From: Pelagicoccus sp. SDUM812003
GTDB lineage: Bacteria > Verrucomicrobiota > Verrucomicrobiia > Opitutales > Opitutaceae
Direction of reading: 5' to 3'
NCBI RefSeq assembly: GCF_031127815.1
Contig: NZ_JARXHY010000013.1
Span: 62,001-126,000 of the forward strand
Length of the DNA: 64,000 nucleotides
Shown: positions 1 to 64,000 of the stretch, piece after piece
Position numbering within the stretch: position 1 is the first letter of the stretch
Layout of the letters: each line of letters begins with the position of its first letter
Position numbers and translations under genes: made by a program
Notes under the pieces: model-generated
Told to the model about the DNA's origin: nothing
Database searches by the model: none
Seen by the model: only the letters and a program-made list of their open reading frames with translations

Positions 1-228
1 GCGAGCGGCCAGGTGGATGACGTAGTCGGGCTGAAGGCGCTGGAAGAGCTCCTTCAACTCCCGGATCTCGAGAATATCGCAAGGCTCCCAGTTCTCCAGC
101 TGCTTGGAGTTGAGTGGAAGGCTCTTGTCGAGATTCGTCACCTTCCATCCGAGCTTGTCGAAAAAGGCCACGGCGTTGGTGCCGATGAATCCGGATCCGC
201 CGGTTATCAGTAGTTTAGGTTTGGTCAT
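1..228 (-). CDS. NAD-dependent epimerase/dehydratase, N-terminal part (runs off the window)
   Basis: The reading frame starts with ATG at 226-228 and continues past base 1 without a stop, so only the first 76 residues are present. It opens with a short beta strand followed by TGGSGFIGTNAV, the glycine-rich Rossmann nucleotide-binding loop of extended short-chain dehydrogenases. Further on, a segment ending in DYVIHLAA matches the next conserved motif of sugar-nucleotide epimerases and dehydratases. It lies 57 bases downstream of a WecG/TagA glycosyltransferase and a sugar-phosphate transferase on the same strand, so a role in making a nucleotide sugar for exopolysaccharide or O-antigen is likely. 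The exact substrate cannot be told from this fragment. Confidence 0.85.
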   Translation of the reverse strand, partial: MTKPKLLITGGSGFIGTNAVAFFDKLGWKVTNLDKSLPLNSKQLENWEPCDILEIRELKELFQRLQPDYVIHLAAR

Positions 229-285
229 AGGCAAGAGCTGGTGGCGACGTGGCGTGAGTCGCCTGTGTTGGATTTGAGCGTTGGA

Positions 286-1080
286 TCAGTGAGAAAAACG
301 GTGCCGAAGCACCTGTAGTGAAAAAAGGGCGACAAAGCGTGGATTGTGCCACAGGTAGCGAAACCAAAGACGCTTTGGCTCCGAGCAAAGACGGAAGAAC
401 CACTCCAGCCCGTTGCGCTGCATCCAGGCGGGCGCCTGCTTCTTGTTTCCGGCGATGAAGTCGAATGCCGCTCCGACGCCGATCTGAACAAGAGGCAAAC
501 GATCGCGATGCTCGCTCATCCACACGTCCTGCTTCGGGGTGCCAAGGCCGACGAACAGGAGTTGGCAGTCGGAATCGAGGATGCTGGATACGATTTCCTC
601 GTCCTCTTCGGGTTGGAGCCCTCTAAACGGAGGGGAGTAAGCGTACGAGACCTTGAGCTTCGGAAAGCGTGTATTCAGCTTTTGAATCATCTGTTCTATG
701 GTCGTTTCGCTGCCCCCGTAGAAACCGACGGAGATGCCTTCCTGCTCGCACGCCTGGCAAAGACGCAAGGTCAGTTCCGGACCGTAGACCCGCGTGGCGT
801 GCTTGAAGCCGAGCATGTGCTGGGCCCAGACGACCGGCATGCCATCGGCAGTCACCAGGTCGGCTCCGTTGATGATGTTGCGGTAGTTTTCGTCGTCGTA
901 GGCCTCCATGATCGGATGCACCGGCGACACGCACACATACTTGCCCACTCGATGCTGAGACCAGCGCGTGATCTGATCGACAGTGTGAGCGTAGTCGGAG
1001 ACGTTGACGTCGACCGAGATGATCCGGCACCTGCTGGGCGCGGCAGCCAGGACCTGATTTTGAGCGAGAGCGTATTGCAT
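286..1080 (-). CDS. WecG/TagA/CpsF family glycosyltransferase
   Basis: This 264-residue protein has the family's usual length and its core: CVSPVHPIMEAYDDENYRNI followed by a segment containing ADLVTADGMPVVWA, where the Asp of the TPDGMP-type motif is kept. Later come VGFYGGSE, LLFVGLGTPKQ and a C-terminal part with EWFFRLCSEPKRLWFRYL. These enzymes (E. coli WecG, Bacillus TagA) add a sugar, often N-acetylmannosamine or its uronic acid, to a lipid-linked sugar at the inner face of the cytoplasmic membrane. It starts 15 bases after the stop of the polyprenyl-phosphate sugar transferase, which fits the second step of one glycan pathway. The donor sugar cannot be predicted. Confidence 0.92.
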   Translation of the reverse strand: MQYALAQNQVLAAAPSRCRIISVDVNVSDYAHTVDQITRWSQHRVGKYVCVSPVHPIMEAYDDENYRNIINGADLVTADGMPVVWAQHMLGFKHATRVYGPELTLRLCQACEQEGISVGFYGGSETTIEQMIQKLNTRFPKLKVSYAYSPPFRGLQPEEDEEIVSSILDSDCQLLFVGLGTPKQDVWMSEHRDRLPLVQIGVGAAFDFIAGNKKQAPAWMQRNGLEWFFRLCSEPKRLWFRYLWHNPRFVALFSLQVLRHRFSH

Positions 1081-1095
1081 ATGGTTGGCTCCTCT

Positions 1096-2523
1096 CTAGT
1101 AGGCCGTGTTGGGCGACCGAAAGATCTGGGTGAACGTCTTGAAGAGAATGTGGGCGTCGAGAACCGGATTCCACGACTCCAAGTAGGCGATGTCCTGCTG
1201 GATGCGCTTGGACATCAGCTCCAGCAGAGCGGTCTCGCCGCGAAGACCTTTGCATTGCGCCAGCCCGGTGATGCCCGGCTTGACGTAATGCCGCGAGGCG
1301 TAGGACTGAATCATGTAGACGTACTTTTCGTCCAGCGTCACGGGATGCGGACGAGGGCCGACGATCGACATCTGTCCGATCAGCACATTGATGAATTGAG
1401 GAAACTCGTCGAGGCTGGTCTTGCGGAGGAAGGAGCCGAAGGGATAGATCCTGCTATCGTTTCTAGTGGCTTGCCGCAAGGCCCGCTCGCGCTCCGCCTT
1501 CTCCGACGTATCCGGATCGTGGTACATGGAGCGGAACTTGAGAATGGAGAACGGCTCGCGATTTCGTCCGTAGCGCTTCTGCTTGAACAGGATCGGCCCC
1601 GGGGCTTGCTTTCGTTGCATGACCGCGACCAGCAGAAACAGCGGTGGCAGCACCAGCAGACAGACGGGGATGGAGATCGCCAGATCGAAAACGCGCTTGA
1701 TGATGCGATTGACGGGATTCTCCAGCGGCTCTCGCTGCAGGGTGAAGAAGAGACGGTTTTCGGAGGAGAAGTGGCTGAGCCGCCGCTCCACCAGGTTCTC
1801 CAGCGGGTTTTTTATCACCAATCGGCAGCCGCTCGCTTCGATGGTGCTCACGATGTCTTGGCACCATGACTTCGAGTTGACCATATCCAGCACCACGACA
1901 TGGGTCGCGTTGTATTCATGGATAGCCCGTCGCAGTTCGTTCGGGCCTCCGACATGGTCGATGCCAGCCGTTCGGGCGTTCTGCGGGTTTGCGTCGAGGT
2001 ATCCGACGAAATCGGTATCCAGGGCCCGCTCCTCGGCGACCCAATCCTCCAAGGCCTCTATCGAGTCTTCTCCGCCGATGATCAAGTAGCGTTTCTTCAG
2101 GTTTCTGGCGCTTGTCGCGACGAGCAGCCATTTGGGCAACACCTTGTTGCTGATGGTGAGAATGATAAACGAAATGCCGAGAAACGACGCCACGAAGGAG
2201 CGGCTCAAGGAGTCTTGCTCGAAGGCGAAGAGCACCAGGCTGAGGATGCAGCCGACGAGGAAGCTCTGATAGGCGCCGAGCAGGAACGCGTTGGACCATT
2301 GCCAGGCTCCCTTGAGTGGAAGAGAATGTCGCACTCTCCAAAAGGTGGCAAGCATGCCAAGGACGAAGGCGGAAAAGCACAGCGCGTAGGGCGGCGGCTG
2401 TCCTTGAAGTTTGTGCGTTAGCTGGAGGAACAGCTCAGACCAAACGATGAAGATCGCGCAGATCACGATGGTCTGTATTGCTATGGTTAAGGTCACCAGA
2501 CCGTCTTTTCTTGTAGTAGGCAT
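1096..2523 (-). CDS. exopolysaccharide polyprenyl glycosylphosphotransferase (bacterial sugar transferase)
   Basis: This 475-residue protein begins with several hydrophobic membrane segments (about residues 10-130), followed by a CoA-binding-like Rossmann section with YLIIGGEDS. The C-terminal catalytic domain contains KRVFDLAISIPVCLLVLPP, then the membrane-interface part with QKRYGRNREPFSILKFRSM, then LDEFPQFINVLIGQMSIVGPRP and KPGITGLAQ. This is the WcaJ/WbaP/EpsE layout. The enzyme transfers a sugar-1-phosphate from a nucleotide sugar to undecaprenyl phosphate and so starts a repeat unit. It is the first gene of a minus-strand group (this gene, the WecG-type transferase, the epimerase). 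Any promoter must lie in the long upstream gap. Confidence 0.95.
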   Translation of the reverse strand: MPTTRKDGLVTLTIAIQTIVICAIFIVWSELFLQLTHKLQGQPPPYALCFSAFVLGMLATFWRVRHSLPLKGAWQWSNAFLLGAYQSFLVGCILSLVLFAFEQDSLSRSFVASFLGISFIILTISNKVLPKWLLVATSARNLKKRYLIIGGEDSIEALEDWVAEERALDTDFVGYLDANPQNARTAGIDHVGGPNELRRAIHEYNATHVVVLDMVNSKSWCQDIVSTIEASGCRLVIKNPLENLVERRLSHFSSENRLFFTLQREPLENPVNRIIKRVFDLAISIPVCLLVLPPLFLLVAVMQRKQAPGPILFKQKRYGRNREPFSILKFRSMYHDPDTSEKAERERALRQATRNDSRIYPFGSFLRKTSLDEFPQFINVLIGQMSIVGPRPHPVTLDEKYVYMIQSYASRHYVKPGITGLAQCKGLRGETALLELMSKRIQQDIAYLESWNPVLDAHILFKTFTQIFRSPNTAY

Positions 2524-4036
2524 GTTACAGTCGAGTCGGGTTAAGGTTTGGATACGTTGGCAGCGATCGCGACCCAGGCGCGCTCTCGAATCTCTCTCAG
2601 AGCAATCCGGAGATGCGTTGGGTCGGCGACGGCATCAGGCTTCGAGTTGGTTCCGCTGGTGATAGCAGGTGAAAGGCCAAGGATCGTTGATTACGTAACT
2701 ACACTAGAAAGATCGTAGTGAAGTCCTTGTGTATCCTTTCGTTGATTACAAAGGGCGGCTGTCGAGCCCTGCGACTGTAGGGCGTCGGGGCGCGACTCGA
2801 GCGAGCAGTTCGGGCGCCTCTTCTCGGAGAAAGAGATTCCTTTTAGGAATCGCGAAGGTATCCGAAAGATTGTTACAAGTGTCGAGGGTTTGCCATGGCG
2901 AGAAAATGCCTAGGGTCCGGTGTTCTTCGAGCGGTGTTGAAGGCTGCGGTCTGCTCTTTCGAGATAGTTTGCTTTATATTGAACAGAAAAACCTAGGGTA
3001 GTAGTTGAGGTGCGAATACGTAGGGTGTTTAGGAGCTAGATTGAAAATGAACACGGCGTCATTGGAAGGCTGATCGCAGCGCTGGAAACGGCCTATCCGA
3101 TTGCGCGCTGGTAGGGGTCGCAGAAGCGGCGTATCCAAAAACGCTTGAGTCTAGAACCGTCTGGTTCGGAGCGCTAGAGTCTCGCTTTGGGCCTTTCGGG
3201 GCGACCGAGCGTTGCGGGAGCGGGCCTTTGATCGAGGAAAATGAAGCGGATCGCTCGCGTCTTCAGCTTCGGTGGTCGAATTCGCATTACGAGAGAAGCG
3301 CTCCATGGACCGATGGCGGAGGGACGGGGAAGCTGTGTCTAATTGTTAGTTCGCGATGCTTCGTGCGTTTGGAGCGAATACGGTCGTGGGTTTCCTATTA
3401 GAAATCAAGGGTGAGCAGGCTTGGGCCCTCGGGTGATTACGGATAGGAGTTGGCGGAAGGCGGTTCAGATCGTTTGCCGTTTGCATTTATTTCCCGAAAA
3501 CAGGGTGCGTTCTGCAAAGCGGCGGTTTCGACGTTGATTGGACCGCTGGCCGTTCGTACGAGCAGGAGCTCGACATTTGTCGTACAGAGCGTGAACGAAC
3601 CTGAAAACGAGTCGCCCCTTGCCCTGATGCGGACGTGGCCGTGACGGCTCGTAGAGAAAGGATGGATACTTCTGGCGCCCAGAGAAACGGGGGAATGCGC
3701 GATTGCGCGATGCAGCTTCCGGGTTTTTTTTGCTGTTGTGGGTGTTGAGGTGGATATGGGCCGATCGAGCCCAGGTCTCGAACTGACGTGCGAACGATCG
3801 AGGATATGCGGACGGCGCTGAAGATGGGTCGCGTCGGTCTCCGATCGTGCGCCCTGCAACGTTAAGGCCTCGACACCTGAGACGGTTTGCGGCCGCCGGT
3901 GAAATCTTGATCTCTTAAGTCCCTGGATATAAGGAGGAAGCGTCGCTGAGAGTTCACTGCGTACGGGAGGTGGCGCTCTGCGTGCAAGAGAGGAGGGGCA
4001 TTCGATCTTGGAACGCTAGACCTGACACGTCACACC
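2524..4036. other. long intergenic stretch with no convincing gene
   Basis: About 1.5 kb separates the exopolysaccharide genes from the small membrane protein gene at 4037. Open frames here (for example 90 codons at 2729-3001 plus and 140 codons at 3437-3859 minus) have atypical composition, with many Arg, Ser and Thr, and match no family I recognise. I saw no tRNA, no repeat array and no clear strong terminator. The stretch probably holds the minus-strand promoter of the exopolysaccharide group near its left end and the plus-strand promoter of the 4037 gene near its right end. A small RNA cannot be excluded. Confidence 0.5.
3907..3940 (+). promoter_or_regulatory. possible promoter for the small membrane protein and lipoprotein genes
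   Basis: TTGATC (3907-3912) is followed about 15 bases later by TATAAG (from 3928). This is the only reasonable -35/-10-like pair I found shortly upstream of the 4037 gene. The perfect purine-rich AAGGAGGA at 3931-3938 has no start codon at normal distance, so it does not define a gene by itself. The assignment is weak. Confidence 0.25.
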
Positions 4037-4213
4037 ATGAAAAGCACCCTCATCTACTTCCTTCTAGCGATGGTCTCTGGGACGCTTACTCTCTCCGGAG
4101 CGGCTGGAGGAGCGTCGCGGATCACTTTGGTCCTTTTTGTCGTATCGCTTTTCGCGTGCACGGTATCCGCGTTTTCAGGACGAGGCAGGAGTTCTCGGGA
4201 AGTTGAAAACTAG
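4037..4213 (+). CDS. small DUF1328/UPF0391-like membrane protein
   Basis: This 58-residue frame starts with ATG at 4037 and stops with TAG at 4211. The translation has two hydrophobic helices, TLIYFLLAMVSGTLTLSG and ITLVLFVVSLFACTVSAF, joined by GAAGGAS. DUF1328/UPF0391 proteins are 50-60 residues long with two membrane helices around a Gly/Ala-rich centre and an FL-FLV-type second helix, which this resembles. Function in the family is unknown, but such genes often sit with envelope-stress genes. The stop codon lies 10 bases before the start of the coiled-coil lipoprotein gene, so the two are probably co-transcribed. It is under 60 codons and easily missed by gene finders. Confidence 0.6.
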   Translation: MKSTLIYFLLAMVSGTLTLSGAAGGASRITLVLFVVSLFACTVSAFSGRGRSSREVEN

Positions 4214-4223
4214 GAAGAATTTT

Positions 4224-4739
4224 ATGAAGACTGCACAGAAGTTACTAACACGGGTCGCGTTGGCGCCTTTGGTCCTGATCGGCCTGTTTGGATGTAGCGA
4301 AAATGAGAATACGAAAGGAGACGAAATGAATCTAGCGGAAGAAACTAAAACCGCTGTCGGAAAGGCAGCATCCGTAACCAAGCAAGCGGCGAGCGAACTA
4401 AAAGAGCGTTCGGTCGAGGCATGGAATTCATTTTCCAACTACAGTTTGGCGAAACGGGATCAAGCGGTCGTCTTTCTAGAAGAGCAGGTGGAAGCGGCGG
4501 ATGAGCAGCTCGATGAGTTGCGAGCGAGGTCCAAGGACTTGTCCGCGGAGGCCAAGCAGGAAACCGAGCATGCCATCGACGATTTGAAGATCAAGCGCCA
4601 GGAGCTCTCCCTGCAGATCGAAAAGGCGAAAAACGCCACGTCTGAAAACTGGGAGGAAGTGAAGCTGGAGACCAGAAAGAAGTGGGACGCCTTTACGGAC
4701 TACCTGAGCGAGCTAAAGAGCGAAATCGATAAGGCCTAG
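4224..4739 (+). CDS. coiled-coil lipoprotein, function unknown
   Basis: The start chosen is ATG 4224, preceded by AGGAAG, because it gives a lipoprotein signal: Lys-containing n-region, hydrophobic core and lipobox LFGC at about residues 24-27. A longer frame from 4137 would add an unrelated charged leader that overlaps the preceding gene. The mature protein of about 145 residues is almost entirely charged amphipathic helix rich in Glu, Lys, Ala and Gln, with regular SAEAKQE- and KLETRKKWD-like heptads. This resembles apolipoprotein/YtxH-type stress proteins. It is expected to be anchored in the inner or outer membrane. I recognise no enzymatic motif. It forms a pair with the small membrane protein upstream. 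Confidence 0.75.
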   Translation: MKTAQKLLTRVALAPLVLIGLFGCSENENTKGDEMNLAEETKTAVGKAASVTKQAASELKERSVEAWNSFSNYSLAKRDQAVVFLEEQVEAADEQLDELRARSKDLSAEAKQETEHAIDDLKIKRQELSLQIEKAKNATSENWEEVKLETRKKWDAFTDYLSELKSEIDKA

Positions 4740-4755
4740 CTCGGGCTACGAGCTA
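4737..4755 (+). terminator. hairpin at the stop codon of the lipoprotein gene
   Basis: TAGCTCG (4737-4743, including the stop codon) pairs perfectly with CGAGCTA (4749-4755) around a five-base loop. Only three T follow, a few bases further on, so this is a weak or Rho-assisted terminator at best. Confidence 0.35.
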
Positions 4756-4814
4756 TCGGGTTTCAGCCCGCTTCGCTGCTGGCGATCGGCGCATCGGTCC
4801 GGTGAGGAAAGCAG

Positions 4815-5756
4815 TCAAACGGCGGGGGCGCTGCGCAGGTTTCCCTGCTCGAGTCCTTGACCGGCAGCCTCGCAGAGCCACATCAGCGAGCGCACGCGCA
4901 GGTCCTTGACGGAGTTTCGCGGCCAGGCGAAGTACCATTTTCTTTGAAGGTTCAATCCCTCCGCGGGGCGCCAAACGAAGTGATGGCTATCCAGTCCTTC
5001 GCGGAAAGCCCAGAGGGGCTGCAGGGATATGCCCAGTTTCATCTTGATCAGCTCGCGCAGGGCTTCGGGGTTGCCGACGTAGGTCAGGTTCTTCGGCTGG
5101 AACGACCAGCGCTGGATTTCGCTGAGAACCATGCGCGAGGTGAAGTTGTTGTGGTTTTGCAGATAGACGTTTTCGGCGCTGAGCCGATGCACCGGAATGG
5201 CGGCGTGAGCGGCGAGTTCATGGTCGGCGGCCATGAGGACCTGCAGTTCGTCGACGAAGAGCGGAGAGCCTTGGTATTTTGGCGACTCGGGCGGCATGTT
5301 CACCAGGATCGCCGCGGTAGTATTGCCGGTTTCCAGTCGCTTCAGGCAGGTGTCTCGATCCGCCGGGCTTACTTTGACCTCCACGTTTGGGAAACAGCGG
5401 CGGTATTCCCTCAGAATGTCAGGCAAAGCGAATTGGATGAACGAGGTGGCGCAGGTCAGGTGGATTTCGTTCAAGCGTTTGCTGGAGCGGTTGGACAAGC
5501 GGCTGCGAAGGTCCTGCATACGGGAGAGAATCTTCACCGCCTCGGTGCGAAAGAGCTTTCCGTCCTCGGTCAGAGACAGGCCCTTGCCGACGCGCGCGAA
5601 GAGTTTCGTCCCGAGGTTGTTTTCCAGATTTCGGATGGCGTGGCTGATGGCGGACTCGGTGACTTTGAGGTGGGTGGCCGCGGCCCGTAGGCTGCCACCA
5701 TGGGCTAGGGCCACGAAAATCTGCATCTGGCGACTATCTATTGGATCTTCTCTCAT
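4815..5756 (-). CDS. LysR family transcriptional regulator
   Basis: Starting at ATG 5754-5756 the protein has 313 residues, the normal LysR length. An in-frame ATG at 5867 would add 37 atypical residues and overlap the divergent gene, so it is rejected. The N-terminal winged helix-turn-helix runs from about residue 9 to 70: MQIFVALAHGGSLRAAATHL, VTESAISHAIRNLE, and LFARVGKGLSLTEDG. The rest is the effector-binding domain, ending with the LysR-like segment LQPLWAFREGL. It is transcribed divergently from the NrtA-like gene at 5853, with 96 bases between them, the usual arrangement for a LysR regulator and its target. The inducer is unknown, but a nitrogen signal would fit the neighbourhood. Confidence 0.93.
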   Translation of the reverse strand: MREDPIDSRQMQIFVALAHGGSLRAAATHLKVTESAISHAIRNLENNLGTKLFARVGKGLSLTEDGKLFRTEAVKILSRMQDLRSRLSNRSSKRLNEIHLTCATSFIQFALPDILREYRRCFPNVEVKVSPADRDTCLKRLETGNTTAAILVNMPPESPKYQGSPLFVDELQVLMAADHELAAHAAIPVHRLSAENVYLQNHNNFTSRMVLSEIQRWSFQPKNLTYVGNPEALRELIKMKLGISLQPLWAFREGLDSHHFVWRPAEGLNLQRKWYFAWPRNSVKDLRVRSLMWLCEAAGQGLEQGNLRSAPAV

Positions 5757-5852
5757 ATATCCGGATTTGTGGCGCTTCGAGTGCTGATGCGGGGGTGGTT
5801 GCATTAGGTGCGCCACAGCGCCTGTAGTGCGTAGATTGTCTAGTTCTGCTCG
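5757..5852. promoter_or_regulatory. divergent promoter region between the LysR gene and the NrtA-like gene
   Basis: These 96 bases must hold promoters in both directions. AGGTGCGC-CACA-GCGCCT near 5808-5826 is an imperfect inverted repeat that could be the LysR site. No clear -35/-10 pair could be fixed. Confidence 0.4.
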
Positions 5853-6818
5853 ATGAAAAAGTTCCAAATTGGATACATTAGCTCATTGGCGGCCACTCCG
5901 CTGCTCGTTTGTAAGCACCTGGGGTGGTTTCAGCAGCGCGGATGGCAGCTCGGCTTGACGCGCCAAGTCGGCTGGAGGTCCTTGGCGAATCGTTTGTTCT
6001 ACGGCGAGTTGGACGGAGGGATCATGCATCCTTCCATGCTGATCGCCATGGCCGCGGGACGTCGATCGGAGCAGCTCAACTGCCGTGGCTGCTTCGGCAT
6101 GAGCTACGGAGGCATGGCGTTGGTGGGAAGATCCTCCACGCAAAGCTTCGCGGAGCAATGCCGCCGCAAGGGCGAGCTTCGCTTCGGCACGTTCAGTCCG
6201 GACTTCCCGGATTCCTGCGTGATCGAGCATTGGATGCGTGATAATGGCTTGTCGATTCAGGAGGTGAAACTGGTCACCGTGCCAATTCCCGTGACCCAGA
6301 GCATCTCGCTGATCAAGGAGGGATTCGTGGATGCCTATCTAAGCTACCAACCATGGATTCAGATCGCTCGGAAGCATGGCATCGGAGAAGCCTTGACTCG
6401 CGTTAGCGACGAAGGGACGCAGGCGGGAGCGACGCGTATCCTGGCGATCAAAAACGACTTCCTGCGTACCAACGATGGCTTTTACGCGGAGATATCGGGC
6501 TTGTTGAATCGAGCGGCGGAGTGGATCGCCGATCCGGATAATGGCGAAACGTTGCTCGAGATCCTCCGCCCAGAAAGCTGGGAGCTGGACGATGAGCAAC
6601 TGCTGGGGCTGTTTCATCCTGTCGGCGTTGGCGGCGAAGATGGCGTTCGATGCCGGTTTCAACGCCCCGAAGGAGACGGGCCTGCCCTGACGATCGAGGA
6701 TGTGGAGGCGTTTTGGAGGTTCTTTTGCGCAAGTACGCAAAACAAGAGCAGCGGCGATGCTCATTCCCTGCCGAACTGGGCCGCTGATCTGTTTCGCGTG
6801 CAAACCTGTCGCGTCTAG
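5853..6818 (+). CDS. NrtA/CmpA-like solute-binding protein without signal peptide
   Basis: The 321-residue protein opens with KKFQIGYISSLAATPLLVCK, then HLGWFQQRGWQLGLTRQVGW and a segment ending in LANRLFYGELDGGIMHPSML. This is the fold start of nitrate/bicarbonate ABC-transporter binding proteins (NrtA, CmpA) and of the soluble nitrate sensor NasS. No Sec, Tat or lipoprotein signal precedes the domain, and no permease or ATPase gene is nearby, so a cytoplasmic sensor role is more likely than transport. It is divergent from a LysR regulator, not beside a NasT-like ANTAR protein. I infer that it senses a small nitrogenous or anionic compound; the ligand is unknown. Confidence 0.7.
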   Translation: MKKFQIGYISSLAATPLLVCKHLGWFQQRGWQLGLTRQVGWRSLANRLFYGELDGGIMHPSMLIAMAAGRRSEQLNCRGCFGMSYGGMALVGRSSTQSFAEQCRRKGELRFGTFSPDFPDSCVIEHWMRDNGLSIQEVKLVTVPIPVTQSISLIKEGFVDAYLSYQPWIQIARKHGIGEALTRVSDEGTQAGATRILAIKNDFLRTNDGFYAEISGLLNRAAEWIADPDNGETLLEILRPESWELDDEQLLGLFHPVGVGGEDGVRCRFQRPEGDGPALTIEDVEAFWRFFCASTQNKSSGDAHSLPNWAADLFRVQTCRV

Positions 6819-7116
6819 AGCCTCTATGGGCGCTTCGCCTTGCGCCCTCGAGTAGGCGCGAGTGGCTTTTCCAGGCGAGAGTCGGACTTCATAGGTAGAG
6901 AAAATATGAATACGAGACGCAGCGTTTTTTACGGAGCTCGAATATGGGCCAGATACGCTGAGTTGGCCCGCCAAGACGGTCCTGTTTGGTAGCTTCAAAA
7001 ATCGTTTGCGAATCGTCGGCCGCTAGGGGGTTTGGCCCTGCTTATGCTGCGGGCAGGCAACCACACGAATACAAAAAATAAATACGGGCAATCGCATCGC
7101 TTGCCTGGCTCTCGCT
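6819..7116. other. intergenic region with hairpin and shared leader motif
   Basis: About 300 bases precede the TolB/CehA gene. GGGCGC (6828-6833) pairs with GCGCCC (6842-6847) just after the NrtA-like stop, without a T run, so it is a weak terminator candidate. Further on, 7059-7070 carries AACCACACGAAT, a motif that recurs upstream of three other genes in the window. Confidence 0.5.
7059..7070 (+). promoter_or_regulatory. leader motif AACCACACGAAY, copy 1
   Basis: AACCACACGAAT lies 58 bases upstream of ATG 7117 and is followed by an A-rich stretch. The same 11-12 bases occur, in the transcribed direction, upstream of the TonB receptor (44226), the DUF3450 gene (52089) and amidase AM4 (21716). 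Confidence 0.55.
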
Positions 7117-9768
7117 ATGTTCTCTTACCATATACCCGTTCCCGGCAGGGGGTCGGTCGCTATCAGGTGGCCGGGTTTCTCGCGCTGCCTTATTCGTCTT
7201 TCGTCCCGATCCAGTCAGGTCGCGAGACGAAGTCTGTTGCCCAGCTTGATTGCAATCGCCTGTAGTTGCTTTTCCCAGACGAAGGACTTTTATCCGAGTT
7301 CCAAGCATGGCGGAAACTACATGTACAACTTCTACCTTCCGCCCGCCCCGAGCTCAACCCCATGGGCCCCTGCATGGCACCCGGATGGGTCCGCCATCAC
7401 GGTGGGAATGTCTGGCTCCATCTGGAATGTCGACCCCTCTAGCGGAGTCGCGACGGAGCTGACGCGGAGCGAAACGTATCACTCGTCCCCCGATTGGTCG
7501 CCCGACGGTCGCTGGCTCGTTTACGTGGCCAACGACGGCGAAAAGACCATTCAGCTGGAACTGCTGGACACGGAATCGGGCAAGGTGACGAAACTGACGG
7601 ACGACGAGCATTTGTATTTGGATCCGGTCTTTTCGCCGGACGGAAGCAAGCTCGCTTACGTTTCGAATCAGCCATCGGGCTACTTCAATGTCTTCGTTCG
7701 CTCCTTGGGAGAGGGAGCGTGGCAGGGGGAAGCGATTCCGATAACTTACGACAATAGCTATGCGAACAGCCGCTTGTATTTCGGGGAATGGGATATGCAC
7801 ATTTCTCCCACGTGGACTCCGAATGGAGAGTTCCTGCTGCTGGTGTCGAACCGAGACGTGCCCCTGGGATCGGGAAACGTTCTGAAGGTGCCGGCTGAAG
7901 AAAGAGGTATCGATAGAGCGGATACCGTTCTTCGTGAGCAAACGCTCTATCGCACCAAACCGGATGTTTCGATCGATGGAAAACGCTTCGTCTATGCTTC
8001 CACCTCGGGAGCGGCGGACCAGTTCAACAATCTCTATGTGCAGCCGGTTGATGGCGGCTATCCCTACAAACTGACGTTCCTGGAGAACGACGCCTTTCAT
8101 CCGCGTTGGTCGCCGGACGGGGAATGGATCGCTTACATCGACAACCGCGATGGATTGCCGCAGCTGGCGCTTCTGGAAACCTATGGCGGCAAAAACAAGG
8201 TTATCGAAATCACCGAACGCAACTGGAAGGAACCGATGGCGACGCTCAAGTTGCGCACGGTTGACGAGGACACGGGGAAGCTGATGGGCACGCGGGCGCT
8301 GATCACGGCGTCGGATGGGAAGTTCTACGCTCCGAGCGACGCCTACGCTCGAATTGGCCGGGCAGGGGATCGAGTATTTCACCACGAGGGAGTCTTCGAA
8401 GTGGACCTGCCCGCAGGAAAGACGGAGCTCTATTTTGTCAGGGGATTTGAATACGAACCCGAAAAGCTGGAGCTTTCCCTCGCTCCGGGAGAAGTTTTAG
8501 AACGGACCGTGACGCTGAATCGATTCGCCGATCTGGAGAAAGAAGGTTGGTATAGCGGATCGACCCATTCGCACGTCAACTACGGGGCGAATCTGCTCAA
8601 CTCGCTTGAGAATCTCATGATGATGACCTCGGCGGAGGATGCCGACATCGCGGTAGACCAGATCGCCAACAAGGACAATCGCGTGCTCGATTATCACTTC
8701 TTCGAACCAGGAGGAAAGGAACACTCGAGCTCCCGCGACGATGTGCTCGTGGTGGCGGCTCAGGAATACCGACCACCGTTTTGGGGACATGTCTTCATGA
8801 TTGGACTAGAGGAGCATCTGATTTCTCCCTACCTCACGGGCTACGAAGCTACGGGGGTGGAAAGTCTGTATCCAAGCAATACGGACATGTTCCGAAAAGC
8901 GAAACGGCAAGGCGCGTTGACCGGTTTCGTGCATCCATTCTCGGGTGAAAGCGACCCTTTGCAAGGTAAGCTGGGCCATGGCAAGGCGTTCATGGTGGAC
9001 GCTGCCTTGGGTACGACGGACGCCTTGGAATGGTCGCGAGCCCAGAACTCTGGCTTTTTCCCGCTGTATTCGGTTTGGAACAACGGACTCCGGGTAGCGG
9101 CGGTCGGGGGCGAGGATTCGCTGAGCGATCTGCATCAAACCGCTTTGATTGCGACCATGCGCACCTTCGCTTATTTAGGTGACCAGGAAATGACCTTGCG
9201 AAACTGGCTCGAGGCGATTCGAAAGGGGCATGTCTTCGTCTCCAACGGACCGCTGATGGATATGACCATCGAAGGAAAGTTGCCCGGTCAGCAGATCGAT
9301 CTCGAGCGTTCGGGAAACTCGGTTACCCTCAAGGCGAGCGTAGAGTCGATCGTGCCGCTCGAAACGTTTTACCTTATTCAGGACGGGGAGGTGATCGAGG
9401 AAATCGCCTTCGATGGAGATCGTCGTTCCTTGCAGATCGAACGCGAAATCGAAGTCAGTCAGAGTGGTTGGATACATGTGAAAGCTCAGGGAAGCAGCGA
9501 CGAGCGCTTTCCCTTGGACGCCCGTTACGCCCAAGGCTTTACCAACCCCGTTTGGATCGAAGTGGCCGGCCAGCCAATTCGTGATGCCGCCTCCGCCCAG
9601 TACTCCCTCGATTGGATAGACAAGTTGGAAACGATGGCTCTGGAGTGGCCGGATTGGCGATCGCAGAAAGAGATCGATCATGTGCTTTCGCAGTTTGAAG
9701 AAGCGCGTGAGATCTACCGGACTCGCATGAAGGAAGACCAGGCATCAAAGGCCTTGGCTACGAAATAA
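7117..9768 (+). CDS. TolB-type beta-propeller fused to CehA/McbA-family metallohydrolase domain, exported
   Basis: The 883-residue protein has two parts. Residues about 85-370 carry repeated propeller blades with DWSPDGRWLVYVAN, VFSPDGSKLAYVSN and RWSPDGEWIAYIDN, as in TolB/WD40-like PD40 repeats. Residues about 390-800 form a PHP-like metallohydrolase: GSTHSHVNYG gives the first H-x-H metal site, followed by VVAAQEYRP and TGFVHPFSG. CehA itself is a carbaryl (carbamate) hydrolase. The start is uncertain: ATG 7117 gives a long leader before the hydrophobic LLPSLIAIACSC, and TTG 7237 would give a compact signal peptide. The distance from the leader motif favours 7117. It heads the plus-strand group that includes an amidase and a molybdenum enzyme. 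Confidence 0.8.
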   Translation: MFSYHIPVPGRGSVAIRWPGFSRCLIRLSSRSSQVARRSLLPSLIAIACSCFSQTKDFYPSSKHGGNYMYNFYLPPAPSSTPWAPAWHPDGSAITVGMSGSIWNVDPSSGVATELTRSETYHSSPDWSPDGRWLVYVANDGEKTIQLELLDTESGKVTKLTDDEHLYLDPVFSPDGSKLAYVSNQPSGYFNVFVRSLGEGAWQGEAIPITYDNSYANSRLYFGEWDMHISPTWTPNGEFLLLVSNRDVPLGSGNVLKVPAEERGIDRADTVLREQTLYRTKPDVSIDGKRFVYASTSGAADQFNNLYVQPVDGGYPYKLTFLENDAFHPRWSPDGEWIAYIDNRDGLPQLALLETYGGKNKVIEITERNWKEPMATLKLRTVDEDTGKLMGTRALITASDGKFYAPSDAYARIGRAGDRVFHHEGVFEVDLPAGKTELYFVRGFEYEPEKLELSLAPGEVLERTVTLNRFADLEKEGWYSGSTHSHVNYGANLLNSLENLMMMTSAEDADIAVDQIANKDNRVLDYHFFEPGGKEHSSSRDDVLVVAAQEYRPPFWGHVFMIGLEEHLISPYLTGYEATGVESLYPSNTDMFRKAKRQGALTGFVHPFSGESDPLQGKLGHGKAFMVDAALGTTDALEWSRAQNSGFFPLYSVWNNGLRVAAVGGEDSLSDLHQTALIATMRTFAYLGDQEMTLRNWLEAIRKGHVFVSNGPLMDMTIEGKLPGQQIDLERSGNSVTLKASVESIVPLETFYLIQDGEVIEEIAFDGDRRSLQIEREIEVSQSGWIHVKAQGSSDERFPLDARYAQGFTNPVWIEVAGQPIRDAASAQYSLDWIDKLETMALEWPDWRSQKEIDHVLSQFEEAREIYRTRMKEDQASKALATK

Positions 9769-9788
9769 TCCCGATCACCCAGCAAACC

Positions 9789-11744
9789 ATGCAAAACCTT
9801 CCGAGTATTCATTTATCAAAGACACGGGTGCGTAGCGTATTGGCGCTTCTAGGGCTGCTATCCATCGCTAGCCTTTCAAGAGCGAATGGCGGTTTCGAGC
9901 CGCACGAAGCCACAATTGCCGATGTGCATGCAGCGATTCAAGAAGGGCGGGCTACCTCACGCGAGATCGTGGAATCCTACCTTCGACGGATTCAGGCCTA
10001 CAATGGCGTGTGCGTCGAAGAGCCGGATGGGATTCTTGGATACGTCATTCCCATTCCGAACGCGGGTCAGATCAATGCCCTGAGCACGCTCAACCTTCGG
10101 CCGGCGTCTCGCCAAGCGTGGGGTTTCGATGAGCGCAAGGCTCGCTCGATGACGGATTTGGTGGATGACGATCCGAACATGCCGGATGCCCTGGAGGTGG
10201 CCGATCAGCTTGATGAGCACTTCGCCCGGACAGGCGAATTGATCGGACCGCTTCACGGAGTGGTGATCGCGATCAAGGACCAGTACGATACTTTCGATCT
10301 GCGCACAACCGCAGGCGCGGATGCGTTTTATGCCAATGACCGCCCACCGGAGGACGCCAATTTCGTGAAACGGCTTCGCGCGGCAGGAGCGATCATTCTG
10401 GCGAAGTCTAACCTGGGTGAATACGCGTCGCCGCAAGCTCGTAGTTCCTTTGGAGGTACGTTTGGAAATCCCTATGCGACGGACCGCTATCCCGGAGGTT
10501 CCAGTGGTGGATCGGGAAGCTCGGTGGCGGCCAGCCTGGTGACCGTTGCTATCGCCGAGGAAACGGGAGCTAGCATCCGCACTCCCGCTCGGATGAACAA
10601 TTTGGTTGGCATCGCCCCCACGCAGGAGCTGGTATCTCGTCACGGCATGATGGGGGCCGGAATGAATACGCGGACCGGTCCCATCGCTCGCACCGTCGAG
10701 GATGCGGCGATCGTTTTGGATGTGATTGCTGGATACGATCCCGACGACGAGTTGACAGCGTTCAGCGTTGGGAGACTGCCCGATGAACCGTATGTATCCT
10801 TTGCTCGCAATCCGAGCTTGCAAGGAGTGCGGATCGCGGTGGTGCGCGAGTTTATGGATCGCAGCTTGTTCACGGTGGCCGACGAGCAGAGCATCGCTCT
10901 TGTCGAGCAAGCGATCGAGGACTTGAAGGAGCTGGGAGCTACGGTTTTGGACCCTGGCGAAGGCGGCAGTCTTTTCCAGCCGTATATCGATCGGTATTTC
11001 CCTCGTGGAGACAACGCCCTTTTCACGGCTCAGTATCCGGAGCGCTTTCCAGTGAACGCTGAGGGCCAGCCGACCAGCGATCACTTGAAGGAATTGGTGT
11101 CGTTGAATGAAACGCCTTTCACGGGACCGACCATGAGAAGTTTCGGTCCAGCGCCCACCGAGGGCGAAAGTCGGTATTGGCTGGAGACCTACTTGCAGCG
11201 TCGGGGAGATGAAAACATCAAGTCGATCGCTGACCTCATCACCAAAGCCCGCTTTTTCAGAGACGACCGTTTTATCGATCGTCAAGCCGCGTTGATCGAG
11301 CGTTCGAAGGACACGACCCTTGATACGCGAAATAGAATGCAGCGGCGCTTCGCCATTCAGCAAGCCGTCTTGCAGGCGATGGCCGATCTGGATATCGACG
11401 CCTTGGTCTATCCGACTGGAAATATTCCATCTCCTATTTTGGGCGCTCCCAACGAACCGAATAAGAACGGACGATCTGGGCGTTCTTCCTGGAATATCTT
11501 AGGGCAAAATGGATTTGCCGCGATCTCCATGCCGGCAGGGTTCACCACCGAGGTCTACGACCGTATAGAGGATCCTGATACGCCGGGAGAAACCATTCTC
11601 GTCGGTCCGGTGCCAGCGAAGTTGCCTGTCGGAGTGGACTTTCTTGGGCGGCCATTTTCCGAGCCCTTGCTCATCCGCATCGCCGCTGCCTATGAAGCAG
11701 GCACCGGACACCGTGAACCGCCCGAAGGCTTTCCTGCTTTATAG
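9789..11744 (+). CDS. amidase-signature hydrolase AM1, exported, long form
   Basis: This is the only amidase of the locus on the plus strand and, at 651 residues, the longest. Residues 1-32 are a Sec signal peptide. The Ser-cisSer-Lys triad is complete: Lys163 in AIKDQYDT, Ser238 in PGGSSGGSGSS and Ser262 in ETGASIRTP. A segment of about 65 residues (75-140, with VIPIPNAGQINALSTLNLRP) is absent from the other copies and probably shapes the substrate pocket. The C-terminal part also has extra sequence around VYDRIEDPDTPGETILVGP. It starts 20 bases after the CehA/McbA-type gene and is likely co-transcribed with it. The substrate is unknown. It is a different subfamily from the minus-strand array. 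Confidence 0.9.
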   Translation: MQNLPSIHLSKTRVRSVLALLGLLSIASLSRANGGFEPHEATIADVHAAIQEGRATSREIVESYLRRIQAYNGVCVEEPDGILGYVIPIPNAGQINALSTLNLRPASRQAWGFDERKARSMTDLVDDDPNMPDALEVADQLDEHFARTGELIGPLHGVVIAIKDQYDTFDLRTTAGADAFYANDRPPEDANFVKRLRAAGAIILAKSNLGEYASPQARSSFGGTFGNPYATDRYPGGSSGGSGSSVAASLVTVAIAEETGASIRTPARMNNLVGIAPTQELVSRHGMMGAGMNTRTGPIARTVEDAAIVLDVIAGYDPDDELTAFSVGRLPDEPYVSFARNPSLQGVRIAVVREFMDRSLFTVADEQSIALVEQAIEDLKELGATVLDPGEGGSLFQPYIDRYFPRGDNALFTAQYPERFPVNAEGQPTSDHLKELVSLNETPFTGPTMRSFGPAPTEGESRYWLETYLQRRGDENIKSIADLITKARFFRDDRFIDRQAALIERSKDTTLDTRNRMQRRFAIQQAVLQAMADLDIDALVYPTGNIPSPILGAPNEPNKNGRSGRSSWNILGQNGFAAISMPAGFTTEVYDRIEDPDTPGETILVGPVPAKLPVGVDFLGRPFSEPLLIRIAAAYEAGTGHREPPEGFPAL

Positions 11745-11787
11745 GGGGCTTTTGACCTCCCGACAAAAACAGTTACCCTATCAGTAT

Positions 11788-14055
11788 ATGGATCTTTCAG
11801 AAATCGACCCCATCACCTTTCCTCCAAACGAGACGAGCGCGCCGGCATTGGATCGACGGTCCTTTCTCAAGCGGGTGAGTCTAGCTGGTGGAGGGATCGC
11901 CCTTGCTCTGATGGTGCCCAAGGTTACGTTTGCCAGCGCATTTGTAGGATCGAAGGACGCGGCGAGCGGCGCCGACTTTTCGCCAAACCTGTTCGTGAGC
12001 ATTAGCCCGGAGGGAAAGATCGAAATCATCGCGTCCAATCCAGAATGCGGGCAAGGTACGAAAACCTCCCTGCCCATGATCATCGCGGAGGAGCTCGACG
12101 TGGCGTGGGAGCAAGTCACTGTCACCCAAGGCGATCTTAACGAGGACTACGGCCGCCAAGTGGCGGGAGGAAGCCGAGCCACGCCCACGCATTACGAGCC
12201 GTACCGCATCCTTGGCGCCAGCGCGCGGGTTATGCTAGTGAGGGCGGCGGCGGAGCGTTGGAACGTCCCGTATGAAGAATTGGATACGGATGGACGTGGG
12301 CAAGTGAGGCATTCGAAGTCGGGAAAGGTCGCGACCTACGGTGACCTGGCGATGGAGGCATCGAACGTAGCGGTGCCGGATCCGTCCCAGCTCCGACTGA
12401 AGGAGCCGCAAGCGTTTAACATTTTGGGAAAGCGAATCAGCGGAGTGGACAACCGCGCCCTGGTGACGGGGAAACCCTTGTTCGGGATCGACGTTCGTCG
12501 GCCCCAACAGAAAGTAGCCTGCTTCGTCAGGTGTCCGGTGTTCAATGGCACGCTGCGGTCCGCGAAACTCGACAAAGCTCGGTCCGCGGCGGGCGTTTTG
12601 AAGGTGTTCGAGATTTCGGTGAAAGGGGTGGCTTCGGGAGTGGTCGTCGTCGCTGAGACTACTTGGCAAGCGATGAAGGCTAGAGAGCTCTTGGAACTCG
12701 ACTGGGATGAAGGGCGAACTTCCCAAGAGTCTGATCAGACGTTTTATCGCTATGCGGAAGAGGCTTGGCAAAAAGGCGACGGGGGAGAGGTCTTGCGAAA
12801 TGATGGGAATTTCGAGAGCGCATTCACTCAGAAAGACGCGATTGGAATCGAGGCGCGCTATCAGTATCCATTTATCTCGCACGCGAATTTGGAGCCGCAG
12901 AATACCGTGGCGCTTTTTGACAAAGGGCGGGTTGAAATCTGGTCGCCTTCGCAGGCTCCGGAACGAGGCCGCAACGACGTGGCTCGCGTTCTGGAGATTG
13001 ATCCTGAAGCGGTGACGGTGCATCTAACGCGGATCGGTGGGGGATTCGGCAGGCGTTTGCGAAACGATTTCATGGTAGAGGCGGCGGTCATCGCGCGGGA
13101 GATGCCCGGCATCCCCATCCAGCTTTTGTGGACGCGGGAAGACGACATGCAGCACGACTGGTATCGTCCCGCGGGCTATCACTCTTTTCGCGGAGCGGTC
13201 GATCCCCAGGGAAAACTCGTTGCTTGGAGCGACCATTTCGTGACCTTTTCCGATGGATACGAAACCTCTCAGGTGTCAGGCGTCGCTCGCCTGCGGACCG
13301 ACGAGTTCCCCAGTCAGCTCGTGCCCAATTGCTTGATACGACAAGAACCGATGCAGCATGGCATCCCTTTGGGCCCGTATCGCGCTCCGCGAGCGAATGC
13401 CCAGTGTTTCGCCCAGCAGAGCTTTATGGACGAACTTGCCCATGCCGCAGGTCGGGATCCCGTCGCTTTTCGGCTCGACCTGCTAGGAGACGCGAGGATT
13501 CTGCCAGCGGAGAACCCGCGTTCGCCGGACTTCGACACCGGACGCATGGCAGGCGTCGTTAGGCTGGCGGCCGAGAAGTCCAATTGGGGAGCAACCCTTC
13601 CTAAAGGAAAGGGAAGAGGAATCGCGTTTCGATTCAGTCACCTTGGATACGCAGCGATCGTCGCTCAAGTCGATGTTTCCAAAGAAGGAAAGCTGACGGT
13701 GGAGCGTGTGGTGGTGGCGGTCGATGTGGGACGTCAGATTGTGAACCGCAGTGGAGCTGAAAACCAGGCGGAAGGCTGCGTTTGCGATGCTTTGAGCTCC
13801 ACGCTGATGCAGGAGATCACCATCGAGGGAGGCAGAGTCGAACAAAGCGGCTTTGAGGACATGCCATTGCTGCGTATCGATCAGGCTCCCATGAAGATCG
13901 AAACGCATTTTCTGATCACGGACAATCCGCCAACCGGGCTGGGCGAGCCGGTCTTTCCTCCGGTTCCGCCCGCTTTGACCAACGCGATTTTCGCAGCCAC
14001 CGGAAAACGGATACGCCGTCTCCCCTTGTCGAAGGAGGACCTAAGCTGGGGTTAG
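11788..14055 (+). CDS. molybdopterin-binding oxidoreductase subunit, isoquinoline 1-oxidoreductase beta type, Tat-exported
   Basis: Starting at ATG 11788 the protein has 755 residues; an upstream in-frame ATG inside the amidase gene is rejected. A twin-arginine signal [15 protein letters not shown] lies at about residues 22-36, so the folded cofactor-bearing enzyme should reach the periplasm. Molybdenum-cofactor motifs include [26 protein letters not shown] and [19 protein letters not shown], where the Glu of GEP corresponds to the catalytic Glu of the xanthine oxidase family. This type normally pairs with a small [2Fe-2S] subunit (IorA), but none is found on either side. It follows amidase AM1 by 43 bases. 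Hydroxylation of an N-heterocycle or an aldehyde is possible. Confidence 0.88.
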
Positions 14056-14232
14056 TCGTCCTTGTTCGTGGAGTAAGCTGGCAACGGACCGAAATCCGCG
14101 TGCAGCGGAGTGGTAGCGAGAAGAGCGAAGGCGACGCCCATCGAGCGAAGCGAACGGATGAGCACAAGGTGGCAGGCTCATCGGACTATGGATTGCTTGG
14201 TTTTGCTCGGGACCGAGAGGGCGAGGCGCTCG

Positions 14233-15849
14233 TTACTTTTCGTATTCGATCCATTCTCCCTTGAGCACGGGAGTGGTAGCGGGGAGTTTCCTCATGGGAT
14301 GAGCTTGTTCGTAGGCGTAGCAAAGGCCGATGAGCTTGCCCTCGTCGAACGGCTTTCCAAGAAACTCCAGTCCCACCGGCATGCCGTCGCTTTCCGTGAA
14401 TCCCGCGGGTACGGTGATGCCAGGAAAACCCGTCACGGTGCTCATGCGGGTGCCGCGTCCCATAACGTCGTAGTTGTTGTATTCGGCGCGAACCGCTCCG
14501 CCTTCGGGAACGGCCTGCTCGATGGTGTACGCAGGTTTGGTTTGGTAAGGGTAGATGATGGCATCGAGTTCGTAGTCGTCGTACCATGACAGAACGAGTC
14601 TCTTAAAGGCTTCGCGATTGCGAACGAAGTTGGCGTAGTTCTCGTTGAAATACATTGGCGGCTCTTCCAGAGCGCGTTCAAATCCCTCTTGCAGCTTGCC
14701 GAGGGCCAGTCCGCTGTCGGCGATATCCTTCAAGGTCTTGACGGGCACGTCCGGTCCGCGACCTGCCAGGTAGTGGTTCATGGCCTCCATACGTTCTCCG
14801 CGAGAACCGCTCACGGTGCGCAGCATTTTGAACATGTCTATTTCGCCCACCGGAAGCGGATCGATCAAGGTGGCGCCTTTTTCCGAGAGAGCCTCGATGG
14901 CAGCCTCAATTTGTGCGAGGGCCTCCTCGTCTTCCGGATCGCTGCCGAAATTTGCTCTCAACACGCCAATGCGGGCTCCGTTGAGGGCCTCTTCGTCGAG
15001 GTAGGAGAGGTATCCCTCTTTGGGCAGCTTGCCGATGCTAGCGATGGTGGTCAGATCGGCCGCGTCCATGCCGGCCATCCCATGTAGAACGATGGCAGCA
15101 TCAGTGACGCTACGAGCCATGGGGCCTGCTCGGTCCAGTATGATAGAACTGGGTACGATGCCGGCGCGGCTCACCAGACCGTTGGTGGAGGCGATGCCTA
15201 CCAGATTGTTTTTGGTAGAAGGATTGCGGATCGAGGAACCCGTTTCCGTGCCAAGGCCGACCTGTCCGAAGACGGCTGCGATCGCCGCGCCTGAGCCGGC
15301 GCTGGAGCCGCCCGGCACTTTTTCGAGATTGTAGGGATTGAGAACCTGTCCGCCGAGGCCGCTGGTGCCGCTGGAGCCACTGTTGAACTCGTCGAGGTTC
15401 GACTTGGCGAGGATGATGGCTCCCGCCTCTCGCAGACGACGAATGGTGAACGCATCACGAACCGGGACCGAGCCTTCGAGCCCTTTGAATCCGCCAGTGG
15501 TCGCTAGGTCCATGGTGTCGAAGTTGTCTTTCGGTATAATGGGAATGCCATGCAACAAGCTGCGCGGACCGCTCTTCTTGCGTTCAGCGTCAAGTTTCTT
15601 CGCTTCCGCGATGGCATCTTCGTTTAGCGTGAGCAGTGCGTTGAGAGAAGGACCCTTTTGGTCGTAGGCCTCGATGCGCTTGAGATACATCCGTATCAAC
15701 TTTTCCGAGGTCAAGGTCCCTTGATCAAAGGCATTCTGGATGTCCAGAATTGTCGCTTCGTGAAGAGGGATCTTAACCTTTTCCGCGTAGGCGGATACGA
15801 TCAGAAAAATGGATACGATGAATGAAGTGGCGAGTCGTGTACGGATCAT
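14233..15849 (-). CDS. amidase-signature hydrolase AM2, exported
   Basis: The 538-residue protein is the last gene of the minus-strand hydrolase array and runs convergently toward the molybdenum enzyme gene, with 177 bases between them. A Sec signal ends near residue 22 (VSAYA). The catalytic triad is Lys107 (PIIPKDNFDT), Ser182 (PGGSSAGSGAA) and Ser206 (ETGSSIRNP), with the 24-residue spacing between the two serines seen in fatty acid amide hydrolase. The conserved array signature EATILDIQNAFDQGTLTSEK is at residues 31-50. It lies 39 bases behind asparaginase-like ASP1. By motifs it belongs with AM10, AM11 and AM15. Confidence 0.92.
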   Translation of the reverse strand: MIRTRLATSFIVSIFLIVSAYAEKVKIPLHEATILDIQNAFDQGTLTSEKLIRMYLKRIEAYDQKGPSLNALLTLNEDAIAEAKKLDAERKKSGPRSLLHGIPIIPKDNFDTMDLATTGGFKGLEGSVPVRDAFTIRRLREAGAIILAKSNLDEFNSGSSGTSGLGGQVLNPYNLEKVPGGSSAGSGAAIAAVFGQVGLGTETGSSIRNPSTKNNLVGIASTNGLVSRAGIVPSSIILDRAGPMARSVTDAAIVLHGMAGMDAADLTTIASIGKLPKEGYLSYLDEEALNGARIGVLRANFGSDPEDEEALAQIEAAIEALSEKGATLIDPLPVGEIDMFKMLRTVSGSRGERMEAMNHYLAGRGPDVPVKTLKDIADSGLALGKLQEGFERALEEPPMYFNENYANFVRNREAFKRLVLSWYDDYELDAIIYPYQTKPAYTIEQAVPEGGAVRAEYNNYDVMGRGTRMSTVTGFPGITVPAGFTESDGMPVGLEFLGKPFDEGKLIGLCYAYEQAHPMRKLPATTPVLKGEWIEYEK

Positions 15850-15888
15850 GAATGGAGAAATCTCGGAGTTGGAAAAGGCGTTTTAAAA

Positions 15889-16953
15889 CTAGTACTGGTC
15901 GAAGATACGCTTCAGCTCTTCGCGATCGGTCTTGCCGCTGGCCACGGCGAGCATGAGCAGGATGCGAGCTTTGTGTGGGAGCAGATTGTCTCCCGCGACG
16001 ATGCCCGACTCCGTCATGCGCGAGCTTTCGATGACCCGACCGCTGCCGGTTCGTGAGGAAGCGATGACGGGTACGCCCTTGCTGATCGCGGCCTTGAAGG
16101 CGTCGCCTTGAGCGGGAGAGGCTCCCCCCGCTCCATGACCGGCGAGCACGAGGCCTTTCGCTCCGGCACCCACCACGAAATCCACGATGTCGCCAGAAGC
16201 GTCCGCGAAGGAAGGGATGACGTCAATGCGCGGGAATTCGGAAATGTCGCTGATATCGAATTCCGAAAGGTAGGTATGACGGCGAACGGGAGCGCGGAGA
16301 AAATGCACGCCGTCAGGATCGACGACGCCGAGGAAGCCGAGATCGCGCGATTGAAACGCTTCCACCTTGTAGGCGCTGGTCTTGGTGCCTTCGCGGGCGC
16401 TGTTGATCTGTTGGTTCATGCAGATGAAGACGCCCTTGCCACGAGCGTCGGGAGAGGCCGCGACTTGTACCGCGTTGTAGAAGTTCATGGGACCATCGGC
16501 GCTGATCGAAGTGGAAGGACGCTGCGCTCCCACGACAACGACCGGCTTGTCGGTTTGCACCGTGAGGTGGAGAAAGAACGCTGTCTCTTCCAGGGTATTG
16601 GTGCCGTGAGTTATCACGAATCCGGATACATCGGAGCGAAGCGCCTTTTCGTTGATCTTCTCGACCAGGCCCTTCCAGACCTCGGGCGTCATACTGGGGC
16701 TCCCGATGTTGGTATACTGTTCGGCTTCTAGGTTCGCTAGGTCCTTTACTTGAGGAATGAGATCGATGATTTCGGTGATGTCGAATCGCCCCGCGCGGTA
16801 GTCGTAGCGCGTCATGCGGGTGTCACCCTTGCTCTGAATAGTGCCGCCAGTCCCCAGTATCACAACGGTGGGTACAGCCGCGCTAGCGAGCGCGGCGAGC
16901 GAGAGGGTCGCAACAAGGGCGAGAGAAGAAGGAAAGAGTTTTTTGAATCGCAT
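15889..16953 (-). CDS. type II asparaginase-like amidohydrolase ASP1, exported
   Basis: The 354 residues match the length of E. coli AnsB plus a Sec signal (residues 1-26, ending ALASA). The first nucleophile motif LGTGGTIQS gives Thr38, and the second, THGTNTLEETAFFL, gives Thr118. Lys191 in AREGTKTS corresponds to AnsB Lys162. At the AnsB Asp90 position there is Asn119, and Gln59 is replaced by Pro86 (NIGSPSM). Both residues contact the substrate amino group in AnsB, so a substrate other than free L-asparagine is likely. The C-terminus LKRIFDQY is typical of the family. It is 14 bases behind ASP2 and probably tetrameric and periplasmic. Confidence 0.9.
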   Translation of the reverse strand: MRFKKLFPSSLALVATLSLAALASAAVPTVVILGTGGTIQSKGDTRMTRYDYRAGRFDITEIIDLIPQVKDLANLEAEQYTNIGSPSMTPEVWKGLVEKINEKALRSDVSGFVITHGTNTLEETAFFLHLTVQTDKPVVVVGAQRPSTSISADGPMNFYNAVQVAASPDARGKGVFICMNQQINSAREGTKTSAYKVEAFQSRDLGFLGVVDPDGVHFLRAPVRRHTYLSEFDISDISEFPRIDVIPSFADASGDIVDFVVGAGAKGLVLAGHGAGGASPAQGDAFKAAISKGVPVIASSRTGSGRVIESSRMTESGIVAGDNLLPHKARILLMLAVASGKTDREELKRIFDQY

Positions 16954-16967
16954 ATCGGTTCGCTTTC

Positions 16968-18023
16968 TTAGTACTGGTTAAAAATACGTTGGATTTCGAC
17001 GGGGTCGCTGGTCTTGGTCAGCGCGAGCTGTAAAAGCAGCCGGGCCTTTTGCGGCCGTAGATTGTCGGCGCTGATGGTTCCCTGTTCGAGGCGACGTTCG
17101 CTGTTTAGGACGCGACCTTGTCCTTTCCGGTCGCTGCGCACGACCATCACGCCTTTCGCCTGAGCGTCTTCGAGGGCATCGGATATCTCGGGCGAGCCAG
17201 ATGCGGAGACGATGCCTTTTACCCCTGCGGCTACCAGTCCATCGACCGATCCGCGAGACGCTTCCTGATAACCGTAGACGATGTCCACCTGGGGAAGCTC
17301 ATCGATTTTGGTAACGTCGAACTCAGTCTGAAAGGTGTGCCGTTTGAGCGGCTTGCGGTAGAACACGATTTTATCCGGATCGGCGTATCCAAGAAAGCCG
17401 TACTCGCGCGAGTTGAAAGTCTCGACGCGGTATGTATCGGTTTTCGTTCCTTCGCGGGCCGAGTTGATCTCGTCGTTGAGCACGATCATGGCGCCCTTGC
17501 CACGGGATTCGGGAGCGGAGGCGACGCGAACGGCGTTGTAGAGATTGAGCGGGCCATCGCCGCTGATTGCGGTCCATGGACGCATGGCTCCGACCACTAC
17601 CACTGGCTTGTCGCTGAGGACGGTGAGATTGAGAAAGTAGGCGGTTTCCTCCAGCGTTCCGGTTCCGTGGGTTACTACGAAGCCATCGATGTCCGGCTGC
17701 TCCTGGCAAAGCTGGTTGATGCGTTTGGAAAGTTTTAGGAGGATCTCGCCGGTGATGCGACCCGAGCCGACGTTGATGATCTGCTCGCTCGTGACGTCGG
17801 CGAGTTCGGTGATTTCGGGGACTTCGGCCAGTAGATCGGCGACGGGATAGGTTCCGGACTTGTATCCAGAAAGCATTTCAGGGCTGGGAGCGGCGCCAGA
17901 GATGGTACCGCCCGTGCCGAGGACATGAACTTTCGATTTCGCTTGGAGCGAGGTCGCGGCGAGCGGAATAGCGAGAGCGATGGCGAATAGCGTCATCGTT
18001 TTTGAAAGGCGTGTTTGGATCAT
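16968..18023 (-). CDS. type II asparaginase-like amidohydrolase ASP2, exported
   Basis: The start chosen is ATG 18021-18023, which begins a clean Sec signal (to about residue 28, TSLQA); a start at 18095 would add 24 residues of unlikely leader. The protein has 351 residues. Nucleophile Thr40 lies in LGTGGTISG, Thr121 in THGTGTLEETAYFL and Lys194 in AREGTKTD. The AnsB Asp90 position is Gly122 and the Gln59 position is Gly88 (NVGSGRI). The protein ends in IQRIFNQY, like E. coli AnsB. It lies 103 bases behind amidase AM3, one of the larger gaps in the array. Confidence 0.9.
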   Translation of the reverse strand: MIQTRLSKTMTLFAIALAIPLAATSLQAKSKVHVLGTGGTISGAAPSPEMLSGYKSGTYPVADLLAEVPEITELADVTSEQIINVGSGRITGEILLKLSKRINQLCQEQPDIDGFVVTHGTGTLEETAYFLNLTVLSDKPVVVVGAMRPWTAISGDGPLNLYNAVRVASAPESRGKGAMIVLNDEINSAREGTKTDTYRVETFNSREYGFLGYADPDKIVFYRKPLKRHTFQTEFDVTKIDELPQVDIVYGYQEASRGSVDGLVAAGVKGIVSASGSPEISDALEDAQAKGVMVVRSDRKGQGRVLNSERRLEQGTISADNLRPQKARLLLQLALTKTSDPVEIQRIFNQY

Positions 18024-18126
18024 AGTTGAAAGGGCTTTCAGAGTGTTTGCTGGTATTTGAGAGGGCGGGGGCATCGAAGCGATACCCCCACCCAATCAAT
18101 TTATGCTCGATTCAAAGGTGCGTTTT

Positions 18127-19722
18127 TCAGGAGTCCGAAAGAGGCGGAGTGGTTTCCGGCGACTTGCGATGGGGAAAGGATTGCTCGTAGCTGTAGGCCA
18201 GTTTCAAAATGGTGGCTTCGTCGTAGGGGCGTCCCAGAAAGGTGATCCCAGTTGGCAGCCCCATGGAGGTGAAGCCTGACGGTACCGTAATGGCGGAAAG
18301 CATACGCACGTTGGTATTGATCGAGGGCACACCTTTGCCGCTGACATAGGGCGGATTGAAGCCGTCTTTGACGAGGGAAGGCTGGTGCTCGACGGAATTA
18401 TGCACGATCGCGTCGAGATCGTGTTCAGCCATCACCGCCAGTATGCGCGTGAGCAGTTCCTGTCGGGCTCGGTTGCCTTCAATGGCTGCCTGGTAGTCGG
18501 TTTCGCGAGGCGGGCTAGTCCAGCGTTCGCCTTTTCGTGGGGGAATGGACTGGTCGATATAAGGCGAGTTGCCGATATCCTGATGGGTTTTGATGGGAGA
18601 GTCCGGGTTGCGAGCCAGGTAGATGCGCAGCGCTTCCTCATTCAGCCACCGATCATCCGAACGCAGCGACATGAGCTCCTTTAGCTCCGGGATCTTCAAG
18701 TCGTCGATGACGATCGCTCCCGCCGCTTTCAGCTCATCGACCGCTCGATCGTATTCCTTTTGCACGATCTTGAAATCGTCGCTGCTCGGGTCGGAACGCC
18801 CGCCAATGCTTTCGCGGATAACGCCAACGCGAGCCCCAACCAGACCCTCCTTTTCAAGAGCGTCGGTATAGCTTTTCGGAGCTCGGCCGATGCCCCATGC
18901 GGTGGAAGGATCCTCTGGGTCGTACCCGACCATGACATCGAGCAGCTTCGCTGTATCCTCCACGGTACGACACATGGGACCCATCTGAGCCGCGACGGTC
19001 GGGTAGCCATCCCACATGCCGGTGCGGCTTACGAGACCAGGGGTAGGGCGCAGGCCAACCACGCCATTCCATGTCGAGGGACGACGAATGGAGGCGTAGG
19101 TTTCCTCTCCGAGGGAAATCATGGCGAAGTTCGCCGCCATGGCCCCGCCAGAGCCGCCTGACGATCCTCCCACGGTGCGCGTCAGATCGTAGGGGTTGAG
19201 CGATGCTCCGAAAAAGGATCCATAGGTGTCGCCACCTGCGTACTCGCTCAAAGTCGTCTTCCCGAGTATTATGGCTCCTGCTTGTCTCAGTTTTTCAATG
19301 ACAAAGGCGTCTTTGGGCGTGACGTAGTCCTTGAATACCAGCGTTCCAAGGGTGGTGGCCATGTCGGCGACATCGATTTCGTCCTTCACCAGAACGGGAA
19401 TGCCGTGCAAGGGCCCAACGAAACCGTCCTTCGCGAACGCCGCGTCGAGAGCCTCCGCATCCTCAAGGGCATCCGGATTGATGGAAATGACGCAATTGAT
19501 CGCGGGGCCTTTCTGATCGTAGGCTTCGATGCGATCCAAGTACATCTGGGTGAGCTCCTTAGCGGTGAGCTCGCCGGAGCGGAAAGCCCGGTGGGCATCG
19601 GCGATGGTGGCTTCTATCAGCTCGAACTCAGCTCGAGAGAGAAGAGGCGCAGCGAAAGAGAGCAAGAGGAGCCAAGCGCCTCTAAGGCGATTCTTGTAAC
19701 GGACGATGCGGCTTGTATTCAT
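18127..19722 (-). CDS. amidase-signature hydrolase AM3, exported
   Basis: The 531-residue protein has a Sec signal to about residue 31 and the triad Lys113 (PVLVKDEIDV), Ser187 (VGGSSGGSGGA) and Ser211 (EETYASIRRP). Tyr-Ala replaces the usual Gly-Gly or Gly-Ser before the nucleophile, and the pocket segment reads SEYAGGDTYGSFFGAS, so it is a separate branch from its neighbours. The start region overlaps, in another frame, the end of an amidase remnant (19682-20092); ATG 19720-19722 is the only sensible start that leaves a signal peptide. It is followed by ASP2. Confidence 0.92.
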   Translation of the reverse strand: MNTSRIVRYKNRLRGAWLLLLSFAAPLLSRAEFELIEATIADAHRAFRSGELTAKELTQMYLDRIEAYDQKGPAINCVISINPDALEDAEALDAAFAKDGFVGPLHGIPVLVKDEIDVADMATTLGTLVFKDYVTPKDAFVIEKLRQAGAIILGKTTLSEYAGGDTYGSFFGASLNPYDLTRTVGGSSGGSGGAMAANFAMISLGEETYASIRRPSTWNGVVGLRPTPGLVSRTGMWDGYPTVAAQMGPMCRTVEDTAKLLDVMVGYDPEDPSTAWGIGRAPKSYTDALEKEGLVGARVGVIRESIGGRSDPSSDDFKIVQKEYDRAVDELKAAGAIVIDDLKIPELKELMSLRSDDRWLNEEALRIYLARNPDSPIKTHQDIGNSPYIDQSIPPRKGERWTSPPRETDYQAAIEGNRARQELLTRILAVMAEHDLDAIVHNSVEHQPSLVKDGFNPPYVSGKGVPSINTNVRMLSAITVPSGFTSMGLPTGITFLGRPYDEATILKLAYSYEQSFPHRKSPETTPPLSDS

Positions 19723-20092
19723 AACTTAGTTTCAGGTATTCGGGTGTTGCGAGCGATCGAATCGCATGCTTGAGCTCAAGAGCCCGGTTGTGAATCGGAT
19801 GGTGGTCGAGCGCGTCAGATGTCGTCAGCTCTCCGGCATCCCAGCCGGAAATGGCGGAAGAGGAGACGGCTGCATTTGCGACGCATTTCGCCTTAGGCCC
19901 CACACGATCGCGCCAGGCGGAGCGCGCCCTTACGTCAGCTCGACTCACCAATCCGAAGGGTTTCACCATACCGACGCCGCGCTTGAGACACGACGTGTTC
20001 TGTACCGATTGGCTGGTTTCCGAGCCAAGGACTATGGTTGCTAAATTTTCTGTATTCCCTGGATGTGTAAATAGCCATGCGCCGTCGCTCAT
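19682..20092 (-). pseudogene. amidase remnant with large deletions, still an open frame of 136 codons
   Basis: Between AM4 and AM3 lies a frame that starts with ATG 20092 after a perfect GAGGAG ribosome site. Its translation keeps in-frame pieces of an amidase: ENLATIVLGSETSQSVQNTS matches the nucleophile region of AM4 (LAIGTDTSVSVQSPS), then VGMV, GLVSRA and AISGWDAGELTT match VGMVGTYGMVSRA and IISGWDAEDFTT. The last part, LKLSYEYKPHRP, resembles the C-terminal LKLAYSYEQSFPHRK of AM3. The Lys motif, the GGSS loop and more than 200 residues are missing, so it cannot be an active amidase. It may be a decaying duplicate or a small repurposed protein. Confidence 0.75.
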
Positions 20093-20117
20093 GATCTTTC
20101 TCCTCGGATTGATCGTT

Positions 20118-21716
20118 TTAGTAGTCGAAGGTTTCGCCCTCGAGAGGAGGAGTGGTCGGAGGCGATACGCGGTTCATGGAGTTCTGCTCGTAGCCGTAGG
20201 CGATCTTGAGAACGTCGAGGTCTTCGAAACGCTTTCCGATGAATTGGATGGAGATCGGAAGGTTCGTTTCCTCCGTGTATCCACCTGGGACGACCACTGC
20301 TGGCAAACCGAGGGAGGAGGAGAGATTGTTGGTGCCAGGGCTGGCGGTCCACCAGTTGCCATCGCCGCGGCGGCGTTCGCGGTCGAGGGCAGGCGGAGGG
20401 TCAGCGGTAAAAGGCTGCACGATGGCGTCCAGCTCATAGCGATCCATGAGCTCCTCGATGAGAGCGATATACATCACACGTGTGCGGTAGCGAGCTTGGT
20501 AGTCGAGGCTTTTGTCAGGAGATTCCAATGACATGGCCTCTACCATGCGGCGTGAGAATTTGTCTTCGCCAACAGCCTCCATCCATTCGGCCACGTTCTT
20601 GAAGGGAGCCTTGGCTCCAAGGCGAGCTAGGTAGGCGTTGGTGAAGTGAATCTTTTCGTACTCAGCCGTGCGCAGGCGAGGTTGCGAGGTCTCGTCCGCG
20701 ATGGAAGGGTTTCCGGTAAGGATCGGGTCGACGATGAAAGCTCCCGCTTCGCGCATGTCCACCAGGGCCTTTTCGAAAATGGCGGTGCCTTCTTCGAACT
20801 CGGGACCTTCAGGTATCATTTCTCTCAATACACCAATGCGCTTGCCAGCGAGGCTTGGCATATCAAGTTCCTCTGCCCAATTGCTCATCGGGAAGTGGCC
20901 AATCGGATTGAAGGTGGTGAAGTCTTCCGCGTCCCAGCCGGAAATAATGCTGAAGAGGGTCGCGACGTCGTAGACGCTGCGTCCCATGGGACCGGGTCGG
21001 TCTTGGGTCGCTCCGCGAGGGATAATGCCTGCTCGGCTAACCATGCCGTAAGTGCCGACCATGCCAACGAGACTGCAGTTGGAAGAGGGGCTCTGCACGG
21101 ACACGCTGGTGTCGGTGCCGATGGCGAGCGTAGCGAAATTAGCAGCCATAGCGACGCCGCTGCCATTGGACGAGCCGCCCGGAGAGTAGTCGAGATTGTA
21201 TGGATTTTTGCTTACGCCGATGGGATGGGTCTCGTCGAATCCGTTTCCGAACCAGTTAGTAGTGGAAACCTTGGCGAGAATGATCCCCCCTGCGTCGTGG
21301 ATTCTTCCCACGATGGTGGCGTCGCGATCCGGCACGGGCGCTCCCAGAGGGGTGAATCCACCGGTGGTAGGCAGACCGGCCACATCGATGAGGTCCTTCA
21401 GCACGATTGGGATGCCATGAATCGGAGACCGGGGTCCGCTTTCCGCTCGCTCCTTGTCGAGGGCGCGAGCTTGCTCCAGCGCTTTCGGATTTAAGTGGAT
21501 GACGCAGTTCACGGCGGGCCCCTTCTTATCGTAGGCCTCGATGCGATCGATGTACATCTGGACAAGTTTCTCGGAGGTTAGAGCTCCGGCGTCCATGGCG
21601 TCGTTGATGTCAGCGACGGTCGCCGTAGCGAGGTCGAAGGTTTTTGCCGGAAGTTGCGTCGCAAGTAGCGATCCGGCTGCGAGCAGGATACGGGGTATCG
21701 ATTTTGCTTTGATCAT
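20118..21716 (-). CDS. amidase-signature hydrolase AM4, exported
   Basis: The 532 residues begin with a Sec signal (to about residue 24, TQLPA) and the array signature FDLATATVADINDAMDAG. Triad: Lys107 (PIVLKDLIDV), Ser182 (PGGSSNGSGVA) and Ser206 (DTSVSVQSP). The Arg usually found after the nucleophile is Gln here, as in AM6 and AM7. The pocket segment TTNWFGNGFDETH is shared with AM5 and, in variant form, with AM6 and AM7, so these four neighbours look like tandem duplicates. A copy of the AACCACACGAAC leader motif lies between AM5 and this gene, so it may have its own promoter or leader. Confidence 0.92.
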   Translation of the reverse strand: MIKAKSIPRILLAAGSLLATQLPAKTFDLATATVADINDAMDAGALTSEKLVQMYIDRIEAYDKKGPAVNCVIHLNPKALEQARALDKERAESGPRSPIHGIPIVLKDLIDVAGLPTTGGFTPLGAPVPDRDATIVGRIHDAGGIILAKVSTTNWFGNGFDETHPIGVSKNPYNLDYSPGGSSNGSGVAMAANFATLAIGTDTSVSVQSPSSNCSLVGMVGTYGMVSRAGIIPRGATQDRPGPMGRSVYDVATLFSIISGWDAEDFTTFNPIGHFPMSNWAEELDMPSLAGKRIGVLREMIPEGPEFEEGTAIFEKALVDMREAGAFIVDPILTGNPSIADETSQPRLRTAEYEKIHFTNAYLARLGAKAPFKNVAEWMEAVGEDKFSRRMVEAMSLESPDKSLDYQARYRTRVMYIALIEELMDRYELDAIVQPFTADPPPALDRERRRGDGNWWTASPGTNNLSSSLGLPAVVVPGGYTEETNLPISIQFIGKRFEDLDVLKIAYGYEQNSMNRVSPPTTPPLEGETFDY

Positions 21717-21738
21717 ATGGTCTTAGGCGTTGTTCGGT

Positions 21739-21750
21739 GTTCGTGTGGTG
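21739..21750 (-). promoter_or_regulatory. leader motif ACCACACGAAC, copy 2
   Basis: Read on the minus strand, CACCACACGAAC lies in the 47-base gap between AM5 and AM4, about 25 bases from the AM4 start. Eleven bases are identical to the copies before the TonB receptor and DUF3450 genes. It is the only copy inside the hydrolase array. Confidence 0.5.
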
Positions 21751-21763
21751 TTAAACTGTGTAT

Positions 21764-23329
21764 CTAGTAATCGAATACCTCTCCCGAAAGGGCAGGCGTG
21801 GTGGTAGGGAGCTTTGGCATCTCCATGGCCTTCTCCGCTCCAGCGGCGACTTTGAGAAGCTCGAGATCCGCGAAGGGCTTTGAGATGAATTCGATACCGA
21901 TGGGAAGATTCTCGCTGGTGTATCCTCCGGGAAGGATGATGGATGGCAGACCGTTGTTGGAGGCCAGGCTGTTGCTGCCACCGGGAGCTCGTGGTTGGTC
22001 GCTATCGATGCGACGAGGCGGAAGGGTGCTGAAGGGAAAGATCAGGGCATCGAGATCGTAGGTATCGATTGTATCCGAAATGGCGCTTCGCAGCATGGTA
22101 CGCAGTCGGAGCCGCGCTTGATACTCGGGACTGGTGTCGGGATGTTCGAGCTCGAGGGCGCTGTGCATGGCGTCCGAGAAAAGCGCGTCGTCATTTGAGG
22201 CGATCATCTCCTGTATGGAGGCGTAGGGACGGTCGTCTCCGAAGCGGGCAAGGTAGGCGTTTTGGGCGAAGATTTTCTCGTATTCGGCAGTTCGGCCCAC
22301 GCGGGAAGTGGAAAGCGTTTTCAAGTCGAGCCCTGTCACCACCGGGTCGATGATTTGAGCGCCAGCGGACTCGAGCGCCTCGAGCGTCTGTTTGAAGATC
22401 GTCAGGCCCTCTTCGTGCTCCGGTCCTTCGTAGATCATCTCCCGAAGCACGCCGATACGTTTGCCTCGCAGATCGGCAGCCTTGATTTCCTCCAACCAGC
22501 TAGGATCGGCATAGTGCCCGGATCCCTGGAAGGTCATGACGTCTTCTACGTCCCAACCGGAAATGACGGTGAGCATGGTGGCGATATCCTCGATGGAGCG
22601 TCCCATCGGCCCGGCCCGGTCTTGAGTGGCCCCGCGCGGCATGATGCCCGCTCGCGAAACCATGCCCTGCGTAGCGACCATGCCAGCGAGGCCCGAATGG
22701 GCGCTGGGGATGCGCACGCTGCCGCCGGTATCGGTGCCAATGGCGATGGGGGCGTACCAGGCGGCCATGGCGGCGCCCGGACCGTTGCTGGAGCTGCCGG
22801 GAAAGTGAAGCGGGTTGTAGGCGTTTTTGGTGGGACCGTGGAAATGGGTTTCGTCAAAGCCGTTGCCGAACCAGTTCGTGGTGGCCGCCTTCGCCAGAAT
22901 GATCCCGCCCGCTTCCTTGATGCGCCGCACGATTTCCGCGTCACGAGCGGGAACCGGCGTGCCGAACGGCTTGAAACCGCCAGTGGTGGGCAATTCGGCG
23001 ACGTCTACGAGGTCTTTCACGATGACTGGAATGCCGTGAAGGGCAGAGCGTTTGCCACTCTGGGCCCTCTCAGCATCAAGCCTGCGGGCTGTATCCAACG
23101 CGTCAGGACTCAGATGAAAAATCGCTTTCAGCTCAGGCCCCTTCTTGTCGTAAGCCTCGATGCGGTTCAGGCAGAGCTGGACCAGCTTTTCGGAGCTGAG
23201 TTTTCCCGCGTCGATAGCGGATTGAATTTCCGCGATGCTTGCCCGCGATAGATCGAAGGTCTCCGCGTTGAGCGAGGCGGCGCAAGCGAGCATGGCGGAC
23301 CAGCGGGTGATCGTTTTTAGGTAGGACAT
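21764..23329 (-). CDS. amidase-signature hydrolase AM5, exported
   Basis: ATG 23327-23329 was chosen because it begins a Sec signal (MSYLKTITRWSAMLACAASL); an upstream in-frame ATG at 23386 would overlap AM6. The protein has 521 residues. Triad: Lys105 (PVIVKDLVDV), Ser180 (FPGSSSNGPGAA) and Ser204 (DTGGSVRIP). A Pro replaces the usual Ser or Thr in the loop after the cis-serine (NGPG), as also seen in AM11. Its pocket segment TTNWFGNGFDETHFHG links it to AM4. It ends GEVFDY and lies 34 bases behind AM6. Confidence 0.92.
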   Translation of the reverse strand: MSYLKTITRWSAMLACAASLNAETFDLSRASIAEIQSAIDAGKLSSEKLVQLCLNRIEAYDKKGPELKAIFHLSPDALDTARRLDAERAQSGKRSALHGIPVIVKDLVDVAELPTTGGFKPFGTPVPARDAEIVRRIKEAGGIILAKAATTNWFGNGFDETHFHGPTKNAYNPLHFPGSSSNGPGAAMAAWYAPIAIGTDTGGSVRIPSAHSGLAGMVATQGMVSRAGIMPRGATQDRAGPMGRSIEDIATMLTVISGWDVEDVMTFQGSGHYADPSWLEEIKAADLRGKRIGVLREMIYEGPEHEEGLTIFKQTLEALESAGAQIIDPVVTGLDLKTLSTSRVGRTAEYEKIFAQNAYLARFGDDRPYASIQEMIASNDDALFSDAMHSALELEHPDTSPEYQARLRLRTMLRSAISDTIDTYDLDALIFPFSTLPPRRIDSDQPRAPGGSNSLASNNGLPSIILPGGYTSENLPIGIEFISKPFADLELLKVAAGAEKAMEMPKLPTTTPALSGEVFDY

Positions 23330-23363
23330 GAGAAGGCGAGGGATCGGGAAAGAAGCGGTGTGT

Positions 23364-24902
23364 TTAATATTCGAATACTTCGCCATCGAGTGGAGGCGTG
23401 AGAGCGGGCGTCTTGCGGTTTTTGCTAGCGAGCTCGTAGCCGTGGGCGATCTTGAGCACGTTCAGATCATCGTACTGCCGTCCGAAAATCTGGATACCGA
23501 TGGGGCGATTGTCTGGAATGTAGCCTCCAGGAACGATGACAGCGGGCAATCCGGTGCAGGAGGTGAGGTTGGTAGTTGATTCGGGAGGACGCGGGCCGGG
23601 ATAGGGCTCCGGCGGGAGCGTGCGATAAGGCAGAGCGATGGCGTCGAGATCAAAGCGATCCATGGTCTCGTGAATCAAGTCGATGATGGCCTGGCGAGCG
23701 GCGTAGCGGGCCTTGGAATCCTCGGCCGTTCCGGGCATCGGAAGCGGTTCCTCGGGCTCGACGGTCTGATTGTACATGGTCTGGATGGAGTCCCACTTTG
23801 TGGCGTCTCCAAGGCGCTTAAGATAAACTTCCTGATGAGGGCGCTTCTCGTAACGAGCGGGTGAGATGTAGGCGCTGCGAGTCATCTCCTTCAGGTCAAT
23901 TCCGGTGAGGATGGGATCGACGACGAAGGCCCCGGCGCGGCGCATGTCCTCCAGAGCGATTTCGAAAAGCTTGCGCGCCTCCTCGTGCTTCTCGCCCTCG
24001 TAGATCATCTCGCGGAGCACGCCGATGCGTTTTCCCACAAGTTCGTTGTCTCCAAGTTCCAATGACCAATCGCTCTCCGGAAAGTGGCCCATGGGGCGAA
24101 AGGTCATCAAGTCCTCCGCGTCCCAGCCCGCCATGACGGAAATCATAGCCGCGACATCGTAGACGCTGCGGGCCATGGGGCCGGGGCGATCTTGGGTGGC
24201 GGAGTTGGTCAACACGCCCGCGCGGCTGACCATTCCCTGGCTGGCGACCATGCCGACCACGCTGGAGTTGGCGGACGGGTGCTGCACCGAGGCGCTGTTG
24301 TCGGTGCCGATGGCGAGTTGGGAAAAATAGCTGGCGATGGCCGCTCCGCTTCCGTTGCTGGTGAAGCCCGGCGAATAGCCCGGCTTGTAGGGATTGAGCG
24401 TCAGGCCGATGGGATGCTGTTCCCAGCTGCCGAACCAGTTGCGAGTGGAGACCTTGGCGAGCATGATGGCTCCCGCGTCTTTCAGCTTCGCCACCAGAGT
24501 GGCGTCGCGCTTGGGAATGGGTGCTCCGAAGGGAACGTGGCCTGCGGTCGTGGGAAGTCCGACGATGTCTACCAGATCCTTGAAAACCACGGGGATGCCG
24601 TGCAGCTGCGAACGCGGTCCGCTCTCGGCTCGCTCCTTGTCCAAGGCTCGGGCTTCAGCGAGCGCGTTCGGGTTCAGGGTGATGACCGTATTGATCTTGG
24701 GCCCTTTCTTGTCGTAGGCCTCGATGCGATTGAGGTAGAGCTGGACCAGCTTTTCAGCCGTGAGGGCGCCCGCGTCCATGGCCTCTTGCACGTCGGCGAT
24801 GTTGGCGGTGGACAGATCGAACGTTTTGGCGGAGCAGGGAGCGAGGGCTCCGGTGATCAGGATGCTAGCTGCGACAAATGGTTTTAGCAGATGGATTGGC
24901 AT
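23364..24902 (-). CDS. amidase-signature hydrolase AM6 with Thr at the cis-serine position, exported
   Basis: The start ATG 24900-24902 lies only 4 bases behind the AM7 stop and gives a Sec signal (residues 1-25, ALAPCSA); a longer frame from 25070 inside AM7 is rejected. The protein has 512 residues. Lys108 (PVVFKDLVDI) and nucleophile Ser205 (DNSASVQHP) are present. The loop that normally reads PGGSSGGSG is PGFTSNGSG, which puts Thr181 exactly 24 residues before Ser205 where every other copy has the catalytic cis-serine. Activity may be reduced or the specificity changed. It otherwise groups with AM4, AM5 and AM7. Confidence 0.92.
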   Translation of the reverse strand: MPIHLLKPFVAASILITGALAPCSAKTFDLSTANIADVQEAMDAGALTAEKLVQLYLNRIEAYDKKGPKINTVITLNPNALAEARALDKERAESGPRSQLHGIPVVFKDLVDIVGLPTTAGHVPFGAPIPKRDATLVAKLKDAGAIMLAKVSTRNWFGSWEQHPIGLTLNPYKPGYSPGFTSNGSGAAIASYFSQLAIGTDNSASVQHPSANSSVVGMVASQGMVSRAGVLTNSATQDRPGPMARSVYDVAAMISVMAGWDAEDLMTFRPMGHFPESDWSLELGDNELVGKRIGVLREMIYEGEKHEEARKLFEIALEDMRRAGAFVVDPILTGIDLKEMTRSAYISPARYEKRPHQEVYLKRLGDATKWDSIQTMYNQTVEPEEPLPMPGTAEDSKARYAARQAIIDLIHETMDRFDLDAIALPYRTLPPEPYPGPRPPESTTNLTSCTGLPAVIVPGGYIPDNRPIGIQIFGRQYDDLNVLKIAHGYELASKNRKTPALTPPLDGEVFEY

Positions 24903-24906
24903 ACGT

Positions 24907-26481
24907 TTAGTATTCGAAGACTTCACCGGGAAGAGCGGGCACGGATTCGGCCGGCTTACGGTTTTGGGAGGCGGCTTCGTATCCGTAGGCGACACGAAGC
25001 AAATCGAGATCGGAGAAACGCTTCCCCACAAACTGGATACCGACCGGCAGGTTTTCGCTGGTGTATCCACCCGGCATGATGATGCCAGGCAGTCCGGTCA
25101 CTGAGGTGAGCGTGTTGCGATCGCCATCGCCGCTGGTGCGGCCGGTGGAAATCGCGGGAGGAGGCAAGGTGCGATAAGGCAGGACCAAGGCGTCCAGCTG
25201 CCATTTGTCGATGGTTTCCTCAATCAGTTCGCGAAGGGCGAGGCGCAACTTGTGGCGTCCTTGGTAGTCTTCGATCGTTTCCGGAGACGGCAGGCTCATG
25301 GCGGTCACGTAGCGCGGGTGGGCGATATCCATACCAGCCGCTTCGAACATGTCTTGAATCGTTTCGAAAGGGCGGTCCGGTCCGAGGCGTCTCAAGTAGG
25401 CGTTGGACGCGGGGACAAGCTCGTAAGGATGGGTGGTGCCAGTGATCGGGCTGCCCGAAAATTCGCGCAAGTTGGTGCCGGTGAGAATGGGATCGACGAC
25501 GAGGGCTCCGCCATCCTTCAGATCCTGCACCGCAGCCTCGAAGCGCTCAATCACTTCCGGATCGGAGGGGTCCTGTATCATCTCTCTTAATACGCCAATG
25601 CGTTTGCCTTCAAGAGAAGGCGTACCCAGCAGCTCCGCCCAGTCGCTTTCGGGAAAGTACCCAATGCCGTCGGCCGTTGTCAGGTCTTCCACATCCCATC
25701 CTGCGATTACCGAAAAAAGGGCCGCGGTATCGTAGACGGAACGTGTCATCGGTCCGGCCCGGTCCTGGGTGGGACCGCGCGGTACGATGCCGCTGCGCGA
25801 AACCAGACCCTGCGTGCCGACCATGCCCACGAGGCTGGAATAGGAGGAGGGGATTTGCACGCTGCCCCCGGTGTCGGTTCCCAGGCCCACGGTAGCGAAC
25901 CAGGCAGCGATGGAAGCGCCTGTACCGTTGGACGAGCTGCCGGGCGAGTGCTCGATATTGTAAGGATTCAGCGTCCAGCCAGTCGGGTGTTGTTCCGAAT
26001 CGAAACCGCCGTTGCCGTACCAGTTCACGGTGGCAACCTTCGCTAGCACGATCGCCCCGGCCTCCTTGAGCTTGCGAATGACCTCGGCGTCCCGCTCAGG
26101 CATCGGATAGCCGAAAGGCTTGAAACCCGCTGTCGTGGGAAAGCCTTTCACGTCGATGAGGTCCTTCACCATGACCGGAATCCCGTGCAAGGGCGATCGG
26201 CGGCCTGTATTCAATCTTTCCTTATCAAGAGCCTTCGCCTCGGCTAAAGCCTCTTCGTTCAGGTAGAAGATCGAGTTGATCTTCGGTCCCTGCTTGTCGT
26301 AGGCCTCGATGCGATCCAGATAGAGTTGGACAAGTTTCTCGGAGCTCAAGGCACCGGCATCGGTGGCGTCGATGATGTCGGCGATGGTAGCGGTCGAAAG
26401 ATCGAAGGTCTTGGCAGACAGGGGAGCGCTTCCAGCCAAAAGGAGGGAAGCGATCCCGATTGTTTTTAGGAGGCGGTTCAT
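24907..26481 (-). CDS. amidase-signature hydrolase AM7, exported
   Basis: The 524-residue protein has a Sec signal ending near residue 23 (APLSA), then KTFDLSTATIADIIDATDAG. Triad: Lys106 (PVMVKDLIDV), Ser183 (SPGSSSNGTGAS) and Ser207 (DTGGSVQIP). The pocket segment is TVNWYGNGGFDSEQHP, a variant of the AM4/AM5 motif. It is tightly packed: 12 bases behind AM8 and 4 bases before AM6, which suggests coupled translation. No Shine-Dalgarno sequence is evident before ATG 26481. Confidence 0.92.
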   Translation of the reverse strand: MNRLLKTIGIASLLLAGSAPLSAKTFDLSTATIADIIDATDAGALSSEKLVQLYLDRIEAYDKQGPKINSIFYLNEEALAEAKALDKERLNTGRRSPLHGIPVMVKDLIDVKGFPTTAGFKPFGYPMPERDAEVIRKLKEAGAIVLAKVATVNWYGNGGFDSEQHPTGWTLNPYNIEHSPGSSSNGTGASIAAWFATVGLGTDTGGSVQIPSSYSSLVGMVGTQGLVSRSGIVPRGPTQDRAGPMTRSVYDTAALFSVIAGWDVEDLTTADGIGYFPESDWAELLGTPSLEGKRIGVLREMIQDPSDPEVIERFEAAVQDLKDGGALVVDPILTGTNLREFSGSPITGTTHPYELVPASNAYLRRLGPDRPFETIQDMFEAAGMDIAHPRYVTAMSLPSPETIEDYQGRHKLRLALRELIEETIDKWQLDALVLPYRTLPPPAISTGRTSGDGDRNTLTSVTGLPGIIMPGGYTSENLPVGIQFVGKRFSDLDLLRVAYGYEAASQNRKPAESVPALPGEVFEY

Positions 26482-26493
26482 CTTAGTTGGTGA

Positions 26494-28062
26494 TCAAAGA
26501 TTGGGCTTGATGTATCCACCAAGCTGAGACTCGAGATAGGACATGGCTGCCATGACGACGCCGTCCGCCCATGGGCGACCAACGACTTGGAAGCCGATCG
26601 GAACGCCATTGCTGTCGGTGCCACCTCTGATAACTCCGGCGGGATAGCCAGTGACGTTGTAGATCGCGGTGAAGCTGCCTCCCGGATGGGAACGCGTGTC
26701 CAGAGGGTCGCCGATCTCGCTCACCGGGAAACCGCGCACCGGACAGAGCAGAATGTCGTAGTCCTCCATGAAGGTGAGGATTTCGCTCTTTATCTCGTCT
26801 TGAAGCTCCAGCAGCTCGGTTACGCGGGGCATGGGCACCAGCGGGTAGTCGAAGCGACGCGAAGGGCCGGGCACGATGGTGCCGTACCTCTTGGTCAAGC
26901 GCTCCTGCCAGGCATTGCCATCCGCGTTGCGGAGCTCGCTGCGAATGTCGATCGCTTCCAAAATGCGAGGCGGCGTATCCTCGGAAACCGGACAGCCTGC
27001 GTTTTCCATGGCTCTGGCAGCTTTTAGCACGACGTCGCGAACCTCGGACGTCGCCCGCATGCCACCAGCGCCCTGCTGCAGGTAGTAGGCCACGCGAAGC
27101 TTTGAAATATCGACCGTGGACGGATCGGTCATGGGCACGTCGTGGATGATGGCGTCAAGGTGGTCGGGACCGGAGATGATCGGCATCAAGGTGATGATGT
27201 CTTCCACTTTTCGACACATAGGCCCAAGCTGCTGGTAGGAGTCGAACATCCCGCCGTAGTCGACGATGTGGCCAGTGCGCGGGACGCGACCAGTGGTCGG
27301 TTTGAGACCGGCGACGCCATTGGCATGGGACGGAGAGCGAATGCTGCCTCCGAAGTCGCTGCCGATATCGAAACCGGAGCCTCCTGCCGCCACGATCGCT
27401 CCCGCTCCACCGCTGGAGCCGTAGGTGGAGAACTTCGTATTGTAGGGGTTCCGGGACATGCCGAAAAGGATGTTGGAAGTGGTATTCAACCCGGATACGC
27501 CTCCCAAGGTGAATTCAGGCGTATTGGTCTTTCCCAGAAGAATGGCCCCAGCTCCCCGGAGACGAGCCACGGTGGTGGCATCCTTTTCCGGAACGAAATG
27601 AGAGCGTCCCTGTGTTCCTCCCGTGGATACGACTCCTTCGGTGTCTATCGAATCCTTGATGGTCATCGGAACTCCATGCAGAGGGCCCAGCGACTGGCCT
27701 TTGGCGAGCAGCTCGTCGGCCTTTTTGGCCTCATCGAAAGCGCGTTCGAAACAAGGCGTGACCACCGCGTTTATATACGGATTCACTTTATGAATACGAT
27801 CCACGAAAAGCTGAACCGCCTCCGTCGATGAGAGTTGCTTAGACCGAATGAGCGAAGCCAGCTTGGTGGCGGACATGAAATGCAGTTCATCCTCGGGGTC
27901 GTTCGATTCGCGAATACCAGCGACAAGAAGCTTTTCAGGAAGGGGCTTGTACGAAAAAGCCGCTTTGCTCGGCCGTGGGGTGGCGAGCGTGGAGGCGATC
28001 GCTCCAACTCCTAGCGATTTCAGAAAGGAGCGTTTGCTTAGCGAAAGTGGTTCTTGCTTCAT
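26494..28062 (-). CDS. amidase-signature hydrolase AM8 with twin-arginine-like signal
   Basis: Unlike most of the array, this 522-residue protein begins with SLSKRSFLKSLGVGAIA, a KR-type Tat signal, so it would be exported folded. Triad: Lys136 (PMTIKDSIDT), Ser216 (TYGSSGGAGAI) and Ser240 (DFGGSIRSP). The GGSIRSPSHANGVAGLKPTTGRVPRTGH stretch is much closer to classical GatA and fungal-type amidases than the AM4-AM7 group. AM9 is its nearest relative. It is not a glutamyl-tRNA amidotransferase, because it is exported and no gatB or gatC is nearby. Nine bases separate it from AM9. Confidence 0.92.
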   Translation of the reverse strand: MKQEPLSLSKRSFLKSLGVGAIASTLATPRPSKAAFSYKPLPEKLLVAGIRESNDPEDELHFMSATKLASLIRSKQLSSTEAVQLFVDRIHKVNPYINAVVTPCFERAFDEAKKADELLAKGQSLGPLHGVPMTIKDSIDTEGVVSTGGTQGRSHFVPEKDATTVARLRGAGAILLGKTNTPEFTLGGVSGLNTTSNILFGMSRNPYNTKFSTYGSSGGAGAIVAAGGSGFDIGSDFGGSIRSPSHANGVAGLKPTTGRVPRTGHIVDYGGMFDSYQQLGPMCRKVEDIITLMPIISGPDHLDAIIHDVPMTDPSTVDISKLRVAYYLQQGAGGMRATSEVRDVVLKAARAMENAGCPVSEDTPPRILEAIDIRSELRNADGNAWQERLTKRYGTIVPGPSRRFDYPLVPMPRVTELLELQDEIKSEILTFMEDYDILLCPVRGFPVSEIGDPLDTRSHPGGSFTAIYNVTGYPAGVIRGGTDSNGVPIGFQVVGRPWADGVVMAAMSYLESQLGGYIKPNL

Positions 28063-28071
28063 GGTCGTAGC

Positions 28072-29601
28072 TTAAGAATTGAACTCCGCTCCGGTGAGTT
28101 TCGGGGCTTTCCAGCCGCCAAAGGCCTTTTCGATCTCGTACGCGACCGCTAGGACGTTGTCCTCTTTGAAAGGGCGGCCGACGATCTGTAGGCCGATGGG
28201 CATGCCATCCGGGCCTTCACTGGCGCGAACGACCGCCGCTGGCCAACCGGTGACATTGTAGACACGCGTGTAGCCGCCGCCTCCGCTGCTGGAGGTTTCG
28301 TCCAAGCGACGGGAAGGGGAGGCGTTCGCCGGGCAGACGATAATGTCGTATTTGGAAAACCATGACGCCATCTTCGAACGAAAGGCGTCCTGCTTTTCGA
28401 GCAGCGCGGTGAACTCTGGAGTGGAAATGGGTTCTCCGTTGATGCGACGCATAAGACCAGAGGAGGGTTTGCTCGTGCTTGATTTCGCGAGCAGGCGCTC
28501 GAGCCAAGCCCCGCCATCGGCATCGGTGATCTGGTTGCGTAGCGGATAGACGACTTGGTCGCCTCGATGATAGTCTTCGGTCACGCTGGCGACCTTGGGT
28601 TTTAGCAGCTTGACGGCGTCCGCCACCAGTTTACGCGTTTCCGGAGTAGGCGGGGACAGCTCATTGTCGAAATAGTAGGCGACGCGAAGCGTGGAAAGCG
28701 AAACGCCCGAAGGGTCGCCTAACTTAGCCGGTATCACTGCTGCGTCGCGAAAGTCGGGACCGGAGATGATGGGTAGAATGGTGGCGAGGTCTTCCACGTA
28801 GCGAGTGAGCGGGCCCAGCTGCTGATAGGCGTCGAAGGCTCCTCCGTACCCTGGCCAATGGCCGGTTCGGGGCACGCGACCGGTGGTCGGTTTGATGCCG
28901 CAGATGCCATTGGCGTGAGCAGGGCCGCGAATGCTGCCGCCAAAGTCGCTTCCGATATCGAATGCCGATCCGCAGGCAGAAACGATGGCTCCCGCTCCGC
29001 CGCTCGAACCACTGGGGGAGTGGGCGATGTTGTGCGGATTGAAGGTTTGCCCGTAGACGAGGTTAAACGTACCTTTTCCCCCGCCGCCGAGGGTGAATTC
29101 AGGCGTATTCGTTTTTCCGATCAATATGGCCCCGGCAGCCCGCAGACGCGCCACTACGGTAGCGTCTTTGTCTGGAATACGAGTGGCATGGCCGAGTGTT
29201 CCCGCGGTGGATACAACCCCCTCCGTGTCGAGCGAGTCCTTGATGGTGAAAGGAACTCCGTGTAACGGCCCGACTGGGCTACCTGAAGCGATAGCCGCGT
29301 CCGCTTCTTTCGCTTCTACTAGAGCTCGCTCGGGACAGGTGGCCACCACCGCGTTGATGGCTGGGTTTACTTCGCTAATGCGGCTCAGGTAGTCCTGAAC
29401 CAACTCCACGCTTGAAATGCTTCCCGATTTGACCGCCTCAGCGAGCTTGGTGGCTGAGCTTTCGATGGAGAGCCCGCCGTTTTTCGAGCTTGCCGATTTG
29501 ACGATTTGCGGAAAGCCGATGCCGAGGGCGATAGCCCCCAAGCCAGTCTTTTGAAGAAAACGGCGGCGATCGGTATGGTTGTCAGGCGAGAGCGGATACA
29601 T
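28072..29601 (-). CDS. amidase-signature hydrolase AM9 with Tat signal
   Basis: The 509-residue protein starts with DRRRFLQKTGLGAIALGIG, a clear twin-arginine signal. Triad: Lys121 (PFTIKDSLDT), Ser199 (PSGSSGGAGAI) and Ser223 (DFGGSIRGP). It shares with AM8 the segments TNTPEFTLGG, STAGTLGHAT (STGGTQGRSH in AM8) and GRVPRTGHWPGYGG, so the pair arose by duplication. A glycine-rich insert GGGGKGTFNLVYG sits in the pocket region. It lies 28 bases behind AM10. Confidence 0.93.
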   Translation of the reverse strand: MYPLSPDNHTDRRRFLQKTGLGAIALGIGFPQIVKSASSKNGGLSIESSATKLAEAVKSGSISSVELVQDYLSRISEVNPAINAVVATCPERALVEAKEADAAIASGSPVGPLHGVPFTIKDSLDTEGVVSTAGTLGHATRIPDKDATVVARLRAAGAILIGKTNTPEFTLGGGGKGTFNLVYGQTFNPHNIAHSPSGSSGGAGAIVSACGSAFDIGSDFGGSIRGPAHANGICGIKPTTGRVPRTGHWPGYGGAFDAYQQLGPLTRYVEDLATILPIISGPDFRDAAVIPAKLGDPSGVSLSTLRVAYYFDNELSPPTPETRKLVADAVKLLKPKVASVTEDYHRGDQVVYPLRNQITDADGGAWLERLLAKSSTSKPSSGLMRRINGEPISTPEFTALLEKQDAFRSKMASWFSKYDIIVCPANASPSRRLDETSSSGGGGYTRVYNVTGWPAAVVRASEGPDGMPIGLQIVGRPFKEDNVLAVAYEIEKAFGGWKAPKLTGAEFNS

Positions 29602-29629
29602 GAGGAACCTGTGGTTGTGAGGCGTTGGG

Positions 29630-31195
29630 CTAGTAGGAGATTGTTTGCCCTTTCAAGGGCGGAGTGTTTTCGGGAAGTTTCCGATTTTTGGATACCGCTT
29701 CATATCCGGAAGCCAATTTGATCAAGGTAGGCTCGCTGAAGGGACGTCCGAGAAACTCGATGGCGATCGGAAGGTTTTCCTCCGTGAAACCAGCTGGCAC
29801 AAGAAGGCCGGGAAATCCGGTTTGGGAGGAGAGGGCATTGTCACCCTCCCGGTTGCTCCAGCCATCGGCGATCTTCGATGCGGGCAGTGTTTTGAAAGGG
29901 AACACCAAAGCGTCGAGCTGGTACTCGTCCATCAATCGGATCAGGGCTTCGCCCATCATCTCGCGGTTTTTGAGTCTGCTCAGGTAGGGACCGTTGAAGT
30001 CTAGGTCGTCCACTTGATCCCGCTCGCGGAGTCGCTCCAGATGATCCGGGTTGGCGTCGATCATCTCCGTCATGTTTTTGTATCGGGCGTTGGGGCCGAG
30101 ACCGGAAAGGTAGTAGTCGGTGGCCGCTTTCTTTTCCCATGCGGAAACGCGGGTATTGGTAGCGAGGCTAAGCAGCGGCAATCCAGTACTGAGCGGGTCG
30201 ATCACGGTGGCGCCGGCTTCTTCGATCTGCTCGATAGCAGTTTCGATCAAAGCTGTGGCTTCCTCATGGATCTCTCCAGAGCGGAACATATCGCGGAGCA
30301 CCCCGATGCGAGCCCCTTGCAAACCACTTTCGGGATCGACGAACTGGACGTATCCACCTTCTGGAACATGACCGCGGGAGGCCATCGTAACCAGATCCTC
30401 GGGATCGAAGCCAGCGACCGCTTCCAAGGTGGCCGCGAGATCGTAGACGCTGCGGCTCATGGGACCGCCACGCTCGTGGGTGAGGGCGTTCATGATCATG
30501 CCGGTGCGGCTGACCAGACCGAGGGTAGGCGCGAGCCCGACAAGGTTGTTTTCCGAAGTCGGGTTGCGGATGGAAACACCGGTTTCACTGCCGAAGCTGA
30601 CCTGCGCGAAGGCCGCCGCGATGCCAGCTCCCGAGCCTGAGCTCGAGCCGCCGGGAACGTATTCGAGGGCGTAGGGGTTGAGGGTTTGACCGCCGAGCGT
30701 GCTCGCACCCCAGGGAGCGCGGGCGAACCAGTCGTTCATGTTCGTCTTTCCCAGAATGATGCCGCCGTTTTCACGGAGTTTTTTGGCGACCCATCCATCG
30801 CGCCATGGCATGGAACCCTCAAGTCCAACGAATCCAGCTGTGGTCGGCTGCCCTTCGGCATCGAAGAGATCTTTAAGAATAAAGGGAATTCCGTGAATCG
30901 TAGAGCGAGGACCCTTTTCCGCTCTTTCCTTATCCAGTTCGCGAGCGAATTCCAGAGCCTTCGGATCGACGTAGATCATGGCGTTGATCGCGGGGCCTTC
31001 TTTGTCGTACGCTTCGATGCGGTCGAGGTACATTTGCACCAGCTTTTCGGAGGTGAGCGTGCCGGCATCGAAGGCTTTGTTGATATCCTCGATCGTCGCG
31101 TTGGCGAGGTCGATGGATTCGGCCCGTAGCGAGGATGCGGACAAGCCGATTTGAAGGGCGAGAATGAAGGCGAGTGATAGATAGTTTAGACGCAT
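29630..31195 (-). CDS. amidase-signature hydrolase AM10, exported
   Basis: The 521-residue protein has a Sec signal to about residue 25 (SSLRA) and the array signature IDLANATIEDINKAFDAGTL. Triad: Lys108 (PFILKDLFDA), Ser184 (PGGSSSGSGAG) and Ser208 (ETGVSIRNP). The pocket segment TNMNDWFARAPWGASTLGGQ is like that of AM15 and AM12 (SDWFGRP, SDWYTRP), which places it in the second large subgroup of the array. It ends GQTISY and lies 25 bases behind AM11. Confidence 0.92.
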   Translation of the reverse strand: MRLNYLSLAFILALQIGLSASSLRAESIDLANATIEDINKAFDAGTLTSEKLVQMYLDRIEAYDKEGPAINAMIYVDPKALEFARELDKERAEKGPRSTIHGIPFILKDLFDAEGQPTTAGFVGLEGSMPWRDGWVAKKLRENGGIILGKTNMNDWFARAPWGASTLGGQTLNPYALEYVPGGSSSGSGAGIAAAFAQVSFGSETGVSIRNPTSENNLVGLAPTLGLVSRTGMIMNALTHERGGPMSRSVYDLAATLEAVAGFDPEDLVTMASRGHVPEGGYVQFVDPESGLQGARIGVLRDMFRSGEIHEEATALIETAIEQIEEAGATVIDPLSTGLPLLSLATNTRVSAWEKKAATDYYLSGLGPNARYKNMTEMIDANPDHLERLRERDQVDDLDFNGPYLSRLKNREMMGEALIRLMDEYQLDALVFPFKTLPASKIADGWSNREGDNALSSQTGFPGLLVPAGFTEENLPIAIEFLGRPFSEPTLIKLASGYEAVSKNRKLPENTPPLKGQTISY

Positions 31196-31220
31196 AGAAA
31201 TTGTATTGATAATTGAATAC

Positions 31221-32804
31221 CTAGTAGGTGATTGCTTCTCCTGGTAGTGGTGGGGTGCTTTCAGGCGCTTTCCGGTGCTGTGTCGCTTGCTCGTAAGCGT
31301 ATCCCAGTTTGAAGAGAGTGGGCTCGGAGAAAGGGCGACCTAGCAACTCGATGGAGATTGGGAGTCCTTCGGAGTTGAAACCTGCGGGAAGGACGAGGGC
31401 GGGGAGGCCTGTGACGGAGCTGACCGGGTTGTCACGGGGGCCGCGGTCGCCCGTGCCAAGAGGAGGGGCAGTGAGCGACTTGAATGGGTGAACCAGCACG
31501 TCGACCTGATGTTTGTCCATCAGCTCGATGATCATGGTCTTTAGCGTTTCGCGATTCTTGAGACGGGCGAGGTATTCGTCGTCGTACTCCACGTTGCCGA
31601 GTTCGATGGAGCGCAAGTATCGTGGACCCATACCGTCGAGGTATTCGCCAGATTCATACAATTCCTCTAGTGATTTGTAGGGAACCGTGTCGCCCCGCGA
31701 AGCGATGTAGGCGCGATAGGCCTCGTAGAACTCGTGGTTGCTGGCTCGAGCCAGGGGGAAGAATTTGACGATGTCCATCCCGATGGAGAGACCGTCGATG
31801 ACGAGGGCTCCTTGCTCCTGTATCTTTACGATTTCCAGATCGATTAGATCATTGATTTCCTGAAACTGATCGCCTTTGCGGAACAGATCCCGGAAGACCC
31901 CGACCCTTGCTCCTTTGAGCCCCTCTGGATCGAGGAAATCCGTGTATGGCGAATCGGATACGACGCCCAATTGAGCGTGTGTGAAAAGGTCTTCGGCATC
32001 GAAACCGCGCATGTAGCTGGCCATAATGGCGGCGTCTTTGACCGATTTGGCATGGGCTCCCGCCCGGTCCTGCGTATAAGAAATGGCGATCAATCCAGCT
32101 CGACTGATTAGCCCCTGACTGGGAGCGAAGCCGACAAGGCTGTTGTTGGAAGCGGGACTTCGGATAGAGGCACCTGTTTCGGTGGCGATTCCAAGCGTGG
32201 CGAATCCGCAATTGACCGCCACTCCCGGCCCTGCGCTGGAGCCGCCGGGATTGCGAGAGAGATCATAGGGATTGAGGACCTGGCCTCCCAGCGAGCTTAA
32301 GCCTTGGGAACCGCGGTTGAATTCGTCAAGATTGCCCTTGGCCAGAAGAATGGCCCCCGCGTCCTTCAGTTTGCGTACTACAGTCGAGTCGTCGAGTGGG
32401 AAGGTATTGGCAAGTCCGATACAACCGCCCGCGGTGGGGGCATCGATCGTGTCGACCGTATCTTTTGCAACGAAGGGAATGCCATGAAGAGGGGAGCGCG
32501 GCCCGCTCTCGGCCCGCTCCTTGTCGAGTTCCCGGGCCCGTTCGAGGGCGTTTTCAGCGATAGCGATGATCGAATTCACCGCTGGCCCCTTCTGATCGTA
32601 GGCCTCGATGCGGGCAAGGTAGCGTTTAACCAGTTCTTCTGACGTCAACGTACCGGCGTCGAAGGCGGCGTTGATGTCGTCGATGGTCGCGTTGCTCAAG
32701 TCGACGGTTTTCGCGTAAGCGAGGCAAGGAAGCGCCGCGGCGAGAAGGGCGACGGTGAGGAGTCCTTCAGTATTCGACAAATATTTCTGATATTTTGGAT
32801 ACAT
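31221..32804 (-). CDS. amidase-signature hydrolase AM11, exported
   Basis: The 527-residue reading from ATG 32804 overlaps the end of ASP3 by 38 bases, and residues 1-31 form a Sec signal (ALPCLAYA). A TTG eight codons later would shorten the overlap; the ATG is preferred. Triad: Lys114 (PFVAKDTVDT), Ser189 (PGGSSAGPGVA) and Ser213 (ETGASIRSP). The pocket segment GNLDEFNRGSQGLSSLGGQ is shared with AM2 (SNLDEFNSGSSGTSGLGGQ). The overlap with ASP3 suggests translational coupling between an asparaginase-like enzyme and an amidase. Confidence 0.9.
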   Translation of the reverse strand: MYPKYQKYLSNTEGLLTVALLAAALPCLAYAKTVDLSNATIDDINAAFDAGTLTSEELVKRYLARIEAYDQKGPAVNSIIAIAENALERARELDKERAESGPRSPLHGIPFVAKDTVDTIDAPTAGGCIGLANTFPLDDSTVVRKLKDAGAILLAKGNLDEFNRGSQGLSSLGGQVLNPYDLSRNPGGSSAGPGVAVNCGFATLGIATETGASIRSPASNNSLVGFAPSQGLISRAGLIAISYTQDRAGAHAKSVKDAAIMASYMRGFDAEDLFTHAQLGVVSDSPYTDFLDPEGLKGARVGVFRDLFRKGDQFQEINDLIDLEIVKIQEQGALVIDGLSIGMDIVKFFPLARASNHEFYEAYRAYIASRGDTVPYKSLEELYESGEYLDGMGPRYLRSIELGNVEYDDEYLARLKNRETLKTMIIELMDKHQVDVLVHPFKSLTAPPLGTGDRGPRDNPVSSVTGLPALVLPAGFNSEGLPISIELLGRPFSEPTLFKLGYAYEQATQHRKAPESTPPLPGEAITY

Positions 32805-33906
32805 CTTTGGTTTTGGTCAGGGCGAGTTGGAGAAGGATGCGAGCTTTCTCAGGGGGAAGATTGTCGCCAGGGACCACGTTGGCCTCCAGGCGGCGTGGCG
32901 TTTCCTGAACGCGCCCCCCTCGGGTTCGAGCGGTAGCGACGACTACAATGCCAGCTTCCTGAGCACGCTCCACGGCGTCGCTATACCCACTGAGGGAACC
33001 GGCGCCAGTGCCGTCTACGACGATGCCTTCGACACCATTTTCGATGAGGGCGTCGATGAGGAATTCGGCGGCGTCCGAATAGCCGTAGACGATGTGGACC
33101 TTGGGCAAGGTTTCGGGCAGTTCCGAAATGTTGAACTCCGACAGGTAGGTGTGCTTGCGCGTCGGCTCCATGTAGAACTTAACGATATCCGGATCTGCGA
33201 CCCCCATCATGCCCAAGTCGATAGATTGAAAGGTATGAAGGCGATAGGCGCTGGTCTTCGTGACATCGCGAGCGGCGTGGATGCTTTGGTTCATGCATTG
33301 CAGTACGCCTTTGCCGGTAGCCTCAGAGTGGGCTGCTACGCGGACCGCGTTGTACATGTTTACCGGACCATCCCCACTCAGTCCCGTCCATGGACGCTGA
33401 GCTCCCACGAAGACGACCGGTTTCTTGATGTCGACCGTCAGGTTCATGAAAAATGCAGTTTCCGCCATGGTATTGGTCCCATGGGTGACCACGATTCCGT
33501 CAACGCTGTCGTCTGTAGCCAGTTCCTGGAGACGTTTTGCGACCTTCATCCAATGCTGTTCCGTGGGGCCCCGCTGATCACGATCCTCTGGCTGCCGTTG
33601 GTCTTCTGGTGTAACGTTCGCCACGAGCGCCAGTTCTGGAAGAGCGTCGATCCAGCCTTGAGGGTCCACGCGTGGCGCTCCGTAGTTGGTAATGTTGAGA
33701 CGTTCCTTGGCGGTACCGGAAATGGTCCCTCCGAGGGAAACGAGTCGTACATTTGGCAGCTCGGTACCCGGAACCGGGTAGGCGGAAGGAATTTCCTGAG
33801 CTCGGAGAGATAGGCTGCACATGAGCGCTGCCAGGCAGACAGTTGCGGCGCTGCGGGCGAAAGGTTGTATGGCGCGAGCCTTTGTAGTTGAAAGATCAGT
33901 ACTCAT
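32767..33906 (-). CDS. type II asparaginase-like amidohydrolase ASP3, exported, divergent
   Basis: The 379-residue protein is the most divergent of the four. A signal-like hydrophobic segment lies at residues 18-36. The first nucleophile motif reads LVSLGGTISG (Thr61) and the second THGTNTMAETAFFM (Thr144), with Asn145 in place of AnsB Asp90. Lys217 (ARDVTKTS) is conserved. The region that should contain the AnsB Ser58-Gln59 pair is rewritten as a charged insert (PEDQRQPEDRDQRGP), so the substrate pocket differs strongly. ATG 33904-33906 overlaps the end of ASP4 by 11 bases, and its own end overlaps the AM11 start. Confidence 0.87.
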   Translation of the reverse strand: MSTDLSTTKARAIQPFARSAATVCLAALMCSLSLRAQEIPSAYPVPGTELPNVRLVSLGGTISGTAKERLNITNYGAPRVDPQGWIDALPELALVANVTPEDQRQPEDRDQRGPTEQHWMKVAKRLQELATDDSVDGIVVTHGTNTMAETAFFMNLTVDIKKPVVFVGAQRPWTGLSGDGPVNMYNAVRVAAHSEATGKGVLQCMNQSIHAARDVTKTSAYRLHTFQSIDLGMMGVADPDIVKFYMEPTRKHTYLSEFNISELPETLPKVHIVYGYSDAAEFLIDALIENGVEGIVVDGTGAGSLSGYSDAVERAQEAGIVVVATARTRGGRVQETPRRLEANVVPGDNLPPEKARILLQLALTKTKDVSKISEIFVEY

Positions 33907-34939
33907 TGAAGATGCGTTGAATTTCTTTGAGGCTCGAGGTTTTGGTGAGGGCGAGACGCAGGAGAATGCGTGACTTCTGGGGGTTCAGATTGTCGGCGGT
34001 GATATAGCCGGACGAGAAACGCCGGTCGCTTAGCACCACTCGACCTGCTCCTTTGCGGTCGCTGTTTACCACGATGATTCCGGCCGCTTGGGCTTTTTTG
34101 ATTTCGCCGCCAAAGTTCCTCGATCCGCTCGATAAGACGAGACCGTCGATGCCATCTTCAACCAGCGCCGGGATGGGAGCGGCAGAGGCTTCCTGATAAC
34201 CGTAGACAATGTCCACTTTGGGTAGCTCATCCAAGTCCATCACATCGAATTCGCTATTCGCGGTGTGCCTTACCAACGGAGTTCGGTAGAAGACGACGCG
34301 GTCGGAGTCGGTGTATCCGATCGGCCCGATGTCACGCGAGTCGAAGGTCTCCACATGGTAGGTATGCCCCTTGGTGGCGAAGCGGGCGGAGTGGATGGTG
34401 TCGTTGAGCACAATCATAACTCCTTTGCCGACCGCGGTTGGTTCGATGGCGACGCGCGTCGCGTTGTAGAGATTGAACGGTCCGTCGCGGCTCGCCGCCG
34501 TGAACGGACGCATGGCTCCGACGACGATAACCGGTTTTTCGGACTTCACCGTGAGCTGGAGGAAGTAGGCCGTCTCCTCAAGGGTGGTAGTGCCGTGGGT
34601 TACGACCGCTCCTGAAATATCGTCTCTAGCAAGGGTTTCGGTGATCTGCTTTGCGAGGCGAAGATGATGGTCTGCTCCGATGCTGCCACTGCCGACGTTG
34701 CTGATTTCGTGTACCTCCATGATGGCGATATCCTTCAGCTCCGGAAGGTCCGCTAGGAGTTCGGCGGGAGTGACGCGTCCCTCGCCGTATTCCATAAGTT
34801 TCTGACGATGGGCGCCCTTGCTCTGAATGGTACCGCCGGTGGTGAAGAGAGCGACGGTTGGAAGATCTTGAGCGTAAGCGGCCCCGCTAAGAAATGCGAT
34901 GAAGAGGAGCGCGAGTTTGGGAAGGAAGTGATGTTTCAT
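33896..34939 (-). CDS. type II asparaginase-like amidohydrolase ASP4, exported
   Basis: The 347-residue protein has a Sec signal (1-23, SGAAYA). Thr37 lies in FTTGGTIQS, Thr117 in THGTTTLEETAYFL and Lys190 in ARFATKGH. The AnsB Asp90 position is Thr118 and the Gln59 position is Gly85 (NVGSGSI). It ends IQRIFNEY. The stop overlaps the start of ASP3 by 11 bases, so the two are probably co-translated. It follows AM12 by 22 bases. Confidence 0.9.
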   Translation of the reverse strand: MKHHFLPKLALLFIAFLSGAAYAQDLPTVALFTTGGTIQSKGAHRQKLMEYGEGRVTPAELLADLPELKDIAIMEVHEISNVGSGSIGADHHLRLAKQITETLARDDISGAVVTHGTTTLEETAYFLQLTVKSEKPVIVVGAMRPFTAASRDGPFNLYNATRVAIEPTAVGKGVMIVLNDTIHSARFATKGHTYHVETFDSRDIGPIGYTDSDRVVFYRTPLVRHTANSEFDVMDLDELPKVDIVYGYQEASAAPIPALVEDGIDGLVLSSGSRNFGGEIKKAQAAGIIVVNSDRKGAGRVVLSDRRFSSGYITADNLNPQKSRILLRLALTKTSSLKEIQRIFNEY

Positions 34940-34961
34940 ATTCTGAATACGAATCCGAAAA

Positions 34962-36554
34962 TTAGTAGGAAATCGTTTCGCCAGGTAGAGAAGGAGTGGC
35001 GCTAGGGACCTTCACGTTGTCAGTCACGGCCTCGAAACCAGAGGCGAGTTTGATCAACGTCGGCTCGCTCCAGGGACGGCCGAGGATTTCAAGCCCTACG
35101 GGCAAACCGTCTTCCGTGAGTCCCATCGGCACAATGAATGCCGGCAGACCGGTGACCGGGCTGAGCTGGTTGGGAGTGTATTCACGTTCTGGATCGTTGC
35201 GTGGACCCAGTTTTAGGGGACCGTGCAACTTGTGAGGGTAGATAAGGGCGTCCAAATCGTATTTATCCATGAGGTCGAGAACCGCCTGGCGAAGCGTTTC
35301 CTTGCCCCGCAGCGTCGCCCGATAGGCGAGGTCGCGATCAAGATCGATCGGATCCTCCATGGCCCGGACATCGGAATCCCGAATGGGAAGGTCCTGATGG
35401 CTGAGCAAAAGTTCTTCAGCGTTTTTGTAAGGGTAGTCGGGGCCTTGACGAATCAGGTACTGATTGATGGCGGCAATGCGCTCGAAGCGGCTTGGCGAGG
35501 GATTGGCAGACAGGTAATCGGGTAGGTCGAGGCCGAGGGAGACAGGATCGAAGACGTAGGCACCATTCTCCTTGAAGACCTCGATGGACGCCTTTGCTAG
35601 GTCGATCACTTGCTCGTCTACGGGAGTGAAGTCCCAGGCTTCCGCAAGCACGCCCACGCGAGCTCCCTCCAGTCCGTTGGGATCGATGAAGCTAACGTAC
35701 GGCTCGAGAGGCATCTTTCCGAGGCTGTTTGCGGTCCAAAGATCTTCGGAGTCGAAGCCGGCGATCGCATCAAGCGTGACGCACACGTCGTAGACGCTCC
35801 GAGCCATGGGACCGCCGCGCTCGCCAGTGATGTAGCTCCACATTTGTCCAGCTCGACTAATGAGGCCGGAGGTCGTGGAGAGTCCGAACAAGTTTCCATC
35901 GGAAGTCGGGGTGCGTATTGAAAATCCGGTTTCACTTCCCAAGCCAACCGTACCGAATCTTGCGGCGAGCCCACCCGAGGTGCCGCTGCTCGACCAGCCA
36001 GGCGTGCGGTCGAGAGCGAAGGGGTTCTTGGTGTTGCCGCCCAAGGTGGAAGAGGCGACCATTTCAGGCCGGGTATACCAATCGCTCTGGTTAACTTTCG
36101 CTAGGATGATCGCTCCCGCGTCGCGCAGTCGAGCAACGATGGTGCTGTCGCGAGCGGGGGTGACATCTTTCAAGGGAGAGTAGCCGCCCGTTGTCGGCAT
36201 GTCATACGTATCGAATACATCCTTTGCGAGGACCGGGATGCCGTGCAGAGGAGAGCGCGGTCCGGACGTTTTGTACTCTTCGTCCAGGGCGCGAGCCGTT
36301 TCGAGGGCTTCCTCGTTGAGGGTGAGGACCGCTTTGATTTCCGGGCCCGTTTGATCGTAGGCTTCGATACGGGCGATGGAAAGCTCGATGAGTTTTTCCG
36401 CGGTCAGCGCTCCAGCTGCCATGGCGTCCTGAATGTCCTGAATTCCCGCGGTGGTGAGCGTGAAGGTTTCGGATTGCAATGAGGTCGTGGCGAGCGCCTG
36501 TAGAGAGAAACCAACTACAACGGTATTCAGAAGTTTTTTACAGGAAGGATTCAT
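34962..36554 (-). CDS. amidase-signature hydrolase AM12, exported
   Basis: The 530-residue protein has a Sec-like signal (to about residue 28) and FTLTTAGIQDIQDAMAAGAL. Triad: Lys111 (PVLAKDVFDT), Ser188 (TPGWSSSGTSG) and Ser212 (ETGFSIRTP). Trp replaces the second Gly of the PGGSS loop and Phe precedes the nucleophile, so the pocket is bulkier than in neighbours. The segment VNQSDWYTRPEMVASSTLGG ties it to AM10 and AM15. It lies 28 bases behind AM13 and ends GETISY. Confidence 0.91.
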   Translation of the reverse strand: MNPSCKKLLNTVVVGFSLQALATTSLQSETFTLTTAGIQDIQDAMAAGALTAEKLIELSIARIEAYDQTGPEIKAVLTLNEEALETARALDEEYKTSGPRSPLHGIPVLAKDVFDTYDMPTTGGYSPLKDVTPARDSTIVARLRDAGAIILAKVNQSDWYTRPEMVASSTLGGNTKNPFALDRTPGWSSSGTSGGLAARFGTVGLGSETGFSIRTPTSDGNLFGLSTTSGLISRAGQMWSYITGERGGPMARSVYDVCVTLDAIAGFDSEDLWTANSLGKMPLEPYVSFIDPNGLEGARVGVLAEAWDFTPVDEQVIDLAKASIEVFKENGAYVFDPVSLGLDLPDYLSANPSPSRFERIAAINQYLIRQGPDYPYKNAEELLLSHQDLPIRDSDVRAMEDPIDLDRDLAYRATLRGKETLRQAVLDLMDKYDLDALIYPHKLHGPLKLGPRNDPEREYTPNQLSPVTGLPAFIVPMGLTEDGLPVGLEILGRPWSEPTLIKLASGFEAVTDNVKVPSATPSLPGETISY

Positions 36555-36582
36555 GTCGAGGATGGGAGGCGGAGATACAGGC

Positions 36583-38172
36583 TTAGTAGGAGAAGGATTC
36601 GCCCGGGAGTGAGGGCGTTTTGGGTGGTGTGGTACGGTGCTTGGTCGCTTGCTCGTAGCCGTAAGCCAGACGGATCAACTGAGCTTCGCTGAAGGGCCGT
36701 CCTAAGAATTCGATGCCGATGGGTACTCCCTTGGGGGCGTCTTTGGTTACGGGAGAAAAGCCGCCTGGAAACGTGATGGCGGGAAGGCCGGAGCTCGACC
36801 CCATGAAACCGTTGCGTTCGACTTGGTCAGGGTTCTTGGTAGCCGGGACCACGAGGCGCTTCTGGTGGGTGTAGAGAAGGGCGTCCAATCCGTATTCATC
36901 CATGGTGGCAACGAGAGCATCCTGGAATCGCGACTGATTAGTAAGGCGTTTCGCGTATTCAGGATCTTGTAACGCGTCTTCCATCTCCGCGTTCTGCCTG
37001 AGCCGGTTGAGAATCGGCTCGTAGGTCAACCCTGCGGCGACGTACTCCTTGAGGTTCTTGTATTTCGCGTCGGGTCCGAGGCTGGCGAAGTACTCATCCA
37101 TGGTCCACTTCGATTCGAAACCGCTAACGCTAAGGTCGAACCGGTCATTTGCGATTTCGTCTAGGATGGGAATATGAACGGGAAATACGGTAGCTCCTGC
37201 AGCTTTCATGTCCTCGATCGCTTTCAAGGTGACCTCGGTCACGATCGCATGCTCTGAATGGCTGCCGTCTCCCAACAGCTGTGGCACGAATCCGATGCGA
37301 GCGTCTTTCAGGGAATCCGCGTCAAGATAGTCCGTATAGGATTCTGGATACTTGTCGACGCCTTCCCAGGTCGACTTGTCCATCGGATCGAAGCCGACTA
37401 GATAGTCCATCATGACCGCGGCGTCGGCCACGTATCGAGTGATGGGGCCAGCGGTGTCCTGAGTGTAGGAAATCGGTATGATGCCGTCGCGACTGATCAA
37501 GCCGAAGGTGGGACGGATGCCCACGAGATTGTTGGCGGAAGAGGGAGAGCGAGTGGATTGACCAGTATCGGAGCCCGTTCCCAGAATCCCGAAGGTAGCA
37601 GCGATGGCGGCTCCAGTGCCTCCACTAGAGCCGCCGGGGGTTCTACTCTGATCAAAAGCGTTGAGAGTCTGCCCCATGAGCGAGCTGATGGATACGCCGC
37701 TGCGGGCGAGCTCGCTGAGGTTTACTTTAGCGAAAATGATAGCTCCCGCGTCGCGAAGCTGTTTCACGGTAAAGGCGTCGTCAGGAGCCATGCTGCCAAC
37801 GAGGGCCTTGGAGGCGCCGGTGGTGGGCATGTCATAAGTGTCGTAGTTATCTTTCAACAACACTGGAATTCCGTGGATCGGGCTGCGGGGACCGTAAGTC
37901 TTTCGCTCTTCGTCGAGCGCTCGAGCGATTTCCAGAGCCTTCGGATTGATTGCAATGACGGCATTTAGTTTCGGGCCCTTCTGGTCGTAGGCTTCAATAC
38001 GAGCGGTGCAAAGTTCGACCAACCGCTCCGCGGTGAGCGCTCCCGCGTCAAAGGCTTCGTTGATATCCGCCACGGTTGCGGTCTGCAGATTGAACTCCTT
38101 CGCTGGCAACGCGTGGGCTGCGGCAAAGACGAGAGAAAATACGAGAGCGGTTTTTAGTTTATTTGGAAACAT
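36583..38172 (-). CDS. amidase-signature hydrolase AM13, exported
   Basis: ATG 38170-38172 begins a good Sec signal (residues 1-24, AHALPA) and overlaps the AM14 stop by 14 bases; the longer frame from 38280 is rejected. The 529-residue protein has the triad Lys107 (PVLLKDNYDT), Ser182 (PGGSSGGTGAA) and Ser206 (DTGQSTRSP), with Thr instead of Ile after the nucleophile. The pocket segment reads VNLSELARSGVSISSLMGQ. It ends GESFSY. The short overlap with AM14 points to coupled translation. Confidence 0.91.
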   Translation of the reverse strand: MFPNKLKTALVFSLVFAAAHALPAKEFNLQTATVADINEAFDAGALTAERLVELCTARIEAYDQKGPKLNAVIAINPKALEIARALDEERKTYGPRSPIHGIPVLLKDNYDTYDMPTTGASKALVGSMAPDDAFTVKQLRDAGAIIFAKVNLSELARSGVSISSLMGQTLNAFDQSRTPGGSSGGTGAAIAATFGILGTGSDTGQSTRSPSSANNLVGIRPTFGLISRDGIIPISYTQDTAGPITRYVADAAVMMDYLVGFDPMDKSTWEGVDKYPESYTDYLDADSLKDARIGFVPQLLGDGSHSEHAIVTEVTLKAIEDMKAAGATVFPVHIPILDEIANDRFDLSVSGFESKWTMDEYFASLGPDAKYKNLKEYVAAGLTYEPILNRLRQNAEMEDALQDPEYAKRLTNQSRFQDALVATMDEYGLDALLYTHQKRLVVPATKNPDQVERNGFMGSSSGLPAITFPGGFSPVTKDAPKGVPIGIEFLGRPFSEAQLIRLAYGYEQATKHRTTPPKTPSLPGESFSY

Positions 38173-39721
38173 AGTCCGTTGGTAACGTCGGTGTATTGGG
38201 AGGAAGGATACGGTGGCCGGTAGCTTGCTCGTACGAGTAGGCCAGAGAGAGAAGAGTAGCTTCGTCGAACGCACGGCCAAGGAACTCCACCGCGACCGGC
38301 TGGCCGTGAGAGGTGATGCCAGCGGGGACGACGATGGCCGGCAGGCCGGAAACGGAGCTGAGTCGCACCTTTGTGTAAGTGGATGGCTGGTTGACGTATT
38401 CCGACGGGTAATTGTTGTGGATATAGACCAGAGCGTCCAAATCGTTGTCGTTGAGAAGTCCCAGCAATCTAGCTCTCATCTCGGAACGGCGGGCAAGGTG
38501 TTCCTTGTAGCCAGGAGCGTCGAAATCCGGTTCCGAAGTCAGAGCTTCTTCATACCGTTCCCACTTTCCAATGATGAAGCCTCCCGTATCGTAGAAATCC
38601 TCCAAACTTTGGATACCGGACGATGCGTCGAGCGAGGCAAAATAGTCCTCGAGCGCTGGTCCAATTTCCGTAGGCGTGATGTTGCTCAACGAAAGCTGTT
38701 CCATCAGGTCGTCGTATCCGGTGGAGACTGGAACTAAGGTAGCTCCGATGGACTCGCAGTCCGCAATGGCTTTTTTGACGATTGCGATCGCCTCAGCGCA
38801 GGTGGGATCGTCTTCTTCGAAGAGTTCGTTTACTACGCCTAAGCGGGCGCCATCAAGCGAAGATTCGTCGAGATAGGATTCGTAGGGCTGAGGCGGAAGC
38901 TTTCCTTCGCTTCGGGCGGTGACCTGGTCCTTGTCATCGACGCCGGTGGTATAGTTAAGCGTCGCTGCCACATCGTAGACGTGGCGAGCCATGACACCGA
39001 CCCGATCGAGGGTGGGAGAGAGGGGGATGACTCCGTCGCGACTGATCAGCCCCTCAGTTGGGGCGAGGCCAACAAGGTTGTTGGCGCTAGAAGGTCCGCG
39101 AACTGAGGATCCGGTTTCGGTACCCAGTCCTGAAACCGCGAATACAGCGGCGAGGGCCGAGCCGGTGCCGGAGCTAGATCCGTCGCTGTGTCGTCTAAGA
39201 TTGTAGGGATTGCGTGGCTGGCCTCCCAAGGTGCTGGCGCCAGGCAGGCCACGCGAACCCGAAGCGAATTCGCTCAGGTTCGTTTTCAGAAAGATGATCG
39301 CGCCGCCCTTTTTCAGTTGTTCAATCACGAAGGCGTCATTGGGAGCATAGTTGCGCTCGAGACCGATCGCCCCGCCAGAGTTAGGAATTCCAACCGTATC
39401 CACATTGTCCTTCACCGCGATAGGGATGCCGTGCAGCGGGCCTCGTGGGCCGCTCGTCTGGCGCTCCTCATCCAAAGCTTTAGCTTCCTGGCGCCAGTGC
39501 GGATTGATGGAGATGACGGAGTGAATGCTCGGACCGTTCAACTCGTAGGCAACGATGCGCTCAAGAAAGCGTTCACACAGGTCTTCGTAGGTGAGCGAAC
39601 CATCCGCCACCGCGTCTTGAATTTCGCTAATGTCGGCTGTGGTGAGATCAAGCTGGGCTTGGAGCGGCGTCAAGAGAGCCAACGTAGCGCCGACAACGCT
39701 TGTTTGAATAAGGTGCCTCAT
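38159..39721 (-). CDS. amidase-signature hydrolase AM14, exported
   Basis: The 520-residue protein has a Sec signal to about residue 22 (PLQAQ). Triad: Lys104 (PIAVKDNVDT), Ser182 (HSDGSSSGTGSA) and Ser206 (ETGSSVRGP). An Asp stands where the first Gly of the PGGSS loop is usual. The segment TNLSEFASGSRGLPGASTLGGQ is like AM2 and AM11. Where the other copies have RIEAYDxxGP it has RIVAYELNGP, and its C-terminus (TDYVSK) lacks the usual GExxxY ending, so it is the most separate member of its subgroup. It lies 24 bases behind AM15. Confidence 0.91.
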   Translation of the reverse strand: MRHLIQTSVVGATLALLTPLQAQLDLTTADISEIQDAVADGSLTYEDLCERFLERIVAYELNGPSIHSVISINPHWRQEAKALDEERQTSGPRGPLHGIPIAVKDNVDTVGIPNSGGAIGLERNYAPNDAFVIEQLKKGGAIIFLKTNLSEFASGSRGLPGASTLGGQPRNPYNLRRHSDGSSSGTGSALAAVFAVSGLGTETGSSVRGPSSANNLVGLAPTEGLISRDGVIPLSPTLDRVGVMARHVYDVAATLNYTTGVDDKDQVTARSEGKLPPQPYESYLDESSLDGARLGVVNELFEEDDPTCAEAIAIVKKAIADCESIGATLVPVSTGYDDLMEQLSLSNITPTEIGPALEDYFASLDASSGIQSLEDFYDTGGFIIGKWERYEEALTSEPDFDAPGYKEHLARRSEMRARLLGLLNDNDLDALVYIHNNYPSEYVNQPSTYTKVRLSSVSGLPAIVVPAGITSHGQPVAVEFLGRAFDEATLLSLAYSYEQATGHRILPPNTPTLPTDYVSK

Positions 39722-39745
39722 CGTATTTCGATTGTAGTTGAACGA

Positions 39746-41320
39746 TTAATACTTGATCGTTTCGCCTTTGAGTGGAGGCGTCGTCTCAGGAGTCTTGCGA
39801 ACCGGCTCCAGCTGTTCGTAGGCGTAGCCAAGCTTGAAGAGCGTCGCTTCGCTGAATGGGCGACCAAGAAACTCCACCGAGATCGGACCGTTTTCCTTCT
39901 CGGTGTAACCCGCGGGAACGAGCAAAGCAGGGAGACCGGTGACGGAGCTAAACGGGTTGTCCTTTTCCGAATGGCGTGTGCCATGCGGTTCGGGAGGGAC
40001 CGACTTGAAAGGGTAGACCAATGCGTCGAGGCGGTACTTGTCCATCAGATCGATGGCGGCCTGCTTGAGCGTTTCCTGGCTGTCGCGGCGGGCTAGGAAT
40101 TCCTTGTTGTGCATAAGGGAGTCGATTTCCTCGCGCCCTTTGATGATGCTGTCTTTGGTCAAGTCGCCCCCTTTTTCGATCAGTTCATCCACGTTGTGGA
40201 TGACCGCGTCGGGACCCAGTCTGCGAAAGTAGAGATCGTAGGAGAATTGAGCTTCGTAGTAGTTGGTGCGGGTTTCAGAGAGGAGGGTGAAGAGATCCAT
40301 GCCGATGCTCAAGTCGTCCACGATCACGGCTCCCGCGTCGTGCATTTTCTCGATAGCGGCTTCGACTAAGGCCACGCCTTCCTCGTGCATCTCGCCTTCG
40401 CGAAACAGGTCTCTGAATACGCCAATGCGGGCTCCACGCAGGCCGTCCTTTTCGAGGAAGGTTGTGTAGGAGGCCTCAGGCGTCATACCCGGCGAAATGA
40501 TGGTCAGCAGGTCTTCCGCGTCGAAGCCCTGCACCACATCCGTCATTGCAGCGACGTCGTAGACGCTTCGTCCCATGGGACCGCAACGTTCTTGCGTGAA
40601 GGATGTCATGACTTGACCAGTACGCGGGATTAATCCGCGCGTTGGGGCCAGGCCGACGAGGCTGTTGTTGGAAGTCGGGTTGCGGATGGATACGCCCGTT
40701 TCGGTACCGAGACCGATTTGGCCGAACATGGCTGCGAGGGCTGCTCCGGTGCCGCCGCTGGATCCGCCTGGCGTGAGCTCGGGATTGTAGGGATTGTTGG
40801 TGCGGCCGAGCACGGTACTTTGATCCTTGCGATCCTTCGGGCGACCAAACCAGTCGCTCATGTTGACCTTCGCGAAAATGATGGCCCCAGCGTCGCGCAA
40901 GCGCTTTACCACGGTGGCGTCGTAGAGAGGCTGGGAGTCCTTGAGAGGAAGAAAACCGGCGGAGGTCGGCATGTCGTAAGTATCGAAGAGGTCCTTGAGT
41001 ACGACAGGGATGCCATGAAGCTTGCTGCGTGGTCCGCTTTCGGCGCGTTCCTTGTCGAGTGCCCGAGCGATCTCGAGGGCGTTTGGCTGCAAGGTGATGA
41101 TGGCATTGATCTCCGGACCCGATTTGTTGTACGCGTCGATGCGTGCCAAATACATGGATACGAGCTTCTCGATAGTGAGGGCTCCGGAGTCGAGGGCTTC
41201 GTTGATATCCTCGATGGTCGCTGTTTCGAGGGAAAAGGTTTTCGCGAGGCTTGTCGTTCCTGCGATGCACAGGGACAGGAGACCAATGGCGGTCGTAAGG
41301 GAAAGTCGGGTCAGGTTCAT
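39746..41320 (-). CDS. amidase-signature hydrolase AM15, exported; first gene of the array
   Basis: This 524-residue protein is the first transcribed gene of the minus-strand hydrolase array. It has a Sec signal (to about residue 27, TTSLA) and FSLETATIEDINEALDSGAL. Triad: Lys109 (PVVLKDLFDT), Ser187 (PGGSSGGTGAA) and Ser211 (ETGVSIRNP). The pocket segment VNMSDWFGRPKDRKDQSTVLG resembles AM10 and AM12. The 212 bases upstream carry a stable hairpin (41472-41495) but no obvious promoter, so read-through from the TonB receptor gene is possible. Confidence 0.92.
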   Translation of the reverse strand: MNLTRLSLTTAIGLLSLCIAGTTSLAKTFSLETATIEDINEALDSGALTIEKLVSMYLARIDAYNKSGPEINAIITLQPNALEIARALDKERAESGPRSKLHGIPVVLKDLFDTYDMPTSAGFLPLKDSQPLYDATVVKRLRDAGAIIFAKVNMSDWFGRPKDRKDQSTVLGRTNNPYNPELTPGGSSGGTGAALAAMFGQIGLGTETGVSIRNPTSNNSLVGLAPTRGLIPRTGQVMTSFTQERCGPMGRSVYDVAAMTDVVQGFDAEDLLTIISPGMTPEASYTTFLEKDGLRGARIGVFRDLFREGEMHEEGVALVEAAIEKMHDAGAVIVDDLSIGMDLFTLLSETRTNYYEAQFSYDLYFRRLGPDAVIHNVDELIEKGGDLTKDSIIKGREEIDSLMHNKEFLARRDSQETLKQAAIDLMDKYRLDALVYPFKSVPPEPHGTRHSEKDNPFSSVTGLPALLVPAGYTEKENGPISVEFLGRPFSEATLFKLGYAYEQLEPVRKTPETTPPLKGETIKY

Positions 41321-41471
41321 GGGAAAGGCTTGGGATCAGGCGTGCCGAAGTCGTGAGAGCTTCGAAATCCGGGTGCATGTAGGCATAGCTCGGCTACGCC
41401 TAGGCCCGTGGCGGGCAGGAAATGGATAGGGGAAACCGCTGCGGCGGTGGTGGGCTTGGGGTAGACTCCAA

Positions 41472-41495
41472 GCAGAGCGGGCGTCCCCGCTCTGC
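41472..41495 (-). terminator. perfect 10-bp hairpin between the TonB receptor and the hydrolase array
   Basis: GCAGAGCGGG (41472-41481) pairs completely with CCCGCTCTGC (41486-41495) around a four-base loop. On the minus strand only TT follows, so it may be an inefficient terminator, an mRNA end stabiliser, or a processing site between the receptor and the first amidase. Confidence 0.5.
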
Positions 41496-41532
41496 AAGGA
41501 TGTCTAGTCTACTATTCTAACTTCCTATGTAA

Positions 41533-44226
41533 TTAGAATTCCTTTGATACCGTGATCTGCCAGCGACGTGGAGGCTTCACGGATATAAGCTCGTCTCCCG
41601 AAGTGCTACCACTTCGTCCTGTGTAGTAGAGCTCGTCTGTTAGGTTGAAGATATCGAGCTTGGCGGAGAAGCTCTCTTTCTTCCAACCGATGGCAAGATT
41701 AGCAGTGGTGGCTTCCGGCAGCATGATGACCCCGTAGCGGCCTGATTGCACTTCGGAAATGTAGTTTCCGCTAAGGGTCAACGAGAGGCCGTAAGGCGCT
41801 TTGTATCCCATGGCGATACCGTGACTGGTATTTGGATACGCAGGCATTTCGATCTTTTCGCCCGGTTCAACTCGATGAGCGGCTTGACCGCCCCATGTGA
41901 AGGCTTGAGCGGGGAAGATGACTTCGCCCGTCTCCGGATCAAGCACATCCTCGAATCCATGGGTTTCGCCGTGCAGGCGGAGCCAGCCACCATCGTTGGA
42001 AAGATCGACCGTCTTCTGCGTTACGCTGAAGGCGCTGAGGTAGAACTTCTCGCTCGGCACCCAACGCACTTCCAGCTCGATGCCTTCGCCGGAGAGAAGG
42101 CCGAGACTTCCGAGCAGCGGGTTGCCGTTGGGATCTTCGTTCACCGTGTTGCGTGACTGCTTGTATCCAGCGAGGGCCCAGTAGAGCTTGCCATCCAAGT
42201 GCGAGCCCTTGATGCCGACTTCCTCGATCTTAGCTTCCGCGTAGGGACCGCCTTCCACGAGGTTTCGTGGCAGCGTCAGGTCGGAGCTGTCCGCGAGGGC
42301 GGTTTGAATGCCGTAGGTGTAGTAGACATTCAGGTTCGCGGGGAGGCGGTAGAAGAAGCTGCCAGTGTAGGAGAATCCGTCGTCGCTACCGGTCTGCGTA
42401 TTGTCAGCGGTGCGGAAGCGAGGATCAACGCCGTCTGCTCCGGATCCGAAGATGTAGATGCCTTCGCCGCCTTCGGAAACGAGATCCGCGTAGTCGGTAG
42501 TCTCCATTGAGATCGTATCGTAGCGAGCGCCAAGGATGATGTTGGTCTTGTCGCCGATTGCGATATCCAACATGGAGCCGAGCCCGAATTCGTCGTACTT
42601 GCTATGACGCCAGTTCGTGTAGGGCGCGCCGCCATTGTAGTAGTCCGAATTTTCCCGAGGAGTGATGAAGAGGTCCTTTGGCGTGCGTTCGTTCTGAGGC
42701 AGGGCCAGGTTTGGACGGTTGTCGTAGTCGCCGGAGTTGCTATGCCGCTGGGCGTTGGTGTGGCGAAAGCTGACAGCGGAGATGGAATTCACGGTGAAGC
42801 GTTCCGAGTTTATGAGCTCGGTTTCGACTGAGAACTTGTCCTCCACGACCCAGATGTCCTGCTTCTGGTAGAAGGGCAATTCGGAATCCTTGAACTGGTC
42901 CTGAGTGTCGAAGAGAATCTGGTTCTTCATCTTCACATCTCCGCCGTCGTTTACGAAGTCGAGGTAGAAGAGGCCGAGCTTCGCGAGGAGCTCCTTCTCT
43001 AAGGAGACGTGGCTGTAGTCGATCTTGGTGAGCTCGACGGTGTCCGGGTCCATGACGAAGCCTTGAGGCAGTACGTTGAGCAGCTTCATGTTGTCGTCGC
43101 TGAGCAGAGCGGCGAACTCGGGTCTCATGGTCTGCAAGGCGTCCAAAGCGCTGTTTTCATTCGCCACTGTGGGGACCGGGCCAGCAAGGGCGTCCTGGTA
43201 GCGCGAGTCGAAGCGCTGACGCAGCGCATTGTTTCCGGAGGAGGAGGTGTTGCCGATGATCACCGGCGATGCCTGCTCCATTTCCATGTGTCCGATCTTG
43301 CCACTGTTGTCCAAGTCGAGATCGACGAGGAAGGTGCCTCCCCAGTAGTCGCCGTTGTCGATCAGGTCTTGCGTCAGACGCGTTAGAAAGCCGCCAGCGG
43401 ATCGCGTTTCCTGCAAGTTGAAGCCTGCTTCCACACGCCACTTGTCAGTGAGTTCCTGTGATATAGCTCCTTGCAGAATTTTCTGACCGATCGGAATATT
43501 TTTATAGTATGAATCAGAGTCCTCGCTCAGGGCGTATATATAATAACCACCCCGGCGATCCGAATTGCCTGTAAAGTTGATAGGGCCGCCCATGCCAAGT
43601 GATACTTCCTGTTTGCTATAGGAGCCAAATATCATCTGTACGAAGCCTTCGTCGTCCTCAAGATAGGCTCCTTGGCGTGAACGTCCTGATTTTGGGGTCA
43701 TGTTGGTGTATCCACCAATCTTGCCCGAACCGAAGTAGGCGGGCGCCGGGCCTCTCACCACTTCTATCTGGTCGTTGGCGCCAAGGACGGTACGCGAGTT
43801 GCCCTGAGGCTCGATGCGCTTCATACCGCGGAAGTAGGTATCCGCAGTCATGGCTCGGATATCGATGTTACCCTGTACACCCCAACGGGTTACGGTGTTG
43901 GTGCTAGGAGCGATACGGGAAAGGTCGGAGACTTCGCTGATGGACAAGTCCGAGATCATCTCGGAGCTGACGACGGTGGCGGAGCGCGGCGTTTCAAGAA
44001 TGGATTTCGAGAATCCGAGCACGCCCTCAATCGGCTGGTTGGGCAGGACGAAGTTCGGGTCTTCGCCGCCATAGGTGACGAGATCCTCCAGAGATCCCTC
44101 TACATCGTCCGACAGGGTTTGGGAGTAAAGATATACAGTGGAAGACGTTGCTAGCAAAGCCAAGCTTGACAGCTTAACCAGTCGACCTACCGTACTCCCG
44201 AGGATTGGGTGTTGGTATTCGTTCAT
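41533..44226 (-). CDS. TonB-dependent outer-membrane receptor with EF-hand-like loop
   Basis: ATG 44224-44226 gives 897 residues; the longer frame from 44286 is rejected. A signal-like segment covers about residues 15-35. The plug domain spans about 70-180, with SATVVSSEMISDLSISEV, ANDQIEVVRGPAPAYFGSG and YTNMTPKS. The remaining part is the 22-strand barrel, ending with aromatic KEF. Residues 304-315 read DLDNSGKIGHME, a complete 12-residue EF-hand calcium loop in a likely extracellular loop. It sits between the hydrolase array and a second receptor, with a full TonB cluster upstream, so it probably imports the substrate or the products of the hydrolases. It resembles siderophore-type receptors; the ligand is unknown. 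Confidence 0.92.
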   Translation of the reverse strand: MNEYQHPILGSTVGRLVKLSSLALLATSSTVYLYSQTLSDDVEGSLEDLVTYGGEDPNFVLPNQPIEGVLGFSKSILETPRSATVVSSEMISDLSISEVSDLSRIAPSTNTVTRWGVQGNIDIRAMTADTYFRGMKRIEPQGNSRTVLGANDQIEVVRGPAPAYFGSGKIGGYTNMTPKSGRSRQGAYLEDDEGFVQMIFGSYSKQEVSLGMGGPINFTGNSDRRGGYYIYALSEDSDSYYKNIPIGQKILQGAISQELTDKWRVEAGFNLQETRSAGGFLTRLTQDLIDNGDYWGGTFLVDLDLDNSGKIGHMEMEQASPVIIGNTSSSGNNALRQRFDSRYQDALAGPVPTVANENSALDALQTMRPEFAALLSDDNMKLLNVLPQGFVMDPDTVELTKIDYSHVSLEKELLAKLGLFYLDFVNDGGDVKMKNQILFDTQDQFKDSELPFYQKQDIWVVEDKFSVETELINSERFTVNSISAVSFRHTNAQRHSNSGDYDNRPNLALPQNERTPKDLFITPRENSDYYNGGAPYTNWRHSKYDEFGLGSMLDIAIGDKTNIILGARYDTISMETTDYADLVSEGGEGIYIFGSGADGVDPRFRTADNTQTGSDDGFSYTGSFFYRLPANLNVYYTYGIQTALADSSDLTLPRNLVEGGPYAEAKIEEVGIKGSHLDGKLYWALAGYKQSRNTVNEDPNGNPLLGSLGLLSGEGIELEVRWVPSEKFYLSAFSVTQKTVDLSNDGGWLRLHGETHGFEDVLDPETGEVIFPAQAFTWGGQAAHRVEPGEKIEMPAYPNTSHGIAMGYKAPYGLSLTLSGNYISEVQSGRYGVIMLPEATTANLAIGWKKESFSAKLDIFNLTDELYYTGRSGSTSGDELISVKPPRRWQITVSKEF

Positions 44227-44238
44227 ATCTGTTTTTGT

Positions 44239-44250
44239 GTTCGTGTGGTT
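44239..44250 (-). promoter_or_regulatory. leader motif AACCACACGAAC, copy 3
   Basis: On the minus strand AACCACACGAAC begins 24 bases before the TonB-receptor ATG and is followed by an A-rich run (ACAAAAACAGAT), as in the copy before the TolB/CehA gene. It lies 12 bases downstream of the 20-bp palindrome. Confidence 0.6.
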
Positions 44251-44262
44251 ACGATATCGAGA

Positions 44263-44282
44263 GCAGTTGGTATACCAACTGC
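44263..44282. promoter_or_regulatory. 20-bp perfect palindrome, operator candidate
   Basis: GCAGTTGGTATACCAACTGC is a perfect inverted repeat located 37-56 bases before the TonB-receptor start. Its core TTGGTATACCAA resembles operators of GntR/FadR-family regulators such as UxuR. The central TATACC could also overlap a -10 box, so binding would block transcription. No GntR gene is in this window. Confidence 0.55.
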
Positions 44283-44370
44283 CCATTCCTCACCCCAGTT
44301 GAATATTAGTCGAAGGGCGGGTTAGGAAATTGAATGAAATTACAAGGAGCGGTTTCATTTGTTTATAATT

Positions 44371-46620
44371 CTACCATTTTCGGCCGATATCGACCCGGCA
44401 TTGCCAGGAATCGATAGTCGTTTTTCCCATTCGATTTAGACGTCCGATGGATTCGTCGAGGGGAGCGTTGCCGATATTCAGGAAATCGAAGCGAGCCACC
44501 CAACTTTGATCGATTTTATACACGATTCGGGCGTTGGTGGTTAACCTTTGATCAAGGTATTCGAAGGTGCTCAAACTTGGTCCGAACTGATCGAGGGCCT
44601 GGTCGGTGTAGTCCATTTGCAGCAGCCAGTACAGTCGACCTATGGTTTGCTCGATGGATAGGCGCGATTTGTTTCGCGCGACCATGGGAAGAGGCGTTTC
44701 CGAAAAGGCGACGTTGTCGGTGTCGGCGGTGGATTCCTTGTATTGGTGAAGCACGCGCGCTGTGATGCCCTTGCCTTTCAGTATCGATGGTTCGAATACG
44801 CGAGAGAGCGAGAAATCGATGCCGTGGATGCGAGCGGAGGAGCCGTTGAATTTAGATCGAAATTTGAATCCCTCGTAGGTCCCGTCGACAATGGTCTCTT
44901 CGGTGGAGTAGATGAAGTCTTGAATATCTACCGATGAGATGCCGAGTGTGAGCGATGAGTCGTCGCCGAGCTGCTTAGCCCAAGAGAGCGTCGCCGTATC
45001 CAGCAAAGTAGGACGTAGGTTCGGGTTGCCCGATCTGACGACTTCGCTGCTGCGGGCGATGATCTGGTAGGGGATCAGGTCGTAATAGTCGGGACGAGCG
45101 ATGGTGGTTTGCCAACTGAACTGAAACAAAGAGCTTTCGGATTTCCGATAAGCGATCGAAAGAGTCGGGAAGCCGTTTTGATAGGTTTGCGATCCGTATT
45201 CAGGCGACACTTCTATCGAGTCGTCTACGTTTGCGATCACCTCGTACCCAAAGGTCTCGATTTTGGTGTCCTCGTAGCGCGCTCCGGTCGAAAGGCTCCA
45301 CTCTCCGAACTCGAATAGCGCGTTTAGGTAGCCGCCCAAAACGCGCTCGTAGGAATCGTAGTTTTGCGAAAGCGAATCCTGTTCTGAGGAACTTGCGTTG
45401 TAGAGGTATCCGTCGAGGTGAGTCTCGAAGTGCTCGAGGACCGGGCGTTCTGCGGGGAAATAGCCCAGAGTGTAGTCGCCCTCTAGAAAGTCGCCGACAG
45501 GCTGGTCGTTGAGCGTCGTTTCCATTCCGTAAACGCCTTCGTAGCCGTCGTAGTTTCGGCGGAGTTCGAAGTTGTCTCTATTCTTCTCTCGATAGAGGGC
45601 TCCGGTGGAGATCTTGTAGTTGAAGTTTGGAGTCGTACCCGTGATGTCCGTGTCGAAGTAGACGATGTCATCGCTGTCGTGGGTGGTTTTGTCTTCGAAG
45701 CGGATTTCAAGAAATTCGAAAGTGGAAAGATTCTCCTGAACCAGAGGCTCGACCGCTACAGGGCGGGTAGGGTCGCTCAAGTCCAAGGTGAGCTGATCGC
45801 GAATGCCGTCCTCGAATTGAACGGTGTAGGTACCAGGTCTGAGACGTTTCCAGGAACGGGTCACGGCTCCCGCCCGAAACTGAGTGTTTTCTAGGGCGAG
45901 CTCAGCGCCCACGCCATAGACGTTTTCGGTCCGTTGATCCGGGCTTCTGCGCAGGCTGTTTCGCTTGCGGTTCTTCTGAAATGTTACGAGCGAGTCGTCG
46001 CTACTCGTGTCTCCGCTGGTCTTGTACTCAAGACGAAGGCGCTCGTCCATGTCGTCGATCACGCTATGGCTGCCCACTGCGTAGACGCGCGTCTTTCCAA
46101 AAGTCGCTTGTCCGAACAGGCGAGCGTGTTTCGATTCCGTTTCCAGGGTGCGTACGTCGAAGCGAGCTGTATTGGGCAGGGTGAGGCCCACCGAACTGTC
46201 CGGTTCCTCATCCCAAAGATACTGCAGCGAGTCGAAGCGGCGGTCGAAGCGATTCGTACCGATGTCGATGGAGATGCCGTACCTGCCGTTTTCGTCGAAG
46301 GGGTGCTCGTACCGAGCTCGAGCGCCGTATCCAAAATTCTCAGTCATGGCGTTGTAGCGGGAGAGCAGGTTGATAGAGCCGGATGGCGACGACGAAATCG
46401 AAGTGGCCCAGAGGTAGCCGAACTGGGAGACGCCTTCCGCATCGCCGTTGGAGGTGAGTCCATCGAAGCTGGAGAAACCGGAGGTTTCGGAAGAAACTGG
46501 GTTCTTTTTCTGCAAGATTCGGCTCCGGTCTCGTAGGGACTCGGCCCCCTCTATCGCTTGGCCCATGGAAAGCTGCCCTGAAAGCGTGAATACGCAGGCT
46601 AGCGAGAGGAAGGCTTTCAT
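44371..46620 (-). CDS. TonB-dependent-receptor-type beta-barrel lacking a recognisable plug domain
   Basis: The 749-residue protein has a Sec signal (1-20) and then only about 75 residues before GSINLLSRYNAM, the piece that normally follows the plug (GSVNI-type). The barrel is clear: alternating aromatic strands, the receptor motif ARPDYYDLIPYQIIA followed by SGNPNLRPTLLDTATLSWAK, and a C-terminal strand ending in Trp (VDIGRKW). I see no TonB box or RGP plug signature. It could be a passive or partner barrel, or its plug may have been lost. It starts 127 bases behind the TPR gene and ends 144 bases before the full receptor. Confidence 0.82.
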   Translation of the reverse strand: MKAFLSLACVFTLSGQLSMGQAIEGAESLRDRSRILQKKNPVSSETSGFSSFDGLTSNGDAEGVSQFGYLWATSISSSPSGSINLLSRYNAMTENFGYGARARYEHPFDENGRYGISIDIGTNRFDRRFDSLQYLWDEEPDSSVGLTLPNTARFDVRTLETESKHARLFGQATFGKTRVYAVGSHSVIDDMDERLRLEYKTSGDTSSDDSLVTFQKNRKRNSLRRSPDQRTENVYGVGAELALENTQFRAGAVTRSWKRLRPGTYTVQFEDGIRDQLTLDLSDPTRPVAVEPLVQENLSTFEFLEIRFEDKTTHDSDDIVYFDTDITGTTPNFNYKISTGALYREKNRDNFELRRNYDGYEGVYGMETTLNDQPVGDFLEGDYTLGYFPAERPVLEHFETHLDGYLYNASSSEQDSLSQNYDSYERVLGGYLNALFEFGEWSLSTGARYEDTKIETFGYEVIANVDDSIEVSPEYGSQTYQNGFPTLSIAYRKSESSLFQFSWQTTIARPDYYDLIPYQIIARSSEVVRSGNPNLRPTLLDTATLSWAKQLGDDSSLTLGISSVDIQDFIYSTEETIVDGTYEGFKFRSKFNGSSARIHGIDFSLSRVFEPSILKGKGITARVLHQYKESTADTDNVAFSETPLPMVARNKSRLSIEQTIGRLYWLLQMDYTDQALDQFGPSLSTFEYLDQRLTTNARIVYKIDQSWVARFDFLNIGNAPLDESIGRLNRMGKTTIDSWQCRVDIGRKW

Positions 46621-46747
46621 TGTAGTGGTATAGCAACGCTGCCCAAACGGTCGTCGCGCGGGCGCTACGACTCGGTTTGAAGAATGAGGAAACTGACCGG
46701 TTCAGGTTGAGCTTTTAGAGGAGGGCGGGGATGGGGATTTGTATCCG

Positions 46748-48109
46748 CTATCTCATACTACGCGCGGCGGATTCGACCTTTACGAGAAACGCTTCCACGT
46801 TGTTCTGAGGCTGGATCGACTGGGCGCGTCCTAGGAGTCGCGCTGCCTCGGCGAAGTCTCGTTCGCGCACCAGCATGCGAGCGTGCTGTATCAAGGCCTC
46901 CACTTCAGTCTCTTCCACGTCTTGAGCGCGTTCGTAGTAGAGGACCGCCTTTTCGCGCTCGTTTTGCTTGCTGTAGTAGTCGGCCAGAAGGAGCAGAGCC
47001 TGTCCGTTCAAGGGATCGGACTTCACGACTTCGGTCAGAATCGATGCGGCTCGATCGTCGTCGTTCGTGCCCATGGCGACTTGAGCTTCGTAGTTGAGCA
47101 GGGTGGTTTCCTCCTCGGGGCTGAGTCGCTCACCGATAGCGGACCGGGTCGCGGCGATCAGCTGATCAAGCTCGCTCCAGGCTTGTCGGATTGCCAAGGC
47201 GCGGATCGTGCGCATGAGGCGGTCCTTGCTCAGGTCGTCCAGGCTCAGGGAGGCGATGTAGTAGTCGACCGCGAGGTCGGGGGCGTCCCGATTGATGAAG
47301 ATGTCTCCCAGCAGCGTGAGGCTGGTGCCGGTGGATTTGCCGAGCTCGTTCACGATCTGGAGGTTCGCGGCGGCTTTCATTTCCTCGCCTTCGCCTATGA
47401 AGGCGTTAGCTTGAAGCATGAGAAGGCTGGTGTCGTTCGGGTTGGCCGAGATGAGTTCGTCCAGCAGGCTGATCGCTTCCTTGTTCTCGCCAATGTTGAT
47501 CAGACATTGCGCTTTTCCGAGTTTCCAGTCGCGACTGTCAGGCTCGAAAATGAGGGCGAGTCGGTAGGCGTCCAAGGCGCTGGCCGTTTCGCCCGTGTTC
47601 AGATAAACGAAACCGATCAACCCCAGCAGGGAACCATCCATGGTGCCGAGCGAGGCCGTTTTGAGCAGGGCCGAGAGGGCGTTTTCGAAGTCTCCCGATT
47701 GCACGTAGAGAATGCCGAGGTTCTTGTAGGCCCGAGCGAATCCGGGAAACTTGTCGAGCGCCGCCTTGTAGGCGCTGATCGCTTCCGCGGTGTTGCCGGC
47801 CTGGAAGTGCAGGTTCGCCAAGGTGTAGTCGAGCGCTCCGCTGGATTCTGGAGTGATGGCGGTTGTGAGGGTGGCGATGGCCTCCTGCGGGTTGTTCGCG
47901 ATCAAGGGAGTGAGCGTTTCGAACAGGGCTTTCTCCTCGCTGTTGATGCTCGGGGTCTTCTCGGTGTCGAAGGCGTATGAACCGGTGAAGGCTTTGACGA
48001 AGCTGGGATTGTCCCAGCTGATTTCTTCCAGCTCGTAGACGGCTGATTGGGCGTTGAGAGCGAAGGAAAACAGGCCGGCGGCCACTAGTTTGGAAAGAAG
48101 TTTGTTCAT
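46748..48109 (-). CDS. exported tetratricopeptide-repeat protein of the TonB cluster
   Basis: ATG 48107-48109 gives a Sec signal (MNKLLSKLVAAGLFSFALNA) and 453 residues; a longer frame from 48328 inside tonB is rejected. After a short N-terminal part, helical TPR units run through the protein, for example SGALDYTLANLHFQAGNTAE, FPGFARAYKNLGILYVQSGD and TGETASALDAYRLALIFEPD. TPR proteins of this kind close TonB2-type clusters (DUF3450, ExbB-like, ExbB, ExbD, TonB, TPR), where they act in the periplasm, probably supporting TonB-receptor contact. It lies 22 bases behind tonB. Confidence 0.88.
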   Translation of the reverse strand: MNKLLSKLVAAGLFSFALNAQSAVYELEEISWDNPSFVKAFTGSYAFDTEKTPSINSEEKALFETLTPLIANNPQEAIATLTTAITPESSGALDYTLANLHFQAGNTAEAISAYKAALDKFPGFARAYKNLGILYVQSGDFENALSALLKTASLGTMDGSLLGLIGFVYLNTGETASALDAYRLALIFEPDSRDWKLGKAQCLINIGENKEAISLLDELISANPNDTSLLMLQANAFIGEGEEMKAAANLQIVNELGKSTGTSLTLLGDIFINRDAPDLAVDYYIASLSLDDLSKDRLMRTIRALAIRQAWSELDQLIAATRSAIGERLSPEEETTLLNYEAQVAMGTNDDDRAASILTEVVKSDPLNGQALLLLADYYSKQNEREKAVLYYERAQDVEETEVEALIQHARMLVRERDFAEAARLLGRAQSIQPQNNVEAFLVKVESAARSMR

Positions 48110-48131
48110 GGTGATTCGGACTTTGATCAGC

Positions 48132-48809
48132 TTATTGGATACGGAAGGGAACATCGATTTTGTAACGGGCACGCACGGGCTCACCGTTTTTGGTTGGCGT
48201 TTCGAAAAGGCATTGTTCGATGGCGTCGATGGCGGGCTGGGTGAATTCGCGAGCAGTCGAGCTGACGACCTTTTCCACTGTAGCGGTACCGTTGGTGTCG
48301 ATGATGAGGATGAGAGAGACCATGCCATTGATTCGCATGCGGCGCAGCTCGGCCGGATACACGGGCAGAACCGTCTTCACGCGTCTGGGCGGCTGGTCCA
48401 GGTCGGACACGTCGAAGATTTGCAGATCGCCCACTGTGTCCGGTTCGACCCCGAAGCCCTCGAAGGCGAAGGCGCCTGCCATGGCATCGCCGAATCCGGG
48501 GTTGAGCGCGAGGTCCATCTGGCTGAGCGACAGTTGCTGGACATTGCGCTGCATTTCCGGCGGAGGCTCTTCGACCTTTTCGTTTTCGGGCGGCGGCGGT
48601 TCCGGCGGAGGCGGCGGAGGCGGCGGAAGCGCCACGTCCACCGTGACCACATCGCTTTTGTCATCTCCGCCCCCGCTGATGTACTGGGTGAATGGGAGGA
48701 TCAGGAAGACCCCCGCGGCGCAGATGACCATCGCGATAACAGTCTTGGGTCCACCCGACGACTCCTCCTCCTCGAAGCGTGGAGTTTCGTAGTCAGCTTG
48801 TTCGATCAT
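48132..48809 (-). CDS. tonB: energy transducer TonB
   Basis: The 225-residue protein has the TonB layout: a cytoplasmic start, one membrane helix (TVIAMVICAAGVFLILPF, about residues 23-40), a Pro-rich spacer with PPPPPPPPEPPPPENEKVEE and a C-terminal domain (about 135-225) with VLPVYPAELRRMRINGMVSL. It transmits proton-motive force from ExbB/ExbD to outer-membrane receptors. The protein is short with a short Pro-rich spacer, like TonB2-type proteins. It starts 6 bases behind exbD. Its closeness to the two receptor-type barrels suggests a dedicated system. Confidence 0.93.
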   Translation of the reverse strand: MIEQADYETPRFEEEESSGGPKTVIAMVICAAGVFLILPFTQYISGGGDDKSDVVTVDVALPPPPPPPPEPPPPENEKVEEPPPEMQRNVQQLSLSQMDLALNPGFGDAMAGAFAFEGFGVEPDTVGDLQIFDVSDLDQPPRRVKTVLPVYPAELRRMRINGMVSLILIIDTNGTATVEKVVSSTAREFTQPAIDAIEQCLFETPTKNGEPVRARYKIDVPFRIQ

Positions 48810-48815
48810 CGGTCT

Positions 48816-49226
48816 TTATTTGATGTCGTCGGTGGAGATGCTCACGGAGTTCGCTCCGCCCAGTTTGGCTTCGTCGATCACGCGAACCAGCAGATCGGTG
48901 GGCACGGTGCGGTCCGCTTGGATGATGACCGGCATGTCTTCCTCGGCGGTCAGTCGCTGCACCGTGGAGCGAATGCCGCCGACGCCGACGTCGCGGCCTC
49001 CATAGACGACCTGTCCATTTGAAGTGATGGCGACGAGGATGCTGTTTTTTTCCAGGTCGACCGCGGAGGACGCCTGCGGTTTGCTGACTTCCACACCGGT
49101 CTCTTCCACGAAAACCGTGGTGACGATGAAGAATATCAACAAAATGAATACCATGTCGATGAGCGGCGAGATGTTTATTTCGTCGCTGCCGGAGGATGAT
49201 TGGGAAAGTGTACGGGCTCTTGGCAT
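48816..49226 (-). CDS. exbD: ExbD-type biopolymer transport protein
   Basis: The 136-residue protein begins with a short cytoplasmic part followed by [20 protein letters not shown], the single ExbD membrane helix with its conserved Asp (about residue 24) used in proton movement. The periplasmic domain follows, with [18 protein letters not shown] and [24 protein letters not shown]. Length and motifs are standard. It lies 11 bases behind the second exbB and 6 bases before tonB, so the three are co-translated parts of one motor. Confidence 0.95.
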
Positions 49227-49237
49227 GTTCGTTTCGT

Positions 49238-49849
49238 TTATGCGTGTCCGCGCTTTGGATCGAGTAGGCGTTGGAAGGTGGAGGTTTCCAGCTTGGTGAG
49301 AAAGAGCTCGAGAGCGTCGAGCTTTCGACGTATTGAAGAGATCATTACAAGGGCCGGGATGGCGAGCACGAGGCCTGTTTCGGTGGTGATCAGAGCCTCG
49401 GAGATGCCGCCAGCGATCAGCCCCACTGTGTTCGAGCCTTCGCTGGAGGAAAGCCCGCTAAAGGTAGTGAGCATGCCGCCTACCGTGCCGAGCAGGCCGG
49501 TGAGGGGAGCAGAGCTGACGATGATGGTGACGAACTTGATGCGGCGCTTGAGTCGTTCGATCAAGGTGTCGCGCACCTCTTGGAACCTAAGCCGTACCGC
49601 GCCGGGCGTCTTCTTGTCCGCCAGCACGAACTTGAGGATCTTTCCGATGTCGCCCCGCGCTTCCTGCGGCCGGTCGATCCAGTGCCGCCATTCGTTTTGA
49701 CCCACGCGGGTGTAGTCCTTCGACTGCAGTCGAAAGTAAATTTCGAATACGGAGTAGTAGATCAACATGCCCAGGATGAAGAGCGGACCCATGAGCCAGC
49801 CGCCTTCGATCCAGAGGCCGAGCGCATCTTCTTTGAAGAATTCGATCAT
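49238..49849 (-). CDS. exbB: ExbB/TolQ/MotA-type proton channel protein, short form
   Basis: The 203-residue protein has an N-terminal membrane helix ([20 protein letters not shown]) and two C-terminal helices in the MotA/TolQ/ExbB domain, with [20 protein letters not shown] and [20 protein letters not shown]. These Thr- and Gly-rich helices line the proton path around ExbD. Its ATG overlaps the stop of the longer ExbB-type gene by 4 bases (ATGA). In TonB2-type systems the short ExbB2 forms the motor and the long partner is TtpC-like. Confidence 0.94.
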
Positions 49850-51300
49850 GCCTTTGCTCCTCCCGCCATGCGTTTTTCGAACTCCACTACGTTAGGGGCG
49901 GCATGGGCGGCGATCCCGTTCACGAAGGTGATGGAGGTCTTCTCCATCTTTGCGATCATGGAGTTCGCCTTGCGGCTCAGGAAGGCGGAGAGAAGCAGGG
50001 AAGGGATGGCTACCACCAGTCCGAACTCGGTGGTGATGAGGGCCTCCGAGATTCCAGAGGAGAGCGACTTCGCATCGCCGGTGCCGAAGAGCGTGATCAG
50101 TTTGAAGGTGTTGATCATGCCGGTGACCGTGCCCAGCAGCCCTAGCAGGGGCGCCACCGCCGCGGTCACGCTGATGAAGGACAGCCCGCGCTCGAGCTTG
50201 GGTTTTTCCTCGAGGAGGTTTTCGAACATGATTTCGTCCAGCAGTTCCTTCGGCAGGTGGCTGTTCTTGATTCCGACGACCAGCATTTTGGATTCGGCGC
50301 CACCATTCTCCTTCGCTACCCGCTCGGCTCCTGCCTTGTCGCCCTTGTAGAGTTTCGAGAGCACTTCGAACACCACTTCCTTGGGAAGCAGCTTGTACTT
50401 GCTGAGCTCGAGGAACTTGAACGCTGCAATAGCGAGCGACAGAAATGCGAAACCAAGAATTGGATACATCCAAAGCCCGCCTTTTCCGATGTGCTCGATG
50501 AGCGATTCCTTGGTTGCGGAAATCGCCGTGGCTCGGCCGCCCGAGGTATCCAGAGGCACGCTCCCTTCGCCTTGTTTCACGAATTCCGCGATCGCCGGCG
50601 TCGCTTCGGGGTCGAAGACCAGAAGTCTCGGCTCCAAGGAGGAGCCACGCTCCGCCAGCCCAGCGGACTTGCCGTCGGAGGACGCGAAGAAGGCGATCGG
50701 GCCGAGGAAGGCGAACTGCCCGTCGACGAAGCTACCGTCCGCAAGGATCGCTTTCCCGCCAAAGGAATGGCCGGCGGCATTGTCTTTTACGCGTTCCAGT
50801 CCCATTCCGATGGCCGAAAGGCGCTTTTCTATCAGGTCGTCGCGACTGATTCCCGACTTTTCGCTAGCGTTCAGGATCTCGAGCAGATCGTCCCCGTAGA
50901 GCTGCACCTCGCTTGGATGAATCGAGGCGTTGAGCCGGTTGGAGTAGTCGAGCAGAAGGTTGGAAATGTAGGAAATCTCGTCCTCGCGAGCGCTGAGTTG
51001 GGTCTCCAGCGAACTCAATTCCAAACCGGAGTTGTCGCGTTGCCGCTGAAGGGACCGTTGTTCGGAGCGCTTTTCCTCGACGATCTGCTCGATCTCTCTC
51101 AGCTCGGTCGCTAGAGGGATCTTCTTTTCGGCGATGGATTCCCGGAGTTCGGCGAGCTCCTGGATAGCGGTTTCCAGTCGTTTTTCAGCTTTCCCGGATA
51201 TGGCGCCGAGATCGGACTGGCCAAACGAGAAAGCGGGGAGCGAGGCAGCAAGCGTCGCCGCGAGGACGCGCCTTAGACCAATGGTGGTGAAGGTGATCAT
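49846..51300 (-). CDS. TtpC-like long ExbB/MotA-type protein
   Basis: The 484-residue protein has a signal-like start (LAATLAASLPAFSFG), then a coiled-coil region (about residues 30-110: RLETAIQELAELRESIAEKK and the following helix), a periplasmic part, and a C-terminal ExbB domain with LWMYPILGFAFLSLAIAAFK, APLLGLLGTVTGMINTFKLI and [20 protein letters not shown]. This matches TtpC of Vibrio TonB2 systems, needed for certain receptors. It follows the DUF3450 gene by 15 bases and overlaps the short exbB by 4 bases. Confidence 0.9.
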   Translation of the reverse strand: MITFTTIGLRRVLAATLAASLPAFSFGQSDLGAISGKAEKRLETAIQELAELRESIAEKKIPLATELREIEQIVEEKRSEQRSLQRQRDNSGLELSSLETQLSAREDEISYISNLLLDYSNRLNASIHPSEVQLYGDDLLEILNASEKSGISRDDLIEKRLSAIGMGLERVKDNAAGHSFGGKAILADGSFVDGQFAFLGPIAFFASSDGKSAGLAERGSSLEPRLLVFDPEATPAIAEFVKQGEGSVPLDTSGGRATAISATKESLIEHIGKGGLWMYPILGFAFLSLAIAAFKFLELSKYKLLPKEVVFEVLSKLYKGDKAGAERVAKENGGAESKMLVVGIKNSHLPKELLDEIMFENLLEEKPKLERGLSFISVTAAVAPLLGLLGTVTGMINTFKLITLFGTGDAKSLSSGISEALITTEFGLVVAIPSLLLSAFLSRKANSMIAKMEKTSITFVNGIAAHAAPNVVEFEKRMAGGAKA

Positions 51301-51315
51301 AAATAGGGAAGGGAG

Positions 51316-52089
51316 CTAAAGGATTTCGATTGGGAGAGTGACAAACGCTGGCGGCGCGTCGTTGGAGTGGATGGCGATGGCGTCGGCGATACTCATGGCC
51401 TCATCGCCCGCGACGGTGGTCCAGGTCCACCCCTCTGGAGTGGGATGTCCATATCCAGCGTTCTCCGCGTTGGCGTCGGCGTAGTAGGCGACCGATAGAC
51501 CGAAATAGATCGTCTTCACCTCCTTCGATACTCCCGGCTCGACTTCCTTGATTTCCGATACCATGGAGATCTGCGAATGGAATTTTTCAACTTGTGTCAG
51601 AATTCCAACTACAGTTTGAATCCGTTGGGAAAGGGGCGCTTTCTTAGCGGCTTCTGCATCCTTGGGAAGACGCTGGATGAGGGGCTGGATGTCCATCTTG
51701 AGCGGCTCCGGAAGCAAGGGAACCACACTGCGAGCAACCCCTTCATAGCTCGTTGCAGCCTCCTCTAGTAGAGCAGCGGTCGCTTTCGCCTCTTCGATCT
51801 TCTCGGAAAGCTCCGCCCGTTTTTCATCCGCTTCTGTTGACGAGTTTTCGAGTTCCTCTATTCGCTTGCTGATGGACTCAAGCTCCGCTTTCGAAGCGTC
51901 GATCATGTCGTTTAGAAGAGCTTCTTCGTTTTTCCAATCCGTTGATTCCTTGGATATCTGCGACTGTACTTTTGACCACTCGATAAAAGTGGAGCGAGTG
52001 TCATCGAGTTCAGCGGCTGTCGCGTTAAGCCCGATTAAGGCACAGAGGGTTGCAGTCCCTCCGATGAGGGTCCTTAGGTGGTTGTTCAT
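51316..52089 (-). CDS. DUF3450 family periplasmic protein, first gene of the TonB cluster
   Basis: The 257-residue protein has a Sec signal (to about residue 27, IGLNATAA), a long coiled coil (about 35-115, with NDMIDASKAELESISKRIEE and AELSEKIEEAKATAALLEEA) and a C-terminal beta-rich part with KTIYFGLSVAYYADANAENA and GWTWTTV. This is the standard DUF3450 pattern. Such genes regularly precede ttpC-exbB-exbD-tonB, and the product is thought to assist the energising complex in the periplasm. It lies at the head of the operon, 57 bases from a copy of the AACCACACGAAC leader motif. Confidence 0.9.
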   Translation of the reverse strand: MNNHLRTLIGGTATLCALIGLNATAAELDDTRSTFIEWSKVQSQISKESTDWKNEEALLNDMIDASKAELESISKRIEELENSSTEADEKRAELSEKIEEAKATAALLEEAATSYEGVARSVVPLLPEPLKMDIQPLIQRLPKDAEAAKKAPLSQRIQTVVGILTQVEKFHSQISMVSEIKEVEPGVSKEVKTIYFGLSVAYYADANAENAGYGHPTPEGWTWTTVAGDEAMSIADAIAIHSNDAPPAFVTLPIEIL

Positions 52090-52134
52090 AGCTAAGTATT
52101 CGAGATCTCAATACCGAAGAGATCTCTGGGTTAG

Positions 52135-52146
52135 GTTCGTGTGGTT
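52135..52146 (-). promoter_or_regulatory. leader motif AACCACACGAAC, copy 4
   Basis: On the minus strand AACCACACGAAC lies 46-57 bases before the DUF3450 start. It is identical over 12 bases to the copy before the TonB receptor. Confidence 0.6.
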
Positions 52147-52302
52147 AGATGCTTGTTCAGCAACTGCGGTGCCAACCCCCGTCGGGATTCTTGCTTTAGC
52201 CTCGACTTGATTCCTTTTCAAGGAAGGGCATATGGACTTGAGCGTTCCTCCGGGCAAACGCCCTATGCTATGAATGTCATTGTAGATTCCCAGTAGCGAG
52301 AG

Positions 52303-52357
52303 CGCTCAAAATCATTCAAGTTGAGCGTAACTACAGTGATGGGCGAAGTCACTGTAG
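52303..52357. other. two tandem inverted repeats, possible structured RNA or regulator sites
   Basis: CGCTCAA (52303-52309) pairs with TTGAGCG (52321-52327), and CTACAGTGA (52331-52339) pairs with TCACTGTAG (52349-52357). Both are perfect and lie only 3 bases apart. Neither is followed by a T run on either strand. Confidence 0.4.
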
Positions 52358-52726
52358 CCGCCTTCAAGTTTCGCTAAGCGCATGAGGACGAACAAAAGTG
52401 GGGCGGCTTGTTGTGAGAGTATAAAGAAAAAGAATACAAAAGTGTGTGGTTGATCTTGTGAGACGAAGAGTTGTCGTGCATGCGCACAGGGCTGAGTCCA
52501 ACGCGGGACGGACGCGCGGATGCCGATCGTTTTCGGAAAGCAGGAGCCGCTAATAGTGATCGTGACGCATGCCGGTCAATGGAGCGTAGACGCTATTGAG
52601 CCTATCGTGTGGAAGCGTATCCAAGATTGGATAACAAAGAGAGCTCTACTTCGATGCTGCTTGCTTGGTACGCTCTCCATCGGCCCGCCGGTACAAGCGA
52701 GCGGCAGCGATGGGTATCGGTTTTTG

Positions 52727-53971
52727 CTAGTTCGAGATTCGTTCGTCGTCTGGTACCACACGATAGAACCGAGAGCCGGACCCGGAAAACTGAATGCGTC
52801 TCGCTCCGGAAGCGCCACTATCCAGGCTTGAATCGTTCTCGAGGAAGTCCGCCTCGGTGAGCGCTTGCCACACTCCGGTAGACAGATCGTCTCGCCTTTC
52901 GACTCTTAGGGCCTTCGCGATCCCGCTTTCAGGGAGTTGCAGGGTTAGGATGAGGGATCCGTTTTCGGTGGAGAAACTCCAGGGTAGCGAACGAGCATCG
53001 GCCGCGGCTCTATTGAACGCGAAGAGGACCGCTAAGGGCACGCCGTTTCGATTCGAGGCGCGGTCGTCGTCAAGACTGTATCCATTGTCCCATAGCCATT
53101 GCCCAAACGCGTTCGGAGCTGAGAACTCGGCCGTGGCGATGGTGGATCCCGACGTGGATCTGGTCACAGTCGTGTCCGTGTTTGGCATCTTCTCGGTGAG
53201 CTTGTTGTTCACCGAACTGTGGAAGGTGATCTGGTAGTCGCTTGTGCTGCCTACGTTTCGCAGTTCCACCACCTGCAGACGGATGTCGGCGCTATACGGC
53301 GGCTCCACGTAGTCCGGTGGATTGGTCGCCACGTCGATCGTCTGAGTCTGGGTTTGCCCGTCGATGGTGAGTTTTGCGGTGAGCCTGCCTGAAAGAGGAA
53401 AGGACCGGAGGCGATACAGATCCAGCAACCTGCCGTCCGTATCGATCGATTGCGGCGCTCCGATAGTGGTTACTTCGAGCTCAAGGCCGGAGCTGCTTTG
53501 CTCCACCGAAACCTGTTTCACGCCGAAGCCATCAAAGCTGATTTTCGCTGTGTTCTTCAGCGTCCAAGGCGTTTCGTGGATCGAGCCGCCGGTGAAACGA
53601 ATGGCAACAGGACGCTGCGTCGCCGGGTCGAAGCTCAGTATCGCGTCCATGACCCCGCTTTGGCGAATGTCCTGCTCAGAGCTATCCCCAGTGGAATAGG
53701 CGATGGAGTTTGTTCGAGAGCTTTCGAGGATGGAAAACTGGACCTCGATCTCCACGCCGAAAAGGCGGGCGCTACCTGCGAGCAAGATGGCGGCGGTACA
53801 CAAGGGGCGGATTCCAATCACGCCCTTAAGGTGATCCAACAATGAGGTCTCGTCAATGCAGCGGAGTTCGGTTTCGCCGCTCGGCGTGGCATGGGGTCGG
53901 CAATGGGCCTTGAGGGTAAGGGGCGATTCGCAGCGGGTTCGATTCGCCGGCTGGTGGATATTCACTTGCAA
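52727..53971 (-). CDS. exported protein of unknown function
   Basis: The frame runs 414 codons from ATG 53971, but the first 45 or so residues are atypical. A TTG or GTG near 53840 would give a signal peptide around GIRPLCTAAILLAGSARLFG, so the true start is uncertain. The mature part is beta-rich with no known motif (examples: VMDAILSFDPATQRPVAIRF, ADIRLQVVELRNVGSTSDYQ). The C-terminus, LRVERRDDLSTGVWQALTEA followed by a segment ending SGSRFYRVV, looks like the common verrucomicrobial C-terminal module that ends in FYRV/FYRL. It is divergent from the deiminase pair. Function unknown. Confidence 0.6.
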   Translation of the reverse strand: MQVNIHQPANRTRCESPLTLKAHCRPHATPSGETELRCIDETSLLDHLKGVIGIRPLCTAAILLAGSARLFGVEIEVQFSILESSRTNSIAYSTGDSSEQDIRQSGVMDAILSFDPATQRPVAIRFTGGSIHETPWTLKNTAKISFDGFGVKQVSVEQSSSGLELEVTTIGAPQSIDTDGRLLDLYRLRSFPLSGRLTAKLTIDGQTQTQTIDVATNPPDYVEPPYSADIRLQVVELRNVGSTSDYQITFHSSVNNKLTEKMPNTDTTVTRSTSGSTIATAEFSAPNAFGQWLWDNGYSLDDDRASNRNGVPLAVLFAFNRAAADARSLPWSFSTENGSLILTLQLPESGIAKALRVERRDDLSTGVWQALTEADFLENDSSLDSGASGARRIQFSGSGSRFYRVVPDDERISN

Positions 53972-54020
53972 GTTCGTTCGAAATCAAATTGCTGTCTCGA
54001 TCAAAAAAAGGGAGTGGGAA

Positions 54021-55643
54021 ATGGGAGTGGGACCTACAAACCGTTTGCGGGGGAAATGGCAGGCGCTGAGGCTCGGCATCGCTTGGATAACATCGATTTG
54101 GGTTTTCGACGCTAGTACCCTTGCAACGCTCGGCGCGGCATCGGTAGCCGATCTCCCGCCACCGTTGGCCAGCGAAGGTTTTGGCGGGTTGACCGAGCCG
54201 ACCGCGCCGATAGCAGGCTCTCGAGCTTTGGCGGACTGGGAGCCGGCAGGGGCGGTCATGATCAACGTCTCCCCGCAGGAGGTGCTGGAAACGCCTGATC
54301 TACTGGCGTGCTACCGGCAGATCGTGGAGGCGCTCACGCGCTACGTGCCGGTGGTGGTGGGATACGATGGCGAGGACAGCCGATTCGCCTTGCGTTTGGA
54401 AGACGCTCTGAGGCCCGCCAATTCTGATGCTAAGGATCGGTTTCCCGTCGAAACAGCGGATTCTAAAACAAACGAGTATTGGATACGCGACTACGGCCCG
54501 ATCTTTTGCATGAGCGCCTCGAACCGTCTGGTTCTGGTCGATACGATTTATAGAGATTGGAGGGAGGAGATCGACGCTTTCGAGCAAACGGGCGATCTCA
54601 CCGGACCGGGAATAGGCGTCGAGCTGGAGAAGCGTCTGCAGTTTCGAACAAAGCGTTTGAAAAGCGACACTTCTCCCTTGGCTGTCATGAAAATCCTGAG
54701 ACAGAGCTTTCGTCTGTCGAGCGAAACGACCCGGCCTCCTTTGGTCCTTCCAGGTAGTGAAATGCAGACGGATGGGGAGGGGCTCTTCTTCGTCGCTGAG
54801 GAGGCCGCGTTCCTAAACGGGGGACGGGTCGCTTTGTTCGAAGGACTCACGCGAGACTACTTTGGGGCGGAGGAGATTCACCTTTTGGATACATTGCGCG
54901 AGTGGGGATCGCTACGATTGGATAGCCAGGTTAAGCTAGCGGGAGGCGGTTATGTTTTCGTTACGCGCCCTCAGTTTTCAGCGCCCCTCAGTCAAGCGGC
55001 GGCATCGTTCGAACGCGAGCGAGCGGAAGCCGTTTTTCGATCCAACTGGCAGTACCTAGAGAAGTTCGAGCCGAGATTGCGTCGGGTGGAGCTCCCGACA
55101 TTGCCCATTGCGGAAGTCTCGAATCAGCCCTTGCTTTACCATGTTCGGGTTCGTCTGCTCAAAGCGATTTGCCAAAATGCTCAAATCGACTTCGACCTCT
55201 ATCGGTCGCTGCCCGCTGTCGACGAGAAACGACTAGCGTACGATCAAAGGATCTATGCTTACCTAAAGGAGAAGGTCGGGTATCTCGGTCAGTTTAGCGA
55301 TGACGATTATTTGGCGGAAACCGTTCCTGCGGTGCTGGGACGTTCGCTATGGCGATTGGTTGCAGAGGAGCGACAGAATCGGTCGCCTTTTCGTTCCTAC
55401 ACCAGCTCGTTTGTATTGGGACTTCAAGGACGGCCAACCGTAGTGCTGCTGCCCCGATACGCTGCGCAGAAGGACGATGCTGCAGGGTTGATCCTGCAAA
55501 CGGAGAGGGAGGTTGAGCGCGCCTATCGCCTCGCTTATCCCGACGCGATGATCCATTGGGTGGATGCCGACCCCTTGACCGTTCGCGGAGGCACCTTGCA
55601 TCGTGCATTGCTCGCTCTCCCTCGAGGGAGGGAGCGCTCATGA
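54021..55643 (+). CDS. peptidyl-arginine/agmatine-deiminase-family protein lacking catalytic His and Cys
   Basis: ATG 54021 follows a good ribosome site (GGGAGTGGGAA) and gives 540 residues; ATG 53856 would overlap the divergent gene. A signal or anchor helix spans about 16-35. The guanidino-group deiminase fold is visible: ADWEPAGAVMINVS, Asp157 in YWIRDYGP, then TDGEGLFFVAEEAAFLNGG. In active family members H-x-D and GGxxHC supply the catalytic His and Cys; here they read Arg299-Leu-Asp and GGTLHR with Arg528. The protein should therefore be a pseudoenzyme, perhaps a binding or partner subunit. It is coupled by ATGA to the intact paralogue downstream. Confidence 0.82.
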   Translation: MGVGPTNRLRGKWQALRLGIAWITSIWVFDASTLATLGAASVADLPPPLASEGFGGLTEPTAPIAGSRALADWEPAGAVMINVSPQEVLETPDLLACYRQIVEALTRYVPVVVGYDGEDSRFALRLEDALRPANSDAKDRFPVETADSKTNEYWIRDYGPIFCMSASNRLVLVDTIYRDWREEIDAFEQTGDLTGPGIGVELEKRLQFRTKRLKSDTSPLAVMKILRQSFRLSSETTRPPLVLPGSEMQTDGEGLFFVAEEAAFLNGGRVALFEGLTRDYFGAEEIHLLDTLREWGSLRLDSQVKLAGGGYVFVTRPQFSAPLSQAAASFERERAEAVFRSNWQYLEKFEPRLRRVELPTLPIAEVSNQPLLYHVRVRLLKAICQNAQIDFDLYRSLPAVDEKRLAYDQRIYAYLKEKVGYLGQFSDDDYLAETVPAVLGRSLWRLVAEERQNRSPFRSYTSSFVLGLQGRPTVVLLPRYAAQKDDAAGLILQTEREVERAYRLAYPDAMIHWVDADPLTVRGGTLHRALLALPRGRERS

Positions 55644-57289
55644 TTCACTTGGCAAGGACCGGCCGCGGGGCGGTTACACTGGAGGTGAAAAGCGCCAGAG
55701 CGCTCCTGCTTCGCGGCACCTGCTTGATGGTCTTGGTCTTCTTCCTCGCTCAAACGAGGTCGACTCTCGGAGACGTGTTCGGGGATGAGCGCGTAGAGAC
55801 GTCCTCGATAGGGGCTAAGTCCTATCCATTGTTCAACCGTCAGACCGAACCCACAGCTCCGCTTGCGGCGGAGCGGCCGGTGGGCGAATGGGAAGCGGCC
55901 AGCTTTGTCTGGATAAATCTGTCGCTTCCCAGCGTCTGCAAGCAGCCCGAGGTCCTGGCTTTCTATCGAGAGTTCATCGAGGTCGTTTCGCAATATCTGC
56001 CGGTCGTGGTCGGGCTCGACTTCCAGTCAGCGTGGAGTTGGCCTCGATTGAGGGAGGAACTTGTGAGCGATGCCGCGGCGAAGAGGGGAAATACGCATTT
56101 CTTCGATTCGAGATGCAACTCGTATTGGACAAGAGACTACGGACCTGGATTCGCGAGGGCTGCCGACGACTCTCTTATTCTGGTGGATTCCATGTATCGA
56201 GGACTAGAGGACGAAATGGATCTTTTCGCTTCGTCCCTAAACGAGCTCGAGGGATATAGCCCCTCGAGAAACGCTTTGCTGTTTCAAGCCTTTCGCTCCA
56301 ACGGGAGACGAGCTGAGCTGGCTCCCTTGCGATTGGCAAACGTGCTGCGTCAATACTTTGGATACACTGTTGATTGCGTGCGACCAAAGCTCTACCTGCA
56401 AGGAGGCGATTTTCTGACTGATGGCAAAAATCGGGTATTCATTTCGGAAGACACCTTGATCTCCAACGGAGGCCGAGAATCTGCTCTAGCGGAAACCTTT
56501 CGATATTATTTCGGGGCGAAGGAAATGCATGTCCTGTCGGCCCTGCCTGGAAACGCCGTGAAGCATCTCGACATGAACTTGAAGTTCATCAGCCCGAACG
56601 TGCTATTGTACGCGGAACCGCCGAAGACGCGAAAGGGAGGCAGCCGCTCGTCCCGTCAGCTGGAGACGCTGGCGACTCGTTCTCTCGAATCCAACATCGC
56701 CTATTTGCGGGAGCGCTGCTCGGACGTCACTCTCGTCCCTATTCCAACACCTCCGATTTGGGAGGAGTCGGTGGAAGAAGCGATGCTGGTCCTGAGCGCC
56801 CAAGTGCTGCAGCTCGTCTGCAAGGAGTTGGACGTTGATTTCGACAGCTATTGGTACGTCGAAAAGCCAGGTCCTGATCATGCGGAAGTGAAGGAGAAAG
56901 TGGATACTCGCCTAGCTTCGCTGGTCGGGCATCCGGCGCGACTATCAAATCGAAGCGACCTCAACCGGCTGACCTTGCATTACCTAAAGGAAGACCTGGA
57001 TACGCTGATCGACAGCAGGGTTGCGGGAAGCACCGTGTACCGGACTTATGCGAATGCGCTGTTGATCCAGGTGGAGAACGGCCCGACCGTCGCGCTTCTG
57101 CCGCGCTATCGGGCGCAGGAGGGAGAATCGAGCGCAGCGTTTAGAGGGTGGGAAATGCAAGTTGAGCGAGCCTACCGACTCGTGTACCCGAACGCGAAGA
57201 TTCATTGGATTCCAACCGACGCGATGGCCCTCCAAGGCGGGGCGCTGCACTGTCTGGCAATGGTGGTGCCGCAAGGCAAACGCCGATGA
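55640..57289 (+). CDS. peptidyl-arginine/agmatine-deiminase-family enzyme, exported
   Basis: ATG 55640 overlaps the previous stop (ATGA), giving 549 residues with a signal helix at about 22-37 (LLLRGTCLMVLVFFLA). All expected catalytic positions are present: Asp166 in YWTRDYGP, His309-Leu-Asp311 in KHLDMNLKF, and Cys538 in GGALHCLAMVVP. The family converts guanidino groups to ureido groups with release of ammonia (agmatine deiminase, Porphyromonas-type PAD). A C-terminal segment around RTYANALLIQVENGPTVALL is shared with the paralogue. Membrane or periplasmic location and the amidase neighbourhood suggest ammonia release from arginyl compounds. The exact substrate is unknown. Confidence 0.85.
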   Translation: MIHLARTGRGAVTLEVKSARALLLRGTCLMVLVFFLAQTRSTLGDVFGDERVETSSIGAKSYPLFNRQTEPTAPLAAERPVGEWEAASFVWINLSLPSVCKQPEVLAFYREFIEVVSQYLPVVVGLDFQSAWSWPRLREELVSDAAAKRGNTHFFDSRCNSYWTRDYGPGFARAADDSLILVDSMYRGLEDEMDLFASSLNELEGYSPSRNALLFQAFRSNGRRAELAPLRLANVLRQYFGYTVDCVRPKLYLQGGDFLTDGKNRVFISEDTLISNGGRESALAETFRYYFGAKEMHVLSALPGNAVKHLDMNLKFISPNVLLYAEPPKTRKGGSRSSRQLETLATRSLESNIAYLRERCSDVTLVPIPTPPIWEESVEEAMLVLSAQVLQLVCKELDVDFDSYWYVEKPGPDHAEVKEKVDTRLASLVGHPARLSNRSDLNRLTLHYLKEDLDTLIDSRVAGSTVYRTYANALLIQVENGPTVALLPRYRAQEGESSAAFRGWEMQVERAYRLVYPNAKIHWIPTDAMALQGGALHCLAMVVPQGKRR

Positions 57290-57519
57290 GCGATCCCTTG
57301 GGGCGAATCGAAGGGACGAGGCTAACGTTGGGACTTGCAGGATGCGACACGTCGACGCCCTTGGGTGGAGCCGCACCTTTGGTTCAAATTCGCCTCGAAA
57401 AAAAGCTCAGGTCCAACGCTTTGCATATCGGGCTTAAAAGGGAGCAGGGGCTCGATAGTCAGGCATCTCGCTCCCCTCGTGAGGAACCGGTCTCTGGTTC
57501 AACTCCACCCGAACATGGA
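57290..57519. other. short intergenic region after the deiminase genes
   Basis: About 230 bases between the deiminase stop and the tRNA terminator. Small frames here, one of which reads through the tRNA, are not real genes. GAACC...GGTTC near 57484-57500 could form a weak hairpin. Confidence 0.5.
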
Positions 57520-57549
57520 GGAAGCCGACCTCTTTCGAGATCGGCTTCC
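57520..57549 (-). terminator. hairpin with GAAA tetraloop downstream of tRNA-Met
   Basis: On the minus strand a 13-bp stem (GGAAGCCGATCTC pairing with GAGGTCGGCTTCC, one G-U pair) closes on a GAAA loop directly after the tRNA 3' end. The following bases TCCATGTT are only moderately T-rich. Its position and stability make it the likely tRNA terminator. Confidence 0.7.
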
Positions 57550-57551
57550 AT

Positions 57552-57628
<77 letters not shown>

Positions 57629-57749
57629 TCTGCAGTTGCTAAACTGTTAATCTCCGCTCTGGTGCTCGGAGGAGGCGTACAAAGTGAGATTCAAAACCAT
57701 GTGTCAATGAATTTTCTGAAAAAGGTGAGGAAAACGGGGAAATTCCCGC

Positions 57750-57777
57750 TTGCCATGAGTGGGCCGGGGGGTACCTT
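57750..57777 (+). promoter_or_regulatory. probable promoter of rpsB-tsf
   Basis: TTGCCA (57750-57755) and TACCTT (57772-57777) are 16 bases apart, a normal sigma-70 spacing, about 100 bases before rpsB. The G-rich spacer is unusual. No other good candidate was found in this gap. Confidence 0.4.
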
Positions 57778-57852
57778 TCTCGCTTTTCTCAAAACAGAAC
57801 CATCAACCGATAACATCAAATACTAGCATGTAAGGCGGCATTCGTGACGCCT

Positions 57853-57877
57853 CGCCCTCGCGAAAGGGTGTTTTTTT
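57853..57877 (+). terminator. terminator-like attenuator touching the rpsB start codon
   Basis: CGCCCT (57853-57858) pairs with AGGGTG (57865-57870), including one G-U pair, and is followed at once by seven T (57871-57877), three bases before ATG 57881. A second small hairpin (57833-57852) lies just upstream. The 3' arm AGGG is also the only ribosome-site-like sequence, so the fold could regulate both transcription and translation of rpsB. Confidence 0.55.
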
Positions 57878-57880
57878 ATT

Positions 57881-58750
57881 ATGAATATTGAACTAACTGA
57901 TCTACTCGACGCTGGAGTGCACTTCGGCCACCAGGTGAAGCGCTGGAACCCGAAGTCCAAGGCTTTCGTTTTCGATCACCGCCAGGGCATCTCCGTGATC
58001 GACCTCGCCAAGACCTACGAGGGCTTGCAGAAGGCCTACGATTTCATCGAGGAAGTCGTTTCCAAGGGCGGCGAGATCCTGCTCGTGGGCACCAAGCGTC
58101 AGGCTCAGGAAATCATTCGTGAAACGGCGGCCAACACTGGCATGCCGTTCTGCGTGAATCGCTGGATGGGCGGCACGCTGACCAATTGGAAGACCATCAC
58201 CAGCTCCATCTCCAAGTACAAGAAGTATCAGAAGATGGAGGCGGACGGCAGCTTGGCCAAGCTGCCAAAGAAGGAAGGTTCGGCCATCCGCCGCGAGATG
58301 GCGCGTATGCACCGCAATTTCGAAGGCATCGTGAAGATGGAGAAGCTTCCGGCGGCCATGTTCGTGGTCGACGTCAACTACGAGGACATCGCGGTCGCCG
58401 AGGCGCGTCGCACCAAGATCCCTGTAGCGGCGATCGTGGACACCAACTCCGACCCGACGACCGTCGACTACGCCATCCCTGGCAACGACGACGCGGTGAA
58501 GTCTATCCGCATCATCATGGAGACGGTGGCGGACGCGATCGAGGCTGGTCGCGCCAAGCGCGCCTCTCGCATGGCTAAGGGCGGCGCCAAGGGCGAAGCG
58601 GCAGCTGCCGGCGCCGAGATGGTTGCGGCCAGCGAGGAAGCGGCTCCTGCGACGGAGGCAGCTCCTGAAGCTCCGGCTCCGGAAGCGGCTGCAGCTCCAG
58701 CGGAAGCGGCCCCGGCCGAGACTGAAGCGAGCGAGAAGGCGGACAGCTAA
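57881..58750 (+). CDS. rpsB: 30S ribosomal protein S2
   Basis: The 289-residue protein contains the S2 hallmarks: LLDAGVHFGHQVKRWNPK, ILLVGTKRQAQEII, NRWMGGTLTNWKTI, KLPAAMFVVDVNYE and AIVDTNSDPTTVDYAIPGND. It helps place S1 and mRNA on the small subunit. Compared with E. coli S2 (241 residues) it has a C-terminal tail of about 50 residues made almost only of Ala, Glu and Pro, which is probably disordered. It precedes tsf, as in most bacteria, with a hairpin between the two genes. Confidence 0.98.
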   Translation: MNIELTDLLDAGVHFGHQVKRWNPKSKAFVFDHRQGISVIDLAKTYEGLQKAYDFIEEVVSKGGEILLVGTKRQAQEIIRETAANTGMPFCVNRWMGGTLTNWKTITSSISKYKKYQKMEADGSLAKLPKKEGSAIRREMARMHRNFEGIVKMEKLPAAMFVVDVNYEDIAVAEARRTKIPVAAIVDTNSDPTTVDYAIPGNDDAVKSIRIIMETVADAIEAGRAKRASRMAKGGAKGEAAAAGAEMVAASEEAAPATEAAPEAPAPEAAAAPAEAAPAETEASEKADS

Positions 58751-58773
58751 GCCTTTTCCCATTTGTCACGAAC

Positions 58774-58797
58774 GCGGCGTTGCTAGGTCAACGCCGC
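58774..58797 (+). terminator. hairpin between rpsB and tsf, probable partial terminator
   Basis: GCGGCGTTG (58774-58782) pairs perfectly with CAACGCCGC (58789-58797), followed by CTTCGTTTTC. A partial terminator between rpsB and tsf would set their ratio, as is known in E. coli. Confidence 0.6.
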
Positions 58798-58884
58798 CTT
58801 CGTTTTCTCAACTAGAATTTCTATTCAACCAATTCGCGGGCGCTGATCGAAGCCCCGTTTCAAATCCATCCACTTCGAAAAGAA

Positions 58885-59487
58885 ATGAGCGTACAAATCA
58901 CCGCTAAACTAGTAGGCGAACTCCGTGGCCAGACCGGCGCTGGTCTCATGGACTGCAAGAAGGCTTTGACTGAAGCCGACGGCGACCTGGAAGTCGCAGC
59001 TACGATCCTGCGCAAGAAGGGCATCGCTTCCGCTGGCAAGAAGGCTGGCCGCGCCACTTCCGAAGGATTGATCGAGTCCTACATCCACTTGGGTGGCAAG
59101 GTCGGCGTATTGATCGAAGTCAACTGCGAGACCGATTTCGTGGCCAAGACCGATGACTTCAAGGCCTTTGTCAAGGACCTCTGCCTGCACATCGCCGCGG
59201 CGAGCCCGGTATGCGTCAGCCGCGAGCAGGTGCCTGCTGAGCTCATCGAGAAGGAGCGCGAAGTCGCTACCGCTCAAGCTGAGGGCAAGCCTCCCGCCGC
59301 CATCCAGAAGATCATCGAGGGCAAGCTCAACAAGTACTACGCTTCGGTTTGCTTGCTGGAGCAGCCTTTCGTGAAGAACTCGGACCAGACCGTTCAGGAC
59401 GTTTTGACCGAAAAGATCTCCAAGCTCGGCGAGAACATGCAGATCAACCGCTTCGTGCGCTACCAGATCGGCGAAGAGCAGAAGTAG
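58885..59487 (+). CDS. tsf: translation elongation factor Ts, short form
   Basis: The 200-residue protein starts SVQITAKLVGELRGQTGAGL, followed by MDCKKAL and the dimer/core segment with GLIESYIHLGGKVGVLIEVN and CETDFVAKTDDF. These are the EF-Ts UBA-like start and the EF-Tu-contacting motif TDFV. E. coli EF-Ts has about 283 residues; this copy lacks part of the C-terminal half, as in the short Thermus form, and is complete here since it ends before a strong terminator. It recycles EF-Tu by removing GDP. Confidence 0.97.
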   Translation: MSVQITAKLVGELRGQTGAGLMDCKKALTEADGDLEVAATILRKKGIASAGKKAGRATSEGLIESYIHLGGKVGVLIEVNCETDFVAKTDDFKAFVKDLCLHIAAASPVCVSREQVPAELIEKEREVATAQAEGKPPAAIQKIIEGKLNKYYASVCLLEQPFVKNSDQTVQDVLTEKISKLGENMQINRFVRYQIGEEQK

Positions 59488-59518
59488 ATCGTTCGACGCG
59501 CTTTGCTTTTATCAAATC

Positions 59519-59546
59519 GGCTCCCTTTGCGGGGAGCCTTTTTTTT
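59519..59546 (+). terminator. Rho-independent terminator after tsf
   Basis: GGCTCCC (59519-59525) pairs with GGGAGCC (59532-59538) and is followed by eight T (59539-59546). This is the clearest intrinsic terminator in the window. Confidence 0.93.
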
Positions 59547-59743
59547 GTCCCGCTTCTCGGGCGGGCTCGGCCTCTTGGCGCAGGGAGATGCGGTTGGAGA
59601 GCTGCCCATCGCGGCGAGCGATGCCTTGAAGCGAGGCGGGTAGAGGCGTCGAGCGAGTCCGTTTCGGTGTTTCTCCCGAAGGGGGCAGGCCTTGCCGCAT
59701 CGATTTCCCTAAACCTCCAATCGATGCATCGAGGTCCGCTTCA

Positions 59744-62545
59744 TCAGGAGCGAAGGGCTGCTTCGGCTGCTTCGCTGGCTTTCTTGAGGTAGAAGTTGCG
59801 CACTTCGTGGGCGTTGAAAACGGGCACCACGCGACCGTCGCCCATGATGCTCACGCCGGAGAAGAGCTTCACGTTCGCAAGTTCGCCGGAGAGCGGTTTG
59901 ACGACGATTTCCTCCTGACCCACGAACTTGTCGACGATCAGGCCCAGTTTTCCCTCTTGGCTGTCCACGAGCGCCACGTTGAGCAATGCGGGCATCTCGT
60001 CCGGCTCGCGAGGCGTTCCGAGCAGCTCTTGCAGATCCACGAGATCGACCACTTCGTTGCGAATGCTTGTCATGCGGGAACCTCCATGGGAGCGGATGTT
60101 TCGAGTGAAGACTTTTTCCAGCGAGGCGACATTTTCCGTCGGTAGCAGGTATTCCTCGGCGCCGCTTCGCAGGAGAATCGCTTCGGAGACCAGGAGGCTG
60201 GTGGGAAGACGAAGGGTGAAGGTGGTGCCGACGCCGAGGGCGCTGTCGATCTCGATGCTTCCGTGCAGCTTTCGTATGTTATTTGCAACTACATCCATGC
60301 CAACGCCGCGACCGGAGAGGTCGGTGATGGCCTCTGCGGTGGAGAAGCCCGCCCGCATGATCAGTTCGTAGGCGGCGTTGTCCTGCATGATGGAGGCTTC
60401 CTCCCTGCTGATCAGGCCTTTTTCGATGGCCTTTTTCTTGAGCTTTTCAGGGTCGAGGCCGCGGCCATCGTCTCGAATCCTGATTGCTACGGCGCTGCCC
60501 TCGGTCGCTGCGGAGAGGGAGATGGTGGCCACCGGTGGCTTGCTGGTTCGGGAGCGTTCCTCCGCGGTCTCGATGCCATGATCGAGGGCGTTTCTCAAGA
60601 TGTGAACGAGGGGGTCGCCGAGCTGTTCCACCATAGACTTGTCGAGTTCCGTCTCCTCGCCCTTGACTACGAATGCGATTTCCTTTCCCAACGATTTGGA
60701 TACGTCGCGAACCATGCGAGGAAAGCGTTGGAAAAGGCCCCTCAGCGATCGCATGCGAATGGACATCACGGCGCTTTGCAGCTCGTCGGCCAATCGGGAA
60801 ACGTTTCCCCCGGCTTCGCGCAGCTCCTGAGCCACGGAGGTGAGGCCATGGTCGTCGAGCACGGATTTGGCGATGAGGGGGAAGGCTCCGCGAGCGACGA
60901 GCAGCTCTCCAACCGCTCTCATTAGTCGATCGATCTTGTCTTCGTCGACTCTGAGCGATGACTTGCCCTTTTGATCTGCAGTCGCGTTCGAGTTGGCGGC
61001 GGTTTCGCTTGCGGACCGCGGAGTGGCATTGGTCTGACCTGATTGTTCCCTGTTGGAACGGGCTGCCGAATCCAGCTTTTCCAAAGTCCCTTCGATGAGG
61101 GACGACAGCATGTCAGCGTTTTTGGATACGGAGTCGCACTCGTTCGCGAAGACCGCGCAAACTTCGGCGACTTCGGATTGGTCCACGGCTTTCGAGGCTC
61201 TGAGAATATTGGCGACGCCTCGCTTTATGATCGGAAGCTCATTCGACAGAGTCTCCTGGGAGAGGCGCGACTTGCAGTCGGCGAGCATGGCGATGCTCTG
61301 TTCAAAGATATTGTGAAACGCCTCTTCCTGTGGGGGCCGATTTTCGACGGCGCGGGTGATCGGAGCGTCGGCGAGCTCGGCTGGAGGAAGTCCGAGGGCC
61401 GACAAAAGATCGGGCTGCGTCTCTGCGGGCTGATAGCGAAGGATGAAGGATCGATAGAGTTCGCGGATCGTTCGGGCGAGGGCTTGCATGGTCGCGACGC
61501 GTTCCGGAGCCGTCTGAAGCTCACCCTGGCAAAGCGTTTGGTGGGCGTATCGCTCGCCCGCTCGCGCCAAAGCGTTGATGCGGCGCAGAGGGTGGGATTC
61601 CCTCGTCGTTTGGCCTGCCGAACTGAGCAGAATGCCGGCGTTCCCCTTGAAGGAGTGCAGGGCGCGCTCGATGCGGGTCCAGGGCTCCTCCGTGTCGAAG
61701 CTGTCGCGGCAGGCGCGGATCGCTTCGTTGATCGTGTCGAGCAGCTCCTGGCTTTCGCCTTCGAAATCCTCGAGCGTGTTCGCATCGAAAAGACCCGGGG
61801 CGTTCGATTCTTCGTCCATCAGGCGGGTGTCGCGTTCGATCGAAATGTCGGCATCCATTTCGACGAAGGAAAACACTTCACGCACGTCCTCTTCGGATGC
61901 TTCGCTCACGAGCTCGATCTGCCAGGACAGGTAGGTCTTCTCGTGGTCGAATGTATCCAGATTTGGGATAGCGCAGCGCGTGGAGAAGCTCGCGTGACCG
62001 ATCTCCCTGAGTTCGTCAAGCACGCTTACCGGGTCGTTTCCGAACTCCATGAAGGATTCGTGAGGGCAGAAGGTGATGGAATAGATTCCGATTTCCCTGG
62101 CAGGAGAATCTGCTTCGGAAGGCGTCCCTCTGGTGGTGGACGCTTGCTGAGCGGGCAGCAGGCGGCGAAGCTCCCTCAAGATCGGGTCGTCTTCGACCGC
62201 GGCTTTATCGAAGGCATCGGATGGCTCTTCGGATACGAAAGCCGTTATTTGGTCGACCGTTTTGAGCGAGAGTTCGATCAACGCGTGCGAAACCTGGAGC
62301 TTGCCTTCGCGAGCGAGATTGAACGCGTCCTCAAAAACGTGGAGGAAGGCTGCCAGCTTGAGAAAGCCAGCGCTGGAGCCAGAACCCTTGAGCGTGTGCA
62401 AACTGCGGAAGACCCGATCGATCAGTTCCGAGTTGCCTTCGTCGGACTCGAGTTGGAGCAGGCTCTCTTCGAGATCCGTCACGAGCTCCTCGGCTTCGAT
62501 GCGAAACGAAGCCTGCATCTCGCGCATGATGGCGTCTGTATCCAT
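59744..62545 (-). CDS. cheA: CheA-type chemotaxis histidine kinase
   Basis: The 933-residue protein begins with a phosphotransfer domain, [14 protein letters not shown], with His50 as phospho-acceptor. A second Hpt-like domain follows, with [14 protein letters not shown] at His297. After a linker come the dimerisation helices ([20 protein letters not shown]), the ATPase domain with [25 protein letters not shown] and [18 protein letters not shown], and a CheW-like domain from about residue 765 to the end. It is longer than E. coli CheA (654) because of the extra Hpt region. It is the last gene of a minus-strand group with two response regulators, a STAS protein and CheR. Confidence 0.95.
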
Positions 62546-62600
62546 ATTCTGGGGAAGTGATGAGGTTGACGGTTTCGGCTCTGACCGGTCAACTGCCGCT

Positions 62601-62969
62601 TCAGTTGGGCAACACGCGTTGCACGACCTTCTGCAGCTGGGCCGGTTGGAATGGCTTGATGATCCAGCCGGTGGCGCCTGCTTGGCGTCCGGCCATCTTC
62701 TTGCTCTCCTCCGACTCGGTGGTCAGCAGAACGATAGGCGTGCGGCGGTAGTTTGGCATGGCCCGCAGCTGACGCGTCGTTTCGATGCCGTTCATGATCG
62801 GCATGTTCACGTCGCAGATGACGAGATCCACTTGCGTGGACTTCAGCTGGTTGAGCGCTGATTGTCCGTTCTCCGCTTCTAGCACTTCAAACCCGCATTG
62901 CTTCAGGGTGAGCCGCACCATCTGGCGCATGCTAGCTGAGTCGTCTATGGTGATCGCTTTACGAGACAT
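62601..62969 (-). CDS. CheY-like single-domain response regulator
   Basis: The 122-residue receiver domain has the acidic pair in [11 protein letters not shown], the phospho-acceptor Asp in [13 protein letters not shown] (about residue 54), Thr in [12 protein letters not shown] and Lys in WIIKPFQP. It has no output domain, so it acts by protein contact, as CheY does at the flagellar switch or in another output. It lies directly before cheA in the transcription order, with 55 bases between. Confidence 0.95.
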
Positions 62970-62985
62970 TGTAGTTGTTTTTCGG

Positions 62986-63267
62986 TTATGGTTTTGTAAG
63001 GGCTGGTATTCCCCAACGCTTGAGCGCGTCGTTGAAAAATGGATCGTCGTGACTGTGAAATGTGGAGGCGGATTGGGCGGCCGATAGGGCGAACTGCACG
63101 ACCGCGGTGTCGACGCTTTGGGCCTCCGCGGTGTCGAAGCGTAGGTCGGTGCAGTCTTGAAGGGCTGCTTTCAGCTGCGGCAGGGCGTGCGCCACGTCGT
63201 CCATGGCGCAGCGTTCGGCGAAGACGAGAGTGGTGACGTTTTCGGATTGTGAAACGGTGATAGGCAT
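62986..63267 (-). CDS. STAS-domain protein
   Basis: The 93-residue protein matches a small STAS/anti-anti-sigma-like fold: a beta-strand start (VTTLVFAERCAMDDVAHALP), then LRFDTAEAQSVDTAVVQFAL, where the central TAEAQSVDTAVVQ is the usual loop before helix 2. A phosphorylatable Ser is possible (SVDT). STAS proteins of this kind accompany CheY genes in alternative or gliding-type Che clusters. It lies between two response-regulator genes, 5 bases from the preceding stop. Confidence 0.75.
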   Translation of the reverse strand: MPITVSQSENVTTLVFAERCAMDDVAHALPQLKAALQDCTDLRFDTAEAQSVDTAVVQFALSAAQSASTFHSHDDPFFNDALKRWGIPALTKP

Positions 63268-63272
63268 AATCT

Positions 63273-63635
63273 CTAGCGACCGAGCATTTTGACGTTTTCC
63301 AGCAGCGTCATAGGATTGCAGGGTTTGGTGATGTAGACGTTGGCTCCGGCCTCGTAGCCGAGACGCATGTCCTCGTCCTCCTTTTCGGTGGAGATGATCG
63401 CGATAGGGATCTCCTGGTATTCCTCTTCCGCTCGAACGCGGCGGATGAAGTCGTATCCGTTCATCCCTATCATGTTGATATCGGTCAGGATGACATCGTA
63501 GGGCGTCTTGAAAAGCAGCTCCAATCCCTGGGCGCCATCTTCCGCTGTGCCTACGGTGAATCCGGCGCTCTGCAAGATGCTACGGTGGTAGTTGCGGGCG
63601 GTCAGGGAATCATCGACTACGAGTACTTTATTCAT
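63273..63635 (-). CDS. CheY-like single-domain response regulator
   Basis: The 120-residue receiver has VLVVDDSLTARNY, the Asp in VILTDINMIGMNG (about residue 52), Thr/Ser in IAIISTEKEDED and Lys in VYITKPCNP. It is distinct from the second response regulator in the group. It starts 6 bases behind the cheR stop and is followed 5 bases later by the STAS gene. Confidence 0.95.
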   Translation of the reverse strand: MNKVLVVDDSLTARNYHRSILQSAGFTVGTAEDGAQGLELLFKTPYDVILTDINMIGMNGYDFIRRVRAEEEYQEIPIAIISTEKEDEDMRLGYEAGANVYITKPCNPMTLLENVKMLGR

Positions 63636-63641
63636 AGCGGA

Positions 63642-64000
63642 TCAGGATTTCGAATACACGAGATGGTTGTTCATTTTCTTGAGATGGAATGCGTTGGAGA
63701 TTCGCCCGATTGACTCGGAGTGACCGAGGAAAACGTAGCCATCTCGGTTCAGCGCGACATAGAAGTGGTCCACCACGTTCTTGCGAGCGAGCTCGTCGAA
63801 GTAGATGAGCACATTGCGGCAGAAGATGAAATCGTAGCCACGGTGGCGGCGCATGGCTCGTCGATCGGAAAGGTTGAGGTGTTCGAAGCGAACCAGCTTG
63901 CGGGTGTCGGGCAGCACCGTGTGTTCCTTGCCGTTGAACTGGAGGTGACGCCCGTAGTAGTCCTTCGGAACATGCTTGACGGAGCGATCGAGGTAGTAGC
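63642..64000 (-). CDS. cheR: CheR-type methyltransferase, C-terminal part (runs off the window)
   Basis: The frame is open to the right end of the window. The visible 118 residues read YYLDRSVKHVPKDYYGRHL, then LVRFEHLNLSD, then YDFIFCRNVLIYFDELARKN and GYVFLGHSESIGR, ending HLVYSKS. These are the CheR C-terminal motifs: FCRNVLIYF, where the SAM-binding methyltransferase core ends, and GHSES. CheR methylates glutamates on chemoreceptors. A GTG at 63915-63917 is internal and not the start. It is the first visible gene of the chemotaxis group. Confidence 0.92.
   Translation of the reverse strand, partial: YYLDRSVKHVPKDYYGRHLQFNGKEHTVLPDTRKLVRFEHLNLSDRRAMRRHRGYDFIFCRNVLIYFDELARKNVVDHFYVALNRDGYVFLGHSESIGRISNAFHLKKMNNHLVYSKS

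Follow-up and report, generated by a model that had tools for sequence, protein, structure and literature searches.

The window analysed herein (64,000 nucleotides of the genome of Pelagicoccus sp. SDUM812003) raises the question of why a long battery of amidase genes should lie behind outer-membrane receptors and the genes that energise them. Amides account for most of the organic nitrogen in soil and water, and the TonB-coupled loci described to date serve mainly sugars, metals and vitamins. The original prediction proposed a receptor and exported hydrolase locus for amides, comparable to polysaccharide utilisation loci (PULs). We likewise favour, with moderate confidence, a TonB-coupled amide-utilisation locus, wherein amide-rich compounds are imported with energy supplied through TonB and hydrolysed in the periplasm, probably mainly for nitrogen. 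The core of that proposal is upheld by recurrence, synteny and linkage, and two of its parts, the neighbouring genes as members and the identity of the asparaginases, are not.

The hydrolase set of the window comprises 15 intact amidase-signature (AS) genes, one AS remnant and four asparaginase-fold genes (N1-N4), as had been claimed; searches with PF01425 and PF00710/PF17763 confirm this count. In the whole-genome search with the Pfam Amidase family (PF01425), 15 window genes score over the cut-off, 14 on the minus strand (14233-41320) and one (A0) on the plus strand, the last matched in two pieces. Given that the remainder of the 5.75-Mb genome holds just three AS genes, this clustering is beyond chance. 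Eighteen intact hydrolase genes occupy one strand within 27 kb, behind the TonB receptor and TonB cluster, and the predicted tight spacing is evident from intergenic gaps of -41 to 148 bp (below 50 bp in 15 of 18). Every gene of the run could be assigned to the amide hydrolases, the receptors or the TonB parts, and thus the run includes no SusD-like gene and no carbohydrate-active enzyme; nor did we recognise in the window locus an enzyme for the cytoplasmic fate of a released product. No minus-strand terminator-like site occurs between the genes of the run, and promoter and terminator scans gave no excess above shuffled sequence. The gap scan therefore fits one transcript but does not show one, and we infer that the run is one transcription unit.

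The energising cluster opens with a gene for a DUF3450 protein (51316..52089, minus strand; PF11932, E 1.6e-27), which has an equivalent position in two other genomes, G241 and G020. On the same strand follow a MotA/ExbB-family protein (49846..51300; PF01618) that we presume to be TtpC-like, a name carried over from the original prediction, ExbB (49238..49849; PF01618, E 3.7e-25), ExbD (48816..49226; PF02472, E 5.3e-28; 91% identity with its G241 counterpart), TonB (48132..48809; PF03544, E 3.3e-13) and a TPR protein (46748..48154; TPR families) that is conserved in G241 and G020. Next come the two predicted TonB-receptor-type barrels, T2 (44371..46620, minus strand) and T1 (41533..44226, minus strand). 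T2 matches PF14905, and TIGR01782 at positions 272-848 only; it has no detectable Plug domain and thus appears to be a barrel without a plug. Its counterparts are a G241 protein (locus G241_a, ~50% identity) and, weakly, one receptor of locus L222 (23%), and its AF2 model (pLDDT 35) was too poor for a fold search. T1 carries a Plug domain (PF07715, E 4.3e-8) and falls in a clade apart from all 20 of the other receptors of its own genome that were placed in the tree.

Starting beside T1, the minus-strand AS genes are A14 (39746..41320), which is peptide-amidase-like, A13 (38159..39721), A12 (36583..38172), A11 (34962..36554), A10 (31221..32804), A9 (29630..31195), A8 (28072..29601), A7 (26494..28062), A6 (24907..26481), A5 (23364..24902), A4 (21764..23386), A3 (20118..21716), the divergent A2 (18127..19722) and A1 (14233..15849), the final gene of the run. 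The longer A0 (9789..11744) lies on the plus strand, and its relatives reside within loci of G011, G012, Nevskia (G391) and Steroidobacter (G399). The remnant (19682..20092, minus strand) covers PF01425 positions 142-220 only, aligns with residues 193-284 of A3, and scored under the PF01425 cut-off in the whole-genome search and just over it in a second search. For the 11 of 15 window AS proteins that were scanned, NCBIfam results agree with the AS assignment, and scores for TIGR02713 and the AtzE model are far below cut-off. The Lys-cisSer-Ser triad is present in 14 of the 15 window AS genes and in 125 of 126 full-length AS genes overall. The exception in the window is A5, possibly inactive, which has Thr at the cis-Ser position, and therefore 14 of the 15 look catalytically intact as judged from their residues.

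Export signals had been claimed for nearly all of the enzymes. By a crude heuristic applied to two candidate starts, 19 of 19 pass with at least one start, A0, N2 and N3 solely with the longest ORF and A5 and A12 solely with the shorter start, and A7 and A8 carry Tat-like motifs. This heuristic suggests that the enzymes are exported and act in the periplasm.

Does this arrangement recur? The original prediction called for a search of related genomes for multiple AS genes beside TonB receptors, and such co-occurrence was found in both Opitutaceae and Gammaproteobacteria. Besides Opitutaceae EW11 (Verrucomicrobiota), which belongs to the same family as the window's genome, the layout is present in other Opitutaceae genera (with up to 24 AS and six asparaginase-fold genes) and in Nevskia, Steroidobacter and Lysobacteraceae records. 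In G020, a DUF3450-TtpC-ExbB-ExbD-TonB-TPR-T1 series is followed by 17 AS and six asparaginase-fold genes on one strand and then by seven further AS genes; G011 has 22 AS genes. Gene order is kept in G241, where the TonB cluster precedes T2-T1-A14-A13-A12-A9-A3-N2-N1-A1 and the NMT1/LysR pair described below, and a second site, not directly preceded by a receptor or TonB gene, holds A11-A10-A8-A7-A6-A4 in window order. Single scattered amidases in relatives had been named as counter-evidence. Lineages that bear the locus do not show this situation, although few amidases are the rule among relatives: genomes of the same genus have two to seven AS hits each (all seven searched), and at least 20 hits occur in just three of 37 genomes of the same family, its own included.

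Among 24 runs of at least three AS genes whose upstream gene is visible, a receptor lies directly upstream on the same strand in 11, a TonB-cluster gene in four and neither in nine, including L079, which is labelled Klebsiella pneumoniae, a label we distrust (its ribosomal protein S2 is 46% like that of the window). These run counts and those from the locus maps are neither unbiased nor independent, because loci L056-L083 were found through similarity to A11, whose subfamily was the query that yielded the named relatives, and because some are near-copies (L065/G395, L056/G241_b and L080/L081/L083). Of 59 loci, 31 weak ones (L084-L114, 26-39% identity) were left unmapped, and for six (L057, L060, L062, L064, L068 and L074) a longer stretch from the same genome was used instead. 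Although L056 carries a Gammaproteobacteria label, the size and order of its amidase ORFs match those found in Opitutaceae G241, and it was not counted as gammaproteobacterial. Several gammaproteobacterial loci also adjoin a membrane protein whose AF2 model (pLDDT 64) was too poor for a fold search.

The partners in the window and G241 (12 AS, N1, N2 and T1) share 76-87% identity even though synonymous divergence between them has reached or nearly reached saturation (pS 0.72-0.94); the copies have therefore been maintained by selection, and the genes of the locus are under long-term purifying selection. The amidases of the window lineage and G241 are ~80% identical and ribosomal protein S2 only 71%, which raised the possibility of a recent horizontal transfer; the same near-saturation makes this unlikely, and it was rejected. 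On a longer timescale, AS subfamilies are common to Verrucomicrobiota and Gammaproteobacteria, and the interleaved tree makes it likely that amidases passed between the phyla at some time. This age bears on the idea that the locus degrades one amide polymer or xenobiotic, such as polyamide or urethane oligomers, with A7 and A8 acting like NylA or the UMG-SP urethanases. A7 does match UMG-SP3 (E 9e-43) and 6-aminohexanoate-cyclic-dimer hydrolase (E 1.6e-40), but it matches GatA better (E 5.6e-50), and because the paralogues are old, a man-made substrate cannot account for the origin of the locus. We regard this explanation as highly improbable.

The conserved order and one-to-one partners between genera also bear on the notion that duplicated amidases have loosely accumulated beside an unrelated receptor with no shared pathway. 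Gene decay of the sort this would entail is visible in the remnant and the probably inactive A5, as well as in fragmentary genes of Cellvibrionaceae loci. Its difficulty lies in that preserved order and in the receptor itself, whose linkage repeats with unrelated hydrolase folds, and we consider it quite improbable.

That linkage was measured in 75 Opitutaceae genomes, scoring no more than 12 candidates in each and accepting T1-family receptors at E<=1e-60. Sixteen of the 22 receptor genes so obtained have an AS or AmdA gene within 10 kb, five have no amide hydrolase nearby and one is at a contig end, giving 16 of 21 assessable genes and 14 of 14 below E 1e-80. The control, drawn from one genome as opposed to the 75 of the test, found none of 47 other Plug hits of the window's own genome within 10 kb of AS or AmdA (Fisher p 1.4e-11). 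A related receptor in G401 (C27) likewise has no amide hydrolase nearby. AmdA (acetamidase) genes, present in nine of 33 locus maps, occur in tandem with the T1 family in two genomes: four follow TonB-TPR-T1 in G035 and three lie near T1 in G029 (PF03069 was confirmed in two of these seven proteins). Elsewhere, AtzE-, HpxX/Z- and BiuH-like genes lie beside T1-related receptors in five Opitutaceae genomes, G253 has an allophanate hydrolase scoring above cut-off beside such a receptor, with a homologue in each of G341 and G365, and isochorismatase-type hydrolases also accompany T1-related receptors. Thus, the hydrolase fold changes while amide chemistry stays beside T1-type receptors.

Such company is hard to square with iron. 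If T1 were a siderophore receptor, the amidases would open hydroxamate or peptidic siderophores and free their iron, and haem and siderophore receptors are indeed among its best NCBIfam matches. Those matches fall well short of cut-off (E no better than about 1e-7), a reading of the neighbours, by eye only for most of them, noted no iron gene, and the AS, asparaginase-fold, AmdA and isochorismatase-type partners point elsewhere; we judge this possibility to be extremely improbable. Detoxification, in which exported amidases inactivate amide natural products (peptide antibiotics or cyanobacterial and plant amides) with help from RND pumps and with nutrition secondary, has somewhat more in its favour. 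The diversity of the enzymes (37% median identity between pairs of the 15 window AS proteins) would be expected for many targets, and RND genes were recognised by motif in six of 33 maps, with an additional split one in G388. Yet the motif revealed none in the window, G241, G020 or EW11 maps, detoxification needs no importer even though the receptor is the best-linked part, and the AtzE/BiuH-like sets with related receptors, three of five with allophanate hydrolase or its homologue, suit nitrogen use. We therefore consider this explanation unlikely, and return to amide utilisation.

The asparaginase-fold genes lie on the minus strand at 33896..34939 (N4), 32767..33906 (N3), 16968..18095 (N2, start uncertain) and 15889..16953 (N1), and are all of the PF00710 matches of the genome. 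All four match PF00710/PF17763, and N1 and N4, the two scanned, exceed the TIGR00520 cut-off. N3 and N4 occur together in 13 of the 14 maps having either, the exception being truncated by a contig end. The asparaginase-like character stated in the original prediction is thus confirmed, but an identity as ordinary asparaginases is not. Like E. coli AnsB (3eca), a type II L-asparaginase to which they are homologous over the whole length, the locus proteins retain T12 and Y25 (39 of 39) and T89 and K162 (38 of 38 covered); unlike AnsB, they have other residues at D90, Q59 and E283, and at N248 either another residue or an alignment gap. D90 is found in none of 38 locus proteins versus 22 of 22 non-locus relatives, and E283 in none of 38 versus 20 of 21; all or all but one of the 22 relatives retain D90, Q59, E283 and N248. 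These relatives were defined by no AS gene within the surrounding 1.9-3.6 kb, and exclude known locus members, short PF00710 matches (L173-L175 and others) and the second pair in G031:C82. A passage of one published source assigns D90 of L-asparaginase to a triad and to substrate binding, and refers to a study wherein E283 was not essential (PMC8948990). Because the locus proteins have neither D90 nor E283, we do not file N1-N4 as L-asparaginases; they form a divergent subfamily and are probably not ordinary L-asparaginases. The idea that N3 is a pseudoenzyme lacking the nucleophile Thr12 was dropped, since alignment with 3eca places the loss at Thr9 and T12 is kept.

The flanking genes are less constant. 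A candidate LysR regulator gene (4815..5726, minus strand, start uncertain; PF00126/PF03466) diverges from that of an NMT1/NrtA-type binding protein (5853..6818, plus strand; PF13379, E 2.7e-26), a candidate sensor; both proteins fail the export heuristic with both starts. The pair adjoins the locus in G241, EW11 and G011, and is not universal, as the NMT1 matches of G020 and G341 lie away from it. The CehA/McbA, molybdenum enzyme (MoCoBD) and deiminase (PAD_porph) genes reported beside the locus are indeed present. Their membership of the recurring unit is not borne out: although the window proteins belonged to the reference set for the comparison, no counterpart was recognised in the 32 maps other than the window's own, some of them short. 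Similarly, the molybdenum gene exists, but its assignment to an N-heterocycle type is not supported, given that xanthine-dehydrogenase-type models match only below cut-off.

The gene content, gene order, recurrence, receptor-hydrolase linkage and conserved catalytic residues are established, and suggest the following mechanism. The dedicated ExbB-ExbD-TonB set would drive the T1-family outer-membrane receptor, which may bring into the periplasm amide-bearing compounds whose size or dilution puts them beyond the reach of porins. There, the exported enzymes, AS amidases together with the divergent asparaginase-fold hydrolases, would cut C-N bonds, probably each with a different specificity, to yield ammonia (or amines) and carboxylates, used mainly as nitrogen, and the LysR/NMT1 pair could provide regulation of presumably co-expressed genes. 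The substrate class, the weakest step, is most likely carboxamide-rich peptide-like or oligo-amide material. More tentatively, the T1 family might constitute undescribed amide/ureide TonB transporters of Verrucomicrobiota and Gammaproteobacteria, with the giant loci importing carboxamide-rich peptide-like oligomers and the D90-less 'asparaginases' forming a new enzyme class whose deamidation targets are bound carboxamides and not free ones. If true, this would be the nitrogen counterpart of a polysaccharide-utilisation system.

With an importer of its own and as many as 24 amidases, this recurring locus makes outer-membrane amide uptake directly testable, and EW11, isolated as a rice-root endophyte, carries a smaller form. 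Should the locus reading be true, a set of genes annotated as 'L-asparaginase' would need another annotation, and the locus is also a large source of diverse amidases for biocatalysis. Among the matches listed from open literature, lacking most subscription journals and judged by title and abstract start, none describes a combined amidase-TonB locus.

Several known systems resemble parts of this arrangement. The atz nitrogen operon has the make-up atzDGEHF (PMC6219798), and the AtzE-, HpxX/Z (AtzG/H)- and BiuH-like genes adjoining T1-related receptors are reminiscent of it and of biuret-allophanate operons. The window locus differs in having none of AtzE, BiuH or allophanate hydrolase, with peptide-amidase-like AS enzymes instead. 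The peptide amidase of Stenotrophomonas maltophilia (5ac3/1m21) is the best PDB match and closest solved relative of A14 and shares the AS fold and catalytic triad, whereas the window has many diverged paralogues clustered with a receptor. TtpC-ExbB-ExbD-TonB-TPR energising clusters are a known type with a gene set identical to that of the window, where the cluster is placed inside an amidase locus. In PULs, a TonB receptor shares one gene run with numerous exported hydrolases, whose enzyme families are mixed and matched, and the window shares this recurring receptor and hydrolase arrangement. Because it recurs in Opitutaceae and some Gammaproteobacteria, the locus looks like a nitrogen-scavenging counterpart of PULs, distinguished by the absence of a SusD-like gene, by hydrolases that target C-N bonds rather than glycosides, and by its own ExbBD-TonB genes inside the locus.

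The window lies on contig G000:C13 of a 5.75 Mb genome whose family is shared with Opitutaceae bacterium EW11, which places the organism in the Opitutaceae of the Verrucomicrobiota. Reading downward from position 52089 on the minus strand, the front of the run consists of genes for DUF3450, TtpC-like, ExbB, ExbD, TonB and TPR proteins (the TonB cluster, 46748-52089), followed by T2 (44371-46620) and the TonB-dependent receptor T1 (41533-44226). After T1, on the same strand, come the amidase-signature (AS) genes A14, A13, A12 and A11, the asparaginase-fold genes N4 and N3, and then A10, A9, A8, A7, A6, A5, A4, A3, an AS remnant (19682-20092), A2, N2, N1 and A1, where the run ends; one further AS gene, A0, is on the plus strand. 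Whole-genome searches found only three AS genes outside this locus and no PF00710 gene elsewhere in the genome. A terminator scan of the stretches between the genes of the run detected no minus-strand terminator-like sites, which would fit one long transcription unit. T2 is a TonB-receptor-type barrel whose plug domain was undetectable in sequence searches, and it has a close counterpart in G241, an Opitutaceae genome. Genes for a CheA-like kinase and response regulators are convergent to rpsB-tsf at 57881-63917, and a separate AS gene of the same genome adjoins an FmdA_AmdA gene (G000:C21:54624-56847).

The original note proposed to look for co-occurrence of AS genes and TonB receptors in related genomes; it was seen in four Opitutaceae carriers (G241, G020, G011 and EW11) and in similar loci of another phylum. 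G241 (another genus, single contig) follows the window in its order of TonB cluster, T2, T1, A14, A13, A12, A9, A3, N2, N1, A1 and NMT1/LysR pair, and does so again at a second site with A11, A10, A8, A7, A6 and A4. In G020, the TonB cluster and T1 precede 17 AS and 6 asparaginase-fold genes, after which come 7 further AS genes; G011 has 22 AS genes, and the smaller EW11 locus holds 8 AS genes, 2 asparaginase-fold genes, one receptor and 4 TonB-cluster genes. Records labelled Nevskia (G391), Steroidobacter (G399) and Lysobacteraceae (G401) hold similar loci; their S2 proteins match that of the window at only 40-45%, and phyla are interleaved in the gene trees. The locus is patchy, given that seven same-genus genomes hold just 2-7 AS hits each. 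The public labels of stretches L056 (Gammaproteobacteria) and L079 (Klebsiella pneumoniae) look wrong or doubtful. Gammaproteobacterial loci also encode a membrane protein of ~580 aa with conserved His motifs (L057:12659-14413, L059:3243-4910, L074:11606-13336, L219), which had no Pfam match in the one member scanned. Small proteins that look lipocalin-like by eye are present in the Opitutaceae locus of G011 (3191800) and the Nevskia locus (G391:C198:34877).

In 33 locus maps, the gene directly upstream of AS runs (three or more AS genes with a visible upstream gene; seven more begin at an edge) encodes a receptor in 11 of 24 cases, a TonB-cluster component in 4 and neither in 9, some of these nine being later parts of clusters with a receptor at the front (G020, G011, G399). 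Because an amidase query had led to these loci, with near-copies among them, we repeated the search from the receptor side with a T1 profile (75 Opitutaceae genomes, E<=1e-60, no more than 12 candidates scored in each genome). This recovered at least 22 T1-family receptor genes in 13 genomes. Sixteen of the 22 lie <10 kb from an AS or acetamidase/formamidase (AmdA) gene, five are unlinked (G020:876786, G035:C16, G002:C12:553154, G253:1802123 and one in G008), and the last (G365:C6) sits at the edge of its contig; with E below 1e-80, all 14 assessable receptors are linked. None of 47 other Plug hits in the window's own genome, the sole source of control receptors for this 75-genome test, is within 10 kb of such genes (Fisher p 1.4e-11), the nearest being at 10.6 kb on C21. 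A tree groups the T1-type locus receptors in a single clade, separate from every one of the 20 (of those 47) that it included; T2 also falls outside this clade.

The hydrolase fold can vary while a T1-family receptor stays. AmdA is a Pfam family distinct from AS, and contig G035:C271 (stretch L240) has the order TonB-TPR-T1-AmdA-AmdA-AmdA-AmdA, while G029:C77 (L239) has three AmdA genes near T1; PF03069 was confirmed for two of the four G035 proteins, the remaining AmdA calls being by BLAST. We consider these tandem arrangements a locus type parallel to the AS one, built on a different hydrolase family. In G253, G341, G365, G011 and G020, sister-branch receptors adjoin genes for an AtzE-like amidase, an HpxX/Z (AtzG/H)-like protein and a BiuH-like hydrolase. 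Identity of these receptors to the G253 one is 66-73%, and the G011 and G020 members were placed in the receptor tree. The G253 set scored over cut-off with the models for AtzE and allophanate hydrolase, and below it with BiuH and HpxZ; an allophanate hydrolase homologue also lies beside the set in G341 and G365. Since allophanate hydrolysis releases nitrogen, the sister branch suggests a role in nitrogen use. No second AS gene was found in the 20 kb examined around the sets of G011 and G020, nor any AS gene in the 20 kb around a further sister-branch receptor (G401:C27). The AtzE-set stretches (L245, L242, L241, L223, L224) share a protein of about 525 aa that carries no annotation; L245, L242 and L241 include allophanate hydrolase or a homologue, and L245 a GntR-like regulator with homologues in L241, L242 and L223.

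The four asparaginase-like genes first noted in the window retain the fold and T12, Y25, T89 and K162, but they are probably not ordinary L-asparaginases, as D90 is lost. Among 39 locus proteins aligned to E. coli asparaginase II (one partial; long 569-595-residue relatives omitted), those four residues are kept wherever covered, D90 is replaced by N (19 proteins), G (12), S (3), T (2) or A (2), and E283 by R in 30 of 38. Non-locus Opitutaceae type II asparaginases (n=22), in contrast, keep D90 in 22/22, E283 in 20/21 and Q59 in 21/22 (Fisher 7e-17 for D90, a statistic that ignores relatedness). According to PMC8948990, D90 forms a catalytic triad with K162, D90E mainly altered substrate binding, and E283 is not essential (a study cited there); PMC4321988 reports that the substrate amino group is contacted by Gln63 in the H. 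pylori enzyme, a residue we equate with Q59. Because D90, E283 and Q59 are changed, annotation of the N-type locus proteins as L-asparaginases should be avoided. Judged from these substitutions, either specificity or mechanism is changed, and we infer a substrate that lacks a free alpha-amino group. Both N3 and N4 are present in 13 of 14 maps holding either one. Long asparaginase-like proteins (569-595 aa) distant from N1-N4 occur at L067:16223-17962, G011:3206661-3208448, G391:C198:35392 and G388:C5:534889, and two PF00710 matches at G031:C82:71544-73241 resemble another N3/N4 pair.

The window AS proteins share a median pairwise identity of 37% (maximum 56%, 105 pairs), and on this divergence we judge the copies to be old. 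The catalytic triad aligns intact in 14 of 15. Twelve AS genes, N1, N2 and T1 are 76-87% identical in protein to their G241 partners despite pS of 0.72-0.94, which argues that individual paralogues are kept by selection; the remnant and A5 indicate that some copies decay. No partner of A0, A2, A5, N3 or N4 was found in the G241 stretches compared.

T1 probably imports a substrate in a TonB-energised manner, after which exported enzymes, their export being predicted by a crude signal heuristic, probably split C-N bonds in the periplasm, and the released ammonia is probably used by the cell. A divergent LysR/NMT1 pair (4815-6818 in the window) adjoins the locus in the window, G241, EW11 and G011, and in G012 an NMT1 relative is about 14 kb from the amidases. 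The pairing is not universal: the NMT1 matches of G020 and G341 are away from the locus, and 30 of 75 genomes have a relative, mostly far from any locus. NasS is a sensor in nitrate regulation, and a NasS-like sensor role is possible for the NMT1 protein, since the heuristic found no export signal. The CehA, molybdenum-enzyme and deiminase (PAD_porph pair) neighbours, originally noted beside the locus, do not belong to its recurring unit: they were seen only in the window's own map, with matches in 0 of the other 32 maps and 0 of 20 further stretches (window proteins in the reference set), and their position may be accidental.

Among the PMC papers listed by searches aimed at such a combination, none describes an amidase-TonB locus of this kind in its title or abstract opening. 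The EW11 paper (PMC7251102) reports endophytes enriched in asparaginase domains, and no word beginning "amidase" appears in its main text. What would be new are the receptor class and the group of enzymes lacking D90; the design of the window locus is one shared with TonB-coupled degradative loci, a known kind.
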